Assembly (NCBI GenBank): GCA_963971285.1
Contig: OZ020249.1
Location: forward strand, 5,828,001 to 5,892,000
Origin: Astropecten irregularis
Taxonomy: Eukaryota; Echinodermata; Asteroidea; Paxillosida; Astropectinidae
Length of the DNA stretch: 64,000 bases
Direction: 5' to 3'
Positions 1-64,000 of this stretch are shown in pieces. A program made the position numbers and the translations under genes. Below the pieces are notes generated by a model. The model saw nothing but the letters and a program-made list of their open reading frames with translations, searched no databases and was not told where the DNA came from. Each line of letters opens with the position of its first letter. Position 1 is the first letter of the stretch.

Positions 1-753
1 CTGGGAATGGTTCCTGGTAGTCATAGCTAGCTATGAGGAAGGTAGCGCGCATTTCTGAAAAAAGTCGGTTTGGGGCCAAAAATGAAAAAAGCTGCTGTGG
101 GGGACCACATGATTTTTCTTCAATTTCACTGGCTAACAAAATGGCCTCAAATTACACCAAAATCTTTCCATGACAAGCTGATTGGCATTTTTCTTGCTTG
201 GAATGGTTCCTGGTAGTCATAGCTACCTATGAGGAAGATAGCGCGCATTTCTGAAAAAAGTTACTTTTGGGCAAAAATTGAAAAAAAACTGCTGTGCGGG
301 ACCACATGATTTTTCTTAAATTTCACTGACTACCAAAATGGCCTCAAATTACACCAAAATCCTTCCATGACAAGTTGATTGGCATTTTTCTTGCTGGGAA
401 TGGTTCCTGGTAGTCATAGCTAGCTATGAGGAAGGTCGCGTGCATTTCTGAAAAAAGTCGGTTAGGGGACAAAATTGAAAAAAGCTGCTGTGCGGGACCA
501 CATGGATTTTTCTGAAATTTGACTGACTACCAAATTGGCCTCAAATTACACCAAAATCCTTCCATGACAAGTTGATTGGCATTTTTCTTGCTGGGAATGG
601 TTGCTGGTAGTCATAGCTAGCTATGAGGAAGGTAGCGCGCATTTCTGAAAAAAGTCGGTTTGGGGCCAAAATTGAAAAAAGCTGCTGTGGGGGACCACAT
701 GGATTTTTCTGAAATTTGACTGACTACCAAAATGGCCTCAAATTACACCAAAA

Positions 754-2347
754 TCTTTCCTTGACAAGCTGATTGGCATTTTTCTTGCTTGGAATGGTTC
801 CTGGTAGTCATAGCTACCTATGAGGAAGATAGCACGCATTTCTGAAAAAAGTCGGTTTGGGGCCAAAATTGAAAAAAGCTGCTGTGGGGGACCACACGAT
901 TTTTATTAAATTTCACTGGCTAACAAAATGGCCTCAACTTACACCAAAATCCTTCCATGACAATTTGATTGGCATTGTTCAAGCTCGAAATGGTTCCTGG
1001 TAGTCATAGCTAACTATGAGGAGATACATGTAGCGCGCATTTCTGAAAAAAGTTACTTTTGGGCAAAAATTGAAAAAAGCTGCTGTGGGGGACCACACGA
1101 TTTTTATTAAATTTCACTGGCTAACAAAATGGCCTCAACTTACACCAAAATCCTTCCATGACAATTTGATTGGCATTGTTCAAGCTCGAAATGGTTCCTG
1201 GTAGTCATAGCTACCTATGAGGAGATACATGTAGCGCGCATTTCTGAAAAAAATTACTTTTGGGCAAAAATTGAAAAAAAAATGCTGTGCGGGACCACAT
1301 GATTTTTCTTAAAATTTCACTGACTACCAAAATGGCCTCAAATTACACCAAAATCCTTCCATGACAAGTTGATAGGCATTTTTCTTGCTGGGAATGGTTC
1401 CTGGTAGTCATAGCTAGCTATGAGGAAGGTAGCGCGCATTTCTGAAAAAAGTCGGTTTGGGGCCAAAATTGAAAAAAGCTGCTGTGGGGGACCACATGGA
1501 TTTTTCTGAAATTTGACTGACTACCAAAATGGCCTCAAATTACACCAAAATCTTTCCTTGACAAGCTGATTGGCATTTTTCTTGCTTGGAATGGTTCCTG
1601 GTAGTCATAGCTACCTATGAGGAAGATAGCACGCATTTCTGAAAAAAGTCGGTTTGGGGCCAAAATTGAAAAAAGCTGCTGTGGGGGACCACACGATTTT
1701 TATTAAATTTCACTGGCTAACAAAATGGCCTCAACTTACACCAAAATCCTTCCATGACAATTTGATTGGCATTGTTCAAGCTCGAAATGGTTCCTGGTAG
1801 TCATAGCTACCTATGAGGAGATACATGTAGCGCGCATTTCTGAAAAAAGTTACTTTTGGGCAAAAATTGAAAAAAGCTGCTGTGGGGGACCACACGATTT
1901 TTATTAAATTTCACTGGCTAACAAAATGGCCTCAACTTACACCAAAATCCTTCCATGACAATTTGATTGGCATTGTTCAAGCTCGAAATGGTTCCTGGTA
2001 GTCATAGCTACCTATGAGGAGATACATGTAGCGCGCATTTCTGAAAAAAATTACTTTTGGGCAAAAATTGAAAAAAAAATGCTGTGCGGGACCACATGAT
2101 TTTTCTTAAAATTTCACTGACTACCAAAATGGCCTCAAATTACACCAAAATCCTTCCATGACAAGTTGATAGGCATTTTTCTTGCTGGGAATGGTTCCTG
2201 GTAGTCATAGCTAGCTATGAGGAAGGTAGCGCGTATTTCTGAAAAAAGTCTGTTTGGGGCCAAAATTGAAAAAAGATGCTGTGGGGGACCACATGATTTT
2301 TCTTAAATTTCACTGACTAACAAAATGGCCTCAAATTACACCAAAAT
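754..2347 (+). repeat. Duplicated 4-monomer S1 block (797-bp period)
   Basis: The rare variant TCTTTCCTTGAC occurs at 754 and again at 1551, and the following ~600 bases match almost base for base, including AGCACGCATTTC and GAGATACATGTAGCG. This is a four-monomer higher-order repeat. The same variant returns at 3932, twelve monomers further on. Confidence 0.75.
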
Positions 2348-5300
2348 CCTTGCATGACAAGTTGATTGACATTTTTCTTGCTGGGAATGGTTCCTGGTAG
2401 TCATAGCTACCTATGAGGAAGATAGTGCGCATTTCTGAAAAAAGTTACTTTTGGGCAAAAATTGAAAAAAACTGCTGTGGGGGACCACATGGATTTTTCT
2501 GAAATTTGACTGACTACTAAAATGGCCTCAAATTACACCAAAATCCTACCATGAAAAGTTGATTGGCATTTTTCTTGCTGGGAATGGTTCCTGGTAGTCA
2601 TAGCTAGCTATGAGGAAGGTAGCGCGGATTTTTGAAAAAAGTCGGTTTGGGGCCAAAAATGAAAAAAGCTGCTGTGGGGGACCACATGATTTTTCTTCAA
2701 TTTCACTGGCTAACAAAATGGCCTCAAATTACACCAAAATCTTTCCATGACAAGCTGATTGGCATTTTTCTTGCTTGGAATGGTTTCTGGTAGTCATAGC
2801 TACCTATGAGGAAGATAGCGCGCATTTCTGAAAAAAAGTTACTTTTGGGCAAAAATTGAAAAAAACTGCTGTGGGGGACCACATGGATTTTTCTGAAATT
2901 TGACTGACTACTAAAATGGCCTCAAATTACACCAAAATCCTACCATGAAAAGTTGATTGGCATTTTTCTTGCTGGGAATGGTTCCTGGTAGTCATAGCTA
3001 GCTATGAGGAAGGTAGCGCGGATTTTTGAAAAAAGTCGGTTTGGGGCCAAAATTGAAAAAAGCTGCTGTGGGGGACCACATGGATTTTTCTGAAATTTGA
3101 CTGACTACCAAAATGGCCTCAAATTACACCAAAATCTTTCCATGACAAGCTGATTGGCATTTTTCTTGCTTGGAATGGTTCCTGGTAGTCATAGCTACCT
3201 ATGAGGAAGATAGCACGCATTTCTGAAAAAAGTCGGTTTGGGGCCAAAATTGAAAAAAGCTGCTGTGGGGGACCACACGATTTTTATTAAATTTCACTGG
3301 CTAACAAAATGGCCTCAACTTACACCAAAATCCTTCCATGACAATTTGATTGCCATTGTTCAAGCTCGAAATGGTTCCTGGTAGTCATAGCTACCTATGA
3401 GGAGATACATGTAGCGCGCATTTCTGAAAAAAGTTACTTTTGGGCAAAAATTGAAAAAAGCTGCTGTGGGGGACCACACGATTTTTATTAAATTTCACTG
3501 GCTAACAAAATGGCCTCAACTTACACCAAAATCCTTCCATGACAATTTGATTGGCATTGTTCAAGCTCGAAATGGTTCCTGGTAGTCATAGCTACCTATG
3601 AGGAGATACATGTAGCGCGCATTTCTGAAAAAAGTTACTTTTGGGCAAAAATTGAAAAAAAACTGCTGTGCGGGACCACATGGATTTTTCTGAAATTTGA
3701 CTGACTACTAAAATGGCCTCAAATTACACCAAAATCCTACCATGAAAAGTTGATTGGCATTTTTCTTGCTGGGAATGGTTCCTGGTAGTCATAGCTAGCT
3801 ATGAGGAAGGTAGCGCGGATTTCTGAAAAAAGTCGGTTTGGGGCCAAAAATGAAAAAAGCTTCTGTGGGGGACCAAATGGATTTTTCTGAAATTTGACTG
3901 ACTACCAAAATGGCCTCAAATTACACCAAAATCTTTCCTTGACAAGCTGATTGGCATTTTTCTTGCTTGGAATGGTTCCTGGTAGTCATAGCTACCTATG
4001 AGGAAGATAGCACGCATTTCTGAAAAAAGTCGGTTTGGGGCCAAAATTGAAAAAAGCTGCTGTGGGGGACCACACGATTTTTATTAAATTTCACTGGCTA
4101 ACAAAATGGCCTCAACTTACACCAAAATCCTTCCATGACAATTTGATTGGCATTGTTCAAGCTCGAAATGGTTCCTGGTAGTCATAGCTACCTATGAGGA
4201 GATACATGTAGCGCGCATTTCTGAAAAAAATTACTTTTGGGCAAAAATTGAAAAAAAAATGCTGTGCGGGACCACATGATTTTTCTTAAAATTTCACTGA
4301 CTACCAAAATGGCCTCAAATTACACCAAAATCCTTCCATGACAAGTTGATAGGCATTTTTCTTGCTGGGAATGGTTCCTGGTAGTCATAGCTAGCTATGA
4401 GGAAGGTAGCGCGTATTTCTGAAAAAAGTCTGTTTGGGGCCAAAATTGAAAAAAGATGCTGTGGGGGACCACATGATTTTTCTTAAATTTCACTGACTAA
4501 CAAAATGGCCTCAAATTACACCAAAATCCTTGCATGACAAGTTGATTGACATTTTTCTTGCTGGGAATGGTTCCTGGTAGTCATAGCTACCTATGAGGAA
4601 GATAGTGCGCATTTCTGAAAAAAGTTACTTTTGGGCAAAAATTGAAAAAAACTGCTGTGGGGGACCACATGGATTTTTCTGAAATTTGACTGACTACTAA
4701 AATGGCCTCAAATTACACCAAAATCCTACCATGAAAAGTTGATTGGCATTTTTCTTGCTGGGAATGGTTCCTGGTAGTCATAGCTAGCTATGAGGAAGGT
4801 AGCGCGGATTTTTGAAAAAAGTCGGTTTGGGGCCAAAAATGAAAAAAGCTGCTGTGGGGGACCACATGATTTTTCTTCAATTTCACTGGCTAACAAAATG
4901 GCCTCAAATTACACCAAAATCTTTCCATGACAAGCTGATTGGCATTTTTCTTGCTTGGAATGGTTCCTGGTAGTCATAGCTACCTATGAGGAAGATAGCG
5001 CGCATTTCTGAAAAAAAGTTACTTTTGGGCAAAAATTGAAAAAAACTGCTGTGGGGGACCACATGGATTTTTCTGAAATTTGACTGACTACCAAAATGGC
5101 CTCAAATTACACCAAAATCTTTCCATGACAAGCTGATTGGCATTTTTCTTGCTTGGAATGGTTCCTGGTAGTCATAGCTACCTATGAGGAAGATAGCACG
5201 CATTTCTGAAAAAAGTCGGTTTGGGGCCAAAATTGAAAAAAGCTGCTGTGGGGGACCACACGATTTTTATTAAATTTCACTGGCTAACAAAATGGCCTCA

Positions 5301-5966
5301 ACTTACACCAAAATCCTTCCATGACAATTTGATTGCCATTGTTCAAGCTCGAAATGGTTCCTGGTAGTCATAGCTACCTATGAGGAGATACATGTAGCGC
5401 GCATTTCTGAAAAAAGTTACTTTTGGGCAAAAATTGAAAAAAGCTGCTGTGGGGGACCACACGATTTTTATTAAATTTCACTGGCTAACAAAATGGCCTC
5501 AACTTACACCAAAATCCTTCCATGACAATTTGATTGGCATTGTTCAAGCTCGAAATGGTTCCTGGTAGTCATAGCTACCTATGAGGAGATACATGTAGCG
5601 CGCATTTCTGAAAAAAGTTACTTTTGGGCAAAAATTGAAAAAAAACTGCTGTGCGGGACCACATGGATTTTTCTGAAATTTGACTGACTACTAAAATGGC
5701 CTCAAATTACACCAAAATCCTACCATGAAAAGTTGATTGGCATTTTTCTTGCTGGGAATGGTTCCTGGTAGTCATAGCTAGCTATGAGGAAGGTAGCGCG
5801 GATTTCTGAAAAAAGTCGGTTTGGGGCCAAAAATGAAAAAAGCTTCTGTGGGGGACCAAATGGATTTTTCTGAAATTTGACTGACTACCAAAATGGCCTC
5901 AAATTACACCAAAATCTTTCCATGACAAACTGATTGGCATTTTTCTTGCTGGGAATGGTTCCTGAT

Positions 5967-5988
5967 AGTCATAGCTACATGTAGCTAT
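5967..5988. repeat. Enlarged 22-bp perfect palindrome in S1
   Basis: The usual TCATAGCTAGCTATGA is expanded by CATGTA to a 22-bp perfect palindrome whose centre reads GCTACATGTAGC. The same variant is present at about 10922-10943. Both arms are intact. Confidence 0.8.
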
Positions 5989-6390
5989 GAGGAAGGTAGC
6001 GCGCATTTCTGAAAAAAGTCGGTTTGGGGCCAAAATTGAAAAAAGCTGCTGTGGGGGACCACATGATTTTTCTTCAATTTCACTGGCTAACAAAATGGCC
6101 TCAAATTACACCAAAATCCTTGCATGACAATTTGATTGGCATTGTTCAAACTCGAAATGGTTCCTGGTAGTCATAGCTACATATGAGGAAGATAGCGCGC
6201 ATTTCTGAAAAAAGTTACTTTTGGGCAAAAATTGAAAAAAAACTGCTGTGCGGGACCACATGATTTTTCTTAAATTTCACTGACTACCAAAATGGCCTCA
6301 AATTACACCAAAATCCTTCCATGACAAGTTGATTGGCATTTTTCTTGCTGGGAATGGTTCCTGGTAGTCATAGCTAGCTATGAGGAAGGT

Positions 6391-9300
6391 CGCGTGCATT
6401 TCTGAAAAAAGTCGGTTAGGGGACAAAATTGAAAAAAGCTGCTGTGCGGGACCACATGGATTTTTCTGAAATTTGACTGACTACCAAATTGGCCTCAAAT
6501 TACACCAAAATCCTTCCATGACAAGTTGATTGGCATTTTTCTTGCTGGGAATGGTTGCTGGTAGTCATAGCTAGCTATGAGGAAGGTAGCGCGCATTTCT
6601 GAAAAAAGTCGGTTTGGGGCCAAAATTGAAAAAAGCTGCTGTGGGGGACCACATGGATTTTTCTGAAATTTGACTGACTACCAAAATGGCCTCAAATTAC
6701 ACCAAAATCTTTCCATGACAAGCTGATTGGCATTTTTCTTGCTTGGAATGGTTCCTGGTAGTCATAGCTACCTATGAGGAAGATAGCACGCATTTCTGAA
6801 AAAAGTCGGTTTGGGGCCAAAATTGAAAAAAGCTGCTGTGGGGGACCACACGATTTTTATTAAATTTCACTGGCTAACAAAATGGCCTCAACTTACACCA
6901 AAATCCTTCCATGACAATTTGATTGGCATTGTTCAAGCTCGAAATGGTTCCTGGTAGTCATAGCTACCTATGAGGAGATACATGTAGCGCGCATTTCTGA
7001 AAAAAGTTACTTTTGGGCAAAAATTGAAAAAAGCTGCTGTGGGGGACCACACGATTTTTATTAAATTTCACTGGCTAACAAAATGGCCTCAACTTACACC
7101 AAAATCCTTCCATGACAATTTGATTGGCATTGTTCAAGCTCGAAATGGTTCCTGGTAGTCATAGCTACCTATGAGGAGATACATGTAGCGCGCATTTCTG
7201 AAAAAAAGTTACTTTTGGGCAAAAATTGAAAAAAAAATGCTGTGCGGGACCACATGATTTTTCTTAAAATTTCACTGACTACCAAAATGGCCTCAAATTA
7301 CACCAAAATCCTTCCATGACAAGTTGATAGGCATTTTTCTTGCTGGGAATGGTTCCTGGTAGTCATAGCTAGCTATGAGGAAGGTAGCGCGTATTTCTGA
7401 AAAAAGTCTGTTTGGGGCCAAAATTGAAAAAAGATGCTGTGGGGGACCACATGATTTTTCTTAAATTTCACTGACTAACAAAATGGCCTCAAATTACACC
7501 AAAATCCTTGCATGACAAGTTGATTGACATTTTTCTTGCTGGGAATGGTTCCTGGTAGTCATAGCTACCTATGAGGAAGATAGTGCGCATTTCTGAAAAA
7601 AGTTACTTTTGGGCAAAAATTGAAAAAAACTGCTGTGGGGGACCACATGGATTTTTCTGAAATTTGACTGACTACTAAAATGGCCTCAAATTACACCAAA
7701 ATCCTACCATGAAAAGTTGATTGGCATTTTTCTTGCTGGGAATGGTTCCTGGTAGTCATAGCTAGCTATGAGGAAGGTAGCGCGCATTTCTGAAAAAAGT
7801 CGGTTTGGGGCCAAAAATGAAAAAAGCTGCTGTGGGGGACCACATGATTTTTCTTCAATTTCACTGGCTAACAAAATGGCCTCAAATTACACCAAAATCT
7901 TTCCATGACAAGCTGATTGGCATTTTTCTTGCTTGGAATGGTTCCTGGTAGTCATAGCTACCTATGAGGAAGATAGCGCGCATTTCTGAAAAAAGTTACT
8001 TTTGGGCAAAAATTGAAAAAAAACTGCTGTGCGGGACCACATGATTTTTCTTAAATTTCACTGACTACCAAAATGGCCTCAAATTACACCAAAATCCTTC
8101 CATGACAAGTTGATTGGCATTTTTCTTGCTGGGAATGGTTCCTGGTAGTCATAGCTAGCTATGAGGAAGGTCGCGTGCATTTCTGAAAAAAGTCGGTTAG
8201 GGGACAAAATTGAAAAAAGCTGCTGTGCGGGACCACATGGATTTTTCTGAAATTTGACTGACTACCAAATTGGCCTCAAATTACACCAAAATCCTTCCAT
8301 GACAAGTTGATTGGCATTTTTCTTGCTGGGAATGGTTGCTGGTAGTCATAGCTAGCTATGAGGAAGGTAGCGCGCATTTCTGAAAAAAGTCGGTTTGGGG
8401 CCAAAATTGAAAAAAGCTGCTGTGGGGGACCACATGGATTTTTCTGAAATTTGACTGACTACCAAAATGGCCTCAAATTACACCAAAATCTTTCCATGAC
8501 AAGTTGATTGGCATTTTTCTTGCTTGGAATGGTTCCTGGTAGTCATAGCTACCTATGAGGAAGATAGCACGCATTTCTGAAAAAAGTCGGTTTGGGGCCA
8601 AAATTGAAAAAAGCTGCTGTGGGGGACCACACGATTTTTATTAAATTTCACTGGCTAACAAAATGGCCTCAACTTACACCAAAATCCTTCCATGACAATT
8701 TGATTGGCATTGTTCAAGCTCGAAATGGTTCCTGGTAGTCATAGCTACCTATGAGGAGATACATGTAGCGCGCATTTCTGAAAAAAGTTACTTTTGGGCA
8801 AAAATTGAAAAAAGCTGCTGTGGGGGACCACACGATTTTTATTAAATTTCACTGGCTAACAAAATGGCCTCAACTTACACCAAAATCCTTCCATGACAAT
8901 TTGATTGGCATTGTTCAAGCTCGAAATGGTTCCTGGTAGTCATAGCTACCTATGAGGAGATACATGTAGCGCGCATTTCTGAAAAAAATTACTTTTGGGC
9001 AAAAATTGAAAAAAAAATGCTGTGCGGGACCACATGATTTTTCTTAAAATTTCACTGACTACCAAAATGGCCTCAAATTACACCAAAATCCTTCCATGAC
9101 AAGTTGATAGGCATTTTTCTTGCTGGGAATGGTTCCTGGTAGTCATAGCTAGCTATGAGGAAGGTAGCGCGTATTTCTGAAAAAAGTCTGTTTGGGGCCA
9201 AAATTGAAAAAAGATGCTGTGGGGGACCACATGATTTTTCTTAAATTTCACTGACTAACAAAATGGCCTCAAATTACACCAAAATCCTTGCATGACAAGT

Positions 9301-9770
9301 TGATTGACATTTTTCTTGCTGGGAATGGTTCCTGGTAGTCATAGCTACCTATGAGGAAGATAGTGCGCATTTCTGAAAAAAGTTACTTTTGGGCAAAAAT
9401 TGAAAAAAACTGCTGTGGGGGACCACATGGATTTTTCTGAAATTTGACTGACTACTAAAATGGCCTCAAATTACACCAAAATCCTACCATGAAAAGTTGA
9501 TTGGCATTTTTCTTGCTGGGAATGGTTCCTGGTAGTCATAGCTAGCTATGAGGAAGGTAGCGCGGATTTTTGAAAAAAGTCGGTTTGGGGCCAAAAATGA
9601 AAAAAGCTGCTGTGGGGGACCACATGATTTTTCTTCAATTTCACTGGCTAACAAAATGGCCTCAAATTACACCAAAATCTTTCCATGACAAGCTGATTGG
9701 CATTTTTCTTGCTTGGAATGGTTCCTGGTAGTCATAGCTACCTATGAGGAAGATAGCGCGCATTTCTGAA
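6391..9770 (+). repeat. Tandem 9-monomer higher-order repeat of S1 (1.78 kb)
   Basis: The marker CGCGTGCATTTCTG with GTTAGGGGAC occurs at 6391 and 8172 (1781 bp apart). A second marker, GCGTATTTCTG with AGTCTGTTTGG, occurs at 7389 and 9169 (1780 bp apart). Sequence between the markers agrees, so a nine-monomer block is repeated. The match fades near 7990 versus 9770. Confidence 0.75.
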
Positions 9771-12700
9771 AAAAAGTTACTTTTGGGCAAAAATTGAAAA
9801 AAACTGCTGTGGGGGACCACATGGATTTTTCTGAAATTTGACTGACTACTAAAATGGCCTCAAATTACACCAAAATCCTACCATGAAAAGTTGATTGGCA
9901 TTTTTCTTGCTGGGAATGGTTCCTGGTAGTCATAGCTAGCTATGAGGAAGGTAGCGCGGATTTTTGAAAAAAGTCGGTTTGGGGCCAAAATTGAAAAAAG
10001 CTGCTGTGGGGGACCACATGGATTTTTCTGAAATTTGACTGACTACCAAAATGGCCTCAAATTACACCAAAATCTTTCCATGACAAGCTGATTGGCATTT
10101 TTCTTGCTTGGAATGGTTCCTGGTAGTCATAGCTACCTATGAGGAAGATAGCACGCATTTCTGAAAAAAGTCGGTTTGGGGCCAAAATTGAAAAAAGCTG
10201 CTGTGGGGGACCACACGATTTTTATTAAATTTCACTGGCTAACAAAATGGCCTCAACTTACACCAAAATCCTTCCATGACAATTTGATTGCCATTGTTCA
10301 AGCTCGAAATGGTTCCTGGTAGTCATAGCTACCTATGAGGAGATACATGTAGCGCGCATTTCTGAAACAAGTTACTTTTGGGCAAAAATTGAAAAAAGCT
10401 GCTGTGGGGGACCACACGATTTTTATTAAATTTCACTGGCTAACAAAATGGCCTCAACTTACACCAAAATCCTTCCATGACAATTTGATTGGCATTGTTC
10501 AAGCTCGAAATGGTTCCTGGTAGTCATAGCTACCTATGAGGAGATACATGTAGCGCGCATTTCTGAAAAAAGTTACTTTTGGGCAAAAATTGAAAAAAAA
10601 CTGCTGTGCGGGACCACATGGATTTTTCTGAAATTTGACTGACTACTAAAATGGCCTCAAATTACACCAAAATCCTACCATGAAAAGTTGATTGGCATTT
10701 TTCTTGCTGGGAATGGTTCCTGGTAGTCATAGCTAGCTATGAGGAAGGTAGCGCGGATTTCTGAAAAAAGTCGGTTTGGGGCCAAAAATGAAAAAAGCTT
10801 CTGTGGGGGACCAAATGGATTTTTCTGAAATTTGACTGACTACCAAAATGGCCTCAAATTACACCAAAATCTTTCCATGACAAGCTGATTGGCATTTTTC
10901 TTGCTGGGAATGGTTCCTGATAGTCATAGCTACATGTAGCTATGAGGAAGGTAGCGCGCATTTCTGAAAAAAGTCGGTTTGGGGCCAAAATTGAAAAAAG
11001 CTGCTGTGGGGGACCACATGATTTTTCTTCAATTTCACTGGCTAACAAAATGGCCTCAAATTACACCAAAATCCTTGCATGACAATTTGATTGGCATTGT
11101 TCAAACTCGAAATGGTTCCTGGTAGTCATAGCTACATATGAGGAAGATAGCGCGCATTTCTGAAAAAAGTTACTTTTGGGCAAAAATTGAAAAAAAACTG
11201 CTGTGCGGGACCACATGATTTTTCTTAAATTTCACTGACTACCAAAATGGCCTCAAATTACACCAAAATCCTTCCATGACAAGTTGATTGGCATTTTTCT
11301 TGCTGGGAATGGTTCCTGGTAGTCATAGCTAGCTATGAGGAAGGTCGCGTGCATTTCTGAAAAAAGTCGGTTAGGGGACAAAATTGAAAAAAGCTGCTGT
11401 GCGGGACCACGTGGATTTTTCTGAAATTTGACTGACTACCAAATTGGCCTCAAATTACACCAAAATCCTTCCATGACAAGTTGATTGGCATTTTTCTTGC
11501 TGGGAATGGTTGCTGGTAGTCATAGCTAGCTATGAGGAAGGTAGCGCATTTCTGAAAAAAGTCGGTTTGGGGCCAAAATTGAAAAAAGCTGCTGTGGGGG
11601 ACCAAAAGGATTTTTCTGAAATTTGACTGACTACCAAAATGGCCTCAAATTACACCAAAATCCTCCCATGACAAGTTGATAGGAATTTTTCTTGCTGGGA
11701 ATGGTTCCTGATAGTCATAGCTAGCTATGAGGAAGGTAGCGCGCATTTTCGAAAAAAGTCGGTTTGGGGCCAAAATTGAAAAAAGCTGCTGTGGGGGACC
11801 ACATGGATTTTTCTGAAATTTGACTGACTACCAAAATGGCCTCAAATTACACCAAAATCCTTCCATGACAAGTTGATAGGAATTTTTCTTACTGGGAATG
11901 GTTCCTGGTAGTCATAGCTAGCTATGAGGAAGGTAGCGCGTATTTCTGAAAAAAGTTGGTTTGGGGCTTAATATGAAAAAAGCTGCTGTGGGGGACCACA
12001 TGGATTTTTCTGAAATTTGACTGACTACCAAAATGGCCTCAAATTACACCAAAACCCTTGTATGACAATTTGATTGGCATTTTTTAAGCTCGAAATGGTT
12101 CCTGGTAGTCATAGCTACCTATGAGGAAGATAGCGCGCATTTCTGAAAAAAAGTTACTTTTGGGCAAAAATTGAAAAAAACTGCTGTGGGGGACCACATG
12201 ATTTTTCTTAAATTTCACTGACTACCAAAATGGCCTCAAATTACACGAAAATCCTTCCATGACAAGTTGATTGGCATTTTTCTTGCTGGGAATGGTTCCT
12301 GGTAGTCATAGCTAGCTATGAGGAAGGTAGCGCGCATTTCTGAAAAAAGTCGGTTTGGGGCCAAAATTGAAAAAAGCTGCTGTGGGGGACCACATGGATT
12401 TTTCTGAAATTTGACTGACTACCAAAATGGCCTCAAATTACACCAAAACCCTTGCATGACAATTTGATTGGCATTTTTTAAGCTCGAAATGGTTGCTGGT
12501 AGTCATAGCTAGCTATGAGGAAGGTAGCGCGCATTTCTGAAAAAAGTCGGTTTGGGGCCAAAATTGAAAAAAGCTGCGGTGGGGGACCACATGGATTTTT
12601 CTGAAATTTGACTGACTACCAAAATGGCCTCAAATTACACCAAAATCCTTCCATGACAAGTTGATTGGCATTTTTCTTGCTGGGAATGGTTCCTGGTAGT

Positions 12701-13500
12701 CATAGCTAGCTATGAGGAAGGTAGCGCGCATTTCTGAAAAAAGTCGGTTTGGGGCCAAAATTGAAAAAAGCTGCTGTGGGGGACCACATGGATTTTTCTG
12801 AAATTTGACTGACTACCAAAATGGCCTCAAATTACACCAAAATCCTTCCATGACAAGTTGATTGGCATTTTTCTTGCTGGGAATGGTTCCTGGTAGTCAT
12901 AGCTAGCTATGAGGAAGGTAGCGCGCATTTCTGAAAAAAGTCGGTTTGGGGCCAAAATTGAAAAAAGCTGCTGTTGGGGAACACATGGATTTTCCTGAAA
13001 TTTGACTGACTACCAAAATGGCCTCAAATTACACAAAAATCCTTCAATGACAAGTTGATTGGCATTTTTCTTGCTGGCAATGGTTGCTGGTAGTCATAGC
13101 TAGCTATGAGGAAGGTAGCGCGCATTTCTGAAAAAAGTCGGTTTGGGGCCAAAATTGAAAAAAGCTGCTGTGGGGGACCACATGGATTTTTCTGAAATTT
13201 GACTGACTACCAAAATGGCCTCAAATTACACCAAAATCCTTCCATGACAAGTTGATTGGCATTTTTCTTGCTGGGAATGGTTCCTGGTAGTCATAGCTAG
13301 CTTTGAGGAAGGTAGCGCGCATTTCTGAAAAAAGTCGGTTTGGGGCCAAAATTGAAAAGAACTGCTGTGGGGGACCACATGATTTTTCTTAAATTTCACT
13401 GACTAACAAAATGGCCTCAAATTACACAAAAATCCATGCATGACAATTTGATTGGCATTTTTCAAGCTCGAAATGGTTCCTAGTAGTCAGACATTCACAT

Positions 13501-13805
13501 GTCTATCTCCCTCTAGTGATCATGATGAGTCAGGTATTGCCACTCAATTTATAACCCCCGTTTCAGACAGGTGTCCCAGCATTGCCATTGAACTCAATAG
13601 ATCAGGAGCGACTTTAGGTCGACCCAATTCAGATTTTGGTTTCAGATAGGCAAACTTATGACACTGGAGAACAAGTAGGCCTACAAACAAACGGACATAG
13701 CAACCAATCTGATGTCAGATTAGATCTTTTGTATTACAAGAAGGAGACAGACACTCACTTGAGTGGCAATACCTGACTCATCATGATCACTAGAGGGAGA
13801 CAGAC
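13501..13805. repeat. Inverted-repeat sub-element inside M1
   Basis: Arms 13501-13547 and 13759-13805 are reverse complements over 47 bp with one mismatch in this copy (GTCTATCTCC versus GTCTGTCTCC), enclosing 211 bp. The layout fits a MITE of about 305 bp at the core of the module. The same pair is present at the left side of the other modules. Confidence 0.75.
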
Positions 13806-13878
13806 ACTGTCTAAGGCATCCCCATTAGCAACCGCTGTACAATCATACATGCAGATGTTGATATGGAAACATCCTTAC

Positions 13879-14062
13879 CTGCAGCTGGTTCAGATTGACG
13901 TTCCCTCATGTAACACAGATGGCAAATCCTTTAACGAATGGATGATCATATCAAGCTTGTCAGCAACTAGCGCCCTCTCCAGTTCATAGGTGAACAGGCT
14001 GGTTATCCTGTTATTTGAAGGTAGCTGAACCTGAATCGTGTCAACGTTTTTGTCCATTGTAA
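13879..14062 (-). pseudogene. HMBS exon fragment, copy 1 (in M1)
   Basis: Read on the minus strand, a 184-bp exon is bounded by an acceptor TTTATTTGACAG and a donor CTGCAG/GTAAGG. Its frame starts ACA-ATG-GAC and reads MDKNVDT, then SLFTYELERAL, then MIIHSLKDLPSVLHEGTSI, then TGA. Hydroxymethylbilane synthase (third step of heme synthesis, cytosolic) has the equivalent DKILDT, SLFTKELEHAL and HSLKDLPTVL; the Asp of HSLKDLP is its catalytic, cofactor-binding residue and is kept. About four extra codons lie between the DT and SLFT blocks. The TGA stands where the family has Gly before A/T-I-C-K, so a GGA-to-TGA change is likely. This copy alone has AATAACAGG where the others have AATATCAGG. No other HMBS exon was seen in the module. 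It is a captured gene piece, not a functional gene. Confidence 0.88.
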
Positions 14063-14342
14063 CTGTCAAATAAAGAAAGAGGAAAATGAATGAAACAGAA
14101 AGGAATTGTAGATTCTCAATGCAGAAGGCCCATTAAAGGACTGGATGGGTCAGATGGTATAGCACAGGTACGGCATACCTTGTCCGCCGCACAGGAGCAT
14201 ATCAACAGTAAGGGTTTGCATCTATGTTGGTGAAATGATTATGAAAATGCTTATATAAGAAAATACAATAATTAACCATGTTAACACGTCTTCTATTTTC
14301 AAGAGTGGGGAGTCTATAAAGTGCACATAAATAAATGAGATG

Positions 14343-14521
14343 AAAGATCACTAGAGAAAGACGGACATTCACTTGAGTGGCAATACCTGACTCATGATGA
14401 TTACTAGAAGGAGACAGACACTCACTTGAGTGGCAATACCTGACTCATGATGATTACTAGAAGGAGACAGACACTCACTTGGTTGCCATAGACAATGTCT
14501 GTCTCCCTCTAGTGATCATCA
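14343..14521. repeat. 53-bp terminal units of module M1
   Basis: ACTTGAGTGGCAATACC starts at 14371 and 14424, and ACTTGGTTGCC at 14477, giving a 53-bp period. Each unit ends in an inverted copy of the module's left terminal motif. The last 30 bases return to forward orientation (TGTCTGTCTCCCTCTAG). Module M8 has more copies (from 56035), so unit number varies. Confidence 0.75.
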
Positions 14522-14748
14522 TGACTAACAAAATGGCCTCAAATTACACAAAAATCCTTGCATGACAACTTGATTGGCATTTTTCTTGCTGGGAATGGTT
14601 CCTGGTAGTCATAGCTAGCTATGAGGAAGGTAGCGCGCATTTCTGAAAAAAGGCGTTTTGGGACCAAAATTGAAAAAAGCTGCTGTGGGGGACCCACATG
14701 TATTTTTCTGAAATTTGACTGACTACCAAAATGGCCTCAAATTACACC
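14522..14748 (+). repeat. S1 satellite fragment after M1
   Basis: A single monomer plus part of the next, ending abruptly in CAAATTACACCC. This is the right edge of the first S1 domain. Confidence 0.9.
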
Positions 14749-14749
14749 C

Positions 14750-15192
14750 AAATTTCAAACTCTAGCAGAAAGAAGTGTCTCATAGTCTAAGTACAGTTTT
14801 TATGGTGCCTGCTCTACTGCTTTTTCGCATATCGTGTGGTGCTATACTTGGATTTTCGGCCATGAACATGACTTTGGAATTTGGCAAGGCCCATACTATC
14901 CTATAGAGGACATCTGGGGCTACACTTCATGCAAGTTTCAGCTCGATTGACACAGTATTGAGAGAGAAATTTCAAACTCTAGCAGAAAAAAGTGTCTCTT
15001 AGTCTAAGTGCAGTTTTTTTGGCCGCCTGCTCTGCCGTTTTGTCGAATAGCGTGTGCCAAATTCCAAATTCATGTTCATGGCCGAAAATACAAGTATAGC
15101 ACTTCACGAAATGCGAGAAAGTAGGAAATTTTTGCCCCATGAGGAAAATGCCAAATTCTGATATATTTCAAGCGAGTCCGGTGTCCGACTTG
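14750..15192. repeat. Composite repeat with direct and inverted arms
   Basis: Two direct copies of an ~89-bp segment starting AAATTTCAAACTCTAGCAG lie at 14750-14838 and 14967-15056. Overlapping them is an inverted pair, 14833-14886 and 15055-15108, sharing GTGCTATACTTG, TTTTCGGCCATGAACATGA and TTTGGAATTTGGCA. At 15158-15180 a CTGATATATTTCAAGC-GAGTCCG segment matches sequence in the 183-bp insert of modules M7, M9, M11 and M13. It looks like a decayed foldback transposon; no coding capacity was seen. Confidence 0.6.
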
Positions 15193-15640
15193 ATTTTTTT
15201 GGAGTCTTCTTCTAGTTTTCTTGCAAATTCTGAAAAGTCAAGATAATATTTGAAATGGGTTTTCAGACACAAAAAAACTGGTCTGGTGCTTGAAATCAAA
15301 AGTTTGAGACCCAGGGCAGGAGGATATTTTTTTGGGGACTCACGCATCCAGATCCATGTAGTCAGATTTTGTGTTTGGATTTTGGAAAGTGGAAATAAAA
15401 ATTTAGGGGAATTGTATTTCACAAGTTGGCCAAAAAGTTTTTACCCATTTTTGTTATCCGGTTTTATTGTAACCCTAAGGTCCCAGTCCCCATGTCAGAC
15501 CTAGGGTTACGTACGATCATCGCAACTAATCTACATTGTAAAAAGTGAGATTTTCAGTGTTTTTTTACCTAGGCCCACCTACAAAAAAAAAAGTACAATT
15601 AATTAGGCCTAGGCCTATATAGTTTATACACTTCGAATGC
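15193..15640. other. Unassigned sequence
   Basis: Overlapping 84-residue ORFs on both strands have no recognisable domain and shadow each other. A TAGGCCTAGGCCTAT stretch near 15604 is a common low-complexity motif. No supported feature. Confidence 0.5.
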
Positions 15641-15725
15641 AGCGGTAGCCTTTTTTATCAAAACGCCCTCTGTTGGTCCCATGGGTTTGTGCACAAGTGA
15701 TGGCCGTCAGTGGAATTCTTTCCGA
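15620..15725. repeat. Dispersed repeat with CTCF-like core, copy 1
   Basis: GAATGCAGCGGTAGCC, then CGCCCTCTGTTGG, a CCATGGGTTTGTGCACAAG block and GTCAGTGG follow in the same order and spacing as at 28309-28380 (GAATGCAGCAGCAGCC, CGCCCTCTGCTGG, GTTGTGCACAAATG, GTCAGTGG). It is a diverged dispersed element. The CGCCCTCTGNTGG core resembles the reverse complement of the CTCF motif; binding is inference. Confidence 0.55.
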
Positions 15726-15959
15726 TTTGTTGAGATATAGATGGAGACCGACGTATGAAGGCAAACCACCAAACACAACCATGCACGGTTTAATGGGAAG
15801 GCCACTGGTCCCCTGCTTACCGGCTGCTTTATGTTACGAGTTGATGTTAGTGAAACCGGCGAAACGACTTAGTCTCCTATTCGTGCCGCTTTATAGAAAG
15901 AATGATAGGCTGGATTGGGCTGCGCAAATAAATAAATGAATAATAATCATGTAGGCGGG

Positions 15960-16140
15960 TTAATGCTACGTCACATTTTCAGCCCTCGCGCGCTGTGCAC
16001 GTGACTTGTGCACGTGGCCGGAGTATCCGATTCGTCTTCAGGAAGTGCTACCACCAACTTTGACTGCGATTTGGTCTCGGGCGACGTTGAAGGACAATAT
16101 CGTAAGTAATGAGTTCGGCGTGGGTAAGCCATTTTATAAT
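15960..16140 (+). promoter_or_regulatory. Promoter-like CpG and E-box patch with possible first exon
   Basis: TACGTCACA (CRE-like), CCTCGCGCGC, two CACGTG E-boxes (in TGCACGTGAC and TGCACGTGGCC) and CAGGAAGTG (ETS-like) lie within about 90 bp, in contrast to the AT-rich surroundings. Downstream are two strong donor matches, ATATC/GTAAGTAATG and GTGG/GTAAGCC. The short frame ATG-AGT-TCG-GCG-TGG before the second donor could be a first coding exon, but nothing proves it. No TATA box was seen. Confidence 0.35.
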
Positions 16141-16209
16141 TTATTTTTCAATGATCGGTGGTACGATAGTGCCTAGAAGTAGTACAATTTTAAAACACAT
16201 TCTAGTAGT

Positions 16210-16305
16210 TATACAGAGCTAATTATGCCCAACCTCCTCCAAGTCAAATTACTATAGACAACCATACACAATATGCAAAATTCATACATTATGTAGGGCC
16301 TATTA
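16210..16305 (+). repeat. Diverged edge monomer of the 87-bp array
   Basis: CAGAGCTAATTATGCCCAAC, CTCCTCCAAG, GACAACCATACACAA, then TTCATACATTATGTAG follow the order of the 87-bp unit but with many differences. It is the decayed outer monomer of the array that follows, as expected at satellite edges. Confidence 0.65.
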
Positions 16306-16317
16306 CTACTAGGCTGT

Positions 16318-19300
16318 GCAGCAACCATACACAGCTAATGCCAACTCCTCCTAGGGACAACCATACACAAGGCTTCATACGTCTTGTAGTGCAGCAACCA
16401 TGCACAGCTAATGCCAACCCCTCCTAGGGACAACCATACACAAGGCTTCATACGTCTTGTAGTGCAGCAACCATACACAGCTAATGCCAACTCCTCCTAG
16501 GGACAACCATACACAAGGCTTCATACGTCTTGTAGTGCAGCAACCATACACTGCTAATGCCAACTCCTCCTAGGGACAACCATACACAAGGCTTCATACA
16601 TCTTGTAGTGCAGCAACCATGCACAACTAATGCCAACTTGACATCCAACTCTCCTCCTAGGGACAACCATACACAAGGCTTCATACGTCTTGTAGTGCAG
16701 CAACCATGCACAACTAATGCCAACTTGACAACCAACTCTCCTCCAAGGGACAACCATACACAAGGCTTCATACATCTTGTAGTGCAGCAACCACGCACAA
16801 CTAATGCCAACTTGACATCCAACTCTCCTCCAAGGGACAACCATACACACTGGGCTTCATACGTCTTGTAGTGCAGCAACCATGCACAACTAATGCCAAC
16901 TTGACAACCAACTCTCCTCCAAGGGACAACCATACACAAGGCTTCATACGTCCTGTAGTGCAGCAACCATGCACAGCTAATGCCAACTTGACAACCAACT
17001 CTCCTCCAAGGGACAACCATACACAAGGCTTCATACGTCCTGTAGTGCAGCAACCATACACAGCTAATGCCAACTTGACAACCAACTCTCCTCCAAGGGA
17101 CAACCATACACAAGGCTTCATACGTCCTGTAGTGCAGCAACCATACACAGCTAATGCCAACTTGACAACCAACTCTCCTCCAAGGGACAACCATACACAA
17201 GGCTTCATACGTCCTGTAGTGCAGCAACCATGCACAGCTAATGCCAACTTGACAACAACTCTCCTCCAAGGGACAACCATACACAAGGCTTCATACGTCC
17301 TGTAGTGCAGCAACCATGCACAACTAATGCCAACTTGACAACCAACTCTCCTCCAAGGGACAACCATACAAGTACAGGGCTTCATACATCTTGTAGTGCA
17401 GCAACCATACACAACTAATGCCAACTTGACAACCAACTCTCCTCCAATGGGACAACCATACACAGGGCTTCATACATCCTGTAGTGCAGCAACCATGCAC
17501 AACTAATGCCAACTTGACAACCAACTCTCCTCCAAGGGACAACCATACACAAGGCTTCATACGTCCTGTAGTGCAGCAACCATGCACAACTAATGCCAAC
17601 TTGACAACCAACTCTCCTCCAAGGGACAACCATACACAAGGCTTCATACGTCCTGTAGTGCAGCAACCATGCACAACTAATGCCAACTTGACAACCAACT
17701 CTCCTCCAAGGGACAACCATACAAGTACAGGGCTTCATACATCTTGTAGTGCAGCAACCATACACAACTAATGCCAACTTGACAACCAACTCTCCTCCAA
17801 TGGGACAACCATACACAGGGCTTCATACATCCTGTAGTGCAGCAACCATGCACAACTAATGCCAACTTGACAACCAACTCTCCTCCAAGGGACAACCATA
17901 CACAAGGCTTCATACGTCCTGTAGTGCAGCAACCATGCACAACTAATGCCAACTTGACAACCAACTCTCCTCCAAGGGACAACCATACACAAGGCTTCAT
18001 ACGTCCTGTAGTGCAGCAACCATGCACAACTAATGCCAACTTGACAACCAACTCTCCTCCAAGGGACAACCATACACAAGGCTTCATACATCCTGTAGTG
18101 CAGCAACCATGCACAACTAATGCCAACTTGACAACCAACTCTCCTCCAAGGGACAACCATACACAAGGCTTCATACGTCCTGTAGTGCAGCAACCATGCA
18201 CAGCTAATGCCAACTTGACAACCAACTCTCCTCCAAGGGACAACCATACACAAGGCTTCATACGTCCTGTAGTGCAGCAACCATACACAGCTAATGCCAA
18301 CTTGACAACCAACTCTCCTCCAAGGGACAACCATACACAAGGCTTCATACGTCCTGTAGTGCAGCAACCATACACAGCTAATGCCAACTTGACAACCAAC
18401 TCTCCTCCAAGGGACAACCATACACAAGGCTTCATACGTCCTGTAGTGCAGCAACCATGCACAACTAATGCCAACTTGACAACCAACTCTCCTCCAAGGG
18501 ACAACCATACACGTACAGGGCTTCATACATCTTGTAGTGCAGCAACCATACACAACTAATGCCAACTTGACAACCAACTCTCCTCCAATGGGACAACCAT
18601 ACACAGGGCTTCATACATCCTGTAGTGCAGCAACCATGCACAACTAATGCCAACTTGACAACCAACTCTCCTCCAAGGGACAACCATACACAAGGCTTCA
18701 TACGTCCTGTAGTGCAGCAACCATGCACAACTAATGCCAACTTGACAACCAACTCTCCTCCAAGGGACAACCATACACAAGGCTTCATACATCCTGTAGT
18801 GCAGCAACCATGCACAACTAATGCCAACTTGGCAACCAACTCTCCTCCAAGGGACAACCATACACAAGGCTAGGCTTCATACATCTTGTAGTGCAGCAAC
18901 CATGCACAGCTAATGCCAACTTGACAACCAACTCTCCTCCAAGGGACAACCATACACAAGGCTTCATACATCTTGTAGTGCAGCAACCATGCACAGCTAA
19001 TGCCAACTTGACAACCAACTCTCCTCCAAGGGACAACCACGCACAAGGCTTCATACATCGTGTAGTGCAGCAACCATACACAACTAATGCCAACTTGACA
19101 ACCAACTCTCCTCCAAGGGACAACCACGCACAAGGCTTCATACGTCCTATAGTGCAGCAACCATGCACAGCTAATGCCAACTTGACAACCAACTCTCCTC
19201 CAAGTGACAACCATGCACAAGGCTTCATACGTCATGTAGTGCAGCAACCATGCACAGCTAATGCCAACTTGACAACCAACTCTCCTCCAAGGGACAACCA

Positions 19301-19350
19301 TACACAAGGCTTCATACATCTTGTAGTGCAGCAACCATGCACAGCTAATG
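16318..19350 (+). repeat. 87-bp tandem array (S2), forward block
   Basis: About 36 units. A unit contains GCAGCAACCATGCACAACTA, ATGCCAACTTGACAACCAAC, TCTCCTCCAAGGGACAACC and ATACACAAGGCTTCATACG. The first three units are 73 bp and lack the 14-bp TTGACAACCAACTC part; later ones are 87 bp (for example 16871 to 16958). Markers such as AAGTACAGGGCTTC (about 17370 and 17722, with a close variant near 18510) and CCAATGGGACAACC show higher-order blocks of four and nine units. Because 87 is divisible by 3 and the unit lacks stops in several frames, long ORFs of 29-residue repeats appear on both strands; these are artefacts of periodicity. Confidence 0.95.
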
Positions 19351-19713
19351 CACAGTGCATTATTTTGCTGGTGCGTCCTAATTATGCATTGTTTGAAACA
19401 TCAGGCTTTCTAACTTTTTTTGAATTTGTTTTGGAGGAAATATCAACAGGTTCATGTAATAATCCTCTCCTTTATTTTATTTTTAATGATTATCTGGGTC
19501 TGTCTCTACCATGGCTATTTCATTGCAGTTGTCTTGTATATATGTAAGATAAAAGTTTAAACCAAGATTTGCCTATGGCAGGTACAAATATGGTCAGAAT
19601 GAACTTGCCTACCCCAAACTGAACGCACTTAATTTGTATCACAACATCTTGTTGTAAAGCTGTACTTTGATCTGTGCTTAATTTTTTTTTTAATTATTCA
19701 TTACTTCCTTCAG
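19351..19713. other. Non-repetitive spacer after S2
   Basis: AT-rich sequence starting with a self-complementary TGCACAGTGCA. No gene, RNA or repeat was supported. Confidence 0.5.
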
Positions 19714-19786
19714 ATTTCTGCAGTTGGTAGGTCGTGCTGCTGATAACACAATGATTGAGGAGTCGCTAACCCTAAGTGTCCCCGAG
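19714..19786 (+). other. Candidate coding exon, unidentified
   Basis: A pyrimidine-rich tract ending TTCCTTCAG precedes 73 bases that end CCCCGAG/GTACGA. One frame is open throughout and reads FLQLVGRAADNTMIEESLTL then SVPE, ending on a codon boundary. A second acceptor, CTGCAG at 19718-19723, would give a 63-bp exon in the same frame. I do not recognise the peptide. It could be chained to the candidate at 21363-21431, in phase, and conceivably to the first exon near 16100. It could equally be chance. Confidence 0.22.
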
Positions 19787-20225
19787 GTACGATGGTTTTT
19801 GTCAGATACAGAAAGTTCTGAAAATATATTATTGTCATATGATTTTAGACTATTTTGGCAATAGCCAATATGGTTTTGCATTTTATGTACTGAAGAATAA
19901 TGCACAGTGACATTATTATGCGGTTGATCGCTCACAATATAATTTGTATATACTATACTGCCACTGAACTCAAAACCTCAGTTTTTCCTGGAAGGTGGCT
20001 CTATACCTCTATGGTATGTTTTTCAAAGGTAGCAAATTATTACGCTCAAAACTTAAGTATAATAATTATTATCATTATACAAAATGTATATAGTGCCATT
20101 TGTTTAATTCTATTCATTCTTTCTAATTAGTAGGAGAAAGTGTATGTTTTTGTTTGTTACAAAAAATCACCAATCCCAGTCAAATTCTTTTTTGTTGTTA
20201 TTACTCTGCATGCTTAGTTTAGTTG
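19787..20225. other. Spacer without supported features
   Basis: AT-rich sequence with short spurious ORFs up to 81 residues. An ATAATTATTATCATTATAC stretch near 20059 is low complexity. Confidence 0.45.
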
Positions 20226-20496
20226 CAGAGCTCTAGAGGTGCCATCCAACTTGTTGAGATCCTGAGATAAATTATCTTGGGATGACGACATATTACGGGC
20301 AGGATGATGACATCCTGAGATAATTTATCACAGGATGACGACATCCTAAAATCAAGATGTCGACATCCTAAGACAATTTATCACGGTATGACGAGATCCT
20401 AAAATCAAGGATGTCGACATCATAAGACAGTTTATCACGGTATGACGAGATCCTAAAATCAAGTGATAAATTAACTCAGGATGTCGTCGTCTTGCC
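20226..20496 (+). repeat. Foldback-type repeat with ~62-bp internal units
   Basis: Starts GAGCTCTAGAGGTGCCATCC, the same end (inverted) that closes the element at 33365-33717. Inside, TCCTAAAATCAAG, GATGTCGACATC and TTATCACGGTATGACGAGA repeat about three times. Self-complementary pieces (AGGATGACGACATCCT) make it strongly foldback. The expected right terminus is missing, so it is probably truncated. Confidence 0.55.
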
Positions 20497-21362
20497 CCAA
20501 AAATCAATGACTCCGTTTATTGCATTCTTCCCTAGCGACATCATTCATACAATCAAATCACAACAATGAAAGTAAAAAAAACTCCAAAAAAAATATCATC
20601 TCATACACAAAAAAGTGGTTTAGAAAATGAGCAGAGAAACAGGGATCTTAGCAGCATAGGAGTAAAGAAAAGGACAACAGAACAAGGTTAACAGTACAGA
20701 CAATATTATGCTACATACATGTATTAATACGATATACAGATTCAATGGGCATCAGTCAACTGCTTTTTGACTCACCCTAGCCTATACAGTGTCATAAATT
20801 CTGTTCTCCAAAAACATTTGCAGGTAAAACAGTAAGACAGCCCTCACAACTGTGGTGTATTTCTGATCGCAATTTTCGAAGCTTTCTTGTTGGTAAGTAT
20901 TTTATCCTTTTTTCTTTGTTCCTCCAACGTTTTACATTGAAGTGCCATATGGTGTGAAACTTTATTTCGCAAAGTTTCTTTTCATGTTTGAATAGGGGTC
21001 GAAGCACTGACTTGTGAACCAGTAAATGTGCTTTCCAAGCATAAGTAATTTGGACTATTTTTGGAGGGGGCTAATTTATTAATTTCAGTTTCACTTGAGT
21101 AAATTTGAGTCAAATCACATGGATTTGTTGTTCCTGGCTTCTCTTCTCTTTGGGCCTTGTGCGATTCCTTGCCCTGCATTTATCGACTGTAGCCCCGGCC
21201 AATGAATCTTATTATCATGTTAATGTTTTGTGCAATGGCAAGTACATTTCTCCAGGCGGCACAGGACACAACACAATGGCACTTTGAGATGAATACATTG
21301 GTCGTACCTTTTTTTTTACCACATTAAGGAATTTTGATTAAATTTATTTGGTGACTTTTCAG
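20497..21362. other. Spacer without supported features
   Basis: Mixed sequence; ORFs of 60-71 residues on both strands lack recognisable domains. Confidence 0.45.
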
Positions 21363-21431
21363 AGTGGAGTTGGAAACTTTGTTAACATCTGCATCAATGG
21401 AGTCAAGATGAGAAGGAGACTGATGAGGCTG
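21363..21431 (+). other. Candidate coding exon, unidentified
   Basis: Preceded by GGTGACTTTTCAG and followed by donor CTG/GTACAT. The 69 bases are open in phase 0 and read SGVGNFVNICINGVKMRRR then LMRL, basic at the end. The phase matches the exon candidate ending at 19786. I do not recognise the peptide and could not find a convincing third exon downstream. Confidence 0.2.
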
Positions 21432-21734
21432 GTACATGACTATAATAGCATGCATTGCCAAGGCTCATCACCAGTATAACAAGCAATTACAACACTTTTT
21501 GAGTTTTGTTTAGATACCTTACAACTGAATGCTCAAACTATCAATCTCGTATTTTAAACGTACCATGCTCTTTCAGCATTGTGTGTGTGTTAATTCCATT
21601 TTTTTCTGAAACAAAAAAATATTAAGAACGGGAAGGCAAGATTGTGTTGTTTTTAACACTGTTACAATTTCCTAGATCTGTTAAAATCAGGTTTACCTTG
21701 CTTTCATTATGTATTCCTTTGGATAATACATTTT

Positions 21735-21985
21735 TTAAATCATTAAGTATAACCACAAGCAAAAGTGACTAAACTTTAAGTCATTGAGAAGTGAATATGG
21801 GAAATTGATGGAATGGGATTTGAACCAGTAACCTCTGAAATACCGTACTAGTGCTCTTATCAACTGAGAACACCAGCCCTACATTGGTGGTGTCCCTAAT
21901 ACTCAATTATCTTTGCTCGTTTGGCAGTCAGGAGCCATAAAACCACTCACATATCCATTATATCCCAAGGATCATTTAAGATCTG
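21735..21985 (-). repeat. tRNA-like dispersed repeat, diverged single copy
   Basis: AACCACAAG, then AAGTCATTGAGAAGTGAA, a tRNA-like block at 21807-21878 on the minus strand and ATTATCTTTGCTCGTTTGGC match the left arm of the foldback at 32385-32620, with many substitutions. The tRNA-like block keeps TACCGTA and the CAACTGAGAACACCAGCCC end but has a damaged T arm. Confidence 0.6.
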
Positions 21986-24302
21986 TTTTTCAAAACGTAA
22001 CTATAGTATAACGATTGAAGACATTTTGCGGGAATCAGTCAAACAACAGCTGACTTGTGTGGTAGCATTGTTCCTATTATCAATATACGCGACAATACAC
22101 TATTATTGTACATTATTATACCCCAACTGCATCAATTTTTCTTCACATTTGATAGTCGGCATGGACCATTTCCTTAAGGGTCTCATATCACAACAAGGGT
22201 AGGGTTAATACAAATTGTTATAAAAATGACCGTACATAATTATAGAACACCATGAATATCTTGATGTGTGTATTCAAGGTATGATTCTGTACATGATTGG
22301 TAAAGGTCACAGAACAGCACTCACTTTGTCGAATCCAGCATGTACATGAAATAATAAAGCTGGGAAATTTTGAGCTCAATTGGACATCTGAGTCAGGAGA
22401 AAATAGCGAAAAACCGACTCAGTTTTATAAAAATGATTTTGATCTTTGTTTTACTAATTCTGGATGAATACCCCATTTCTGTTTGGGTATGTTACCAATC
22501 CCGAACTGCACCTCTAGGAGACTTGTATCTCAACTCTGCGCCATTGATAATGTAGAAATGTTAGTTTTTGTGACCCCATTGCAAAATTTATAGTTTTTGA
22601 GGACTAGTTAAACACTTAAAGCTATCATTTTGTTTGTTTGATGTACGTGAACTCTATCCCAAGTGTATGCCTTACCTGGTTCTAAAAAAAAATTCGCTTT
22701 TGAGCAGTATGGAAACTGTGGTAAAATACATTAGTGTAAGAGAGCATGAGCTTGAATGAAGAGCCCTTTTTTATTAGCGTGATCATGATAAAAATGTGCT
22801 CTGAAATGTGACTGCACTGAATGGTCAAACCTCAATGATACACCGTGACAGCGCCGCTTCTTTGGAAAACGTCGCCCGGGGCAAGCCCTAAATTTCCGCC
22901 CCTAATTCCAATTTCAACTTAACAGGTCCTGTATTCTTTGTTTCTCTATTTTTGCCTTTGCGTTTTTGCACCCCCTAAAAAGTGGCGCCCGGGGCACGTG
23001 CCTCCGTTACCCCACCCTAATTATGCCACTGACGATACATTATACATTACAAATTACCCCAGTTACCCACATAATTGGGAATCAGACATAACAAAATGAC
23101 ATTACCGAAATTACCGATTAATAACTAACGAATTTCGATGGATCTACAAAATATTGTGTTAAAAATGTTTTTAATTGTGTGTAATGTGCTTCCTTTTATA
23201 TCCCAAAGTTATTATGATGTGAAAGTTTGCATGTTCCATGGAGAAAACCGTGACAGTGTTATTCTATGTGTATAATAAACAATAAAATACAATTTATCAA
23301 ACAATTTTTTTAAAGAAACTATGGCCTACATAGATCGTTGTTTTCTTACTGTGTTTTGTTTTATTGTTCAGTATAGTTCTCTTGATGAGCCTCAGTCTAA
23401 TGGCAACACGTTATTTAAACACTCGGTAAAATTAAAAATGAAGATAGACACAAAGTTGGAGATTTTAGTCAAATTCACTCTGTTCCGTTTCTGTTGCTAT
23501 CTGGCCAACAATGCATGCATCATTTCTACCAACATTCATTATCATAAAAGAAATAAACCTTACGTAATAAGGGAGTGGCGATTTAGTGGTGTTGCATTTT
23601 GAAACATTGTATATGAATCAAGTAAAGGATGAAAAGGTAACGTGTAAAACACCTTCCCAATGCAATCGGTTGTGTGTAAAAAGGCAAATGTAATGAGGAC
23701 ACTACGTACATTAAACAAAAAAGTAAAAGGAAACAATGTACAACCATACATAAAAGGAGAGACAACAATAATTATTTATTGTAGAGGGACATGCGACGTG
23801 GCTTTAAGCATTAATGGGGAATACGATTTAACTACAGATGCATGTACGCTTACCACTTGTTTGCACTTACTGCCAATCAGTATCATAATTTAAATTCGAA
23901 ATGAGGGTATTTTCTGGTTTTCAGCCGAAAATGTATTAGCTTCACTTGTTATCTTCTTCATAATTTTTGTCTGGGCCACTTTGGCCAGAGAAATGATATC
24001 AATTTTGAATCTCCATTCAGCCATAAATTGGAACCGAAATACGAGATGATGTATTGAAGTGAGTTTATCAATTTTCAGACAATCGGGTTAATATCAACCT
24101 CAATGAATTGAAGATTTTCATGTGCTTTTCATATCCAATTACATTAATGTAAAAAAGGGTAATAATACTCATAAAATGAATAACAACTGATAATAATTGG
24201 CATAGGCTCCCTTCACATGTGGTATCGAGTGTAAAACCCATCACCATATCGATACATTTATGAGGTCTTTGATCATGTGGATAATAAGATGAGGTCCCCA
24301 AC
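21986..24302. other. Spacer with dispersed-repeat fragments
   Basis: Mostly AT-rich sequence. At 22868-23035 the words CGCCCGGGGCAAGCCC and CGCCCGGGGCACGTGCC flank a CCTAATTATGCCACTGAC end, suggesting an old dispersed repeat. ORFs up to 93 residues have no recognisable features. Confidence 0.4.
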
Positions 24303-24331
24303 TTTTTTTTTGGGGGGGGGGGGGGGGGGGG
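24303..24331 (+). repeat. T9-G20 homopolymer tract
   Basis: Nine T are followed directly by twenty G, then CGGGG. It is a possible G-quadruplex site and a likely place for assembly length errors. Confidence 0.9.
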
Positions 24332-25138
24332 CGGGGTACGGCTTTTTGCGGCAGGGAAGTATAGGCCTAAAGGCAAAAAGTTTCTTTGGACTTTTTGAGG
24401 CAATTATTTCAGAAATTCAAATTTAGGAGATCAGATGCAAAAAAAAATCAGGGTGGGGTGAGTCGCCAATGGGGCCCTTCTGGTAAAGTTAAAGTCCCGC
24501 TGGACTAGGGGTGGGTGAGTTATGACCGTTTATTAGTCGCGGAGGGCGCCCTCTATCGTTTCCCCCATAGGGTTTGTACATGGAATCGGGCGTTGCCTAA
24601 AACATGAACCTGGGGCGCGTGCAGGCTTGAAAGTGTTACATGTCCCTGTTCAGGTACAGGTTATCTGTCTTTAAATTTTTATAATGGAAACCCCTTGCAG
24701 AGATTTGTTTTAAACATTAATTTTGTTTCATTTTAATTTTTTATGTGCTCCGAAAATTTGCAACAATTTTTACAAAATTGTAGAGCTCAAACACAATAAT
24801 TTCTAACTTTGCTGTAAACACTTCATCCAATCATTAGATTTTACCGATGTTTTACTGAATTTGATGAAATACAGCCTGTACATGTATAGTTACTAGTCAC
24901 TACAAAATTAATCCTTAGCCTACCGTGATTTTCCCGATCTAGGTGCATTTTGGCCTCAGACATGTCAGATCCACACTTCTCGCGTCTATTTTGCGAATTC
25001 AGCCACATGTAGGTTAGACAACAGATTAACATGCTTTCATCATACACCTCCTCAAACAAACTTGAATGTCAATCATGACGAGTAACTACACATTCAACAA
25101 AAACTCAACATTGTGTTTTTGATGATCATCATGCCATT
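24332..25138. other. Spacer; third CGCCCTCT-type motif
   Basis: GGGCGCCCTCTATCG and CCATAGGGTTTGTACATGG near 24545 echo the dispersed repeat at 15620 and 28309. A minus-strand 72-residue ORF (24841-25059) has no recognisable domain. Confidence 0.35.
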
Positions 25139-25424
25139 AAAGGCAGTATCATACTTTGGTATCATACCATAAAAAAGTGTCACAGATTTACAGTATTGTC
25201 ACAGTATTTATTCAGAAATGAGTAAAACAAATGACCAAAATTAAGTTGATCTTTTAAAGATCTGTGTTCTTTTTTTCAAGGTTTAAAAATAAAATTAAAA
25301 AAGTGGACACCGTACACGTATGGGACTGAAATTTTCACAGATGACTGTTACTATATCTTTCTTAATAATTTTGCCCATGAATCTGTATTTCTTTGACAAA
25401 AAACAAAATATGATATTACCTTTA
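25139..25424 (-). mobile_element. AAGGTAGTATCATAC MITE, copy 1
   Basis: Ends are AAAGGCAGTATCATACTTTG and TATGATATTACCTTTA, imperfect inverted repeats. The interior in reverse orientation (CACAGATGACTGTTACT, TTTTGCCCATGAATCTGTA) matches the copies at 28796 and 29693. Non-coding. Confidence 0.65.
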
Positions 25425-25977
25425 AAATGAAATTGCGCACCGGACAAATCTGTCTTAGAGGGGAAGAATCTAAGTGGAAACATGTACCTAAAAAATTAGC
25501 CTATGTGGGGATTACATTTGGTTAAATTCTGAAAGTACATGTACATATTAAAAAAAAGAAAGGAAAATCAGACAATAGAGAAGTAATGTAAATCAAAATT
25601 CTGGTACGTCTAGTGACCTGCTCTTTAAAAATGAGTCCTTTGCGCTCATACAACTCAAAATATTTGTAATGAGTCTAAACATGGAAAGTGCTTATCAAAC
25701 TCGAAATTCATAAAATGCATAACTTCCATGAAATTGTTCATTCAATCAATGAATTGTTATATATCATGTTTATTAATTGAAAAACTTCATAAATTTTCCT
25801 CACATTAAGAAACCCATGAAAAATGTTTACTAAAAAGAGTAAATGATTGTAATGAATGATAAACTAATCAACCAGATATGATGCAAGAACATGCTACATG
25901 TTTTATAATAGTTTTAAATAATATCATGCAGCTTTGTCTTAATATCATGGTGGAAGTCTTCAGAACAGACACCAACA
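25425..25977. other. Spacer without supported features
   Basis: AT-rich single-copy-looking sequence leading into the inverted 87-bp array. Confidence 0.45.
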
Positions 25978-27584
25978 GGGTTGTCAAGTTGGCATTAGTT
26001 GTGCGTGGTTGCTGCACTACAGGATGTATGAAGCCTTGTGTATGGTTGTCCTTGCTTGGAGGAGAGTTGGTTGCAGTCAAGTTGGCATTAGCTGTGCATG
26101 GTTGCTGCACTACATGACGTATGAAGCCTTGTGCATGGTTGTCCCTTGGAGGAGAGTTGGTTGTCAAGTTGGCATTAGCTGTGCATGGTTGCTGCACTAC
26201 AAGACGTATGAAGCCTTGTTTATGGTTGTCCCTTGGAGGAGAGTTGGTTGTCAAGTTGGCATTAGCTGTGCATGGTTGCTGCACTACAAGACGTATGAAG
26301 CCTTGTTTATGGTTGTCCCTTGGAGGAGAGTTGGTTGTCAAGTTGGCATTAGCTGTGTATGGTTGCTGCACTACAGGACGTATGAAGCCTTGTGCGTGGT
26401 TGTCCCTTGGAGGAGAGTTGGTTGTCAAGTTGGCATTAGCTGTGCATGGTTGAAGCACTACAGGACGTATGAAGCCTTGTGTATGGTTGTCCCTTGTTGG
26501 AGGAGAGTTGGTTGTCAAGTTGGCATTAATTGTGCATGGTTGTTGCACTAACCTTGTGTATGGTTGTCCCTTGGAAGAGTTGGCATTAGTTGTGCTTGGT
26601 TGCTGCATAACATGATGAATGAAGCCTTGTGTATGGTTGTCCCTTGGAGGAGAGTTGGTTGTCAAGTTGGCATTAGCTGTGTATGGTTGCTGCACTACAG
26701 GACGTATGAAGCCTTGTGTATGGTTGTCCCTTGGAGGAGAGTTGGTTGTCAATTAAAGTTGGCATTAGTTGTGCATGGTTGCTGCACTACAGGACGTATG
26801 AAGCCTTGTGTATGGTTGTCCCTTGGAGGAGAGTTGGTTGTCAAGTTGGCATAGTTGTGCATGGTTGCTGCACTACAAGATGTATGAAGCCTTGTGTATG
26901 GTTATCCCTTGGAGGAGAGTTGGTTGTCAAGTTGGCATTAATTGTGCATGGTTGTTGCACTACAGGATGTATGAAGCCTTGTGTATGGTTGTCCCTTGGA
27001 GGAGAGTTGGTTGTCAAGTTGGCATTAATTGTGCATGGTTGTTGCACTAATTTGTGTATATATGGTTGTCCCTTGGAGGAGTTGGCATTAGCTGTGCATG
27101 GTTGCTGCACTACATGACGTATGAAGCCTTGTGTATGGTTGTCCCTTGGAGGAGAGCTGGTTGTCAAGTTGGCATTAGCTGTGCATGGTTGCTGCACTAC
27201 GTGAAGCCTTGTGTATGGTTGTCCCTTGGAGGAGAGTTAATTGGTTGTCAAGTTGGCATTAGTTGTGCATGGTTGCTGCACTACAGGACGTATATGAAGC
27301 CTTGTGTATGGTTGTCCCTTGGAGGAGAGTTGGTTGTCAAGTTGGCATTAGCTGTGCATGGTTGCTGCACTACAAGACGTATGAAGCCTTGTGTATGGTT
27401 GTCCCTTGGAGGAGAGTTGGTTGTCAAGTTGGCATTAGCTGTGCATGGTTGCTGCACTACATGACGTATGAAGCCTTGTGTATGGTTGTCACTTGGAGGA
27501 GAGTTGGTTGTCAAGTTGGCATTAGTTGTGACGTATGGTTGCTGCACTACAGGATGTATGAAGCCTTGTGTATGTCCCTTGGAG
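25978..27584 (-). repeat. 87-bp tandem array (S2), inverted block
   Basis: About 18 units that are the reverse complement of 16318-19350 (TGCACTACAGGACGTATGAA, CCTTGTGTATGGTTGTCCC, TTGGAGGAGAGTTGG). Units here are more variable: several are truncated (26540-26600 and 27040-27100) or carry small insertions (AATTAAAG at 26752). Open frames on both strands follow from the period. Confidence 0.95.
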
Positions 27585-27589
27585 CTAAC

Positions 27590-27745
27590 ATTCACACGCA
27601 ATCGTGAAAAAAAAAATTACCCTCATGTGCAAAAAACATTCTCACGCAATCGCGAAAAAAACAATAACCCCCATTCAATGTGCAAAATTGGACATTCTCA
27701 CGCAATAGCGAAAACAAAAACATTCACCCCATGACAAAAACAATA
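27590..27745 (+). repeat. Short degenerate tandem repeat
   Basis: ACATTCTCACGCAATCGCG followed by A-rich sequence and an ACCCC-type end occurs about three times with a period near 50-60 bp, directly against the edge of the inverted S2 array. Confidence 0.6.
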
Positions 27746-27811
27746 TTCACCCCTGGCACTAATGGGCTTCCGTAAATGCATTTGTCAGTGCAAATCACAC
27801 TCAGAAACTTG

Positions 27812-27900
27812 ATAATGGACCTTTCCCATGAAAAATGTTAATGAGATATGAGTACGCGCGTATCAAATTAACATATTTTATGGGAAAGGTCCAATATTAT
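27812..27900. repeat. Small palindromic repeat
   Basis: ATAATGGACCTTTCCCAT at the left is mirrored by ATGGGAAAGGTCCAATATTAT at the right, with inner TGTTAAT/ATTAACA arms. The loop itself contains GTACGCGCGTA. It is probably the remnant of a MITE. Confidence 0.65.
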
Positions 27901-28308
27901 AGTCAAGTAAATTGGCATCGCGTGATTGGTGGGAAGTAAGTGAATATTCATATTAAGGTGGGAATTAAATGAATATAATTAAGGAAGCCTCGGCAACTCA
28001 CCTGTTGTACGTTCCTCTTAAAAAACAACAACTAGACGACGTTTGACCATCAAAATACATGTATCTCAACACTCTTGCACTTCGATGCGTTTCCTTTAAT
28101 AATTTTATTCAGTAATATACGTGTAAAACACGTTTTAAAAGTATGAAAAAGAATGTGCTAAAAAGAGATTACATTGACCACGTATAAACGACTGGAAACA
28201 GACTACTATAACATTGCACATGCGCATTGTTGACACAACCACGGTGGTTTGCCTTCACACGTCGTGATGCATATATAGCTCGATTTGTTTACAGGTCTAC
28301 AAACTTGG
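27901..28308. other. Spacer without supported features
   Basis: AT-rich; no ORF with recognisable content. Confidence 0.45.
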
Positions 28309-28380
28309 AATGCAGCAGCAGCCATTTAACGCCCTCTGCTGGTTCCATAGAGTTGTGCACAAATGATGGTTGTCAGTGGC
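28309..28380. repeat. Dispersed repeat with CTCF-like core, copy 2
   Basis: Matches 15620-15725 in order and spacing. The core here, CGCCCTCTGCTGG, is a closer fit to the CTCF consensus (reverse complement) than copy 1. Same orientation as copy 1. Confidence 0.55.
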
Positions 28381-28795
28381 TGGCACAAGTTGAAGTGGCA
28401 TTTAAAATTTCCTGCCCCCAAAAAAAACCTCAAAAATACTTCGTCTCGAGCTGAAAAAGAGCATTTAAGATAATCTCTAGTAAACCTTAGACCAAGACTC
28501 ACCTGGAAAATGCCTCTTCTGTTAAGGACTCGGGCAGGAAAGGAGATAAAAATCGCCTCAAAACATTCGATGCGCGCGGCAGCTGAAGTGCACATGGCCT
28601 CGTGAATGCATGTGTGTGTTTACAAAAAATAGCGCCCTCATGGGTCGGATATTTGGTATCAGTTTTTTAATTATTACAAAGTTGAGCCAGGCCGTTTATA
28701 CTTAAGAATATAATTTTAGAATCAGCAGTGCCAATTATTTATAATATGCTGCCAAATCAACTTATAAAACAAATAAATCGCACACAAATTATAGG
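28381..28795. other. Spacer without supported features
   Basis: A minus-strand 89-residue ORF overlaps this stretch; it has no motif I recognise and shares sequence with the dispersed repeat, so it is not called. Confidence 0.4.
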
Positions 28796-29150
28796 TAATA
28801 TCATACTTTGGTTTTTATCAAAGAAGTTACAGGTTCATGGGCAAAAATATCAAGACAGATACAGTAACAGTCATCTGTGAAAATTTCAGTCCCATACGGT
28901 GCCCATCACTGTTTGAGAAAACAGCCTCAGTATTTCTTAAGTCTTTTCTATTTTATTTTTGATCTTTAAAAAAACAAAACTAATTTTGGTCATTGGTTTT
29001 ACTCTTTTCTGAATAAATACACCATTTCAGGCAGAACAATTTTAATGGTAGGTTTCTACCAGCATCATCTTCATACCCTGAATGTTATACGTAAATACAG
29101 TGATGTGACCATTTCTGTTTTGGTTTCTTACCAAAGTATGATACTACCTC
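28796..29150 (+). mobile_element. AAGGTAGTATCATAC MITE, copy 2
   Basis: Left end TAGGTAATATCATACTTTGG and right end ACCAAAGTATGATACTACC are inverted. Shared interior words are TACAGGTTCATGGGCAAAAA, CAGTCATCTGTGAAAATTT and ACCATTTCAGGCAGAACAAT. Confidence 0.75.
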
Positions 29151-29363
29151 TTTCTCTTAATTTTTTTTTTTTCTTTGAAAAATCGAAAATCATTTTGGTC
29201 ACTGGTTTGATTCTTTTCTGGATAAATACAGCATTTTAGGCTGAAAAATGGTACCGTATGTTTCTACCATCACCATCTTTCTACCCTGTAATTAAGTTAT
29301 ATAGGTAAATCTGTGATGATTTCTGTTTCGGTATGCTGCCAAAGTATGATATACTATACCTTT
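29151..29363 (+). mobile_element. AAGGTAGTATCATAC MITE, copy 3 (right half only)
   Basis: Begins near a T-rich tract and matches only the right part of copy 2 (GGTCACTGGTTTGATTC, TTTCTACCATCACCATCTT), ending CCAAAGTATGATATACTATACC. The left half is missing; it abuts copy 2 head to tail. Confidence 0.65.
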
Positions 29364-29692
29364 AACAAACGAAAGCATCAATAATTACAGACATACTTAC
29401 ATGGGAAAGAAGAAATTATAAAATTGGGCCTAAACAATTAAACAAAAAGAACAACTTCCCAATGAAACCATGCAAAGCTATTACAAGCTGGGGTCTTCAA
29501 ATCAAATTAATTGTCTTTGGAAACTTTCATATATAGAGTCAACAGTGATGTTGAATGAAACTTATATAGTCATTGTACGAAATGATTCCTAATATATTGA
29601 AATGTGTATTCAAAATATTGAAAACTGAGATTAAGGTTTTTAGATAAAAATGGCCCCACGATTCCCTTATTTTACTTAGGCCTACAGACAAT

Positions 29693-30051
29693 AAAGGTAG
29701 TATCATACTTCGGTTTTTGTCAAAGAATTACAGGTTCATGGGCAAAAATATCAAGAAAGATACAATAACAGTCATCTGTGAAAATTTTGGTCCCACACGA
29801 TGCCCACTTTTTTCGAGAAAACAGTGAAAAACGGCCACAGTATTCCTTAAGTTTTTTCTATTTTATTTTTGATCTTTAAAAAAAAAAAATGTTGGTCACT
29901 GGTTTTACTCTTTTCTGAATAAATACACCATTTCAGGCAGAACAATTTTAATGGTATGTTTCTACCATCACCATCTTTATACCCTGTAAGTTATAGGTGA
30001 ATCTGTGAAAATGTCTGCTTCGGTATGCTACCAAAGTATGATACTACCTTT
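29693..30051 (+). mobile_element. AAGGTAGTATCATAC MITE, copy 4 (TA-flanked)
   Basis: Best-preserved copy. AAGGTAGTATCATACTTCGG at the left and CAAAGTATGATACTACCTT at the right are inverted, and TA lies outside each end, as with Tc1/mariner-type duplications. About 357 bp; non-coding. Confidence 0.75.
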
Positions 30052-30769
30052 AAATCTTTCACATTGTTTGTTTATCTTCTGCAGATCAAAATTGTTTTTG
30101 CTCATTATACTCGGACTCAGTAATGAATGAAACTCAAGACATGATATTTGTGTTTCTTGCCACAGCTTCAAATCATTTATTTGAATATCACCTGATTATG
30201 GTTAAAAGTATGTGGGTGCTTGGCTGTGATTGGCTAAAACTCCTTATCTGTAATTGGTCCAATCTATGAATAAATTAGTGCCAGAATCCTTCTTGGAATT
30301 TCAACTTCTGGAAAACTCCAATTTCCAAAATGTTTGATTGAATTTGAATTATGAATATCATAATGAAAGCTACCAAATACAGCATAGATTGTAACATAGA
30401 CAGTGCAAACCATGGGGAGCTACTTTGCCAAGTTTTAAGGATTCTGTCAAAACATGCATTATGATAAAATTTCATAACTGAATATGCCACACCTGTATGG
30501 AATAATCTAAATGTCAAAGTTATTTGCTTAAAATAATTCAAAGAAATCATTGAGAATAATACTAGGGCTTGAATATATATTAAGTACCCTATATGTATAA
30601 CAATGTTTTAGTTGGTTTTACTGCAAGGATGGATATTTTAAGAATAAATTAATATGAATGAATGAGTGAATGTACAAAAGTTCCTATTATAATAATAATT
30701 TTATTTGGTCAACAATTACTACAAGTACTACAATAGTGATGAATATATAAAACATACAAAATTGTAAAA
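30052..30769. other. Spacer without supported features
   Basis: AT-rich; no supported gene or repeat. Confidence 0.45.
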
Positions 30770-31990
30770 GGGGGAGGAGGGTGGAAGGTGTGGGAAAGAG
30801 GTGGAGGGTGGGGTGGAGGAAGGGGGGGAGGGAATGTAGAAGGAAGGTGAAGGGGCAGGGGAGTGGAGGGTATGGGGGCAGGGGAGTGGAGGTTATTGGA
30901 GGGTGGGTGTGAGGTTGGGGTTTAGGGTGGGGCAGGGAAGTGGAGGGTAGGGGCAGGGGAGTGCAGGGTATGGGGGCAGGGGAGTGGAGGTTATTGGAGG
31001 GTGGGTGTGAGGTTGGGGTTTAGGGTGGAGCAGGGGAGTGGAGGGTAGGGGCAGGGGAGTGCAGGGTATGGGGGCAGGGGAGTGGAGGTTATTGGAGGGT
31101 GGGTGTGAGGTTGGGGTTTAGGGTGGAGCAGGGGAGTGGAGGGTAGGGGCAGGGGAGTGGAGGGTATGGGGGCAGGGGAGTGGAGGTTATTGGAGGGTGG
31201 GTGTGAGGTTGGGGTTTAGGGTGGAGCAGGGGAGTGGAGGGTAGGGGCAGGGGAGTGGAGGGTATGGGGGCAGGGGAGTGGAGGTTATTGGAGGGTGGGT
31301 GTGAGGTTGGGGTTTAGGGTGGGGCATAGAAGTGGAGGGTAGGGGCAGGGGAGTGGAGGGTAGGGGGCAGGGGAGTGGAGGGTAGGGGCAGGGGAGTGGA
31401 GGGTAGGGGGCAGGGCAGGGGAGTGGAGGGTAGGGGGCAGGGGAGTGGAGGGTACGGGGCGGGGCAGGGGAGTGGAGGGTAGGGGGCAGGGGAGTTGAGG
31501 GTAGGGGGCGGGGCAGGGGAGTGGAGGGTAGGGGGGCAGGGGAGTGGAGGGTAGGGGGGCAGGGAAGTGGAGGGTAAGGGCAGGGGAGTGGAGGGTAGGG
31601 GGCAGGGCAGGGGAGTGGAGGGTAGGGGGCAGGGGAGTGGAGGGTACGGGGCGGGGCAGGGAAATGGAGGGTAGGGGGCAGGGGAGTGGAGGGTACGGGG
31701 CGGGGCAGGGGAGTGGAGGGTAGGGGGCAGGGGAGTTGAGGGTAGGGGGCGGGGCAGGGGAGTGGAGGGTAGGGGGCAGGGGAGTGGAGGGTACGGGGCG
31801 GGGCAGGGGAGTGGAGGGTAGGGGGCAGGGGAGTGGAGGGTAGGGGGCGATGCAGGGGAGTGGAGGGTAGGGGGCAGGGGAGTGGAGGGTAGGGGGCAGG
31901 GGAGTGGAGGGTACGGGGCGGGGCAGGGGAGGGTAGGGGGCGGGGCAGGCGAGTGGAGGTTATTGGAGGGTGGGATGGAGGGTGGTTTTG
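30770..31990 (+). repeat. G-rich minisatellite with 98-bp higher-order units
   Basis: Basic word GGGGCAGGGGAGTGGAGGGT, about 24 bp. The left part is organised in 98-bp blocks: GAGGTTATTGGAGGG lies at about 30891, 30989, 31087, 31185 and 31283, followed by GAGGTTGGGGTTTAGGG. The right part (about 31330-31940) is denser in the short unit. Nearly every 25 bases hold three or four runs of G, so the plus strand has dense G-quadruplex potential. The 288-residue Pro/Leu-rich minus-strand ORF is low-complexity by-product. Confidence 0.93.
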
Positions 31991-32384
31991 GGGAGTGGAG
32001 GTTATTGGAGGGTGGGGTGGATGGAGGGTGGTTTTAAAATATATGAGTGACAAAATGCTGCAAACTGCTCATCAGCCACAAGAATGACCTGAAATATATC
32101 AAGGCTACTGACATTTCCATCAAACCATGATCTTTCTCAAAGGCTAAAAGCCCTGAATTGAAACGTCAAGCATTCCAAAGCATACATCACGATATGTTAA
32201 AGAGGATGTTCAACACTCAACAAACCTCGCTTTATTTGTTAGAACTATAATCATTAAATTACTTGACATGAGGAGAAAAAATATCTCTCTCACACTGAAC
32301 ACAGAAAAAAAGTCTTTTTTTGATGATTTTTCTCTAAACATGCTCAACCCGCAAGCTCCCCAAAATTGAAACTATATTCGTGAA
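31991..32384. other. Spacer without supported features
   Basis: Mixed sequence; nothing supported. Confidence 0.45.
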
Positions 32385-32443
32385 ATAACCACAAGGGAAA
32401 CTGACTGAGTTTTAAGTCATTGAAAAGTGAACAAAGAAAAATT

Positions 32444-32515
32444 GACTGGAGCGGGATTCTAACCGGCGACCTCCTGAATACCGTACAGGCGCTCTACCAA
32501 CTGAGCCATCCAGCC
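32444..32515 (-). tRNA. tRNA-like sequence, left arm (probably not a functional gene)
   Basis: On the minus strand: GGCTGGA acceptor, A-box-like TGGCTCAGTTGGTAGAGC, TACGGTA middle, and a T arm damaged to GGTTAGAATCC. Overall length of 72 fits a tRNA. The anticodon arm is poor: the stem CCTGT/TCAGG has a T-T mismatch, and position 33 would be C rather than T. Better viewed as a tRNA-derived repeat. Confidence 0.4.
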
Positions 32516-32680
32516 CTACGTTGGTGGTGACCCCAATAGTCAACTATCTTTGTTCGTTTGGCAGTCAGAAGCCATGAAACCACGCACACACCGCCACACC
32601 CCAGGGATCGTTTCAATGATACACGCAACAATGCTGCAACGAACAAAGATAGTTGACTATTGGGGTCACCACCAACGTAG

Positions 32681-32752
32681 GGCTGGATGGCTCAGTTGAT
32701 AGAGCGCCTGTACGGTATTCAGGAGGTCGCCCGTTCGAATCCCGCTCCAGTC
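32681..32752 (+). tRNA. tRNA-like sequence, right arm (probably not a functional gene)
   Basis: Same 72-base structure with a normal TTCGAAT T loop (B box CGTTCGAATCC) and A box TGGCTCAGTTGATAG. Acceptor GGCTGGA pairs with TCCAGTC. The anticodon arm is irregular as in the left copy, so no amino acid can be assigned. Polymerase III transcription is possible from the A and B boxes. Confidence 0.4.
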
Positions 32753-32774
32753 GATTTTTCTTTGTTCACTTTTC

Positions 32775-33364
32775 AAAATTGAAACTGTCAGAATGTCGTC
32801 AATAGGGGCAGCAGACAAAACTGTGTGAGTTGTGACGTCACATTACAGAGTCTTTTCTTTTAATGAAAGATCCTCTTTAATGTTCAGTATGTGCCTAAAG
32901 CTGTACATGAACATTATACATGTAGCTTATTAAGTTTATACATGTAGAAAAAAATGTATACAATGAACATTGGGCTATACTGAACATCATCTTTGGCTCC
33001 CAATTTTTGTGACCGAAACCTACTAAACATAACAAATGGCCGCTATATATAATGGACAATTTCTGTAAATCCTGCCATGTTTGTTTATGTTATAGTGACA
33101 TTCCACTGTATTGTATACCCATTTCTGCAAGATTTGTGGTCGTCATTCATATTGGCGCACATCATTGTTACGAACTTTGATCAGCAATAATTATTTTGTA
33201 ATAGATTCATATGAATTTCTATACAGCCAGTATGAAAAGAATAAATATAGGATTCTAGATTCTTGATCCACTTCAAATTTTGCATCTGTACAAATTAATT
33301 TCTTTGGTTCAGACTTTGAGAATCATATGAAATACAGAGTTTTTAGATATGTAAAGGTATGGAA
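32775..33364. other. Spacer without supported features
   Basis: AT-rich; nothing supported. Confidence 0.45.
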
Positions 33365-33717
33365 CACTAGAAGTGCCATCCGACTTGGTGAGATGAATTA
33401 TCTCAGGATGTCAACTTGATTTTAGGATGTCTACATCTTGATTCATCATCCCATGATAAATTATCTCATGAATCTTACATGATTTGAAAAAACAAACAAA
33501 TAACAGATGGGTTCAAAGCAGGAGGTTGTGGGTTCGAATCCCACCTGAGCCAGCATGTGATTTGTTTGTGTACACTCACAAGTACTGCGTATACAGTGCT
33601 CATCCATGTCGGTGAGGGGCAAGTCCAATTTGCATATAATAAATTATCTCTAGAAGTCGACATCTTGTTTCTAGGATATTGTCATCCCGTGATAAATTAT
33701 CGGATGGCACCTCTAGA
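33365..33717. mobile_element. Foldback element with CTAGAGGTGCCATCC ends
   Basis: Left end CTAGAAGTGCCATCCGACTT and right end GGATGGCACCTCTAG are inverted. Subterminal ATTATCTCAGGATGTC and TCTAGGATATTGTCATCCCG also fold back. The centre holds a tRNA T-arm-like hairpin. Related to 20226-20496. Confidence 0.65.
33528..33544 (+). other. tRNA T-arm-like hairpin (B box)
   Basis: GTGGG-TTCGAAT-CCCAC is a perfect T arm, followed by CTGAGCCA. No D or anticodon arm precedes it, so it is a tRNA 3' fragment inside the foldback element. Confidence 0.6.
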
Positions 33718-33959
33718 GCTCTAGAGCACAAAACAGGCCAAGACCAGCTGGTGCAACAGTGGAAGACTCAACCAAGCCACAAGCACATCAGTAGGAGAAA
33801 GATGACAATTGAGGACATGAGGTACTAGACATGCTGTTCCTTAGTGACCAGGATGAAATTGTTGATATACAGAAGTATTTCCAGTAGTGCTGAGAGATGC
33901 TCCTCCTCATTGCCTGAAATGGTGGATCCTAGACCTACAGTATTCAGTCAAGAAACAAT
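33718..33959. other. Spacer without supported features
   Basis: Nothing supported. Confidence 0.4.
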
Positions 33960-34021
33960 TCAGGGCAAGCACTTTAATACCTGTCGTGATTGAAATGACA
34001 GCTTCTTCCTTCAGTTCATTC
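33960..34021 (-). repeat. 62-bp direct repeat, left copy (exon-like)
   Basis: Matches 38460-38521 with two substitutions, exactly 4500 bp apart, bracketing the 21-bp array. On the minus strand it reads NELKEEAVISITT and ends at a donor-like ACAG/GTATTA, so it may be a duplicated exon end. Protein not recognised. Confidence 0.6.
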
Positions 34022-34160
34022 CAGTTTCAAGAATTTTATTTGCAGTGATGGTTAGAATTTCAAGGCTCAAAGTTTCAGTGAAGGGAAAGGATAATTTTAA
34101 ATCTGGATCATAGGCCACTTGCATGACAGTGTGAGAAATGACTACTTCCACATTTGACAG
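34022..34160 (-). other. Unique open stretch before the 21-bp array
   Basis: On the minus strand an open frame runs out of the 21-bp array into VEVVISHTVMQVAYDPDLKL, then SFPFTETLSLEILTIT, then a stop at 34011. Composition looks more like protein than the array does, but there is no match I recognise and no independent sign of a gene. Confidence 0.2.
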
Positions 34161-37100
34161 GCCATCAAAGGGATGACCAGGGACACAAAGACTAAGGCCA
34201 TGACCAGGGGCACTAAGGCTATGATCAGGGGCACTACTAAAGGCAATGACCAGAGGCACCAAGGCAATGGCCAGAGGCAACAAGGCAATGGCCATGGGCA
34301 TCAAGGCAATGGCCATGGGCATCAAGGCAATGACCAGAGGCACCAAGGCAGGGGCCAAGAGCACCAAGGAAATGACCAAGAGCACCAAGGCAATGGCCAT
34401 GGGCACCAAGGAAATGACCAGGGACACCAAGGGAATGAACAAGAGCACCAAGGCAATGACCAGAGGCACCAAGGTAATGACCAAGAACACCAAGGCAATG
34501 GCCAGGGGCACCAAGGCAATGACACCTGAGTCACGGAGGCAATGACCATGGGAACCAAGGCAATGACTAGGGGCACCAAGGCAATGACCAGGGGCACCGA
34601 GCCAATGACCAGGGGAACCAAGCCAATGACCAGGGGCACCAAGGCAATGACCAGGGGCACCAAGGCAATGACACCTGAGGCACGGAGGCAATGACCATGG
34701 GAACCAAGGCAATGACCAGGGGCACATAGGCAATTACCAGGGGCACCAAGCCAATGACCAGGGGCACCAAGCCAATGACCAGGGGAACCAAGCCAATGAC
34801 CAGGGGCACCAAGGCAATGACCAGGGGCACCAAGGCAATGACACCTGAGGCACGGAGGCAATGACCATGGGAACCAAGGCAATGACCAGGGGAACCAAGG
34901 CAATGACCAGGGGAACCAAGGCAATGACCAGGGGCACCAAGGCAATGACCAGGGGCACATAGGCAATGACCAGGGGCACCAAGGCAATGACACCTGAGGC
35001 ACGGAGGCAATGACCAGGGGCACCAAGGCAATGACCAGGGGCACATAGGCAATGACCAGGGGCACATAGGCAATGACCAGGGGCACATAGGCAATGACCA
35101 GGGGCACATAGGCAATGACCAGGGGCACATAGGCAATGACCAGGGGCACATAGGCAATGACCAGGGGCACATAGGCAATGACACCTGAGGCACCAAGGCA
35201 ATGACCATGGGAACCAAGGCAATGACCAGGGGCACATAGGCAATGACCAGGGGCACCAAGCCAATGACCAGGGGCACCAAGCCAATGACCAGGGGCACCA
35301 AGGCAATGACCAGGGGCACCAAGGGAATGACCAGGGGCACCAAGGCAATGACCAGGGGCACCAAGGCAATGACCAGGGGAACCAAGGCAATGACCAGGGG
35401 CACCAAGGGAATGACCAGGGGAACCAAGGCAATGACCAGGGGCACCAAGGGAATGACCAGGGGAACCAAGCCAATGACCAGGGGCACCAAGGCAATGACC
35501 AGGGGCAGCAAGGGAATGACCAGGGGCACCAAGGCAATGACCAGGGGCACCAAGGCAATGACCAGGGGAACCAAGGCAATGACCAGGGGAACCAAGGCAA
35601 TGACCATGGGAACCAAGGCAATGACCAGGGGAACCAAGGCAATGACCAGGGGAACCAAGGCAATGACCAGGGGCACCAAGGCAATGACCAGGGGCACATA
35701 GGCAATGACCAGGGGCACCAAGGCAATGACACCTGAGGCACGGAGGCAATGACCATGGGAACCAAGGCAATGACCAGGGGCACATAGGCAATGACCAGGG
35801 GCACATAGGCAATGACCAGGGGCACATAGGCAATGACCAGGGGCACATAGGCAATGACCAGGGGCACATAGGCAATGACCAGGGGCACATAGGCAATGAC
35901 CGGGGGCACATAGGCAATGACCAGGGGCACCAAGGCAATGACCAGGGGCACATAGGCAATGACCAGGGGCACATAGGCAATGACCAGGGGCACATAGGCA
36001 ATGACCAGGGGCACATAGGCAATGACCAGGGGCACATAGGCAATGACCAGGGGCACATAGGCAATGACCGGGGGCACATAGGCAATGACCAGGGGCACCA
36101 AGGCAATGACCAGGGGCACATAGGCAATGACCAGGGGCACATAGGCAATGACCAGGGGCACATAGGCAATGACCAGGGGCACATAGGCAATGACCAGGGG
36201 CGCATAGGCAATGACCAGGGGCACATAGGCAATGACCAGGGGCACATAGGCAATGACCAGGGGCACATAGGCAATGACCAGGGGCACATAGGCAATGACC
36301 AGGGGCACATAGGCAATGACCAGGGGCACATAGGCAATGACCAGGGGCACATAGGCAATGACCAGGGGCACATAGGCAATGACCAGGGGCACCAAGGCAA
36401 TGACCAGGGGCACCAAGGCAATGACCAGGGGCACATAGGCAATGACCAGGGGCACATAGGCAATGACCAGGGGCATATAGGCAATGACCAGGGGCACCAA
36501 GGCAATGACCAGGGGAACCAAGGCAATGACCAGGGGCACCAAGGGAATGACCAGGGGAACCAAGGCAATGACCAGGGGCACCAAGGGAATGACCAGGGGA
36601 ACCAAGCCAATGACCAGGGGCACCAAGGCAATGACCAGGGGCAGCAAGGGAATGACCAGGGGCACCAAGGCAATGACCAGGGGCACCAAGGCAATGACCA
36701 GGGGAACCAAGGCAATGACCAGGGGAACCAAGGCAATGACCATGGGAACCAAGGCAATGACCAGGGGAACCAAGGCAATGACCAGGGGAACCAAAGCAAT
36801 GACCAGGGGCACCAAGGCAATGACCAGGGGCACATAGGCAATGACCAGGGGCACCAAGGCAATGACACCTGAGGCACGGAGGCAATGACCAGGGGCACAT
36901 AGGCAATGACCAGGGGCACATAGGCAATGACCAGGGGCACATAGGCAATGACCAGGGGCACATAGGCAATGACCATGGGAACCAAGGCAATGACCAGGGG
37001 CACATAGGCAATGACCAGGGGCACATAGGCAATGACCAGGGGCACATAGGCAATGACCAGGGGCACATAGGCAATGACCATGGGAACCAAGGCAATGACC

Positions 37101-37915
37101 AGGGGCACATAGGCAATGACCAGGGGCACATAGGCAATGACCAGGGGCACATAGGCAATGACCAGGGGCACATAGGCAATGACCAGGGGCACATAGGCAA
37201 TGACCAGGGGCACATAGGCAATGACCAGGGGCACCAAGGCAATGACACTTGAGGCACCAAGGCAATGACCATGGGAACCAAGGCAATGACCAGGGGCACA
37301 TAGGCAATGACCAGGGGCACCAAGCCAATGACCAGGGGCACCAAGCCAATGACCAGGGGTACCAAGGCAATGACCAGGGGCACCAAGGGAATGACCAGGG
37401 GCACCAAGGCAATGACCAGGGGCACCAAGGCAATGACCAGGGGAACCAAGGCAATGACCAGGGGCACCAAGGGAATGACCAGGGGCACCAAGGGAATGAC
37501 CAGGGGCACCAAGGCAATGACCAGAGGCACCAAGGCAATGACCAGGGGCACCAAGGCAATGACCAGGGGCACCAAGGCAATGACCAGGGGCACCAAGGGA
37601 ATGACCAGGGGCACCAAGGCAATGACCAGAGGCACCAAGGCAATGACCAGGGGCACCAAGGCAATGACCAGGGGCACCAAGGGAATGACCAGGGGCACCA
37701 AGGCAATGACCAGAGGCACCAAGGCAATGACCAGGGGAACCAAGGGAATGACCAGGGGAACCAAGGGAATGACCAGGGGCACCAAGGCAATGACCAGGGG
37801 CACCAAGGTAATGACCAGGGGAACCAAGGCAATGACCAGGGGCACCAAGGCAATGACCAGGGGCACCAAGGCAATGACCAGGGGAACCAAGGCAATGACC
37901 AGGGGCACCAAGGCC
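34160..37915 (+). repeat. 21-bp minisatellite array (~178 units)
   Basis: Unit AATGACCAGGGGCACCAAGG plus C, with the frequent variant GGCACATAGGC. Rarer cassettes with ACACCTGAGGCACGGAGGC, each usually followed by AATGACCATGGGAACC, occur at about 34521, 34670, 34842, 34990, 35171, 35729, 36863 and 37243 and mark higher-order blocks. 21 bases are seven codons and the unit has no stop in most frames, so ORFs exceed 1000 codons on the minus strand and 290 on the plus strand. Simultaneous openness on both strands argues for periodicity rather than coding. Confidence 0.95.
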
Positions 37916-38033
37916 TACGAACTAACTAATATACTAACTAAAGGCAAAAACCGAAATGTATCTCACCAAGAATGTATCTCTCCAGATTTCCCTTCTTTCT
38001 CAAAGAGAACGAATCCAGCTATAAATCTTGCTG

Positions 38034-38064
38034 GTTGCTATGGTCACGAGGTTGCCATGGAACC
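38034..38064 (+). promoter_or_regulatory. Pair of RFX X-box-like motifs
   Basis: GTTGCTATGGTCAC (38034-38047) and GTTGCCATGGAACC (38051-38064) each resemble the X-box consensus GTTGCCATGGCAAC, which drives ciliary genes. The second overlaps the ATG of the small ORF that follows. Functional role is inference. Confidence 0.3.
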
Positions 38065-38200
38065 TGAATCGGAAGGAATAGCAGAAACAGAATGTTACAA
38101 CAAAATGACACAATTGATACAACTGGACAAATTACTCCAAGGGGCAGCCTTTGAGAAAGATCCTGCTAGGATCAAAACATCAGGCCTTTCTAAACTCTAA
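38057..38200 (+). CDS. Possible small ORF, 47 codons, unidentified
   Basis: ATG in a good context (GCCATGG) opens a frame reading MEPESEGIAETECYNKMTQL, with LLQGAAFEKDPARIKTSGL near the end, then TAA. The same frame is open upstream through the 21-bp array, so the ORF may simply be an array extension. Amino-acid use is more protein-like than in the array. I do not recognise it; it might be a first exon of a longer gene. Confidence 0.2.
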   Translation: MEPESEGIAETECYNKMTQLIQLDKLLQGAAFEKDPARIKTSGLSKL

Positions 38201-38335
38201 GCTACTCCAAGTTAAGATTAATGTCAGTGTTTTCTGAAATCCCACCCAGGCTCTTCCTTTAATATGAAGAGATTCAAGAAGGTTGTAATGGTCAAGAATG
38301 TTGAATGGTCAAGCGTGTTATAACCATGTACTCAC

Positions 38336-38413
38336 GTCTCTCTGCAGAGTCTCTGAGCATCATTCCACGTTTCTGGCTGAGATGGTAACACACACCGTCC
38401 AGTTCATTCCAGC
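38336..38413 (-). other. Candidate exon on the minus strand, unidentified
   Basis: Acceptor TATGTGCATTTAG and donor GAGAC/GTGAGT bound 78 bases with one open frame reading WNELDGVCYHLSQKRGMMLR then DSAERR. Its WNEL start echoes NELK of the neighbouring 62-bp repeat. Protein not recognised. Confidence 0.25.
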
Positions 38414-38459
38414 CTAAATGCACATACAGAGCATATCTACCACATTACAAAACCAAGGA

Positions 38460-38521
38460 TCAGGGCAAGCGCTTTAATACCTGTCGTGATTGAAATGGCA
38501 GCTTCTTCCTTCAGTTCATTC
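38460..38521 (-). repeat. 62-bp direct repeat, right copy (exon-like)
   Basis: Second copy of 33960-34021 (reads NELKEEAAISITT on the minus strand). S1 satellite begins immediately beside it, so the junction cuts the presumed exon. Confidence 0.6.
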
Positions 38522-38522
38522 T

Positions 38523-38836
38523 AGATAGCGCGCATATCTGAAAAAAGTCAGTTTTGGGGCAAAAATTGGAAAAAACTGCTGTGGGGGACCACATGATTTT
38601 TCTTAAATTTCACTGACTACCAAAATGGCCTCAAATTTATACACCAAAATCCTTCCATGACAAGTTGATTGGCATTTTTTTTGCTGGGAATGGTTCCTGG
38701 TAGTCATAGCTAGCTATGAGGAAGATAGCACGCATTTCTGAAAAAAGTAACTTTTGGGCAAAAATTGAAAAAAGCTGCTTTTGGGGACCACATTGATTTT
38801 TCTGAAATTTGACTGACTACCAAAATGGCCTCAAAT
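38523..38836 (+). repeat. S1 satellite, block B
   Basis: Satellite restarts within a monomer at TAGCGCGCATATCTG and runs to the target site of the hAT element. Confidence 0.92.
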
Positions 38837-39827
38837 TAAGCTTGTTCGATATCCAGTTTTGGGCATATCGAAATATCGTGAAGAAAATATCGCGATATTC
38901 GATATTATCGTGGTGACGTCATCGTTTTCTTTTCTTAACTTTTTCATTATGTAAGCATGCACGGCGACCGATCGAAATGAGATCTCCGAAAAAATATACT
39001 TCCAAAGTACCGTAAAATGCACTTTCCTGACCAACTAAATCTTACTTGAATTTCGGCCGATTATTTTGTCCATTTGGCCAAGTAGAAACACACTTTTACG
39101 AACTTCATCTGAAATTATATCGTGCAAAAACCTTCCAAAAGCGACGACCACTTTGAAGAAGACGTTAACAATCAGCGCGCTGTCTGGAAATTTCCATAAC
39201 TAGTACCCAAGCCCAACGTAATAGCCACGATAATTATCGTGCACTTAGCGAATGTATATCAGATCTTACTCCATGTAGTCTGGAATTATTGCGCCCAAAC
39301 CGTGAGTCCAATACGCTGCTAGCGTCAGTCATGTTGGCTGGAAGCGGCAAGCATACATGGCACAATGCAATTGTGTGCAACGCGGCATGCACGTGCTCAC
39401 AGCATAGTGAAGTCAGCACGGTCAGCGCACGTGTAGGTTTCAGTCATGAAGACCGGAAGTGCAGCGTACAGCTAGTACAGTAGCACACGCAGCGTCGTTC
39501 TGGACCGCATATGGATTACTGTCGGCTTCGTTCGGGTGCAGATTTGCACGGTAAGAAATCTGCTTTTAGCGTCGCAACCAGCTACAAATTTTGCAGTAAT
39601 CGATTTGTTTTGGTCGTTGCAAAAAGTGTGTCAAGCTTTACATGTACGTCCGCTCATGAGCTACTCTGATTTTTTGGTATAAAGTTGCGCCAGCATATAA
39701 ATATCGCGATACTGCCGATATTCCCGATGTTGCCGATATTTCGATATTTTTTCCGGGGCCCGATACGATTTTCGATATGAAAAAAATATCGCGATAACGA
39801 TAAATATCGTCATATCGAACAAGCTTA
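38837..39827. mobile_element. hAT-like transposon, 991 bp, inserted in S1
   Basis: Ends TAAGCTTGTTCGATAT and ATATCGAACAAGCTTA are perfect 16-bp inverted repeats, with subterminal ATATCGCGATA words as in many animal hAT elements. The 8-bp CCTCAAAT at 38829-38836 is repeated at 39828-39835, and joining the flanks restores an uninterrupted S1 sequence. No transposase ORF. The interior is GC-richer and holds a promoter-like patch (CCGGAAGTG near 39453) followed by ATG (39511) reading MDYCRLRSGADLH up to a donor G/GTAAGA at 39550. This could be the 5' end of the autonomous parent. Confidence 0.85.
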
Positions 39828-40295
39828 CCTCAAATTACACCAAAATCTCTCCATGACAAGTTGATTGGCATTTTTCTTGCTGGGAATGGTTCCTGGTAGT
39901 CATAGCTAGCTATGAGGAAGGTAGCGCGCATTTCTGAAAAAAGTCGGTTTGGGGCCAAAATAGAAAAAAGCTGCTGTGGGGGACCACATGATTTTTCTTA
40001 AATTTCACTGACTAACAAAATGGCCTCAAATTACACAAAAATCCTTGCATGACAATTTGATTGGCATTTTTCAAGCTCGAAATGGTTCCTGGTAGTCATA
40101 GCTACCTATGAGGAAGATAGCGCGCATTTCTGAAAAAAGTTACTTTTGGGCAAAAATTGAAAAAAACTGCTGTGGGGGACCTCATGGATTTTTCTTAAAT
40201 TTCACTGACTAACAAAATGGCCTCAAATTACACCAAAATCCTTGCATGACAAATTGATTGGCATTTTTCAAGCTCGAAATGGTTCCTAGTAGTCA
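39828..40295 (+). repeat. S1 satellite, block C
   Basis: Two to three monomers between the hAT element and module M2. Confidence 0.95.
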
Positions 40296-41380
40296 GACAT
40301 TCACACATCTGTCTCCCTCTAGTGATCATGATGAGTCAGATATTGCCACTCAATTTATAACCCCTGTTTCAGACAGGCGTCCCAGCATTGCCATTGAACT
40401 CAATAGATCAGGAGCGACTTTAGGTCGACCCAATTCAGATTTTGGTTTCAGATAGGCAAACTTATGACACTGGAGAACAAGTAGGCCTACAAGCAAACGG
40501 ACATAGCAACCAATCTGATGTCAGATTAGATCTTTTGTATTACAAGAAGGAGACAGACACTCACTTGAGTGGCAATACCTGACTCATCATGATCAGTAGA
40601 GGGAGACAGACACTGTCTACGGCATCCCCATTAGCAACCGCTGTACAATCATACATGCAGATGTTGATATGGAAACATCCTTACCTGCAGCTGGTTCAGA
40701 TTGACGTTCCCTCATGTAACACAGATGGCAAATCCTTTAACGAATGGATGATCATATCAAGCTTGTCAGCAACTAGCGCCCTCTCCAGTTCATAGGTGAA
40801 CAGGCTGGTTATCCTGATATTTGAAGGTAGCTGAACCTGAATCGTGTCAACGTTTTTGTCCATTGTAACTGTCAAATAAAGAAAGAGGAAAATGAATGAA
40901 ACAGAAAGGAATTGTAGATTCTCAATGCAGAAGGCCCATTAAAGGACTGGATGGGTCAGATGGTATAGCACAGGTTCGGCATACCTTGTCCGCCGCACAG
41001 GAGCATATCAACAGTAAGGGTTTGCATCTATGTTGGTGAAATGATTATGAAAATGCTTATATAAGAAAATACAATAATTGACCATGTTAACACGTCTTCT
41101 ATTTTTAAGAGTGGGGAGTCTATAAAGTGCACATAAATAAATGAGATGAAAGATCACTACAGAAAGACGGACATTCACTTGAGTGGCAATACCTGACTCA
41201 TGATGATTACTAGAAGGAGAGAGACACTCACTTGCCTGGCAATACCTGACTCATGATGATTACTAGAAGGAGACAGACACTCACTTGCCTGGCAATACCT
41301 GACTCATGATGATAACTAGAAGGAGACTGACACTCGCTTGGTTGCCATAGACAATGTCTGTCTCCCTCTAGTGATCATCA
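40296..41380. mobile_element. Composite foldback module M2
   Basis: Same boundaries in S1 as M1 (TAGTAGTCA / TGACTAAC). It has four terminal 53-bp units, two carrying CTTGCCTGGCAATACC instead of CTTGAGTGG. Empty hAT site. Confidence 0.8.
40685..40868 (-). pseudogene. HMBS exon fragment, copy 2 (in M2)
   Basis: 184-bp exon with CTGCAG/GTAAGG donor and TTTGACAG acceptor; HSLKDLP and the shared TGA are kept. Type-A copy (CTGCAGCTGG, ACACGATT). Confidence 0.87.
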
Positions 41381-42850
41381 TGACTAACAAAATGGCCTCA
41401 AATTACACCAAAATCCTTGCATGACAAGTTGATTGGCATTTTTCTTGCTGGGAATGGTTCCTGGTAGTCATAGCTACCTATGAGGAAGATAGCGCGCATT
41501 TCTGAAAAAAGTTACTTTTGGGCAAAAATTGAAAAAAGCTGCTGTGGGGGACCACATGGATTTTTCTGAAATTTGACTGACTACCAAAATGGCCTCAAAT
41601 TACACCAAAATCCTTCCATGACAAGTTGATAGGCATTTTTCTTGCTGGGTATGGTTCCTGGTAGTCATAGCTAGCTATGAGGAAGGTAGCGCGCATTTCT
41701 GAAAAAAGTCGGTTTGGGGCCAAAATTTAAAAAAGCTGCTGTGGGGGACCACATGGATTTTTCTGAAATTTGACTGACTACCAAAATGGCCTCAAATTAC
41801 ACCAAAATCTCTCCATGACAAGTTGATTGGCATTTTTCTTGCTGGGAATGGTTCCTGGTAGTCATAGCTACCTATGAGGAAGATAGCGCCCATTTCTGAA
41901 AAAAAGTTACTTTTGGGCAAAAATTGAAAAAAAACTGCAGTGCGGGACCACATGATTTTTCTTAAATTTCACTGACTACCAAAATGGCCTAAAATTACAC
42001 CAAAATCCTTCCATGACAAGTTGATTGTTATTTTTCTTGCTGGGAATGGTTCCTGGTAGTCATAGCTAGCTATGAGGAAGGAAGCGCTCATTTCTGAAAA
42101 AAGTCGGTTTGGGGCCAAAATTGAAAAAAGCTGCTGTGGGGGACCACATAGATTTTTCTGAAATTTGACTGACTACCAAAATGGCCTCAAATTACACCAA
42201 AATCTCTCCATGACAAGTTGATTGGCATTTTTCTTGCTGGGAATGGTTCCTGGTAGTCATAGCTAGCTATGAGGAAGGTAGCGCGCATTTCTGAAAAAAG
42301 TTACTTTTGGGCAAAAATTGAAAAAAGCTGCTGAGGGGGACCACGTGGATTTTTCTGAAATTTGACTGACTACCAAAATGGCCTCAAATTACACCAAAAT
42401 CTCTCCATGACAAGTTGATTGGCATTTTTCTTGCTGGGAATGGTTCCTGGTAGTCATAGCTAGCTATGAGGAAGGTTGCGCGTATTTCTGAAAAAAGTCG
42501 GTTTGGGGCCAAAATTGAAAAAAGCTGCTGTGGGGGACCACATGGATTTTTCTGAAATTTGACTGACTACCAAAATGGCCTCAAATTACACCAAAATCCT
42601 TCCATGACAAGTTGATTGGCATTTTTCTTGCTGGGAATGGTTCCTGGTAGTCATAGCTAGCTATGAGGAAGGTAGCGCGCATTTCTGAAAAAAGTCGGTT
42701 TGGGGCCAAAATAGAAAAAAACTGCTGTGGGGGACCACATGGATTTTTCTTAAATTTCACTGACTAACAAAATGGCCTCAAATTACACAAAAATCCTTGC
42801 ATGACAAATTGATTGGCATTTTTCAAGCTCGAAATTGTTTCTAGTAGTCA
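41381..42850 (+). repeat. S1 satellite, block D
   Basis: About 7.5 monomers between M2 and M3; the last head has AAATTGTTTCTAG, shared with M4-M6 junctions. Confidence 0.95.
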
Positions 42851-43690
42851 GACATTCACACGTCTGTCTCCCTCTAGTGATCATGATGAGTCAGGTATTG
42901 CCACTCAATTTATAACCCCCGTTTCAGACAGGCGTTCCTAGCATTGCCATTGAACTCAATAGATCAGGAGCGACTTTAGGTCGACCCAATTCAGATTTTG
43001 GTTTCAGATAGGCAAACTTATGACACTGGAGAACAAGTAGGCCTACAAGCAAACGGACATAGCAACCAATCTGATGTCAGATTAGATCTTTTGTATTACA
43101 AGAAGGAGACAGACACTCACTTGAGTGGCAATACCTGACTCATCATGATCAGTAGAGGGAGACAGACACTGTCTACGGCATCCCCATTAGCAACCGCTGT
43201 ACAATCATACATGCAGATGTTGATATGGAAACATCCTTACCTGCAGCTGGTTCAGATTGACGTTCCCTCATGTAACACAGATGGCAAATCCTTTAACGAA
43301 TGGATGATCATATCAAGCTTGTCAGCAACTAGCGCCCTCTCCAGTTCATAGGTGAACAGGCCGGTTATCCTGATATTTAAAGGTAGCTGAACCTGAATCG
43401 TGTCAACGTTTTTGTCCATTGTAACTGTCAAATAAAGAAAGAGGAAAATGAATGAAATAGAAAGGAATTGTAGATTCTCAATGCAGAAGGCCCATTAAAG
43501 GACTGGATGGGTCAGATGGTATAGCACAGGTACGGCATACCTTGTCCGCCGCACAGGAACATATCAACAGTAAGGGTTTGCATCTATGTTGGTGAAATGA
43601 TTATGAAAATGCTTATATAAGAAAATACAATAATTAACCATGTTAACACGTCTTCTATTTTCAAGAGTGGGGAATCTATAAAGTGCACAT
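42851..43690. mobile_element. Composite foldback module M3 (3' truncated)
   Basis: Identical layout up to CTATAAAGTGCACAT, then S1 resumes at TGGCATTTTTC. The 53-bp units and right terminus (about 190 bp) are absent, which points to a recombination or repair event between module and satellite. Confidence 0.8.
43241..43424 (-). pseudogene. HMBS exon fragment, copy 3 (in M3)
   Basis: Same 184-bp exon, splice signals and TGA. Shares GGCCGGTTATCC and ATTTAAAGG variants with copies 4 and 5. Confidence 0.87.
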
Positions 43691-44328
43691 TGGCATTTTT
43701 CTTTCTGGGAATGGTTCCTGGTAGTCATAGCTACCTATGAGGAAGATAGCGCGCATTTCTGAAAAAAGTTACTTTTGGGCAAAAATTGAAAAAAAACTGC
43801 AGTGCGGGACCACATGATTTTTCTTAAATTTCACTGACTACCAAAATGGCCTAAAATTACACCAAAATCCTTCCATGACAAGTTGATAGGCATTTTTCTT
43901 GCTGGGAATGGTTCCTGGAAGTCATAGCTAGCTATGAGGAAGGTAGCGCGCATTTCTCAAAAAAGTCGGTTTTGGGCCAAAATTGGGCAAAAATTGAAAA
44001 AAACTGCTGTGGGGGACCACATGATTTTTCTTAAATTTCACTGACTAACAAAATGGCCTCAAATTACACCAAAATCCTTGCATGACAATTTGATTGGCAT
44101 TTTTCAAGCTCGAAATGGTTCCTGGTAGTCATAGCTACCTATGAGGAAGATAGCGCGCATTTCTGAAAAAAGTTACTTTTGGGCAAAAATTGAAAAAAAC
44201 TACTGTGGGGGACCACATGGATTTTTCTTAAATTTCACTGACTAACAAAATGGCCTCAAATTACACAAAAATCCTTGCATGACAAATTGATTGGCATTTT
44301 TCAAGCTCGAAATTGTTTCTAGTAGTCA
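43691..44328 (+). repeat. S1 satellite, block E
   Basis: About three monomers; with M3 it forms a 1478-bp unit that is followed by the near-identical M4. Confidence 0.95.
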
Positions 44329-45361
44329 GACATTCACACGTCTGTCTCCCTCTAGTGATCATGATGAGTCAGGTATTGCCACTCAATTTATAACCCCCGT
44401 TTCAGACAGGCGTTCCTAGCATTGCCATTGAACTCAATAGATCAGGAGCGACTTTAGGTCGACCCAATTCAGATTTTGGTTTCAGATAGGCAAACTTATG
44501 ACACTGGAGAACAAGTAGGCCTACAAGCAAACGGACATAGCAACCAATCTGATGTCAGATTAGATCTTTTGTATTACAAGAAGGAGACAGACACTCACTT
44601 GAGTGGCAATACCTGACTCATCATGATCAGTAGAGGGAGACAGACACTGTCTACGGCATCCCCATTAGCAACCGCTGTACAATCATACATGCAGATGTTG
44701 ATATGGAAACATCCTTACCTGCAGCTGGTTCAGATTGACGTTCCCTCATGTAACACAGATGGCAAATCCTTTAACGAATGGATGATCATATCAAGCTTGT
44801 CAGCAACTAGCGCCCTCTCCAGTTCATAGGTGAACAGGCCGGTTATCCTGATATTTAAAGGTAGCTGAACCTGAATCGTGTCAACGTTTTTGTCCATTGT
44901 AACTGTCAAATAAAGAAAGAGGAAAATGAATGAAATAGAAAGGAATTGTAGATTCTCAATGCAGAAGGCCCATTAAAGGACTGGATGGGTCAGATGGTAT
45001 AGCACAGGTACGGCATACCTTGTCCGCCGCACAGGAACATATCAACAGTAAGGGTTTGCATCTATGTTGGTGAAATGATTATGAAAATGCTTATATAAGA
45101 AAATACAATAATTAACCATGTTGACACGTCTTCTATTTTCAAGAGTGGGGAATCTATAAAGTGCACATAAATAAATGAGATGAAAGATCACTAGAGAAAG
45201 ACGGACATTCACTTGAGTGGCAATACCTGACTCATGATGATTACTAGAAGGAGAGAGACACTCACTTGCCTGGCAATACCTGACTCATGATGATTACTAG
45301 AAGGAGACAGACACTCGCTTGGTTGCGATAGACAATGTCTGTCTCCCTCTAGTGATCATCA
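44329..45361. mobile_element. Composite foldback module M4
   Basis: Complete module; nearly identical to M3 where both exist. GTTGCGATAGACAATG replaces GTTGCCATAG at the right end, a variant shared with M5. Empty hAT site. Confidence 0.8.
44719..44902 (-). pseudogene. HMBS exon fragment, copy 4 (in M4)
   Basis: Same exon, splice signals and TGA; type A with the GGCCGG variant. Confidence 0.87.
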
Positions 45362-48300
45362 TGACTAACAAAATGGCCTCAAATTACACCAAAATCCTTG
45401 CATGACAAGTTGATTGGCATTTTTCTTGCTGGGAATGGTTCCTAGTAGTCATAGCTACCTATGAGGAAGATAGCGCGCATTTCTGAAAAAGTTACTTTTG
45501 GGCAAAAATTGAAAAAAACTGCTGTGGGGGACCACATGGATTTTTCTGAAATTTTACTGACTACCAAAATGGCCTCAAATTACACCAAAATCTTTCCATG
45601 ACAAGTTGATTGGCATTTTTCTTGCTGGGAATGGTTCCTGGTAGTCATAGCTACCTATGAGGAAGATAGCGCGCATTTCTGAAAAAAGTTACTTTTGGGC
45701 AAAAATTGAAAAAAAAACTGCTGTGCGGGACCACATGATTTTTCTTAAATTTCACTGACTACCAAAATGGCCTCAAATTACACCAAAATCCTTCCATGAC
45801 AAGTTGATAGGCATTTTTCTTGCTGGGAATGGTTCCTGGTAGTCATAGCTAGCTATGAGGAAGGTAGCGCGCATTTCTCAAAAAAGTCGGTTTGGGGCCA
45901 AAATTGAAAAAAGCTGCTGTGGGGGACCACATGGATTTTTCTGAAATTTAACTGACTAACAAAATGGCCTCAAATTACACAAAAATCCTTGCATGACAAT
46001 TTGATTGGCATTGTTCAAGCTCGAAATGGTTCCTGGTAGTCATAGCTACCTATGAGGAACATAGCACGCATTTCTGAAAAAAGTTACTTTTGGGCAAAAA
46101 TTGAAAAAAAACTGCTGTGCGGGACCACATGATTTTTCTTAAATTTCACTGACTACCAAAATGGCCTCAAATTACACCAAAATCCTTCCATGACAAGTTG
46201 ATTGGCATTTTTCTAGCTGGGAATGGTTCCTGGTAGTCATAGCTAGCTATGAGGAAGGTAGCGCGCATTTCTGAAAAAAGTCGGTTTGGGGCCAAAATAG
46301 AAAAAAGCTGCTGTGGGGGACCACATGATTTTTCTTAAATTTCACTGACTAACAAAATGGCCTTAAATTACACAAAAATCCTTGCATGACAATTTGATTG
46401 GCATTTTTCAAGCTCGAAATGGTTCCTGGTAGTCATAGCTACCTATGAGGAAGATAGCGCGCATTTCTGAAAAAAGTTACTTTTGGGCAAAAATTGAAAA
46501 AAACTGCTGTGGGGGACCACGTGGATTTTTCTGAAATTTGACTGACTACCAAAATGGCCTCAAATTACACCAAAATCTCTCCATGACAAGTTGATTGGCA
46601 TTTTTCTTGCTGGGAATGGTTCCTGGTAGTCATAGCTAGCTATGAGGAAGGTTGCGCGTATTTCTGAAAAAAGTCGGTTTGGGGCCAAAATTGAAAAAAG
46701 CTGCTGTGGGGGACCACATGGATTTTTCTGAAATTTGACTGACTAACAAAATGGCCTTAAATTACACAAAAATCCTTGCATGACAATTTGATTGGCATTT
46801 TTCTTGCTGGGAATGGTTCCTGGTAGTCATAGCTACCTATGAGGAAGATAGCGCGCATTTCTGAAAAAAGTTACTTTTGGGCAAAAATTGAAAAAAACTG
46901 CTGTGGGGGACCACATGGATTTTTCTTAAATTTCACTGACTAACAAAATGGCCTCAAATTACACCAAAATCCTTCCATGACAAGTTGATAGGCATTTTTC
47001 TTGCTGGGAATGGTTCCTGGAAGTCATAGCTAGCTATGAGGAAGGTAGCGCGCATTTCTCAAAAAAGTCGGTTTTGGACCAAAATTGAAAAAAGCTGCTG
47101 TGGGGGACCACGTGGATTTTTCTGAAATTTGACTGACTACCAAAATGGCCTCAAATTACACCAAAATCTCTCCATGACAAGTTGATTGGCATTTTTCTTG
47201 CTGGGAATGGTTCCTGGTAGTCATAGCTAGCTATGAGGAAGGTTGCGCGTATTTCTGAAAAAAGTCGGTTTGGGGCCAAAATTGAAAAAAGCTGCTGTGG
47301 GGGACCACATGGATTTTTCTGAAATTTGACTGACTACCAAAATGGCCTCAAATTACACCAAAATCCTTGCATGACAAGTTGATTGGCATTTTTCTTGCTG
47401 GGAATGGTTCCTAGTAGTCATAGCTACCTATGAGGAAGATAGCGCGCATTTCTGAAAAAGTTACTTTTGGGCAAAAATTGAAAAAAACTGCTGTGGGGGA
47501 CCACATGGATTTTTCTGAAATTTTACTGACTACCAAAATGGCCTCAAATTACACCAAAATCTTTCCATGACAAGTTGATTGGCATTTTTCTTGCTGGGAA
47601 TGGTTCCTGGTAGTCATAGCTACCTATGAGGAAGATAGCGCGCATTTCTGAAAAAAGTTACTTTTGGGCAAAAATTGAAAAAAAAACTGCTGTGCGGGAC
47701 CACATGATTTTTCTTAAATTTCACTGACTACCAAAATGGCCTCAAATTACACCAAAATCCTTCCATGACAAGTTGATAGGCATTTTTCTTGCTGGGAATG
47801 GTTCCTGGTAGTCATAGCTAGCTATGAGGAAGGTAGCGCGCATTTCTCAAAAAAGTCGGTTTGGGGCCAAAATTGAAAAAAGCTGCTGTGGGGGACCACA
47901 TGGATTTTTCTGAAATTTAACTGACTAACAAAATGGCCTCAAATTACACAAAAATCCTTGCATGACAATTTGATTGGCATTGTTCAAGCTCGAAATGGTT
48001 CCTGGTAGTCATAGCTACCTATGAGGAACATAGCACGCATTTCTGAAAAAAGTTACTTTTGGGCAAAAATTGAAAAAAAACTGCTGTGCGGGACCACATG
48101 ATTTTTCTTAAATTTCACTGACTACCAAAATGGCCTCAAATTACACCAAAATCCTTCCATGACAAGTTGATTGGCATTTTTCTAGCTGGGAATGGTTCCT
48201 GGTAGTCATAGCTAGCTATGAGGAAGGTAGCGCGCATTTCTGAAAAAAGTCGGTTTGGGGCCAAAATAGAAAAAAGCTGCTGTGGGGGACCACATGATTT

Positions 48301-48994
48301 TTCTTAAATTTCACTGACTAACAAAATGGCCTTAAATTACACAAAAATCCTTGCATGACAATTTGATTGGCATTTTTCAAGCTCGAAATGGTTCCTGGTA
48401 GTCATAGCTACCTATGAGGAAGATAGCGCGCATTTCTGAAAAAAGTTACTTTTGGGCAAAAATTGAAAAAAACTGCTGTGGGGGACCACATGGATTTTTC
48501 TTAAATTTCACTGACTAACAAAATGGCCTCAAATTACACCAAAATCCTTCCATGACAAGTTGATAGGCATTTTTCTTGCTGGGAATGGTTCCTGGAAGTC
48601 ATAGCTAGCTATGAGGAAGGTAGCGCGCATTTCTCAAAAAAGTCGGTTTTGGACCAAAATTGAAAAAAGCTGCTGTGGGGGACCACGTGGATTTTTCTGA
48701 AATTTGACTGACTACCAAAATGGCCTCAAATTACACCAAAATCTCTCCATGACAAGTTGATTGGCATTTTTCTTGCTGGGAATGGTTCCTGGTAGTCATA
48801 GCTAGCTATGAGGAAGGTTGCGCGTATTTCTGAAAAAAGTCGGTTTGGGGCCAAAATAGAAAAAAGCTGCTGTGGGGGACCACATGATTTTTCTTAAATT
48901 TCACTGACTAACAAAATGGCCTCAAATTACACAAAAATCCTTGCATGACAAATTGATTGGCATTTTTCAAGCTCGAAATTGTTTCTAGTAGTCA
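45362..48994 (+). repeat. S1 satellite, block F, with ~1.97-kb duplication
   Basis: About 18 monomers. The rare five-A variant TCTGAAAAAGTTAC occurs at 45482 and 47451, and long stretches after each (including GGAACATAGCACGC and TTCTAGCTGGG) match, so a ten-monomer block is duplicated. Confidence 0.93.
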
Positions 48995-50027
48995 GACATT
49001 CACACGTCTGTCTCCCTCTAGTGATCATGATGAGTCAGGTATTGCCACTCAATTTATAACCCCCGTTTCAGACAGGCGTTCCTAGCATTGCCATTGAACT
49101 CAATAGATCAGGAGCGACTTTAGGTCGACCCAATTCAGATTTTGGTTTCAGATAGGCAAACTTATGACACTGGAGAACAAGTAGGCCTACAAGCAAACGG
49201 ACATAGCAACCAATCTGATGTCAGATTAGATCTTTTGTATTACAAGAAGGAGACAGACACTCACTTGAGTGGCAATACCTGACTCATCATGATCAGTAGA
49301 GGGAGACAGACACTGTCTACGGCATCCCCATTAGCAACCGCTGTACAATCATACATGCAGATGTTGATATGGAAACATCCTTACCTGCAGCTGGTTCAGA
49401 TTGACGTTCCCTCATGTAACACAGATGGCAAATCCTTTAACGAATGGATGATCATATCAAGCTTGTCAGCAACTAGCGCCCTCTCCAGTTCATAGGTGAA
49501 CAAGCCGGTTATCCTGATATTTAAAGGTAGCTGAACCTGAATCGTGTCAACGTTTTTGTCCATTGTAACTGTCAAATAAAGAAAGAGGAAAATGAATGAA
49601 ATAGAAAGGAATTGTAGATTCTCAATGCAGAAGGCCCATTAAAGGACTGGATGGGTCAGATGGTATAGCACAGGTACGGCATACCTTGTCCGCCGCACAG
49701 GAGCATATCAACAGTAAGGGTTTGCATCTATGTTGGTGAAATGATTATGAAAATGCTTATATAAGAAAATACAATAATTAACCATGTTAACACGTCTTCT
49801 ATTTTCAAGAGTGGGGAATCTATAAAGTGCACATAAATAAATGAGATGAAAGATCACTAGAAAAAGATGGACATTCACTTGAGTGGCAATACCTGACTCA
49901 TGATGATTACTAGAAGGAGAGAGACACTCACTTGCCTGGCAATACCTGACTCATGATGATTACTAGAAGGAGACAGACACTCGCTTGGTTGCGATAGACA
50001 ATGTCCGTCTCCCTCTAGTGATCATCA
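48995..50027. mobile_element. Composite foldback module M5
   Basis: Complete, close to M4 (GTTGCGATAG). Empty hAT site. Confidence 0.8.
49385..49568 (-). pseudogene. HMBS exon fragment, copy 5 (in M5)
   Basis: Same exon, splice signals and TGA; AAGCCGG variant. Confidence 0.87.
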
Positions 50028-51891
50028 TGACTAACAAAATGGCCTCAAATTACACCAAAATCCTTGCATGACAAGTTGATTGGCATTTTTCTTGCTGGGA
50101 ATGGTTCCTAGTAGTCATAGCTAGCTATGAGGAAGGTAGCGCGCATTTCTGAAAAAAGTCGGTTTGGGGCCAAAATTGAAAAAGGCTGCTGTGGGGGACC
50201 ACATGGATTTTTCTGAAATTTGACTGACTACCAAAATGGCCTCAAATTACACCAAAATCTCTCCATGACAAGTTGATTGGCATTTTTCTTGCTGGGAATG
50301 GTTCCTGGTAGTCATAGCTACCTATGAGGAAGATAGCGCGCATTTCTGAAAAAAGTTACTTTTGGGCAAAAATTAAAAAAAAACTGCAGTGCGGGACCAC
50401 ATGATTTTTCTTAAATTTCATTGACTACTAAAATGGCCTAAAATTACACCAAAATCCTTGCATGACAAGTTGATTGGCATTTTTCTTGCTGGGAATGGTT
50501 CCTGGAAGTCATAGCTAGCTATGAGGAAGGTAGCGCGCATTTCTGAAAAAAGTTACTTTTGGGCAAAAATTGAAAAAAGCTGCTGAGGGGGACCACGTGG
50601 ATTTTTCTGAAATTTGACTGACTACCAAAATGGCCTCAAATTACACCAAAATCTCTCCATGACAAGTTGATTGGCATTTTTCTTGCTGGGAATGGTTCCT
50701 GGTAGTCATAGCTAGCTATGAGGAAGGTTGCGCGTATTTCTGAAAAAAGTCGGTTTGGGGCCAAAATTGAAAAAAGCTGCTGTGGGGGACCACATGGATT
50801 TTTCTGAAATTTGACTGACTACCAAAATGGCCTCAAATTACACCAAAATCCTTCCATGACAAGTTGATTGGCATTTTTCTTGCTGGGAATGGTTCCTGGT
50901 AGTCATAGCTAGCTATGAGGAAGGTAGCGCGCATTTCTGAAAAAAGTTACTTTTGGGCAAAAATTGAAAAAAGCTGCTGTGGGGGACCACATGGATTTTT
51001 CTGAAATTTTGACTGACTACCAAAATGGCCTCAAATTACACCAAAATCCTTCCATGACAAGTTGATTGGCATTTTTCTTGCTGGGAATGGTTCCTGGTAG
51101 TCATAGCTAGCTATGAGGAAGGTAGCGCGCATTTCTGAAAAAAGTCGGTTTGGGGCCAAAATTGAAAAAAGCTGCTGTGGGGGACCACATGGATTTTTCT
51201 GAAATTTGACTGACTACCAAAATGGCCTCAAATTACACCAAAATCTTTCCATGACAAGTTGATTGGCATTTTTCTTGCTGGGAATGGTTCCTGGTAGTCA
51301 TAGCTACCTATGAGGAAGATAGCGCACATTTCTGAAAAAAGTTACTTTTGGGAAAAATTGAAAAAAAAACTGCTGTGCGGGACCACATGATTTTTCTTAA
51401 ATTTCACTGACTACCAAAATGGCCTCAAATTACACCAAAATCCTTCCATGACAAGTTGATAGGCATTTTTCTTGCTGGGAATGGTTCCTGGTAGTCATAG
51501 CTAGCTATGAGGAAGGTAGCGCGCATTTCTCAAAAAAGTCGGTTTGGGGCCAAAATTGAAAAAAGCTGCTGTGGGGGACCACATGGATTTTTCTGAAATT
51601 TAACTGACTGCCAAAATGGCCTCAAATTACACCAAAATCTTTCCATGACAAGTTGATTGGCATTTTTCTTGCTGGGAATGGTTCCTGGTAGTCATAGCTA
51701 GCTATGAGGAAGGTAGCGCGCATTTCTGAAAAAAGTCGGTTTGGGGCCAAAATAGAAAAAAACTGCTGTGGGGGACCACATGGATTTTTCTTAAATTTCA
51801 CTGACTAACAAAATGGCCTCAAATTACACAAAAATCCTTCCATGACAAATTGATTGGCATTTTTCAAGCTCGAAATTGTTTCTAGTAGTCA
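50028..51891 (+). repeat. S1 satellite, block G
   Basis: About 9.5 monomers between M5 and M6. Confidence 0.95.
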
Positions 51892-52870
51892 GACATTCAC
51901 ACGTCTGTCTCCCTCTAGTGATCATGATGAGTCAGGTATTGCCACTCAATTTATAACCCCCGTTTCAGACAGGCGTTCCTAGCATTGCCATTGAACTCAA
52001 TAGATCAGGAGCGACTTTAGGTCGACCCAATTCAGATTTTGGTTTCAGATAGGCAAACTTATGACACTGGAGAACAAGTAGGCCTACAAGCAAACGGACA
52101 TAGCAACCAATCTGATGTCAGATTAGATCTTTTGTATTACAAGAAGGAGACAGACACTCACTTGAGTGGCAATACCTGACTCATCATGATCAGTAGAGGG
52201 AGACAGACACTGTCTACGGCATCCCCATTAGCAACCGCTGTACAATCATACATGCAGATGTTGATATGGAAACATCCTTACCTGCAGCTGGTTCAGATTG
52301 ACGTTCCCTCATGTAACACAGATGGCAAATCCTTTAACGAATGGATGATCATATCAAGCTTGTCAGCAACTAGCGCCCTCTCCAGTTCATAGGTGAACAG
52401 GCTGGTTATCCTGATATTTGAAGGTAGCTGAACCTGAATCATGTCAACGTTTTTGTCCATTGTAACTGTCAAATAAAGAAAGAGGAAAATGAATGAAACA
52501 AAATGGATTGTAGATTCTCAATGCAGAAGGCCCATAAAAGGACTGGATGGGTCAGATGGTATAGCACAGCTACGGCATGCGTTGTCCGCCGCACAGGAGC
52601 ATATAAACAGTAAGGGTGTGCATCTTTGTTGGTGAAATGATTATGAAAATGCTTATATAAGAAAATACAATAATTAACCATATTAATACCTCTTCTATTT
52701 TCAAGAGTGATGAGTCTATAAAGTGCACATAAATAAATGAGATGAATGATCACTTGAGAAAGACAGACACTCACTCGAGTGGCAATACCTGACTCATGAT
52801 GATTACTAGAAGGAGACAGACACTCACTTGGTTGCCATAGACAATGTCTGTCTCCCTCTAGTGATCATCA
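51892..52870. mobile_element. Composite foldback module M6 (hybrid)
   Basis: Left part matches M3-M5 (AAATTGTTTCTAG junction, CTGCAGCTGG). The right part from about 52441 matches M7-type modules (AATCATGTCAACG, AACAAAATGGATTG, CCCATAAAAGG). A switch between these types inside the HMBS exon marks a recombinant or gene-converted copy. Confidence 0.8.
52282..52465 (-). pseudogene. HMBS exon fragment, copy 6 (hybrid, in M6)
   Basis: Exon with intact splice signals and TGA. Donor-side half is type A, acceptor-side half is type B (ACATGATT, giving Met for Thr). Confidence 0.87.
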
Positions 52871-53550
52871 TGACTACCAAAATGGCCTCAAATTACACCA
52901 AAATCCTTGCATGACAAGTTGATTGGCATTTTTCTTGCTGGGAATGGTTCCTGGTAGTCATAGCTACCTAAGAGGAAGATAGCACGCTTTTCTGAAAAAA
53001 AGTTACTTTTGGGCAAAAATTGAAAAAAGCTGCTGTGGGGGACCACATGGATTTTTCTGAAATTTGACTGACTACCAAAATAGCCTCAAATTACACCAAA
53101 ATCCTTCCATGACAAGTTGATTGGCATTTTTCTTGCTGGGAATGGTTCCTGGTAGTCATAGCTAGCTATGAGGAAGGTAGCGCGCATTTCTGAAAAAAGT
53201 CGGTTTGGGGCCAAAATTGAAAAAAGCTGCTGTGGGGGACCACATGATTTTTCTTAAATTTCACTGACTACCAAAATGGCCTCAAATTACACCAAAATCC
53301 TTGCATGACAATTTGATTGGCATTTTTCAAGCTCGAAATGGTTCCTGGTAGTCATAGCTAGCTATGAGGAAGGTAGCGCGCATTTCTGAAAAAAGTCGGT
53401 TTGGGGCCAAAATTGAAAAAAACTGCTGTGGGGGACCACATGATTTTTCTTAAATTTCACTGACTAACAAAATGGCCTCAAATTACACAAAAATCTTTGC
53501 ATGACAAATTGATTGGCATTTTTCAAGCTCGAAATGGTTCCTAGTAGTCA
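52871..53550 (+). repeat. S1 satellite, block H
   Basis: About 3.5 monomers with the private variant CTACCTAAGAGGAAG, repeated in blocks K and L. Confidence 0.95.
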
Positions 53551-53785
53551 GACATTCACATGTCTGTCTCCCTCTAGTGATCATGATGAGTCAGGTATTG
53601 CCACTCAATTTATAACCCCCGTTTCAGACAGGTGTCTCAGCATTGCCATTGAACTCAATAGATCAGGAGCGACTTTAGGTCGACCCAATTCAGATTTTGG
53701 TTTCAGATAGGCAAACTTATGACACTGGAAAACAAGAAGGCCTACAAACAAACGGACATAGCAACCAATCTGATGTCAAATTAGA

Positions 53786-53968
53786 ATTTTTGGTGTCGGA
53801 AAAAAACATTATGCTGTTTCGGGTCTCGCACCCAGGACCCCTGGCTACCAGTAATGAAAACTGTCCGCTGGCTATCAGGTACAGACCTGGTGAAAACATC
53901 CACTTTTTTACCTGTGACGATAATACAAAATTTTGATATATTTCAAGCAAGTCCGATGTCAGATTAGA
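53786..53968. repeat. 183-bp insertion in M7
   Basis: Bounded by GATGTCAAATTAGA at 53772-53785 and GATGTCAGATTAGA at 53955-53968. Contains CGGGTCTCGCACCCAGG and GATATATTTCAAGCAAGTCC, the latter similar to 15159-15180. The same insertion is in M9 (56817-56999), M11 (60039-60221) and M13 (63105-63287), always 183 bp. Confidence 0.8.
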
Positions 53969-54153
53969 TCTTTTGTATAGATCAGTGGGCAATACCTGAC
54001 TCACGATGATTACTAGAAGGAGACAGACACTCACTTGAGTGGCAATACCTGACTCATCATGATCAGTAGAGGGAGACAGACACTGTCTACGGCATCCCCA
54101 TTAGCAACCGCTGTAAATCATACATGCAGATGTTGATATGGAAACATCCTTAC

Positions 54154-54337
54154 CTGCAGATGGTTCAGATTGACGTTCCCTCATGTAACACAGATGGCAA
54201 ATCCTTTAATGAATGGATGATCATATCAAGCTTGTCAGCAACTAGCGCCCTCTCCAGTTCATAGGTGAACAGGCTGGTTATCCTGATATTTGAAGGTAGC
54301 TGAACCTGAATCATGTCAACGTTTTTGTCCATTGTAA
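54154..54337 (-). pseudogene. HMBS exon fragment, copy 7 (in M7)
   Basis: Same exon, splice signals and TGA; type B (CTGCAGATGG, ACATGATT). Confidence 0.87.
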
Positions 54338-54705
54338 CTGTCAAATAAAGAAAGAGGAAAATGAATGAAACAAAATGGATTGTAGATTCTCAATGCAGAA
54401 GGCCCATAAAAGGACTGGATGGGTCAGATGGTATAGCACAGCTACGGCATGCCTTGTCCGCCGCACAGGAGCATATAAACAGTAAGGGTTTGCATCTATG
54501 TTGGTGAAATGATTATGAAAATGCTTATATAAGAAAATACAATAATTAACCATATTAATACCTCTTCTATTTTCAAGAGTGATGAGTCTATAAAGTGCAC
54601 ATAAATAAATGAGATGAATGATCACTTGAGAAAGACAGACACTCACTCGAGTGGCAATACCTGACTCACGATGATTACTAGAAGGAGACAGACACTCACT
54701 TGGTT

Positions 54706-55144
54706 CAGAGCTGTAAATAAAGAGAGTTTGGCCAACTGCGCCATGTTTGGGACCTACAGTGGATGCGCGTACACACGCGCGCGCGGGCGCGCAAACTATT
54801 TTAGCAATGGTTGTTTGTCTAATAAACCCCTCAAAAATGTTCTGCAACTCAACTGGTTTGAGGGATTATATCTTTTTTGTTACGAATCTATGAACGGTGA
54901 AACTGACATCATTGGAAAGCTTCGTTATTCCTCTTTACAATGGTGTGCCATTTGTTGTGATCATGAAACCATGGAATGTGCATTTCTCCTAAATATAGGG
55001 CAAAGACAAATGTGAAATATTGCAATTGATTGACTCAAAGTTGGTAGCTAACATGGCGCCTTGTAGTCACGTGAGGGCTATTGACCAATTATAAATGAGA
55101 TGCCTGAAACCGAGTTGGCCAAACTCTCTTTATTGACGGCTCTG
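54706..55144. mobile_element. hAT MITE, copy 1 (439 bp)
   Basis: Inverted ends of about 32 bp start CAGAGCTGTAAATAAAGAGA and end CTCTTTATTGACGGCTCTG. The 8-bp ACTTGGTT flanks both sides (54698-54705 and 55145-55152), and modules without it have ACTTGGTT once. CAGAG ends and an 8-bp duplication fit the hAT superfamily. An alternating GCGC/ACAC tract lies at 54764-54792. The 114-residue ORF inside has no transposase features. Confidence 0.9.
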
Positions 55145-55163
55145 ACTTGGTTGCCATAGACAA

Positions 55164-56295
55164 TGTCTGTCTTCCTCTAGTGATCATGATGAGTCAGGTA
55201 TTGCCACTCAATTTATAACCCCCGTTTCAGACAGGTGTCCCAGCATTGCCATTGAACTCAATAGATCAGGAGCGACTTTAGGTCGACCCAATTCAGATTT
55301 TGGTTTCAGATAGGCAAACTTATGACACCGGAGAACAAGTAGGCCTACAAACAAACGAACATAGCAACCAATCTGATGTCAGATTAGATCTTTTGTATTT
55401 CAAGAAGGAGACAGACACTCACTTGAGTGGCAATACCTGACTCATCATGGTCACTAGAGGGAGACAGACACTGTCTACGGCATCCCCATTAGGAACCGCT
55501 GTACAATCATACATGCAGATGTTGATATGGAAACATCCTTACCTGCAGCTGGTTCAGATTGACGTTCCCTCATGTAACACAGATGGCAAATCCTTTAACG
55601 AATGGATGATCATATCAAGCTTGTCAGCAACTAGCGCCCTCTCCAGTTCATAGGTGAACAGGCTGGTTATCCTGATATTTGAAGGTAGCTGAACCTGAAT
55701 CGTGTCAACGTTTTTGTCCATTGTAACTGTCAAATAAAGAAAGAGGAAAATAAATGAAACAGAAAGGAATTGTAGATTCTCAATGCAGAAGGCCCATTAA
55801 AGGACTGGATGGGTCAGATGGTATAGCACAGGTACGGCATACCTTGTCTGCCGCACAGGAGCATATCAACAGTAAGGGTTTGCATCTATGTTGGTGAAAT
55901 GATTATGAAAATGCTTATATAAGAAAATACAATAATTAACCATGTTAACACGTCTTCTATTTTCAAGAGTGGGGAGTCTATAAAGTGCACATAAATAAAT
56001 GAGATGAAACATCACTAGAGAAAGACGGACATTCACTTGAGTGGCAATACCTGACTCATGATGATTACTAGAAGGAGACAGACACTCACTTGAGTGGCAA
56101 TACCTGACTCATGATGATTACTAGAAGGAGACAGACACTCACTTGAGTGGCAATACCTGACTCATGATGATTACTAGAAGGAGACAGACACTCACTTGAG
56201 TGGCAATACCTGACTCATGATGATTACTAGAAGGAGACAGACACTCGATCACTTGGATGCCATAGACAATGTCTGTCTCCCTCTAGTGATCATCA
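55164..56295. mobile_element. Module M8 (right member of pair)
   Basis: No 183-bp insert and no hAT. Five 53-bp units start at 56035, 56088, 56141, 56194 and near 56247, the most of any copy seen. Confidence 0.8.
55543..55726 (-). pseudogene. HMBS exon fragment, copy 8 (in M8)
   Basis: Same exon, splice signals and TGA; type A. Confidence 0.87.
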
Positions 56296-56581
56296 TGACT
56301 AACAAAATGGCCTCAAATTACACCAAAATCCTTGCATGACAAGTTGATTGGCATTTTTCTTGCTGGGAATGGTTCCTGGTAGTCATAGCTAGCTATGAGG
56401 AAGGTAGCGCGCATTTCTGTAAAAAGTTACTTTTCGGCAAAAATTGAAAAAAACTGCTGTGGGGGACCACATGATTTTTCTTAAATTTCACTGACTAACA
56501 AAATGGCCTCAAATTACACAAAAATCCTTGCATGACAAATTGATTGGCATTTTTCAAGCTCGAAATGGTTCCTAGTAGTCA
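56296..56581 (+). repeat. S1 satellite, block I
   Basis: Only about 1.5 monomers remain between module pairs. Confidence 0.95.
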
Positions 56582-57184
56582 GACATTCACATGTCTGTCT
56601 CCCTCTAGTGATCATGATGAGTCAGGTATTGCCACTCAATTTATAACCCCCGTTTCAGACAGGTGTCCCAGCTTTGCCATTGAACTCAATAGATCAGGAG
56701 CGACTTTAGGTCAACCCAATTCAGATTTTGGTTTCAGATAGGCAAACTTATGACACTGGAAAACAAGTAGGCCTACAAACAAACGGACATAGCAACCAAT
56801 CTGATGTCAGATTAGAATTTTTGGTGTCGGAAAAAAACATTATGCTGTTTCGGGTCTCGCACCCAGGACCCCTGGCTACCAGTGTTTAAAACTGTCCGCT
56901 GGCTATCAGGTCCAGACCTGGTGAAAACATCCACTTTTTTACCTGTGATGATAATGCAAAATGTTGATATATTTCAAGCAAGTCCGATGTCAGATTAGAT
57001 CTTTTGTATAGATCAGTGGGCAATACCTGACTCAAGATGATTACTAGAAGGAGACAGACACTCACTTGAGTGGCAATACCTGACTCATCATGATCACTAG
57101 AGGGAGACAGACACTGTCTACGGCAACCCCATTAGCAACCGCTGTAAATCATACATGCAGATGTTGATATGGAAACATCCTTAC

Positions 57185-57368
57185 CTGCAGATGGTTCAGA
57201 TTGACGTTCCCTCATGTAACACAGATGGCAAATCCTTTAATGAATGGATGATCATATCAAGCTTGTCAGCAACTAGCGCCCTCTCCAGTTCATAGGTGAA
57301 CAGGCTGGTTATCCTGATATTTGAAGGTAGCTGAACCTGAATCATGTCAACGTTTTTGTCCATTGTAA
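57185..57368 (-). pseudogene. HMBS exon fragment, copy 9 (in M9)
   Basis: Same exon, splice signals and TGA; type B. Confidence 0.87.
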
Positions 57369-57895
57369 CTGTCAAATAAAGAAAGAGGAAAATGAATGAA
57401 ACAACATGGATTGTAGATTCTCAATGCAGAAGGCCCATAAAAGGACTGGATGGGTCAGATGGTATAGCACAGCTACGGCATGCCTTGTCCGCCGCACAGG
57501 AGCATATAAACAGTAAGGGTTTGCATCTATGTTGGTGAAATGATTATGAAAATGCTTATATAAGAAAATACAATAATTATCCATATTAATACCTCTTCTA
57601 TTTTCAAGAGTGGGGAGTCTATAAAGTGCACATAAATGAATGAGATGAATGATCACTAGAGAAAGACGGACATTCACTTGGGTGGCAATACCTGACTCAT
57701 GATGATTACTAGAAGGAGACAGACACTCACTCGAGTGGCAATACCTGACTCACGATGATTACTAGAAGGAGACAGACACTCACTCGAGTGGCAATACCTG
57801 ACTCACGATGATTACTAGAAGGAGACAGACACTCACTTGAGTGGCAATACTTGACTCATGATGATCACTAGAGGGAGACAGACACTCACTTGGTT

Positions 57896-58331
57896 CAGAG
57901 CCGTAAATAAAGAGAGTTTGGCCAACTGCGCCATGTTGGGGACCTACAGTGGATGCGCGTACACACGCGCGCGCGGGCGCGCAAACTATTTTAGCAATGG
58001 TTGTTTGTCTAATAAACCCCTCAAAAAAGTTCTGCCACTCAAGTTTGAGGGATTATATCTTTTTTGTTACGGATCTATGAACGGTGAAACTGACATCATT
58101 GGAAAGCTTCGTTATTCCTCTTTACAATGGTGTGCCATTTGTTGTGATCATGAAACCATGGAATGTGCATTTCTCCTAAATATAGGGCAAAGACAAATGT
58201 GAAATATTGCAATTGATTGACTCAAAGTTGGTAGCTAACATCGCGCCTTGTAGTCACGTGAGGGCTATTGACCAATCATAAATGAGATGCCTGAAACCGA
58301 GTTGGCCAAACTCTCTTTATTTACGGCTCTG
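57896..58331. mobile_element. hAT MITE, copy 2 (436 bp)
   Basis: Ends are perfect inverted repeats here, starting CAGAGCCGTAAATAAAGAGA. ACTTGGTT lies at 57888-57895 and 58332-58339. A 3-bp difference from copies 1 and 3 lies near 58040. Confidence 0.9.
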
Positions 58332-58350
58332 ACTTGGTTGCCATAGACAA

Positions 58351-59319
58351 TGTCTGTCTTCCTCTAGTGATCATGATGAGTCAGGTTTTGCCACTCAATT
58401 TATAACCCCCGTTTCAGACAGGCGTCCCAGCATTGCCATTGAACTCAATAGATCAGGAGCGACTTTAGGTCGACCCAATTCAGATTTTGGTTTCAGATAG
58501 GCAAACTTATGACACTGGAGAACAAGTAGGCCTACAAGCAAACGGACATAGCAACCAATCTGATGTCAGATTAGATCTTTTGTATTACAAGAAGGAGACA
58601 GACACTCACTTGAGTGGCAATACCTGACTCATCATGATCAGTAGAGGGAGACAGACACTGTCTACGGCATCCCCATTAGCAACCGCTGTACAATCATACA
58701 TGCAGATGTTGATATGGAAACATCCTTACCTGCAGCTGGTTCAGATTGACGTTCCCTCATGTAACACAGATGGCAAATCCTTTAACGAATGGATGATCAT
58801 ATCAAGCTTGTCAGCAACTAGCGCCCTCTCTAGTTCATAGGTGAACAGGCTGGTTATCCTGATATTTGAAGGTAGCTGAACCTGAATCGTGTCAACGTTT
58901 TTGTCCATTGTAGCTGTCAAATAAAGAAAGAGGAAAATGAATGAAACAGAAAGGAATTGTAGATTCTCAATGCAGAAGGCCCATTAAAGGACTGGATGGG
59001 TCAGATGGTATAGCACAGCTACGGCATACCTTGTCAGCCGCACAGGAGCATATCAACAGTAAGGGTTTGCATCTATGTTGGTGAAATGATTATGAAAATG
59101 CTTATATAAGAAAATACAATAATTAACCATGTTAACACGTCTTCTATTTTCAAGAGTGGGGAGTCTATAAAGTGCACATAAATAAATGAGATGAAAGATC
59201 ACTAGAGAAAGACGGACATTCACTTGAGTGGCAATACCTGACTCATGATGATTACTAGAAGGAGACAGACACTCACTTGGTTGCCATAGACAATGTCTGT
59301 CTCCCTCTAGTGATCATCA
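58351..59319. mobile_element. Module M10 (right member of pair)
   Basis: Complete, without insertions; shares CTTGTCAGCCGCAC and TTGTAGCTGTC variants with M12. Confidence 0.8.
58730..58913 (-). pseudogene. HMBS exon fragment, copy 10 (in M10)
   Basis: Same exon and TGA; type A. The first exon base is C instead of T (acceptor TTTGACAG/CTACAATGG). Confidence 0.87.
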
Positions 59320-59803
59320 TGACTACCAAGATGGCCTCAAATTACACCAAAATCCTTCCATGACAAGTTGATTGGCATTTTTCTTGCTGGGAATGGTTCC
59401 TGGTAGTCATAGCTACCTAAGAGGAAGATAGCACGCTTTTCTGAAAAAAAGGTACTTTTGGGCAAAAATTGAAAAAAGCTGCTGTGGGGGACCACATGGA
59501 TTTTTCTGAAATTTGACTGACTACCAAAATAGCCTCAAATTACACCAAAATCCTTCCATGACAAGTTGATTGGCATTTTTCAAGCTCGAAATGGTTCCTG
59601 GTAGTCATAGCTAGCTATGAGGAAGGTAGCGCGCATTTCTGAAAAAAGTCGGTTTGGGGCCAAAATTGAAAAAAACTGCTGTGGGGGACCACATGATTTT
59701 TCTTAAATTTCACTGACTAACAAAATGGCCTCAAATTACACAAAAATCCTTGCATGACAAATTGATTGGCATTTTTCAAGCTCGAAATGGTTCCTAGTAG
59801 TCA
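59320..59803 (+). repeat. S1 satellite, block K
   Basis: Two and a half monomers with CTACCTAAGAGGAAG and AAAAAAAGGTACTTTTGGG, nearly identical to block L. Confidence 0.95.
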
Positions 59804-60406
59804 GACATTCACATGTCTGTCTCCCTCTAGTGATCATGATGAGTCAGGTATTGCCACTCAATTTATAACCCCCGTTTCAGACAGGTGTCTCAGCATTGCC
59901 ATTTAACTCAATAGATCAGGAGCGACTTTAGGTCGACCCAATTTAGATTTTGGTTTCAGATAGGCAAACTTATGACACTGGAAAACAAGTAGGCCTACAA
60001 ACAAACGGACATAGCAACCAATCTGATGTCAGATTAGAATTTTTGGTGTCGGAAAAAAACATTATGCTGTTTCGGGTCTCGCACCCAGGACCCCTGGCTA
60101 CCAGTAATGAAAACTGTCCGCTGGCTATCAGGTACAGACCTGGTGAAAACATCCACTTTTTTACCTGTGACGATAATACAAAATTTTGATATATTTCAAG
60201 CAAGTCCGATGTCAGATTAGATCTTTTGTATAGATCAGTGGGCAATACCTGACTCACGATGATTACTAGAAGGAGACAGACACTCACTTGAGTGGCAATA
60301 CCTGACTCATCATGATCAGTAGAGGGAGACAGACACTGTCTACGGCATCCCCATTAGCAACCGCTGTAAATCATACATGCAGATGTTGATATGGAAACAT
60401 CCTTAC

Positions 60407-60590
60407 CTGCAGATGGTTCAGATTGACGTTCCCTCATGTAACACAGATGGCAAATCCTTTAATGAATGGATGATCATATCAAGCTTGTCAGCAACTAGCG
60501 CCCTCTCCAGTTCATAGGTGAACAGGCTGGTTATCCTGATATTTGAAGGTAGCTGAACCTGAATCATGTCAACGTTTTTGTCCATTGTAA
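60407..60590 (-). pseudogene. HMBS exon fragment, copy 11 (in M11)
   Basis: Same exon, splice signals and TGA; type B. Confidence 0.87.
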
Positions 60591-60958
60591 CTGTCAAATA
60601 AAGAAAGAGGAAAATGAATGAAACAAAATGGATTGTAGATTCTCAATGCAGAAGGCCCATAAAAGGACTGTATGGGTCAGATGGTATAGCACAGCTACGG
60701 CATGCCTTGTCCGCCGCACAGGAGCATATAAACAGTAAGGGTTTGCATCTATGTTGGTGAAATGATTATGAAAATGCTTATATAAGAAAATACAATAATT
60801 AACCATATTAATACCTCTTCTATTTTCAAGAGTGATGAGTCTATAAAGTGCACATAAATAAATGAGATGAATGATCACTTGAGAAAGACAGACACTCACT
60901 CGAGTGGCAATACCTGACTCACGATGATTACTAGAAGGAGACAGACACTCACTTGGTT

Positions 60959-61397
60959 CAGAGCCGTAAATAAAGAGAGTTTGGCCAACTGCGCCATGTT
61001 TGGGACCTACAGTGGATGCGCGTACACACGCGCGCGCGGGCGCGCAAACTATTTTAGCAATGGTTGTTTGTCTAATAAACCCCTCAAAAAAGTTCTGCAA
61101 CTCAACTGGTTTGAGGGATTATATCTTTTTTGTTACGAATCTATGAACGGTGAAACTGACATCATTGGAAAGCTTCGTTATTCCTCTTTACAATGGTGTG
61201 CCATTTGTTGTGATCATGAAACCATGGAATGTGCATTTCTCCTAAATATAGGGCAAAGACAAATGTGAAATATTGCAATTGATTGACTCAAAGTTGGTAG
61301 CTAACATGGCGCCTTGTAGTCACGTGAGGGCTATTGACCAATTATAAATGAGATGCCTGAAACCGAGTTGGCCAAACTCTCTTTATTGACGGCTCTG
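60959..61397. mobile_element. hAT MITE, copy 3 (439 bp)
   Basis: Same ends, same 8-bp ACTTGGTT (60951-60958 and 61398-61405) and same position in the module as copies 1 and 2, so it was copied with the module rather than inserted anew. Confidence 0.9.
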
Positions 61398-61416
61398 ACT
61401 TGGTTGCCATAGACAA

Positions 61417-62385
61417 TGTCTGTCTTCCTCTAGTGATCATGATGAGTCAGGTATTGCCACTCAATTTATAACCCCCGTTTCAGACAGGTGTCCCAGCATT
61501 GCCATTGAACTCAATAGATCAGGAGCGACTTTAGGTCGACCCAATTCAGATTTTGGTTTCAGATAGGCAAACTTATGACACCGGAGAACAAGTAGGCCTA
61601 CAAACAAACGAACATAGCAACCAATCTGATGTCAGATTAGATCTTTTGTATTTCAAGAAGGAGACAGACACTCACTTGAGTGGCAATACCTGACTCATCA
61701 TGATCAGTAGAGGGAGACAGACACTGTCTACGGCATCCCCATTAGCAACCGCTGTACAATCAAACATGCAGATGTTGATATGGAAACATCCTTACCTGCA
61801 GCTGGTTCAGATTGACGTTCCCTCATGTAACACAGATGGCAAATCCTTTAACGAATGGATGATCATATCAAGCTTGTCAGCAACTAGCGCCCTCTCTAGT
61901 TCATAGGTGAACAGGCTGGTTATCCTGATATTTGAAGGTAGCTGAACCTGAATCGTGTCAACGTTTTTGTCCATTGTAGCTGTCAAATAAAGAAAGAGGA
62001 AAATGAATGAAACAGAAAGGAATTGTAGATTCTCAATGCAGAAGGCCCATTAAAGGACTGGATGGGTCAGATGGTATAGCACAGCTACGGCATACCTTGT
62101 CAGCCGCACAGGAGCATATCAACAGTAAGGGTTTGCATCTATGTTGGTGAAATGATTATGAAAATGCTTATATAAGAAAATACAATAATTAACCATGTTA
62201 ACACGTCTTCTATTTTCAAGAGTGGGGAGTCTATAAAGTGCACATAAATAAATGAGATGAAAGATCACTAGAGAAAGACGGACATTCACTTGAGTGGCAA
62301 TACCTGACTCATGATGATTACTAGAAGGAGACAGACACTCACTTGGTTGCCATAGACAATGTCTGTCTCCCTCTAGTGATCATCA
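61417..62385. mobile_element. Module M12 (right member of pair)
   Basis: Complete; carries CACCGGAGAAC and GTATTTCAAG variants shared with M8, plus the M10-type right half. Confidence 0.8.
61796..61979 (-). pseudogene. HMBS exon fragment, copy 12 (in M12)
   Basis: Same exon and TGA; type A with the CTACAATGG start seen in copy 10. Confidence 0.87.
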
Positions 62386-62869
62386 TGACTACCAAAATGG
62401 CCTCAAATTACACCAAAATCCTTCCATGACAAGTTGATTGGCATTTTTCTTGCTGGGAATGGTTCCTGGTAGTCATAGCTACCTAAGAGGAAGATAGCAC
62501 GCTTTTCTGAAAAAAAGGTACTTTTGGGCAAAAATTGAAAAAAGCTGCTGTGGGGGACCACATGGATTTTTCTGAAATTTGACTGACTACCAAAATAGCA
62601 TCAAATTACACCAAAATCCTTCCATGACAAGTTGATTGGCATTTTTCAAGCTCGAAATGGTTCCTGGTAGTCATAGCTAGCTATGAGGAAGGTAGCGCGC
62701 ATTTCTGAAAAAAGTCGGTTTGGGGCCAAAATTGAAAAAAACTGCTGTGGGGGACCACATGATTTTTCTTAAATTTCACTGACTAACAAAATGGCCTCAA
62801 ATTACACAAAAATCCTTGCATGACAAATTGATTGGCATTTTTCAAGCTCGAAATGGTTCCTAGTAGTCA
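62386..62869 (+). repeat. S1 satellite, block L
   Basis: Repeat of block K with one or two differences (ATAGCATCAAATT). Confidence 0.95.
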
Positions 62870-64000
62870 GACATTCACATGTCTGTCTCCCTCTAGTGAT
62901 CATGATGAGTCAGGTATTGCCACTCAATTTATAACCCCCGTTTCAGACAGGTGTCTCAGCATTGCCATTTAACTCAATAGATCAGGAGCGACTTTAGGTC
63001 GACCCAATTTAGATTTTGGTTTCAGATAGGCAAACTTATGACACTGGAAAACAAGTAGGCCTACAAACAAACGGACATAGCAACCAATCTGATGTCAGAT
63101 TAGAATTTTTGGTGTCGGAAAAAAACATTATGCTGTTTCGGGTCTCGCACCCAGGACCCCTGGCTACCAGTAATGAAAACTGTCCGCTGGCTATCAGGTA
63201 CAGACCTGGTGAAAACATCCACTTTTTTACCTGTGACGATAATACAAAATTTTGATATATTTCAAGCAAGTCCGATGTCAGATTAGATCTTTTGTATAGA
63301 TCAGTGGGCAATACCTGACTCACGATGATTACTAGAAGGAGACAGACACTCACTTGAGTGGCAATACCTGACTCATCATGATCAGTAGAGGGAGACAGAC
63401 ACTGTCTACGGCATCCCCATTAGCAACCGCTGTAAATCATACATGCAGATGTTGATATGGAAACATCCTTACCTGCAGATGGTTCAGATTGACGTTCCCT
63501 CATGTAACACAGATGGCAAATCCTTTAATGAATGGATGATCATATCAAGCTTGTCAGCAACTAGCGCCCTCTCCAGTTCATAGGTGAACAGGCTGGTTAT
63601 CCTGATATTTGAAGGTAGCTGAACCTGAATCATGTCAACGTTTTTGTCCATTGTAACTGTCAAATAAAGAAAGAGGAAAATGAATGAAACAAAATGGATT
63701 GTAGATTCTCAATGCAGAAGGCCCATAAAAGGACTGTATGGGTCAGATGGTATAGCACAGCTACGGCATGCCTTGTCCGCCGCACAGGAGCATATAAACA
63801 GTAAGGGTTTGCATCTATGTTGGTGAAATGATTATGAAAATGCTTATATAAGAAAATACAATAATTAACCATATTAATACCTCTTCTATTTTCAAGAGTG
63901 ATGAGTCTATAAAGTGCACATAAATAAATGAGATGAATGATCACTTGAGAAAGACAGACACTCACTCGAGTGGCAATACCTGACTCACGATGATTACTAG
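62870..64000. mobile_element. Module M13 (cut by window end)
   Basis: 183-bp insertion at 63105-63287; the sequence stops inside the 53-bp units, just before where the hAT site would be. Confidence 0.8.
63473..63656 (-). pseudogene. HMBS exon fragment, copy 13 (in M13)
   Basis: Same exon, splice signals and TGA; type B. Confidence 0.87.

Follow-up and report, generated by a model that had tools for sequence, protein, structure and literature searches.

A piece of a housekeeping gene has turned into satellite DNA in the starfish Astropecten irregularis, in which one exon of the hydroxymethylbilane synthase (HMBS) gene is found in about four hundred copies in tandem arrays. In the window (the whole 64,000-nucleotide stretch analysed here), the 184-bp exon is carried in antisense by 13 of 13 modules, which occur together with a 197-bp satellite (MONO) and contain copies of a 53-bp repeat (r53). 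The features of the window are as follows (sequences of the assembly are labelled C1, C9, etc.; type-2 modules have a spacer ~217 bp longer).

1..13489, +: MONO array, 68 copies
13490..14525, +: module 1, composed of r53 (-), B spacer, r53 (+), antisense HMBS exon with intron bits, D segment, r53 (+) array and r53 (-) stub
13497..13547, -: left inverted r53 copy (foldback arm); its partner is 13759-13810, and the pairing does not span the exon
13759..13810, +: inner r53 copy, between the B spacer and the donor-side intron of the exon
13816..13878, -: donor-side HMBS intron remnant, GTAAGG kept
13879..14062, -: HMBS exon copy of module 1, 184 bp, with a single in-frame TGA
14063..14118, -: acceptor-side HMBS intron remnant, TTTGACAG kept
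14119..14345, +: D segment; 107-bp repeats found upstream of the C10 exon copy are related to its first ~57 bp
14346..14490, +: right r53 array of module 1, direct relative to the inner r53 copy
40296..41384, +: module 2, exon 40685-40868 (-)
42851..43690, +: module 3, cut short in D at a join with MONO, exon 43241-43424 (-)
44329..45365, +: module 4, exon 44719-44902 (-)
48995..50031, +: module 5, exon 49385-49568 (-)
51892..52874, +: module 6, exon 52282-52465 (-)
53551..54705, +: module 7, type 2, exon 54154-54337 (-)
54706..55144, no strand: MITE at a module-module junction, inverted ends CAGAGCYGT..., 8-bp flanking repeat ACTTGGTT
55145..56299, +: module 8, exon 55543-55726 (-)
56582..57895, +: module 9, type 2, exon 57185-57368 (-)
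57896-58331 and 60959-61397: further MITE copies
57808..64000, +: higher-order repeat, two 3063-bp periods, 99.1% alike (type-2 module, MITE, type-1 module, MONO)
58332..59323, +: module 10, exon 58730-58913 (-)
59804..60958, +: module 11, type 2, exon 60407-60590 (-)
61398..62389, +: module 12, exon 61796-61979 (-), right end set by the start of the next MONO match
62870..64000, +: module 13, type 2, cut by the window end, exon 63473-63656 (-)

The 107-bp repeats on C10 look tRNA-like, and we take the MITE at 54706..55144 to be hAT-like. COX1 on contig C168 is read best with the echinoderm mitochondrial code, in which AAA stands at sites that are N in other animals, and the tRNA genes next to it resemble the gene order of sea stars. 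The range 13490..64000 given for the modules in the initial annotation does hold them, but it includes an island of ~24 kb without modules (14754-38522); coding genes were sought in this island (14.75-38.5 kb) via ORF lists, which gave repeat artefacts and short frames only.

The exon and its source gene

Sequence comparison makes it near certain that the module exon comes from the HMBS gene. All 13 window copies are 184 bp long and encode LFTYELERAL and HSLKDLPSVL (extended to SLFTYELERAL in 10 copies and GLFTYELERAL in 3), and the exon of module 1 lies at exactly 13879-14062 (minus), between TTTGACAG and GTAAGG. The parent exon on C25 (1427273-1427456) is likewise 184 bp, and the module matches the C25 gene at 76% over 308 bp (E 1e-60), including the exon and both flanking introns; intron homology extends beyond the splice sites for 63 bp on the donor side and 56 bp on the acceptor side. 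A phmmer search with the parent exon returned porphobilinogen deaminase chains, the top match being 3eq1 (E 2e-15; presumably the human enzyme), and the Pfam profile PF01379 picks up exon copies in the genome (~5e-12 to 7e-8 among the copies listed). The initial annotation had read the exon translation as HMBS, with an identical-length minus-strand exon, flanking intron bases and both splice signals in each module, and had named the lack of any HMBS match, or unrelated sequence at that place in the parent gene, as what would speak against it; its reading is borne out, because the C25 gene matches at the exon and at the introns. All 13 window exon copies contain an in-frame TGA, which had gone unmentioned.

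Since the intron flanks are kept on both sides of the exon, the source was genomic DNA, and a processed (retro)pseudogene is ruled out. Three probes for neighbouring HMBS exons, applied to the window and loci L001-L028, matched essentially the C25 gene alone, which indicates that one exon was copied; the other matches were weak ones of the upstream exon probe to a HemC-like contig (C139) and a single 9-aa match due to chance.

Copy number, joins and order of the copies

Two exon probes found 418 and 409 sites genome-wide (controls 0), and a MONO 27-mer has 2438 exact sites, so the proposal that an HMBS exon fragment was multiplied in a satellite holds for the 13 window modules and for 400-odd sites in the genome. 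With these counts and the higher-order repeat at 99.1%, the sequence forms high-copy, tandem, homogenised arrays and is satellite DNA. The large arrays lie at C9 11.8-12.8 Mb and C12 3.9-6.3 Mb, positions that would fit a pericentromeric location. Arrays of exon and r53 are also found separately (C10:0.12-0.14 Mb and C9:0-40 kb), and modules occur singly or in few copies on C15, C12 and C19. The copies found at three places on C15 and at 6.10 and 6.33 Mb on C12 have kilobases of flank in common with each other and thus look like segmental copies.

A census of joins of one form counted 26 MONO-to-module, 19 module-to-MONO and 11 uninterrupted module-module joins. The MONO-to-module joins seen on C12 and C15 have one form, and the one seen on C9 (L025, in D) differs; other forms are found at window position 43690 and at L019, which points to more than a single fusion event. 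The copy at C10:2.4165 Mb, C1/C18 and the modules all have the same junction between donor-side intron and r53. At C10:2.4285 Mb, r53 is found with a spacer of the C9 type that reaches the acceptor (84% alike), the exon being broken.

Trees were built from 58 and 44 of the 400-odd copies, the 58-row alignment without exon matches below about 231 bp and loci L003-L008 and L029-L031, and the 44-copy tree additionally without 9 of the 13 window copies and those from L019 and L027. C9-end copies are nearest the root among modules (58-copy tree, whose bootstrap had not settled). Sampled copies from central C9, C12, C15 and C19 form one clade nested among the C9-end copies (100/98 in the 58-copy tree, 100/99 in the 44-copy tree), and the C10:0.12 Mb array forms another (99/99, 44-copy tree). 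The grouping of the C10:2.4165 Mb copy with C1/C18 is weak (95/79; 94/68), as are several inner forks, and the order of events is read within one assembly.

Origin of the arrays

We consider it probable that this is a gene-derived satellite: a stretch derived from HMBS, comprising the one exon, short intron flanks and the r53 minisatellite that is also arrayed in a nearby intron, would have been copied elsewhere, amplified in tandem and later combined with the 197-bp satellite. Direct r53 repeats on either side of the exon are a natural substrate for unequal exchange or re-inserting circles, and we infer that one or the other served as the amplification engine. Separate exon and r53 arrays would have formed at C10 and the C9 end, and a lineage branching from within the C9-end copies would then have expanded in central C9 and C12, its arrays interleaved with MONO. 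On C12, a MONO array would have been joined at a module-module junction, in a form also seen on C15, after which amplification of the composite would have produced the higher-order repeats to which the window belongs.

How r53 entered the process can be read in several ways. An r53 array is present in an HMBS intron on C25, and a gene-type r53 48-mer (<=3 mismatches) has 24 sites genome-wide, 18 in the HMBS intron and 6 in the C9-end array (control 0); the r53 consensus differs from the gene at 5 of 53 positions at the C9 end, 6 in C1/C18 and 9-10 in the central arrays. We tentatively suggest that the gene's own intronic minisatellite was the amplification engine, repeatedly lifting the neighbouring exon and founding arrays on C10, at the C9 end and then in central C9/C12, so that the exon would now be probable centromere-proximal DNA; if so, new satellites could arise quite generally from exons beside minisatellites. 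It is just as conceivable that r53 is an older satellite, with arrays on C10:0-3 Mb, that inserted into the HMBS intron, and that recombination with outside r53 arrays carried the exon out as a passenger; the amplification steps would be the same, and the difference lies in where r53 began. Among the matches listed (40 of 111 candidates scored), r53 occurs at six places on C10 (about 0.13, 0.60, 0.83, 2.42, 2.57 and 2.96 Mb), and the array at 2.96 Mb, the longest measured, has no exon in the 5 kb fetched, which suggests such an older satellite and weakens the idea that r53 is exclusive to HMBS and the modules. Against the passenger origin, r53 is found only at C25-HMBS, the C9 end, C10, C1 and C18 among these matches, and at least 5 of the 6 C10 places have an exon-probe site within about 7 kb. 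Exon and r53 are 1.2 kb apart in the gene, with two exons between, versus about 75 bp in the copies, a difference that requires either internal deletions or a different source copy. Spacer B gave no match better than E 0.06 in 20 kb around the HMBS gene. Alternatively, a full HMBS duplicate could have existed long ago as a pseudogene, perhaps on C10, and have lost all but one exon by decay ahead of array formation; the exon copies would then be what is left of it, and the first step would need no active copying. The C10:2.4165 Mb copy has no stop in its exon and adjoins repeats to which part of the parent intron is related, but no other HMBS exon lies within about 5 kb on either side of it (L017), and we regard this origin as unlikely.

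More doubtful still is the mechanism proposed in the initial annotation, in which a foldback-type DNA transposon, nested in the 197-bp satellite, captured the exon and spread by transposition, satellite growth following later (compare Tetris, below). An inverted r53 arm does stand at the start of the module, which forms a long hairpin, and single or few-copy modules exist on C15, C12 and C19. The hairpin (13497-13547 with 13759-13810), however, encloses the spacer alone, and the exon sits outside it, between direct r53 copies; given the r53 array in one of the HMBS introns, the arms may stem from the gene as well. At five C9-end loci 191 of 193 r53 BLAST hits run one way and 2 are inverted, and in the C19 copy 0 of 13 hits have the minority orientation, so the C9-end copies, nearest the root among modules, nearly lack the inverted arm, and the C19 copy lacks it. 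The C15 and C12 6.10/6.33 Mb copies have their flanks in common, and no target-site duplication (TSD) was found at the ends of the 13 window modules or, by eye, of the C19 copy. Joins of the window modules take a few repeated forms, and ~28 bp of r53 is duplicated around the MONO array, not around the module; given the uninterrupted module-module joins, it is the 197-bp array that looks like the insert. Long terminal inverted repeats around a cargo, expected of an FB-like element, are thus lacking in the window and the C19 copy, and inverted arms are nearly absent at the C9 end. Helitrons have 5' TC and 3' CTRR ends with a subterminal hairpin, which the module borders (GACATTCAC... and ...CATCATGAC) lack if they are the element borders. 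Pack-MULEs have terminal inverted repeats and a 9-11 bp TSD around the captured gene piece; here the exon is not enclosed by an inverted repeat, and the window copies have no TSD. Retention of the exon for a function, through exon trapping or a small RNA acting on HMBS, is very improbable. AG and GT are retained in all 54 aligned copies (rows other than those of C25, C1, C18 and C10) and the 184-bp length in 50, but 147 of 303 alignment columns are invariant and four random columns would all be invariant at P ~0.055, so that splice-site retention is not significant and is weak evidence of function. The longest run identical to the parent is 15 bases in the consensus and 23 in the best single copy. 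A stop lies inside the exon in 51 of the 54 copies and polymorphic sites are spread evenly over codon positions (10/10/14), by which the copies are confirmed as non-coding at the sequence level.

Relation to known satellites

Documented satellite origins start mostly from transposons, and the birth of new satellites is an open question on which this case bears: a single assembly contains the gene of origin, the intermediates on C10, C1/C18 and the C9 end, and the arrays derived from them, which makes the passage from gene to satellite readable and testable. The D4Z4 macrosatellite and the Drosophila Stellate/Su(Ste) units are likewise tandem arrays from gene-derived sequence that keep an ORF and some function, whereas in this case the unit is a lone internal exon flanked by intron sequence, mostly carrying a stop and found at >400 sites on several chromosomes. 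Pacific oyster Helentrons reportedly carry satellite-like arrays, a similar link of tandem repeats to dispersed copies in a marine invertebrate; unlike them, the modules include a gene exon and show no Helitron-type ends at their borders. No satellite made from an HMBS exon was found among open-licence papers, and neither 'exon' nor 'gene fragment' appears in the main text of one review (PMC12628747). Tetris/TIR-220 of Drosophila virilis is a mobile element with 8-10 bp TSDs whose own TIR repeats gave rise to a satellite (PMC4079207); its arrays also grew from tandem repeats of an inverted-repeat element, but the amplified core here is a housekeeping-gene exon with intron, and the copies inspected have no TSD or exon-spanning arms. 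The intermingled satellites of Tribolium madens with macro-dyad symmetry (PMC13081366, whose main text has 0 occurrences of 'exon' or 'gene fragment') resemble the present arrays in that two satellites are interleaved with recurring transition points and near-identical segments lie in opposite orientation on one chromosome (here C12, 1.76 Mb apart, with no adjacency implied). Genome annotators should also beware: the 400-odd pseudo-exons and their splice signals may give rise to false HMBS gene models.

HMBS exon copies and their parent gene

Genome searches covered a 475.7-Mb assembly of 168 contigs, with the window placed at C12:5828001-5892000 (C numbers denote contigs). As the initial annotation had described, each of the 13 modules in the window has a 184-bp exon in antisense orientation, preceded by TTTGACAG and followed by GTAAGG in 13/13 copies. 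Its identification as HMBS held when module and parent gene were compared within this genome, a check proposed in that annotation: the module core (13814-14118) aligns with the HMBS gene on C25 across the whole exon and into the introns on either side of it (235/308 identities, E 1e-60). The parent exon is likewise 184 bp long; searched against PDB, the peptide it encodes gave porphobilinogen deaminase chains. It is nearly certain that HMBS is the source gene.

We read the exon array as non-coding, judging from its sequence. An in-frame TGA is found in 13/13 window copies, 51 of 54 exon copies contain at least one stop, and variable sites fall on the three codon positions as 10/10/14 (54 copies). 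Splice sites are kept in 54/54 copies, which is not beyond chance expectation because 147 of 303 alignment columns are invariant.

Module anatomy and the 197-bp satellite

Each module runs in the order r53(-) (a 53-bp repeat), spacer B, r53(+), donor-side intron, exon, acceptor-side intron, segment D, r53(+) array and r53(-) stub. Capture of the exon by a foldback element, as proposed earlier, is not supported: the strong hairpin pairs the first two r53 copies and encloses only B, the exon is flanked by direct r53 copies, and 191 of 193 r53 BLAST hits at five C9-end loci are on the plus strand (L014 71/73, L015 65/65, L006 23/23, L007 20/20 and L008 12/12; hits overlap one another, and L006 and L008 overlap L015). 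In the C19 copy, 13/13 r53 hits share one orientation. From this anatomy, the exon, with direct r53 repeats at either side, would offer a ready substrate for unequal exchange or for circles that are re-inserted.

The module was also thought to be nested in the ~197-bp satellite (MONO). About 28 bp of r53 flanks the MONO array on both sides, therefore the MONO array rather than the module looks like the insert, and uninterrupted module-module joins occur at 11 sites from 5 sources. One form of MONO-to-module join was found 26 times (C12 and C15), and one form of module-to-MONO join 19 times (C12). In joins of other forms, D is cut at base 210 (window 43690 and fetched stretch L019) or, on C9, at about base 70 (L025), so more than one module/MONO fusion took place. 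Three MITEs with hAT-like ends lie at module-module joins in the window. The last 6 kb of the window consists of two 3063-bp periods (99.1% alike), and window 56591-62354 recurs in inverted orientation at C12:4113887-4119652 (99.4% over 5.8 kb, 1.76 Mb apart on the same chromosome).

Other window features, the 87-bp arrays and tRNA matches being in a non-satellite island of ~24 kb, are:
16316-19351, 87-bp minisatellite array
25979-27574, 87-bp minisatellite array, inverted to the first and ~90% alike
32443-32515 (-), tRNA match
32681-32753 (+), tRNA match, divergent from the previous one
34194-37914, 21-bp array (AAGGCAATGACCAGGGGCACC), together with MONO and module

Between the two 87-bp arrays, nothing but short frames and repeat artefacts was seen. 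Sequence matching the 21-bp array recurs next to modules on C15 and C12 (L021, L024, L026, L029, L030), apparently as larger segmental copies.

Copy number, distribution and history

A 25-base exon probe (≤3 mismatches) has 418 (206+212) sites genome-wide, and a second probe, taken elsewhere in the exon, has 409 (202+207), with 0 for the controls; among the matches listed (first 100 of each), sites are on C1, C9, C10 and C12, including at least 12 at C10:126955-136664 (second probe). A protein-profile search (150 of 412 candidates scored) also places the exon on C15, C18 and C19, besides the C25 gene. A MONO 27-mer has 2438 exact sites (1698+740), and a module-type r53 37-mer 1870 (790+1080; control 0).

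An HMBS intron on C25 itself holds an array of ~19 r53 units (L010 667-1696), located between exon C25:1428557-1428631 and the PF01379 match at C25:1429876. A gene-type r53 48-mer has 24 sites, of which 18 belong to this intron and 6 to the C9-end array. BLAST gave 424 r53 matches (40 of 111 candidates scored); among those listed, r53 is found at C25-HMBS, at the C9 end, on C10 (0.13-2.97 Mb) and on C1 and C18. At C10:2.96 Mb, r53 has no exon beside it within the 5 kb fetched, so the repeat goes with HMBS-derived copies without being confined to them. In four parts of C10 of the assembly (G000), at 0.599-0.615, 0.821-0.840, 2.416-2.434 and 2.569-2.581 Mb, r53 matches have exon-probe sites to either side, spaced 12-18 kb, which looks as though a larger unit had been duplicated. 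The last 200 bases of C18 (L013) resemble a telomere in which TTAGGG and TTATGG units are mixed.

Trees of 58 copies (bootstrap not settled) and 44 copies were rooted at the midpoint, which falls beside the C25 gene. C1/C18 copies group with the C10:2.4165 Mb copy (support 95/79 and 94/68, respectively), the C10:0.12 Mb array is one clade (99/99; 5 copies fetched), C9-end copies form a paraphyletic grade, and the copies sampled from central C9, C12, C15 and C19 all fall into a single clade (100/98 and 100/99). Within the donor-side intron, the copies at C10:2.4165 Mb and on C1/C18 have a small palindromic insert in common, which is missing from the module and C25. The donor-side intron/r53 join is identical in C10:2.4165 Mb, C1/C18 and modules, and therefore probably predates these copies. 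At C10:2.4285 Mb, r53 and C9-type spacer (84% alike) reach as far as the splice acceptor, and the exon beyond it is broken. The sampled copies lie in separate arrays on C10, at the C9 end and in central C9/C12. We regard the whole as a gene-derived satellite whose intermediates are kept within one assembly. Adjoining the C10:2.4165 Mb exon copy, L017 ~5430-5700 reads by eye like part of the reverse transcriptase of a non-LTR element.

Mitochondrial and bacterial-looking contigs

The COX1 frame on C168 requires TGA=W together with AGA=S, as well as AAA=N at sites where N is conserved in other animals, which points to an echinoderm. The tRNA genes 5' of COX1 are in an order similar to that of sea-star mitochondria. 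A COX1 match on a large contig, C25:9951047-9952018, contains 7 TGA and is probably a nuclear copy of mitochondrial DNA. C139 (unspliced HemC-like frame of 417 aa at 41086-41886) and C131 (stop-free COX1 frame at 32162-33484) look bacterial, from a contaminant or symbiont.
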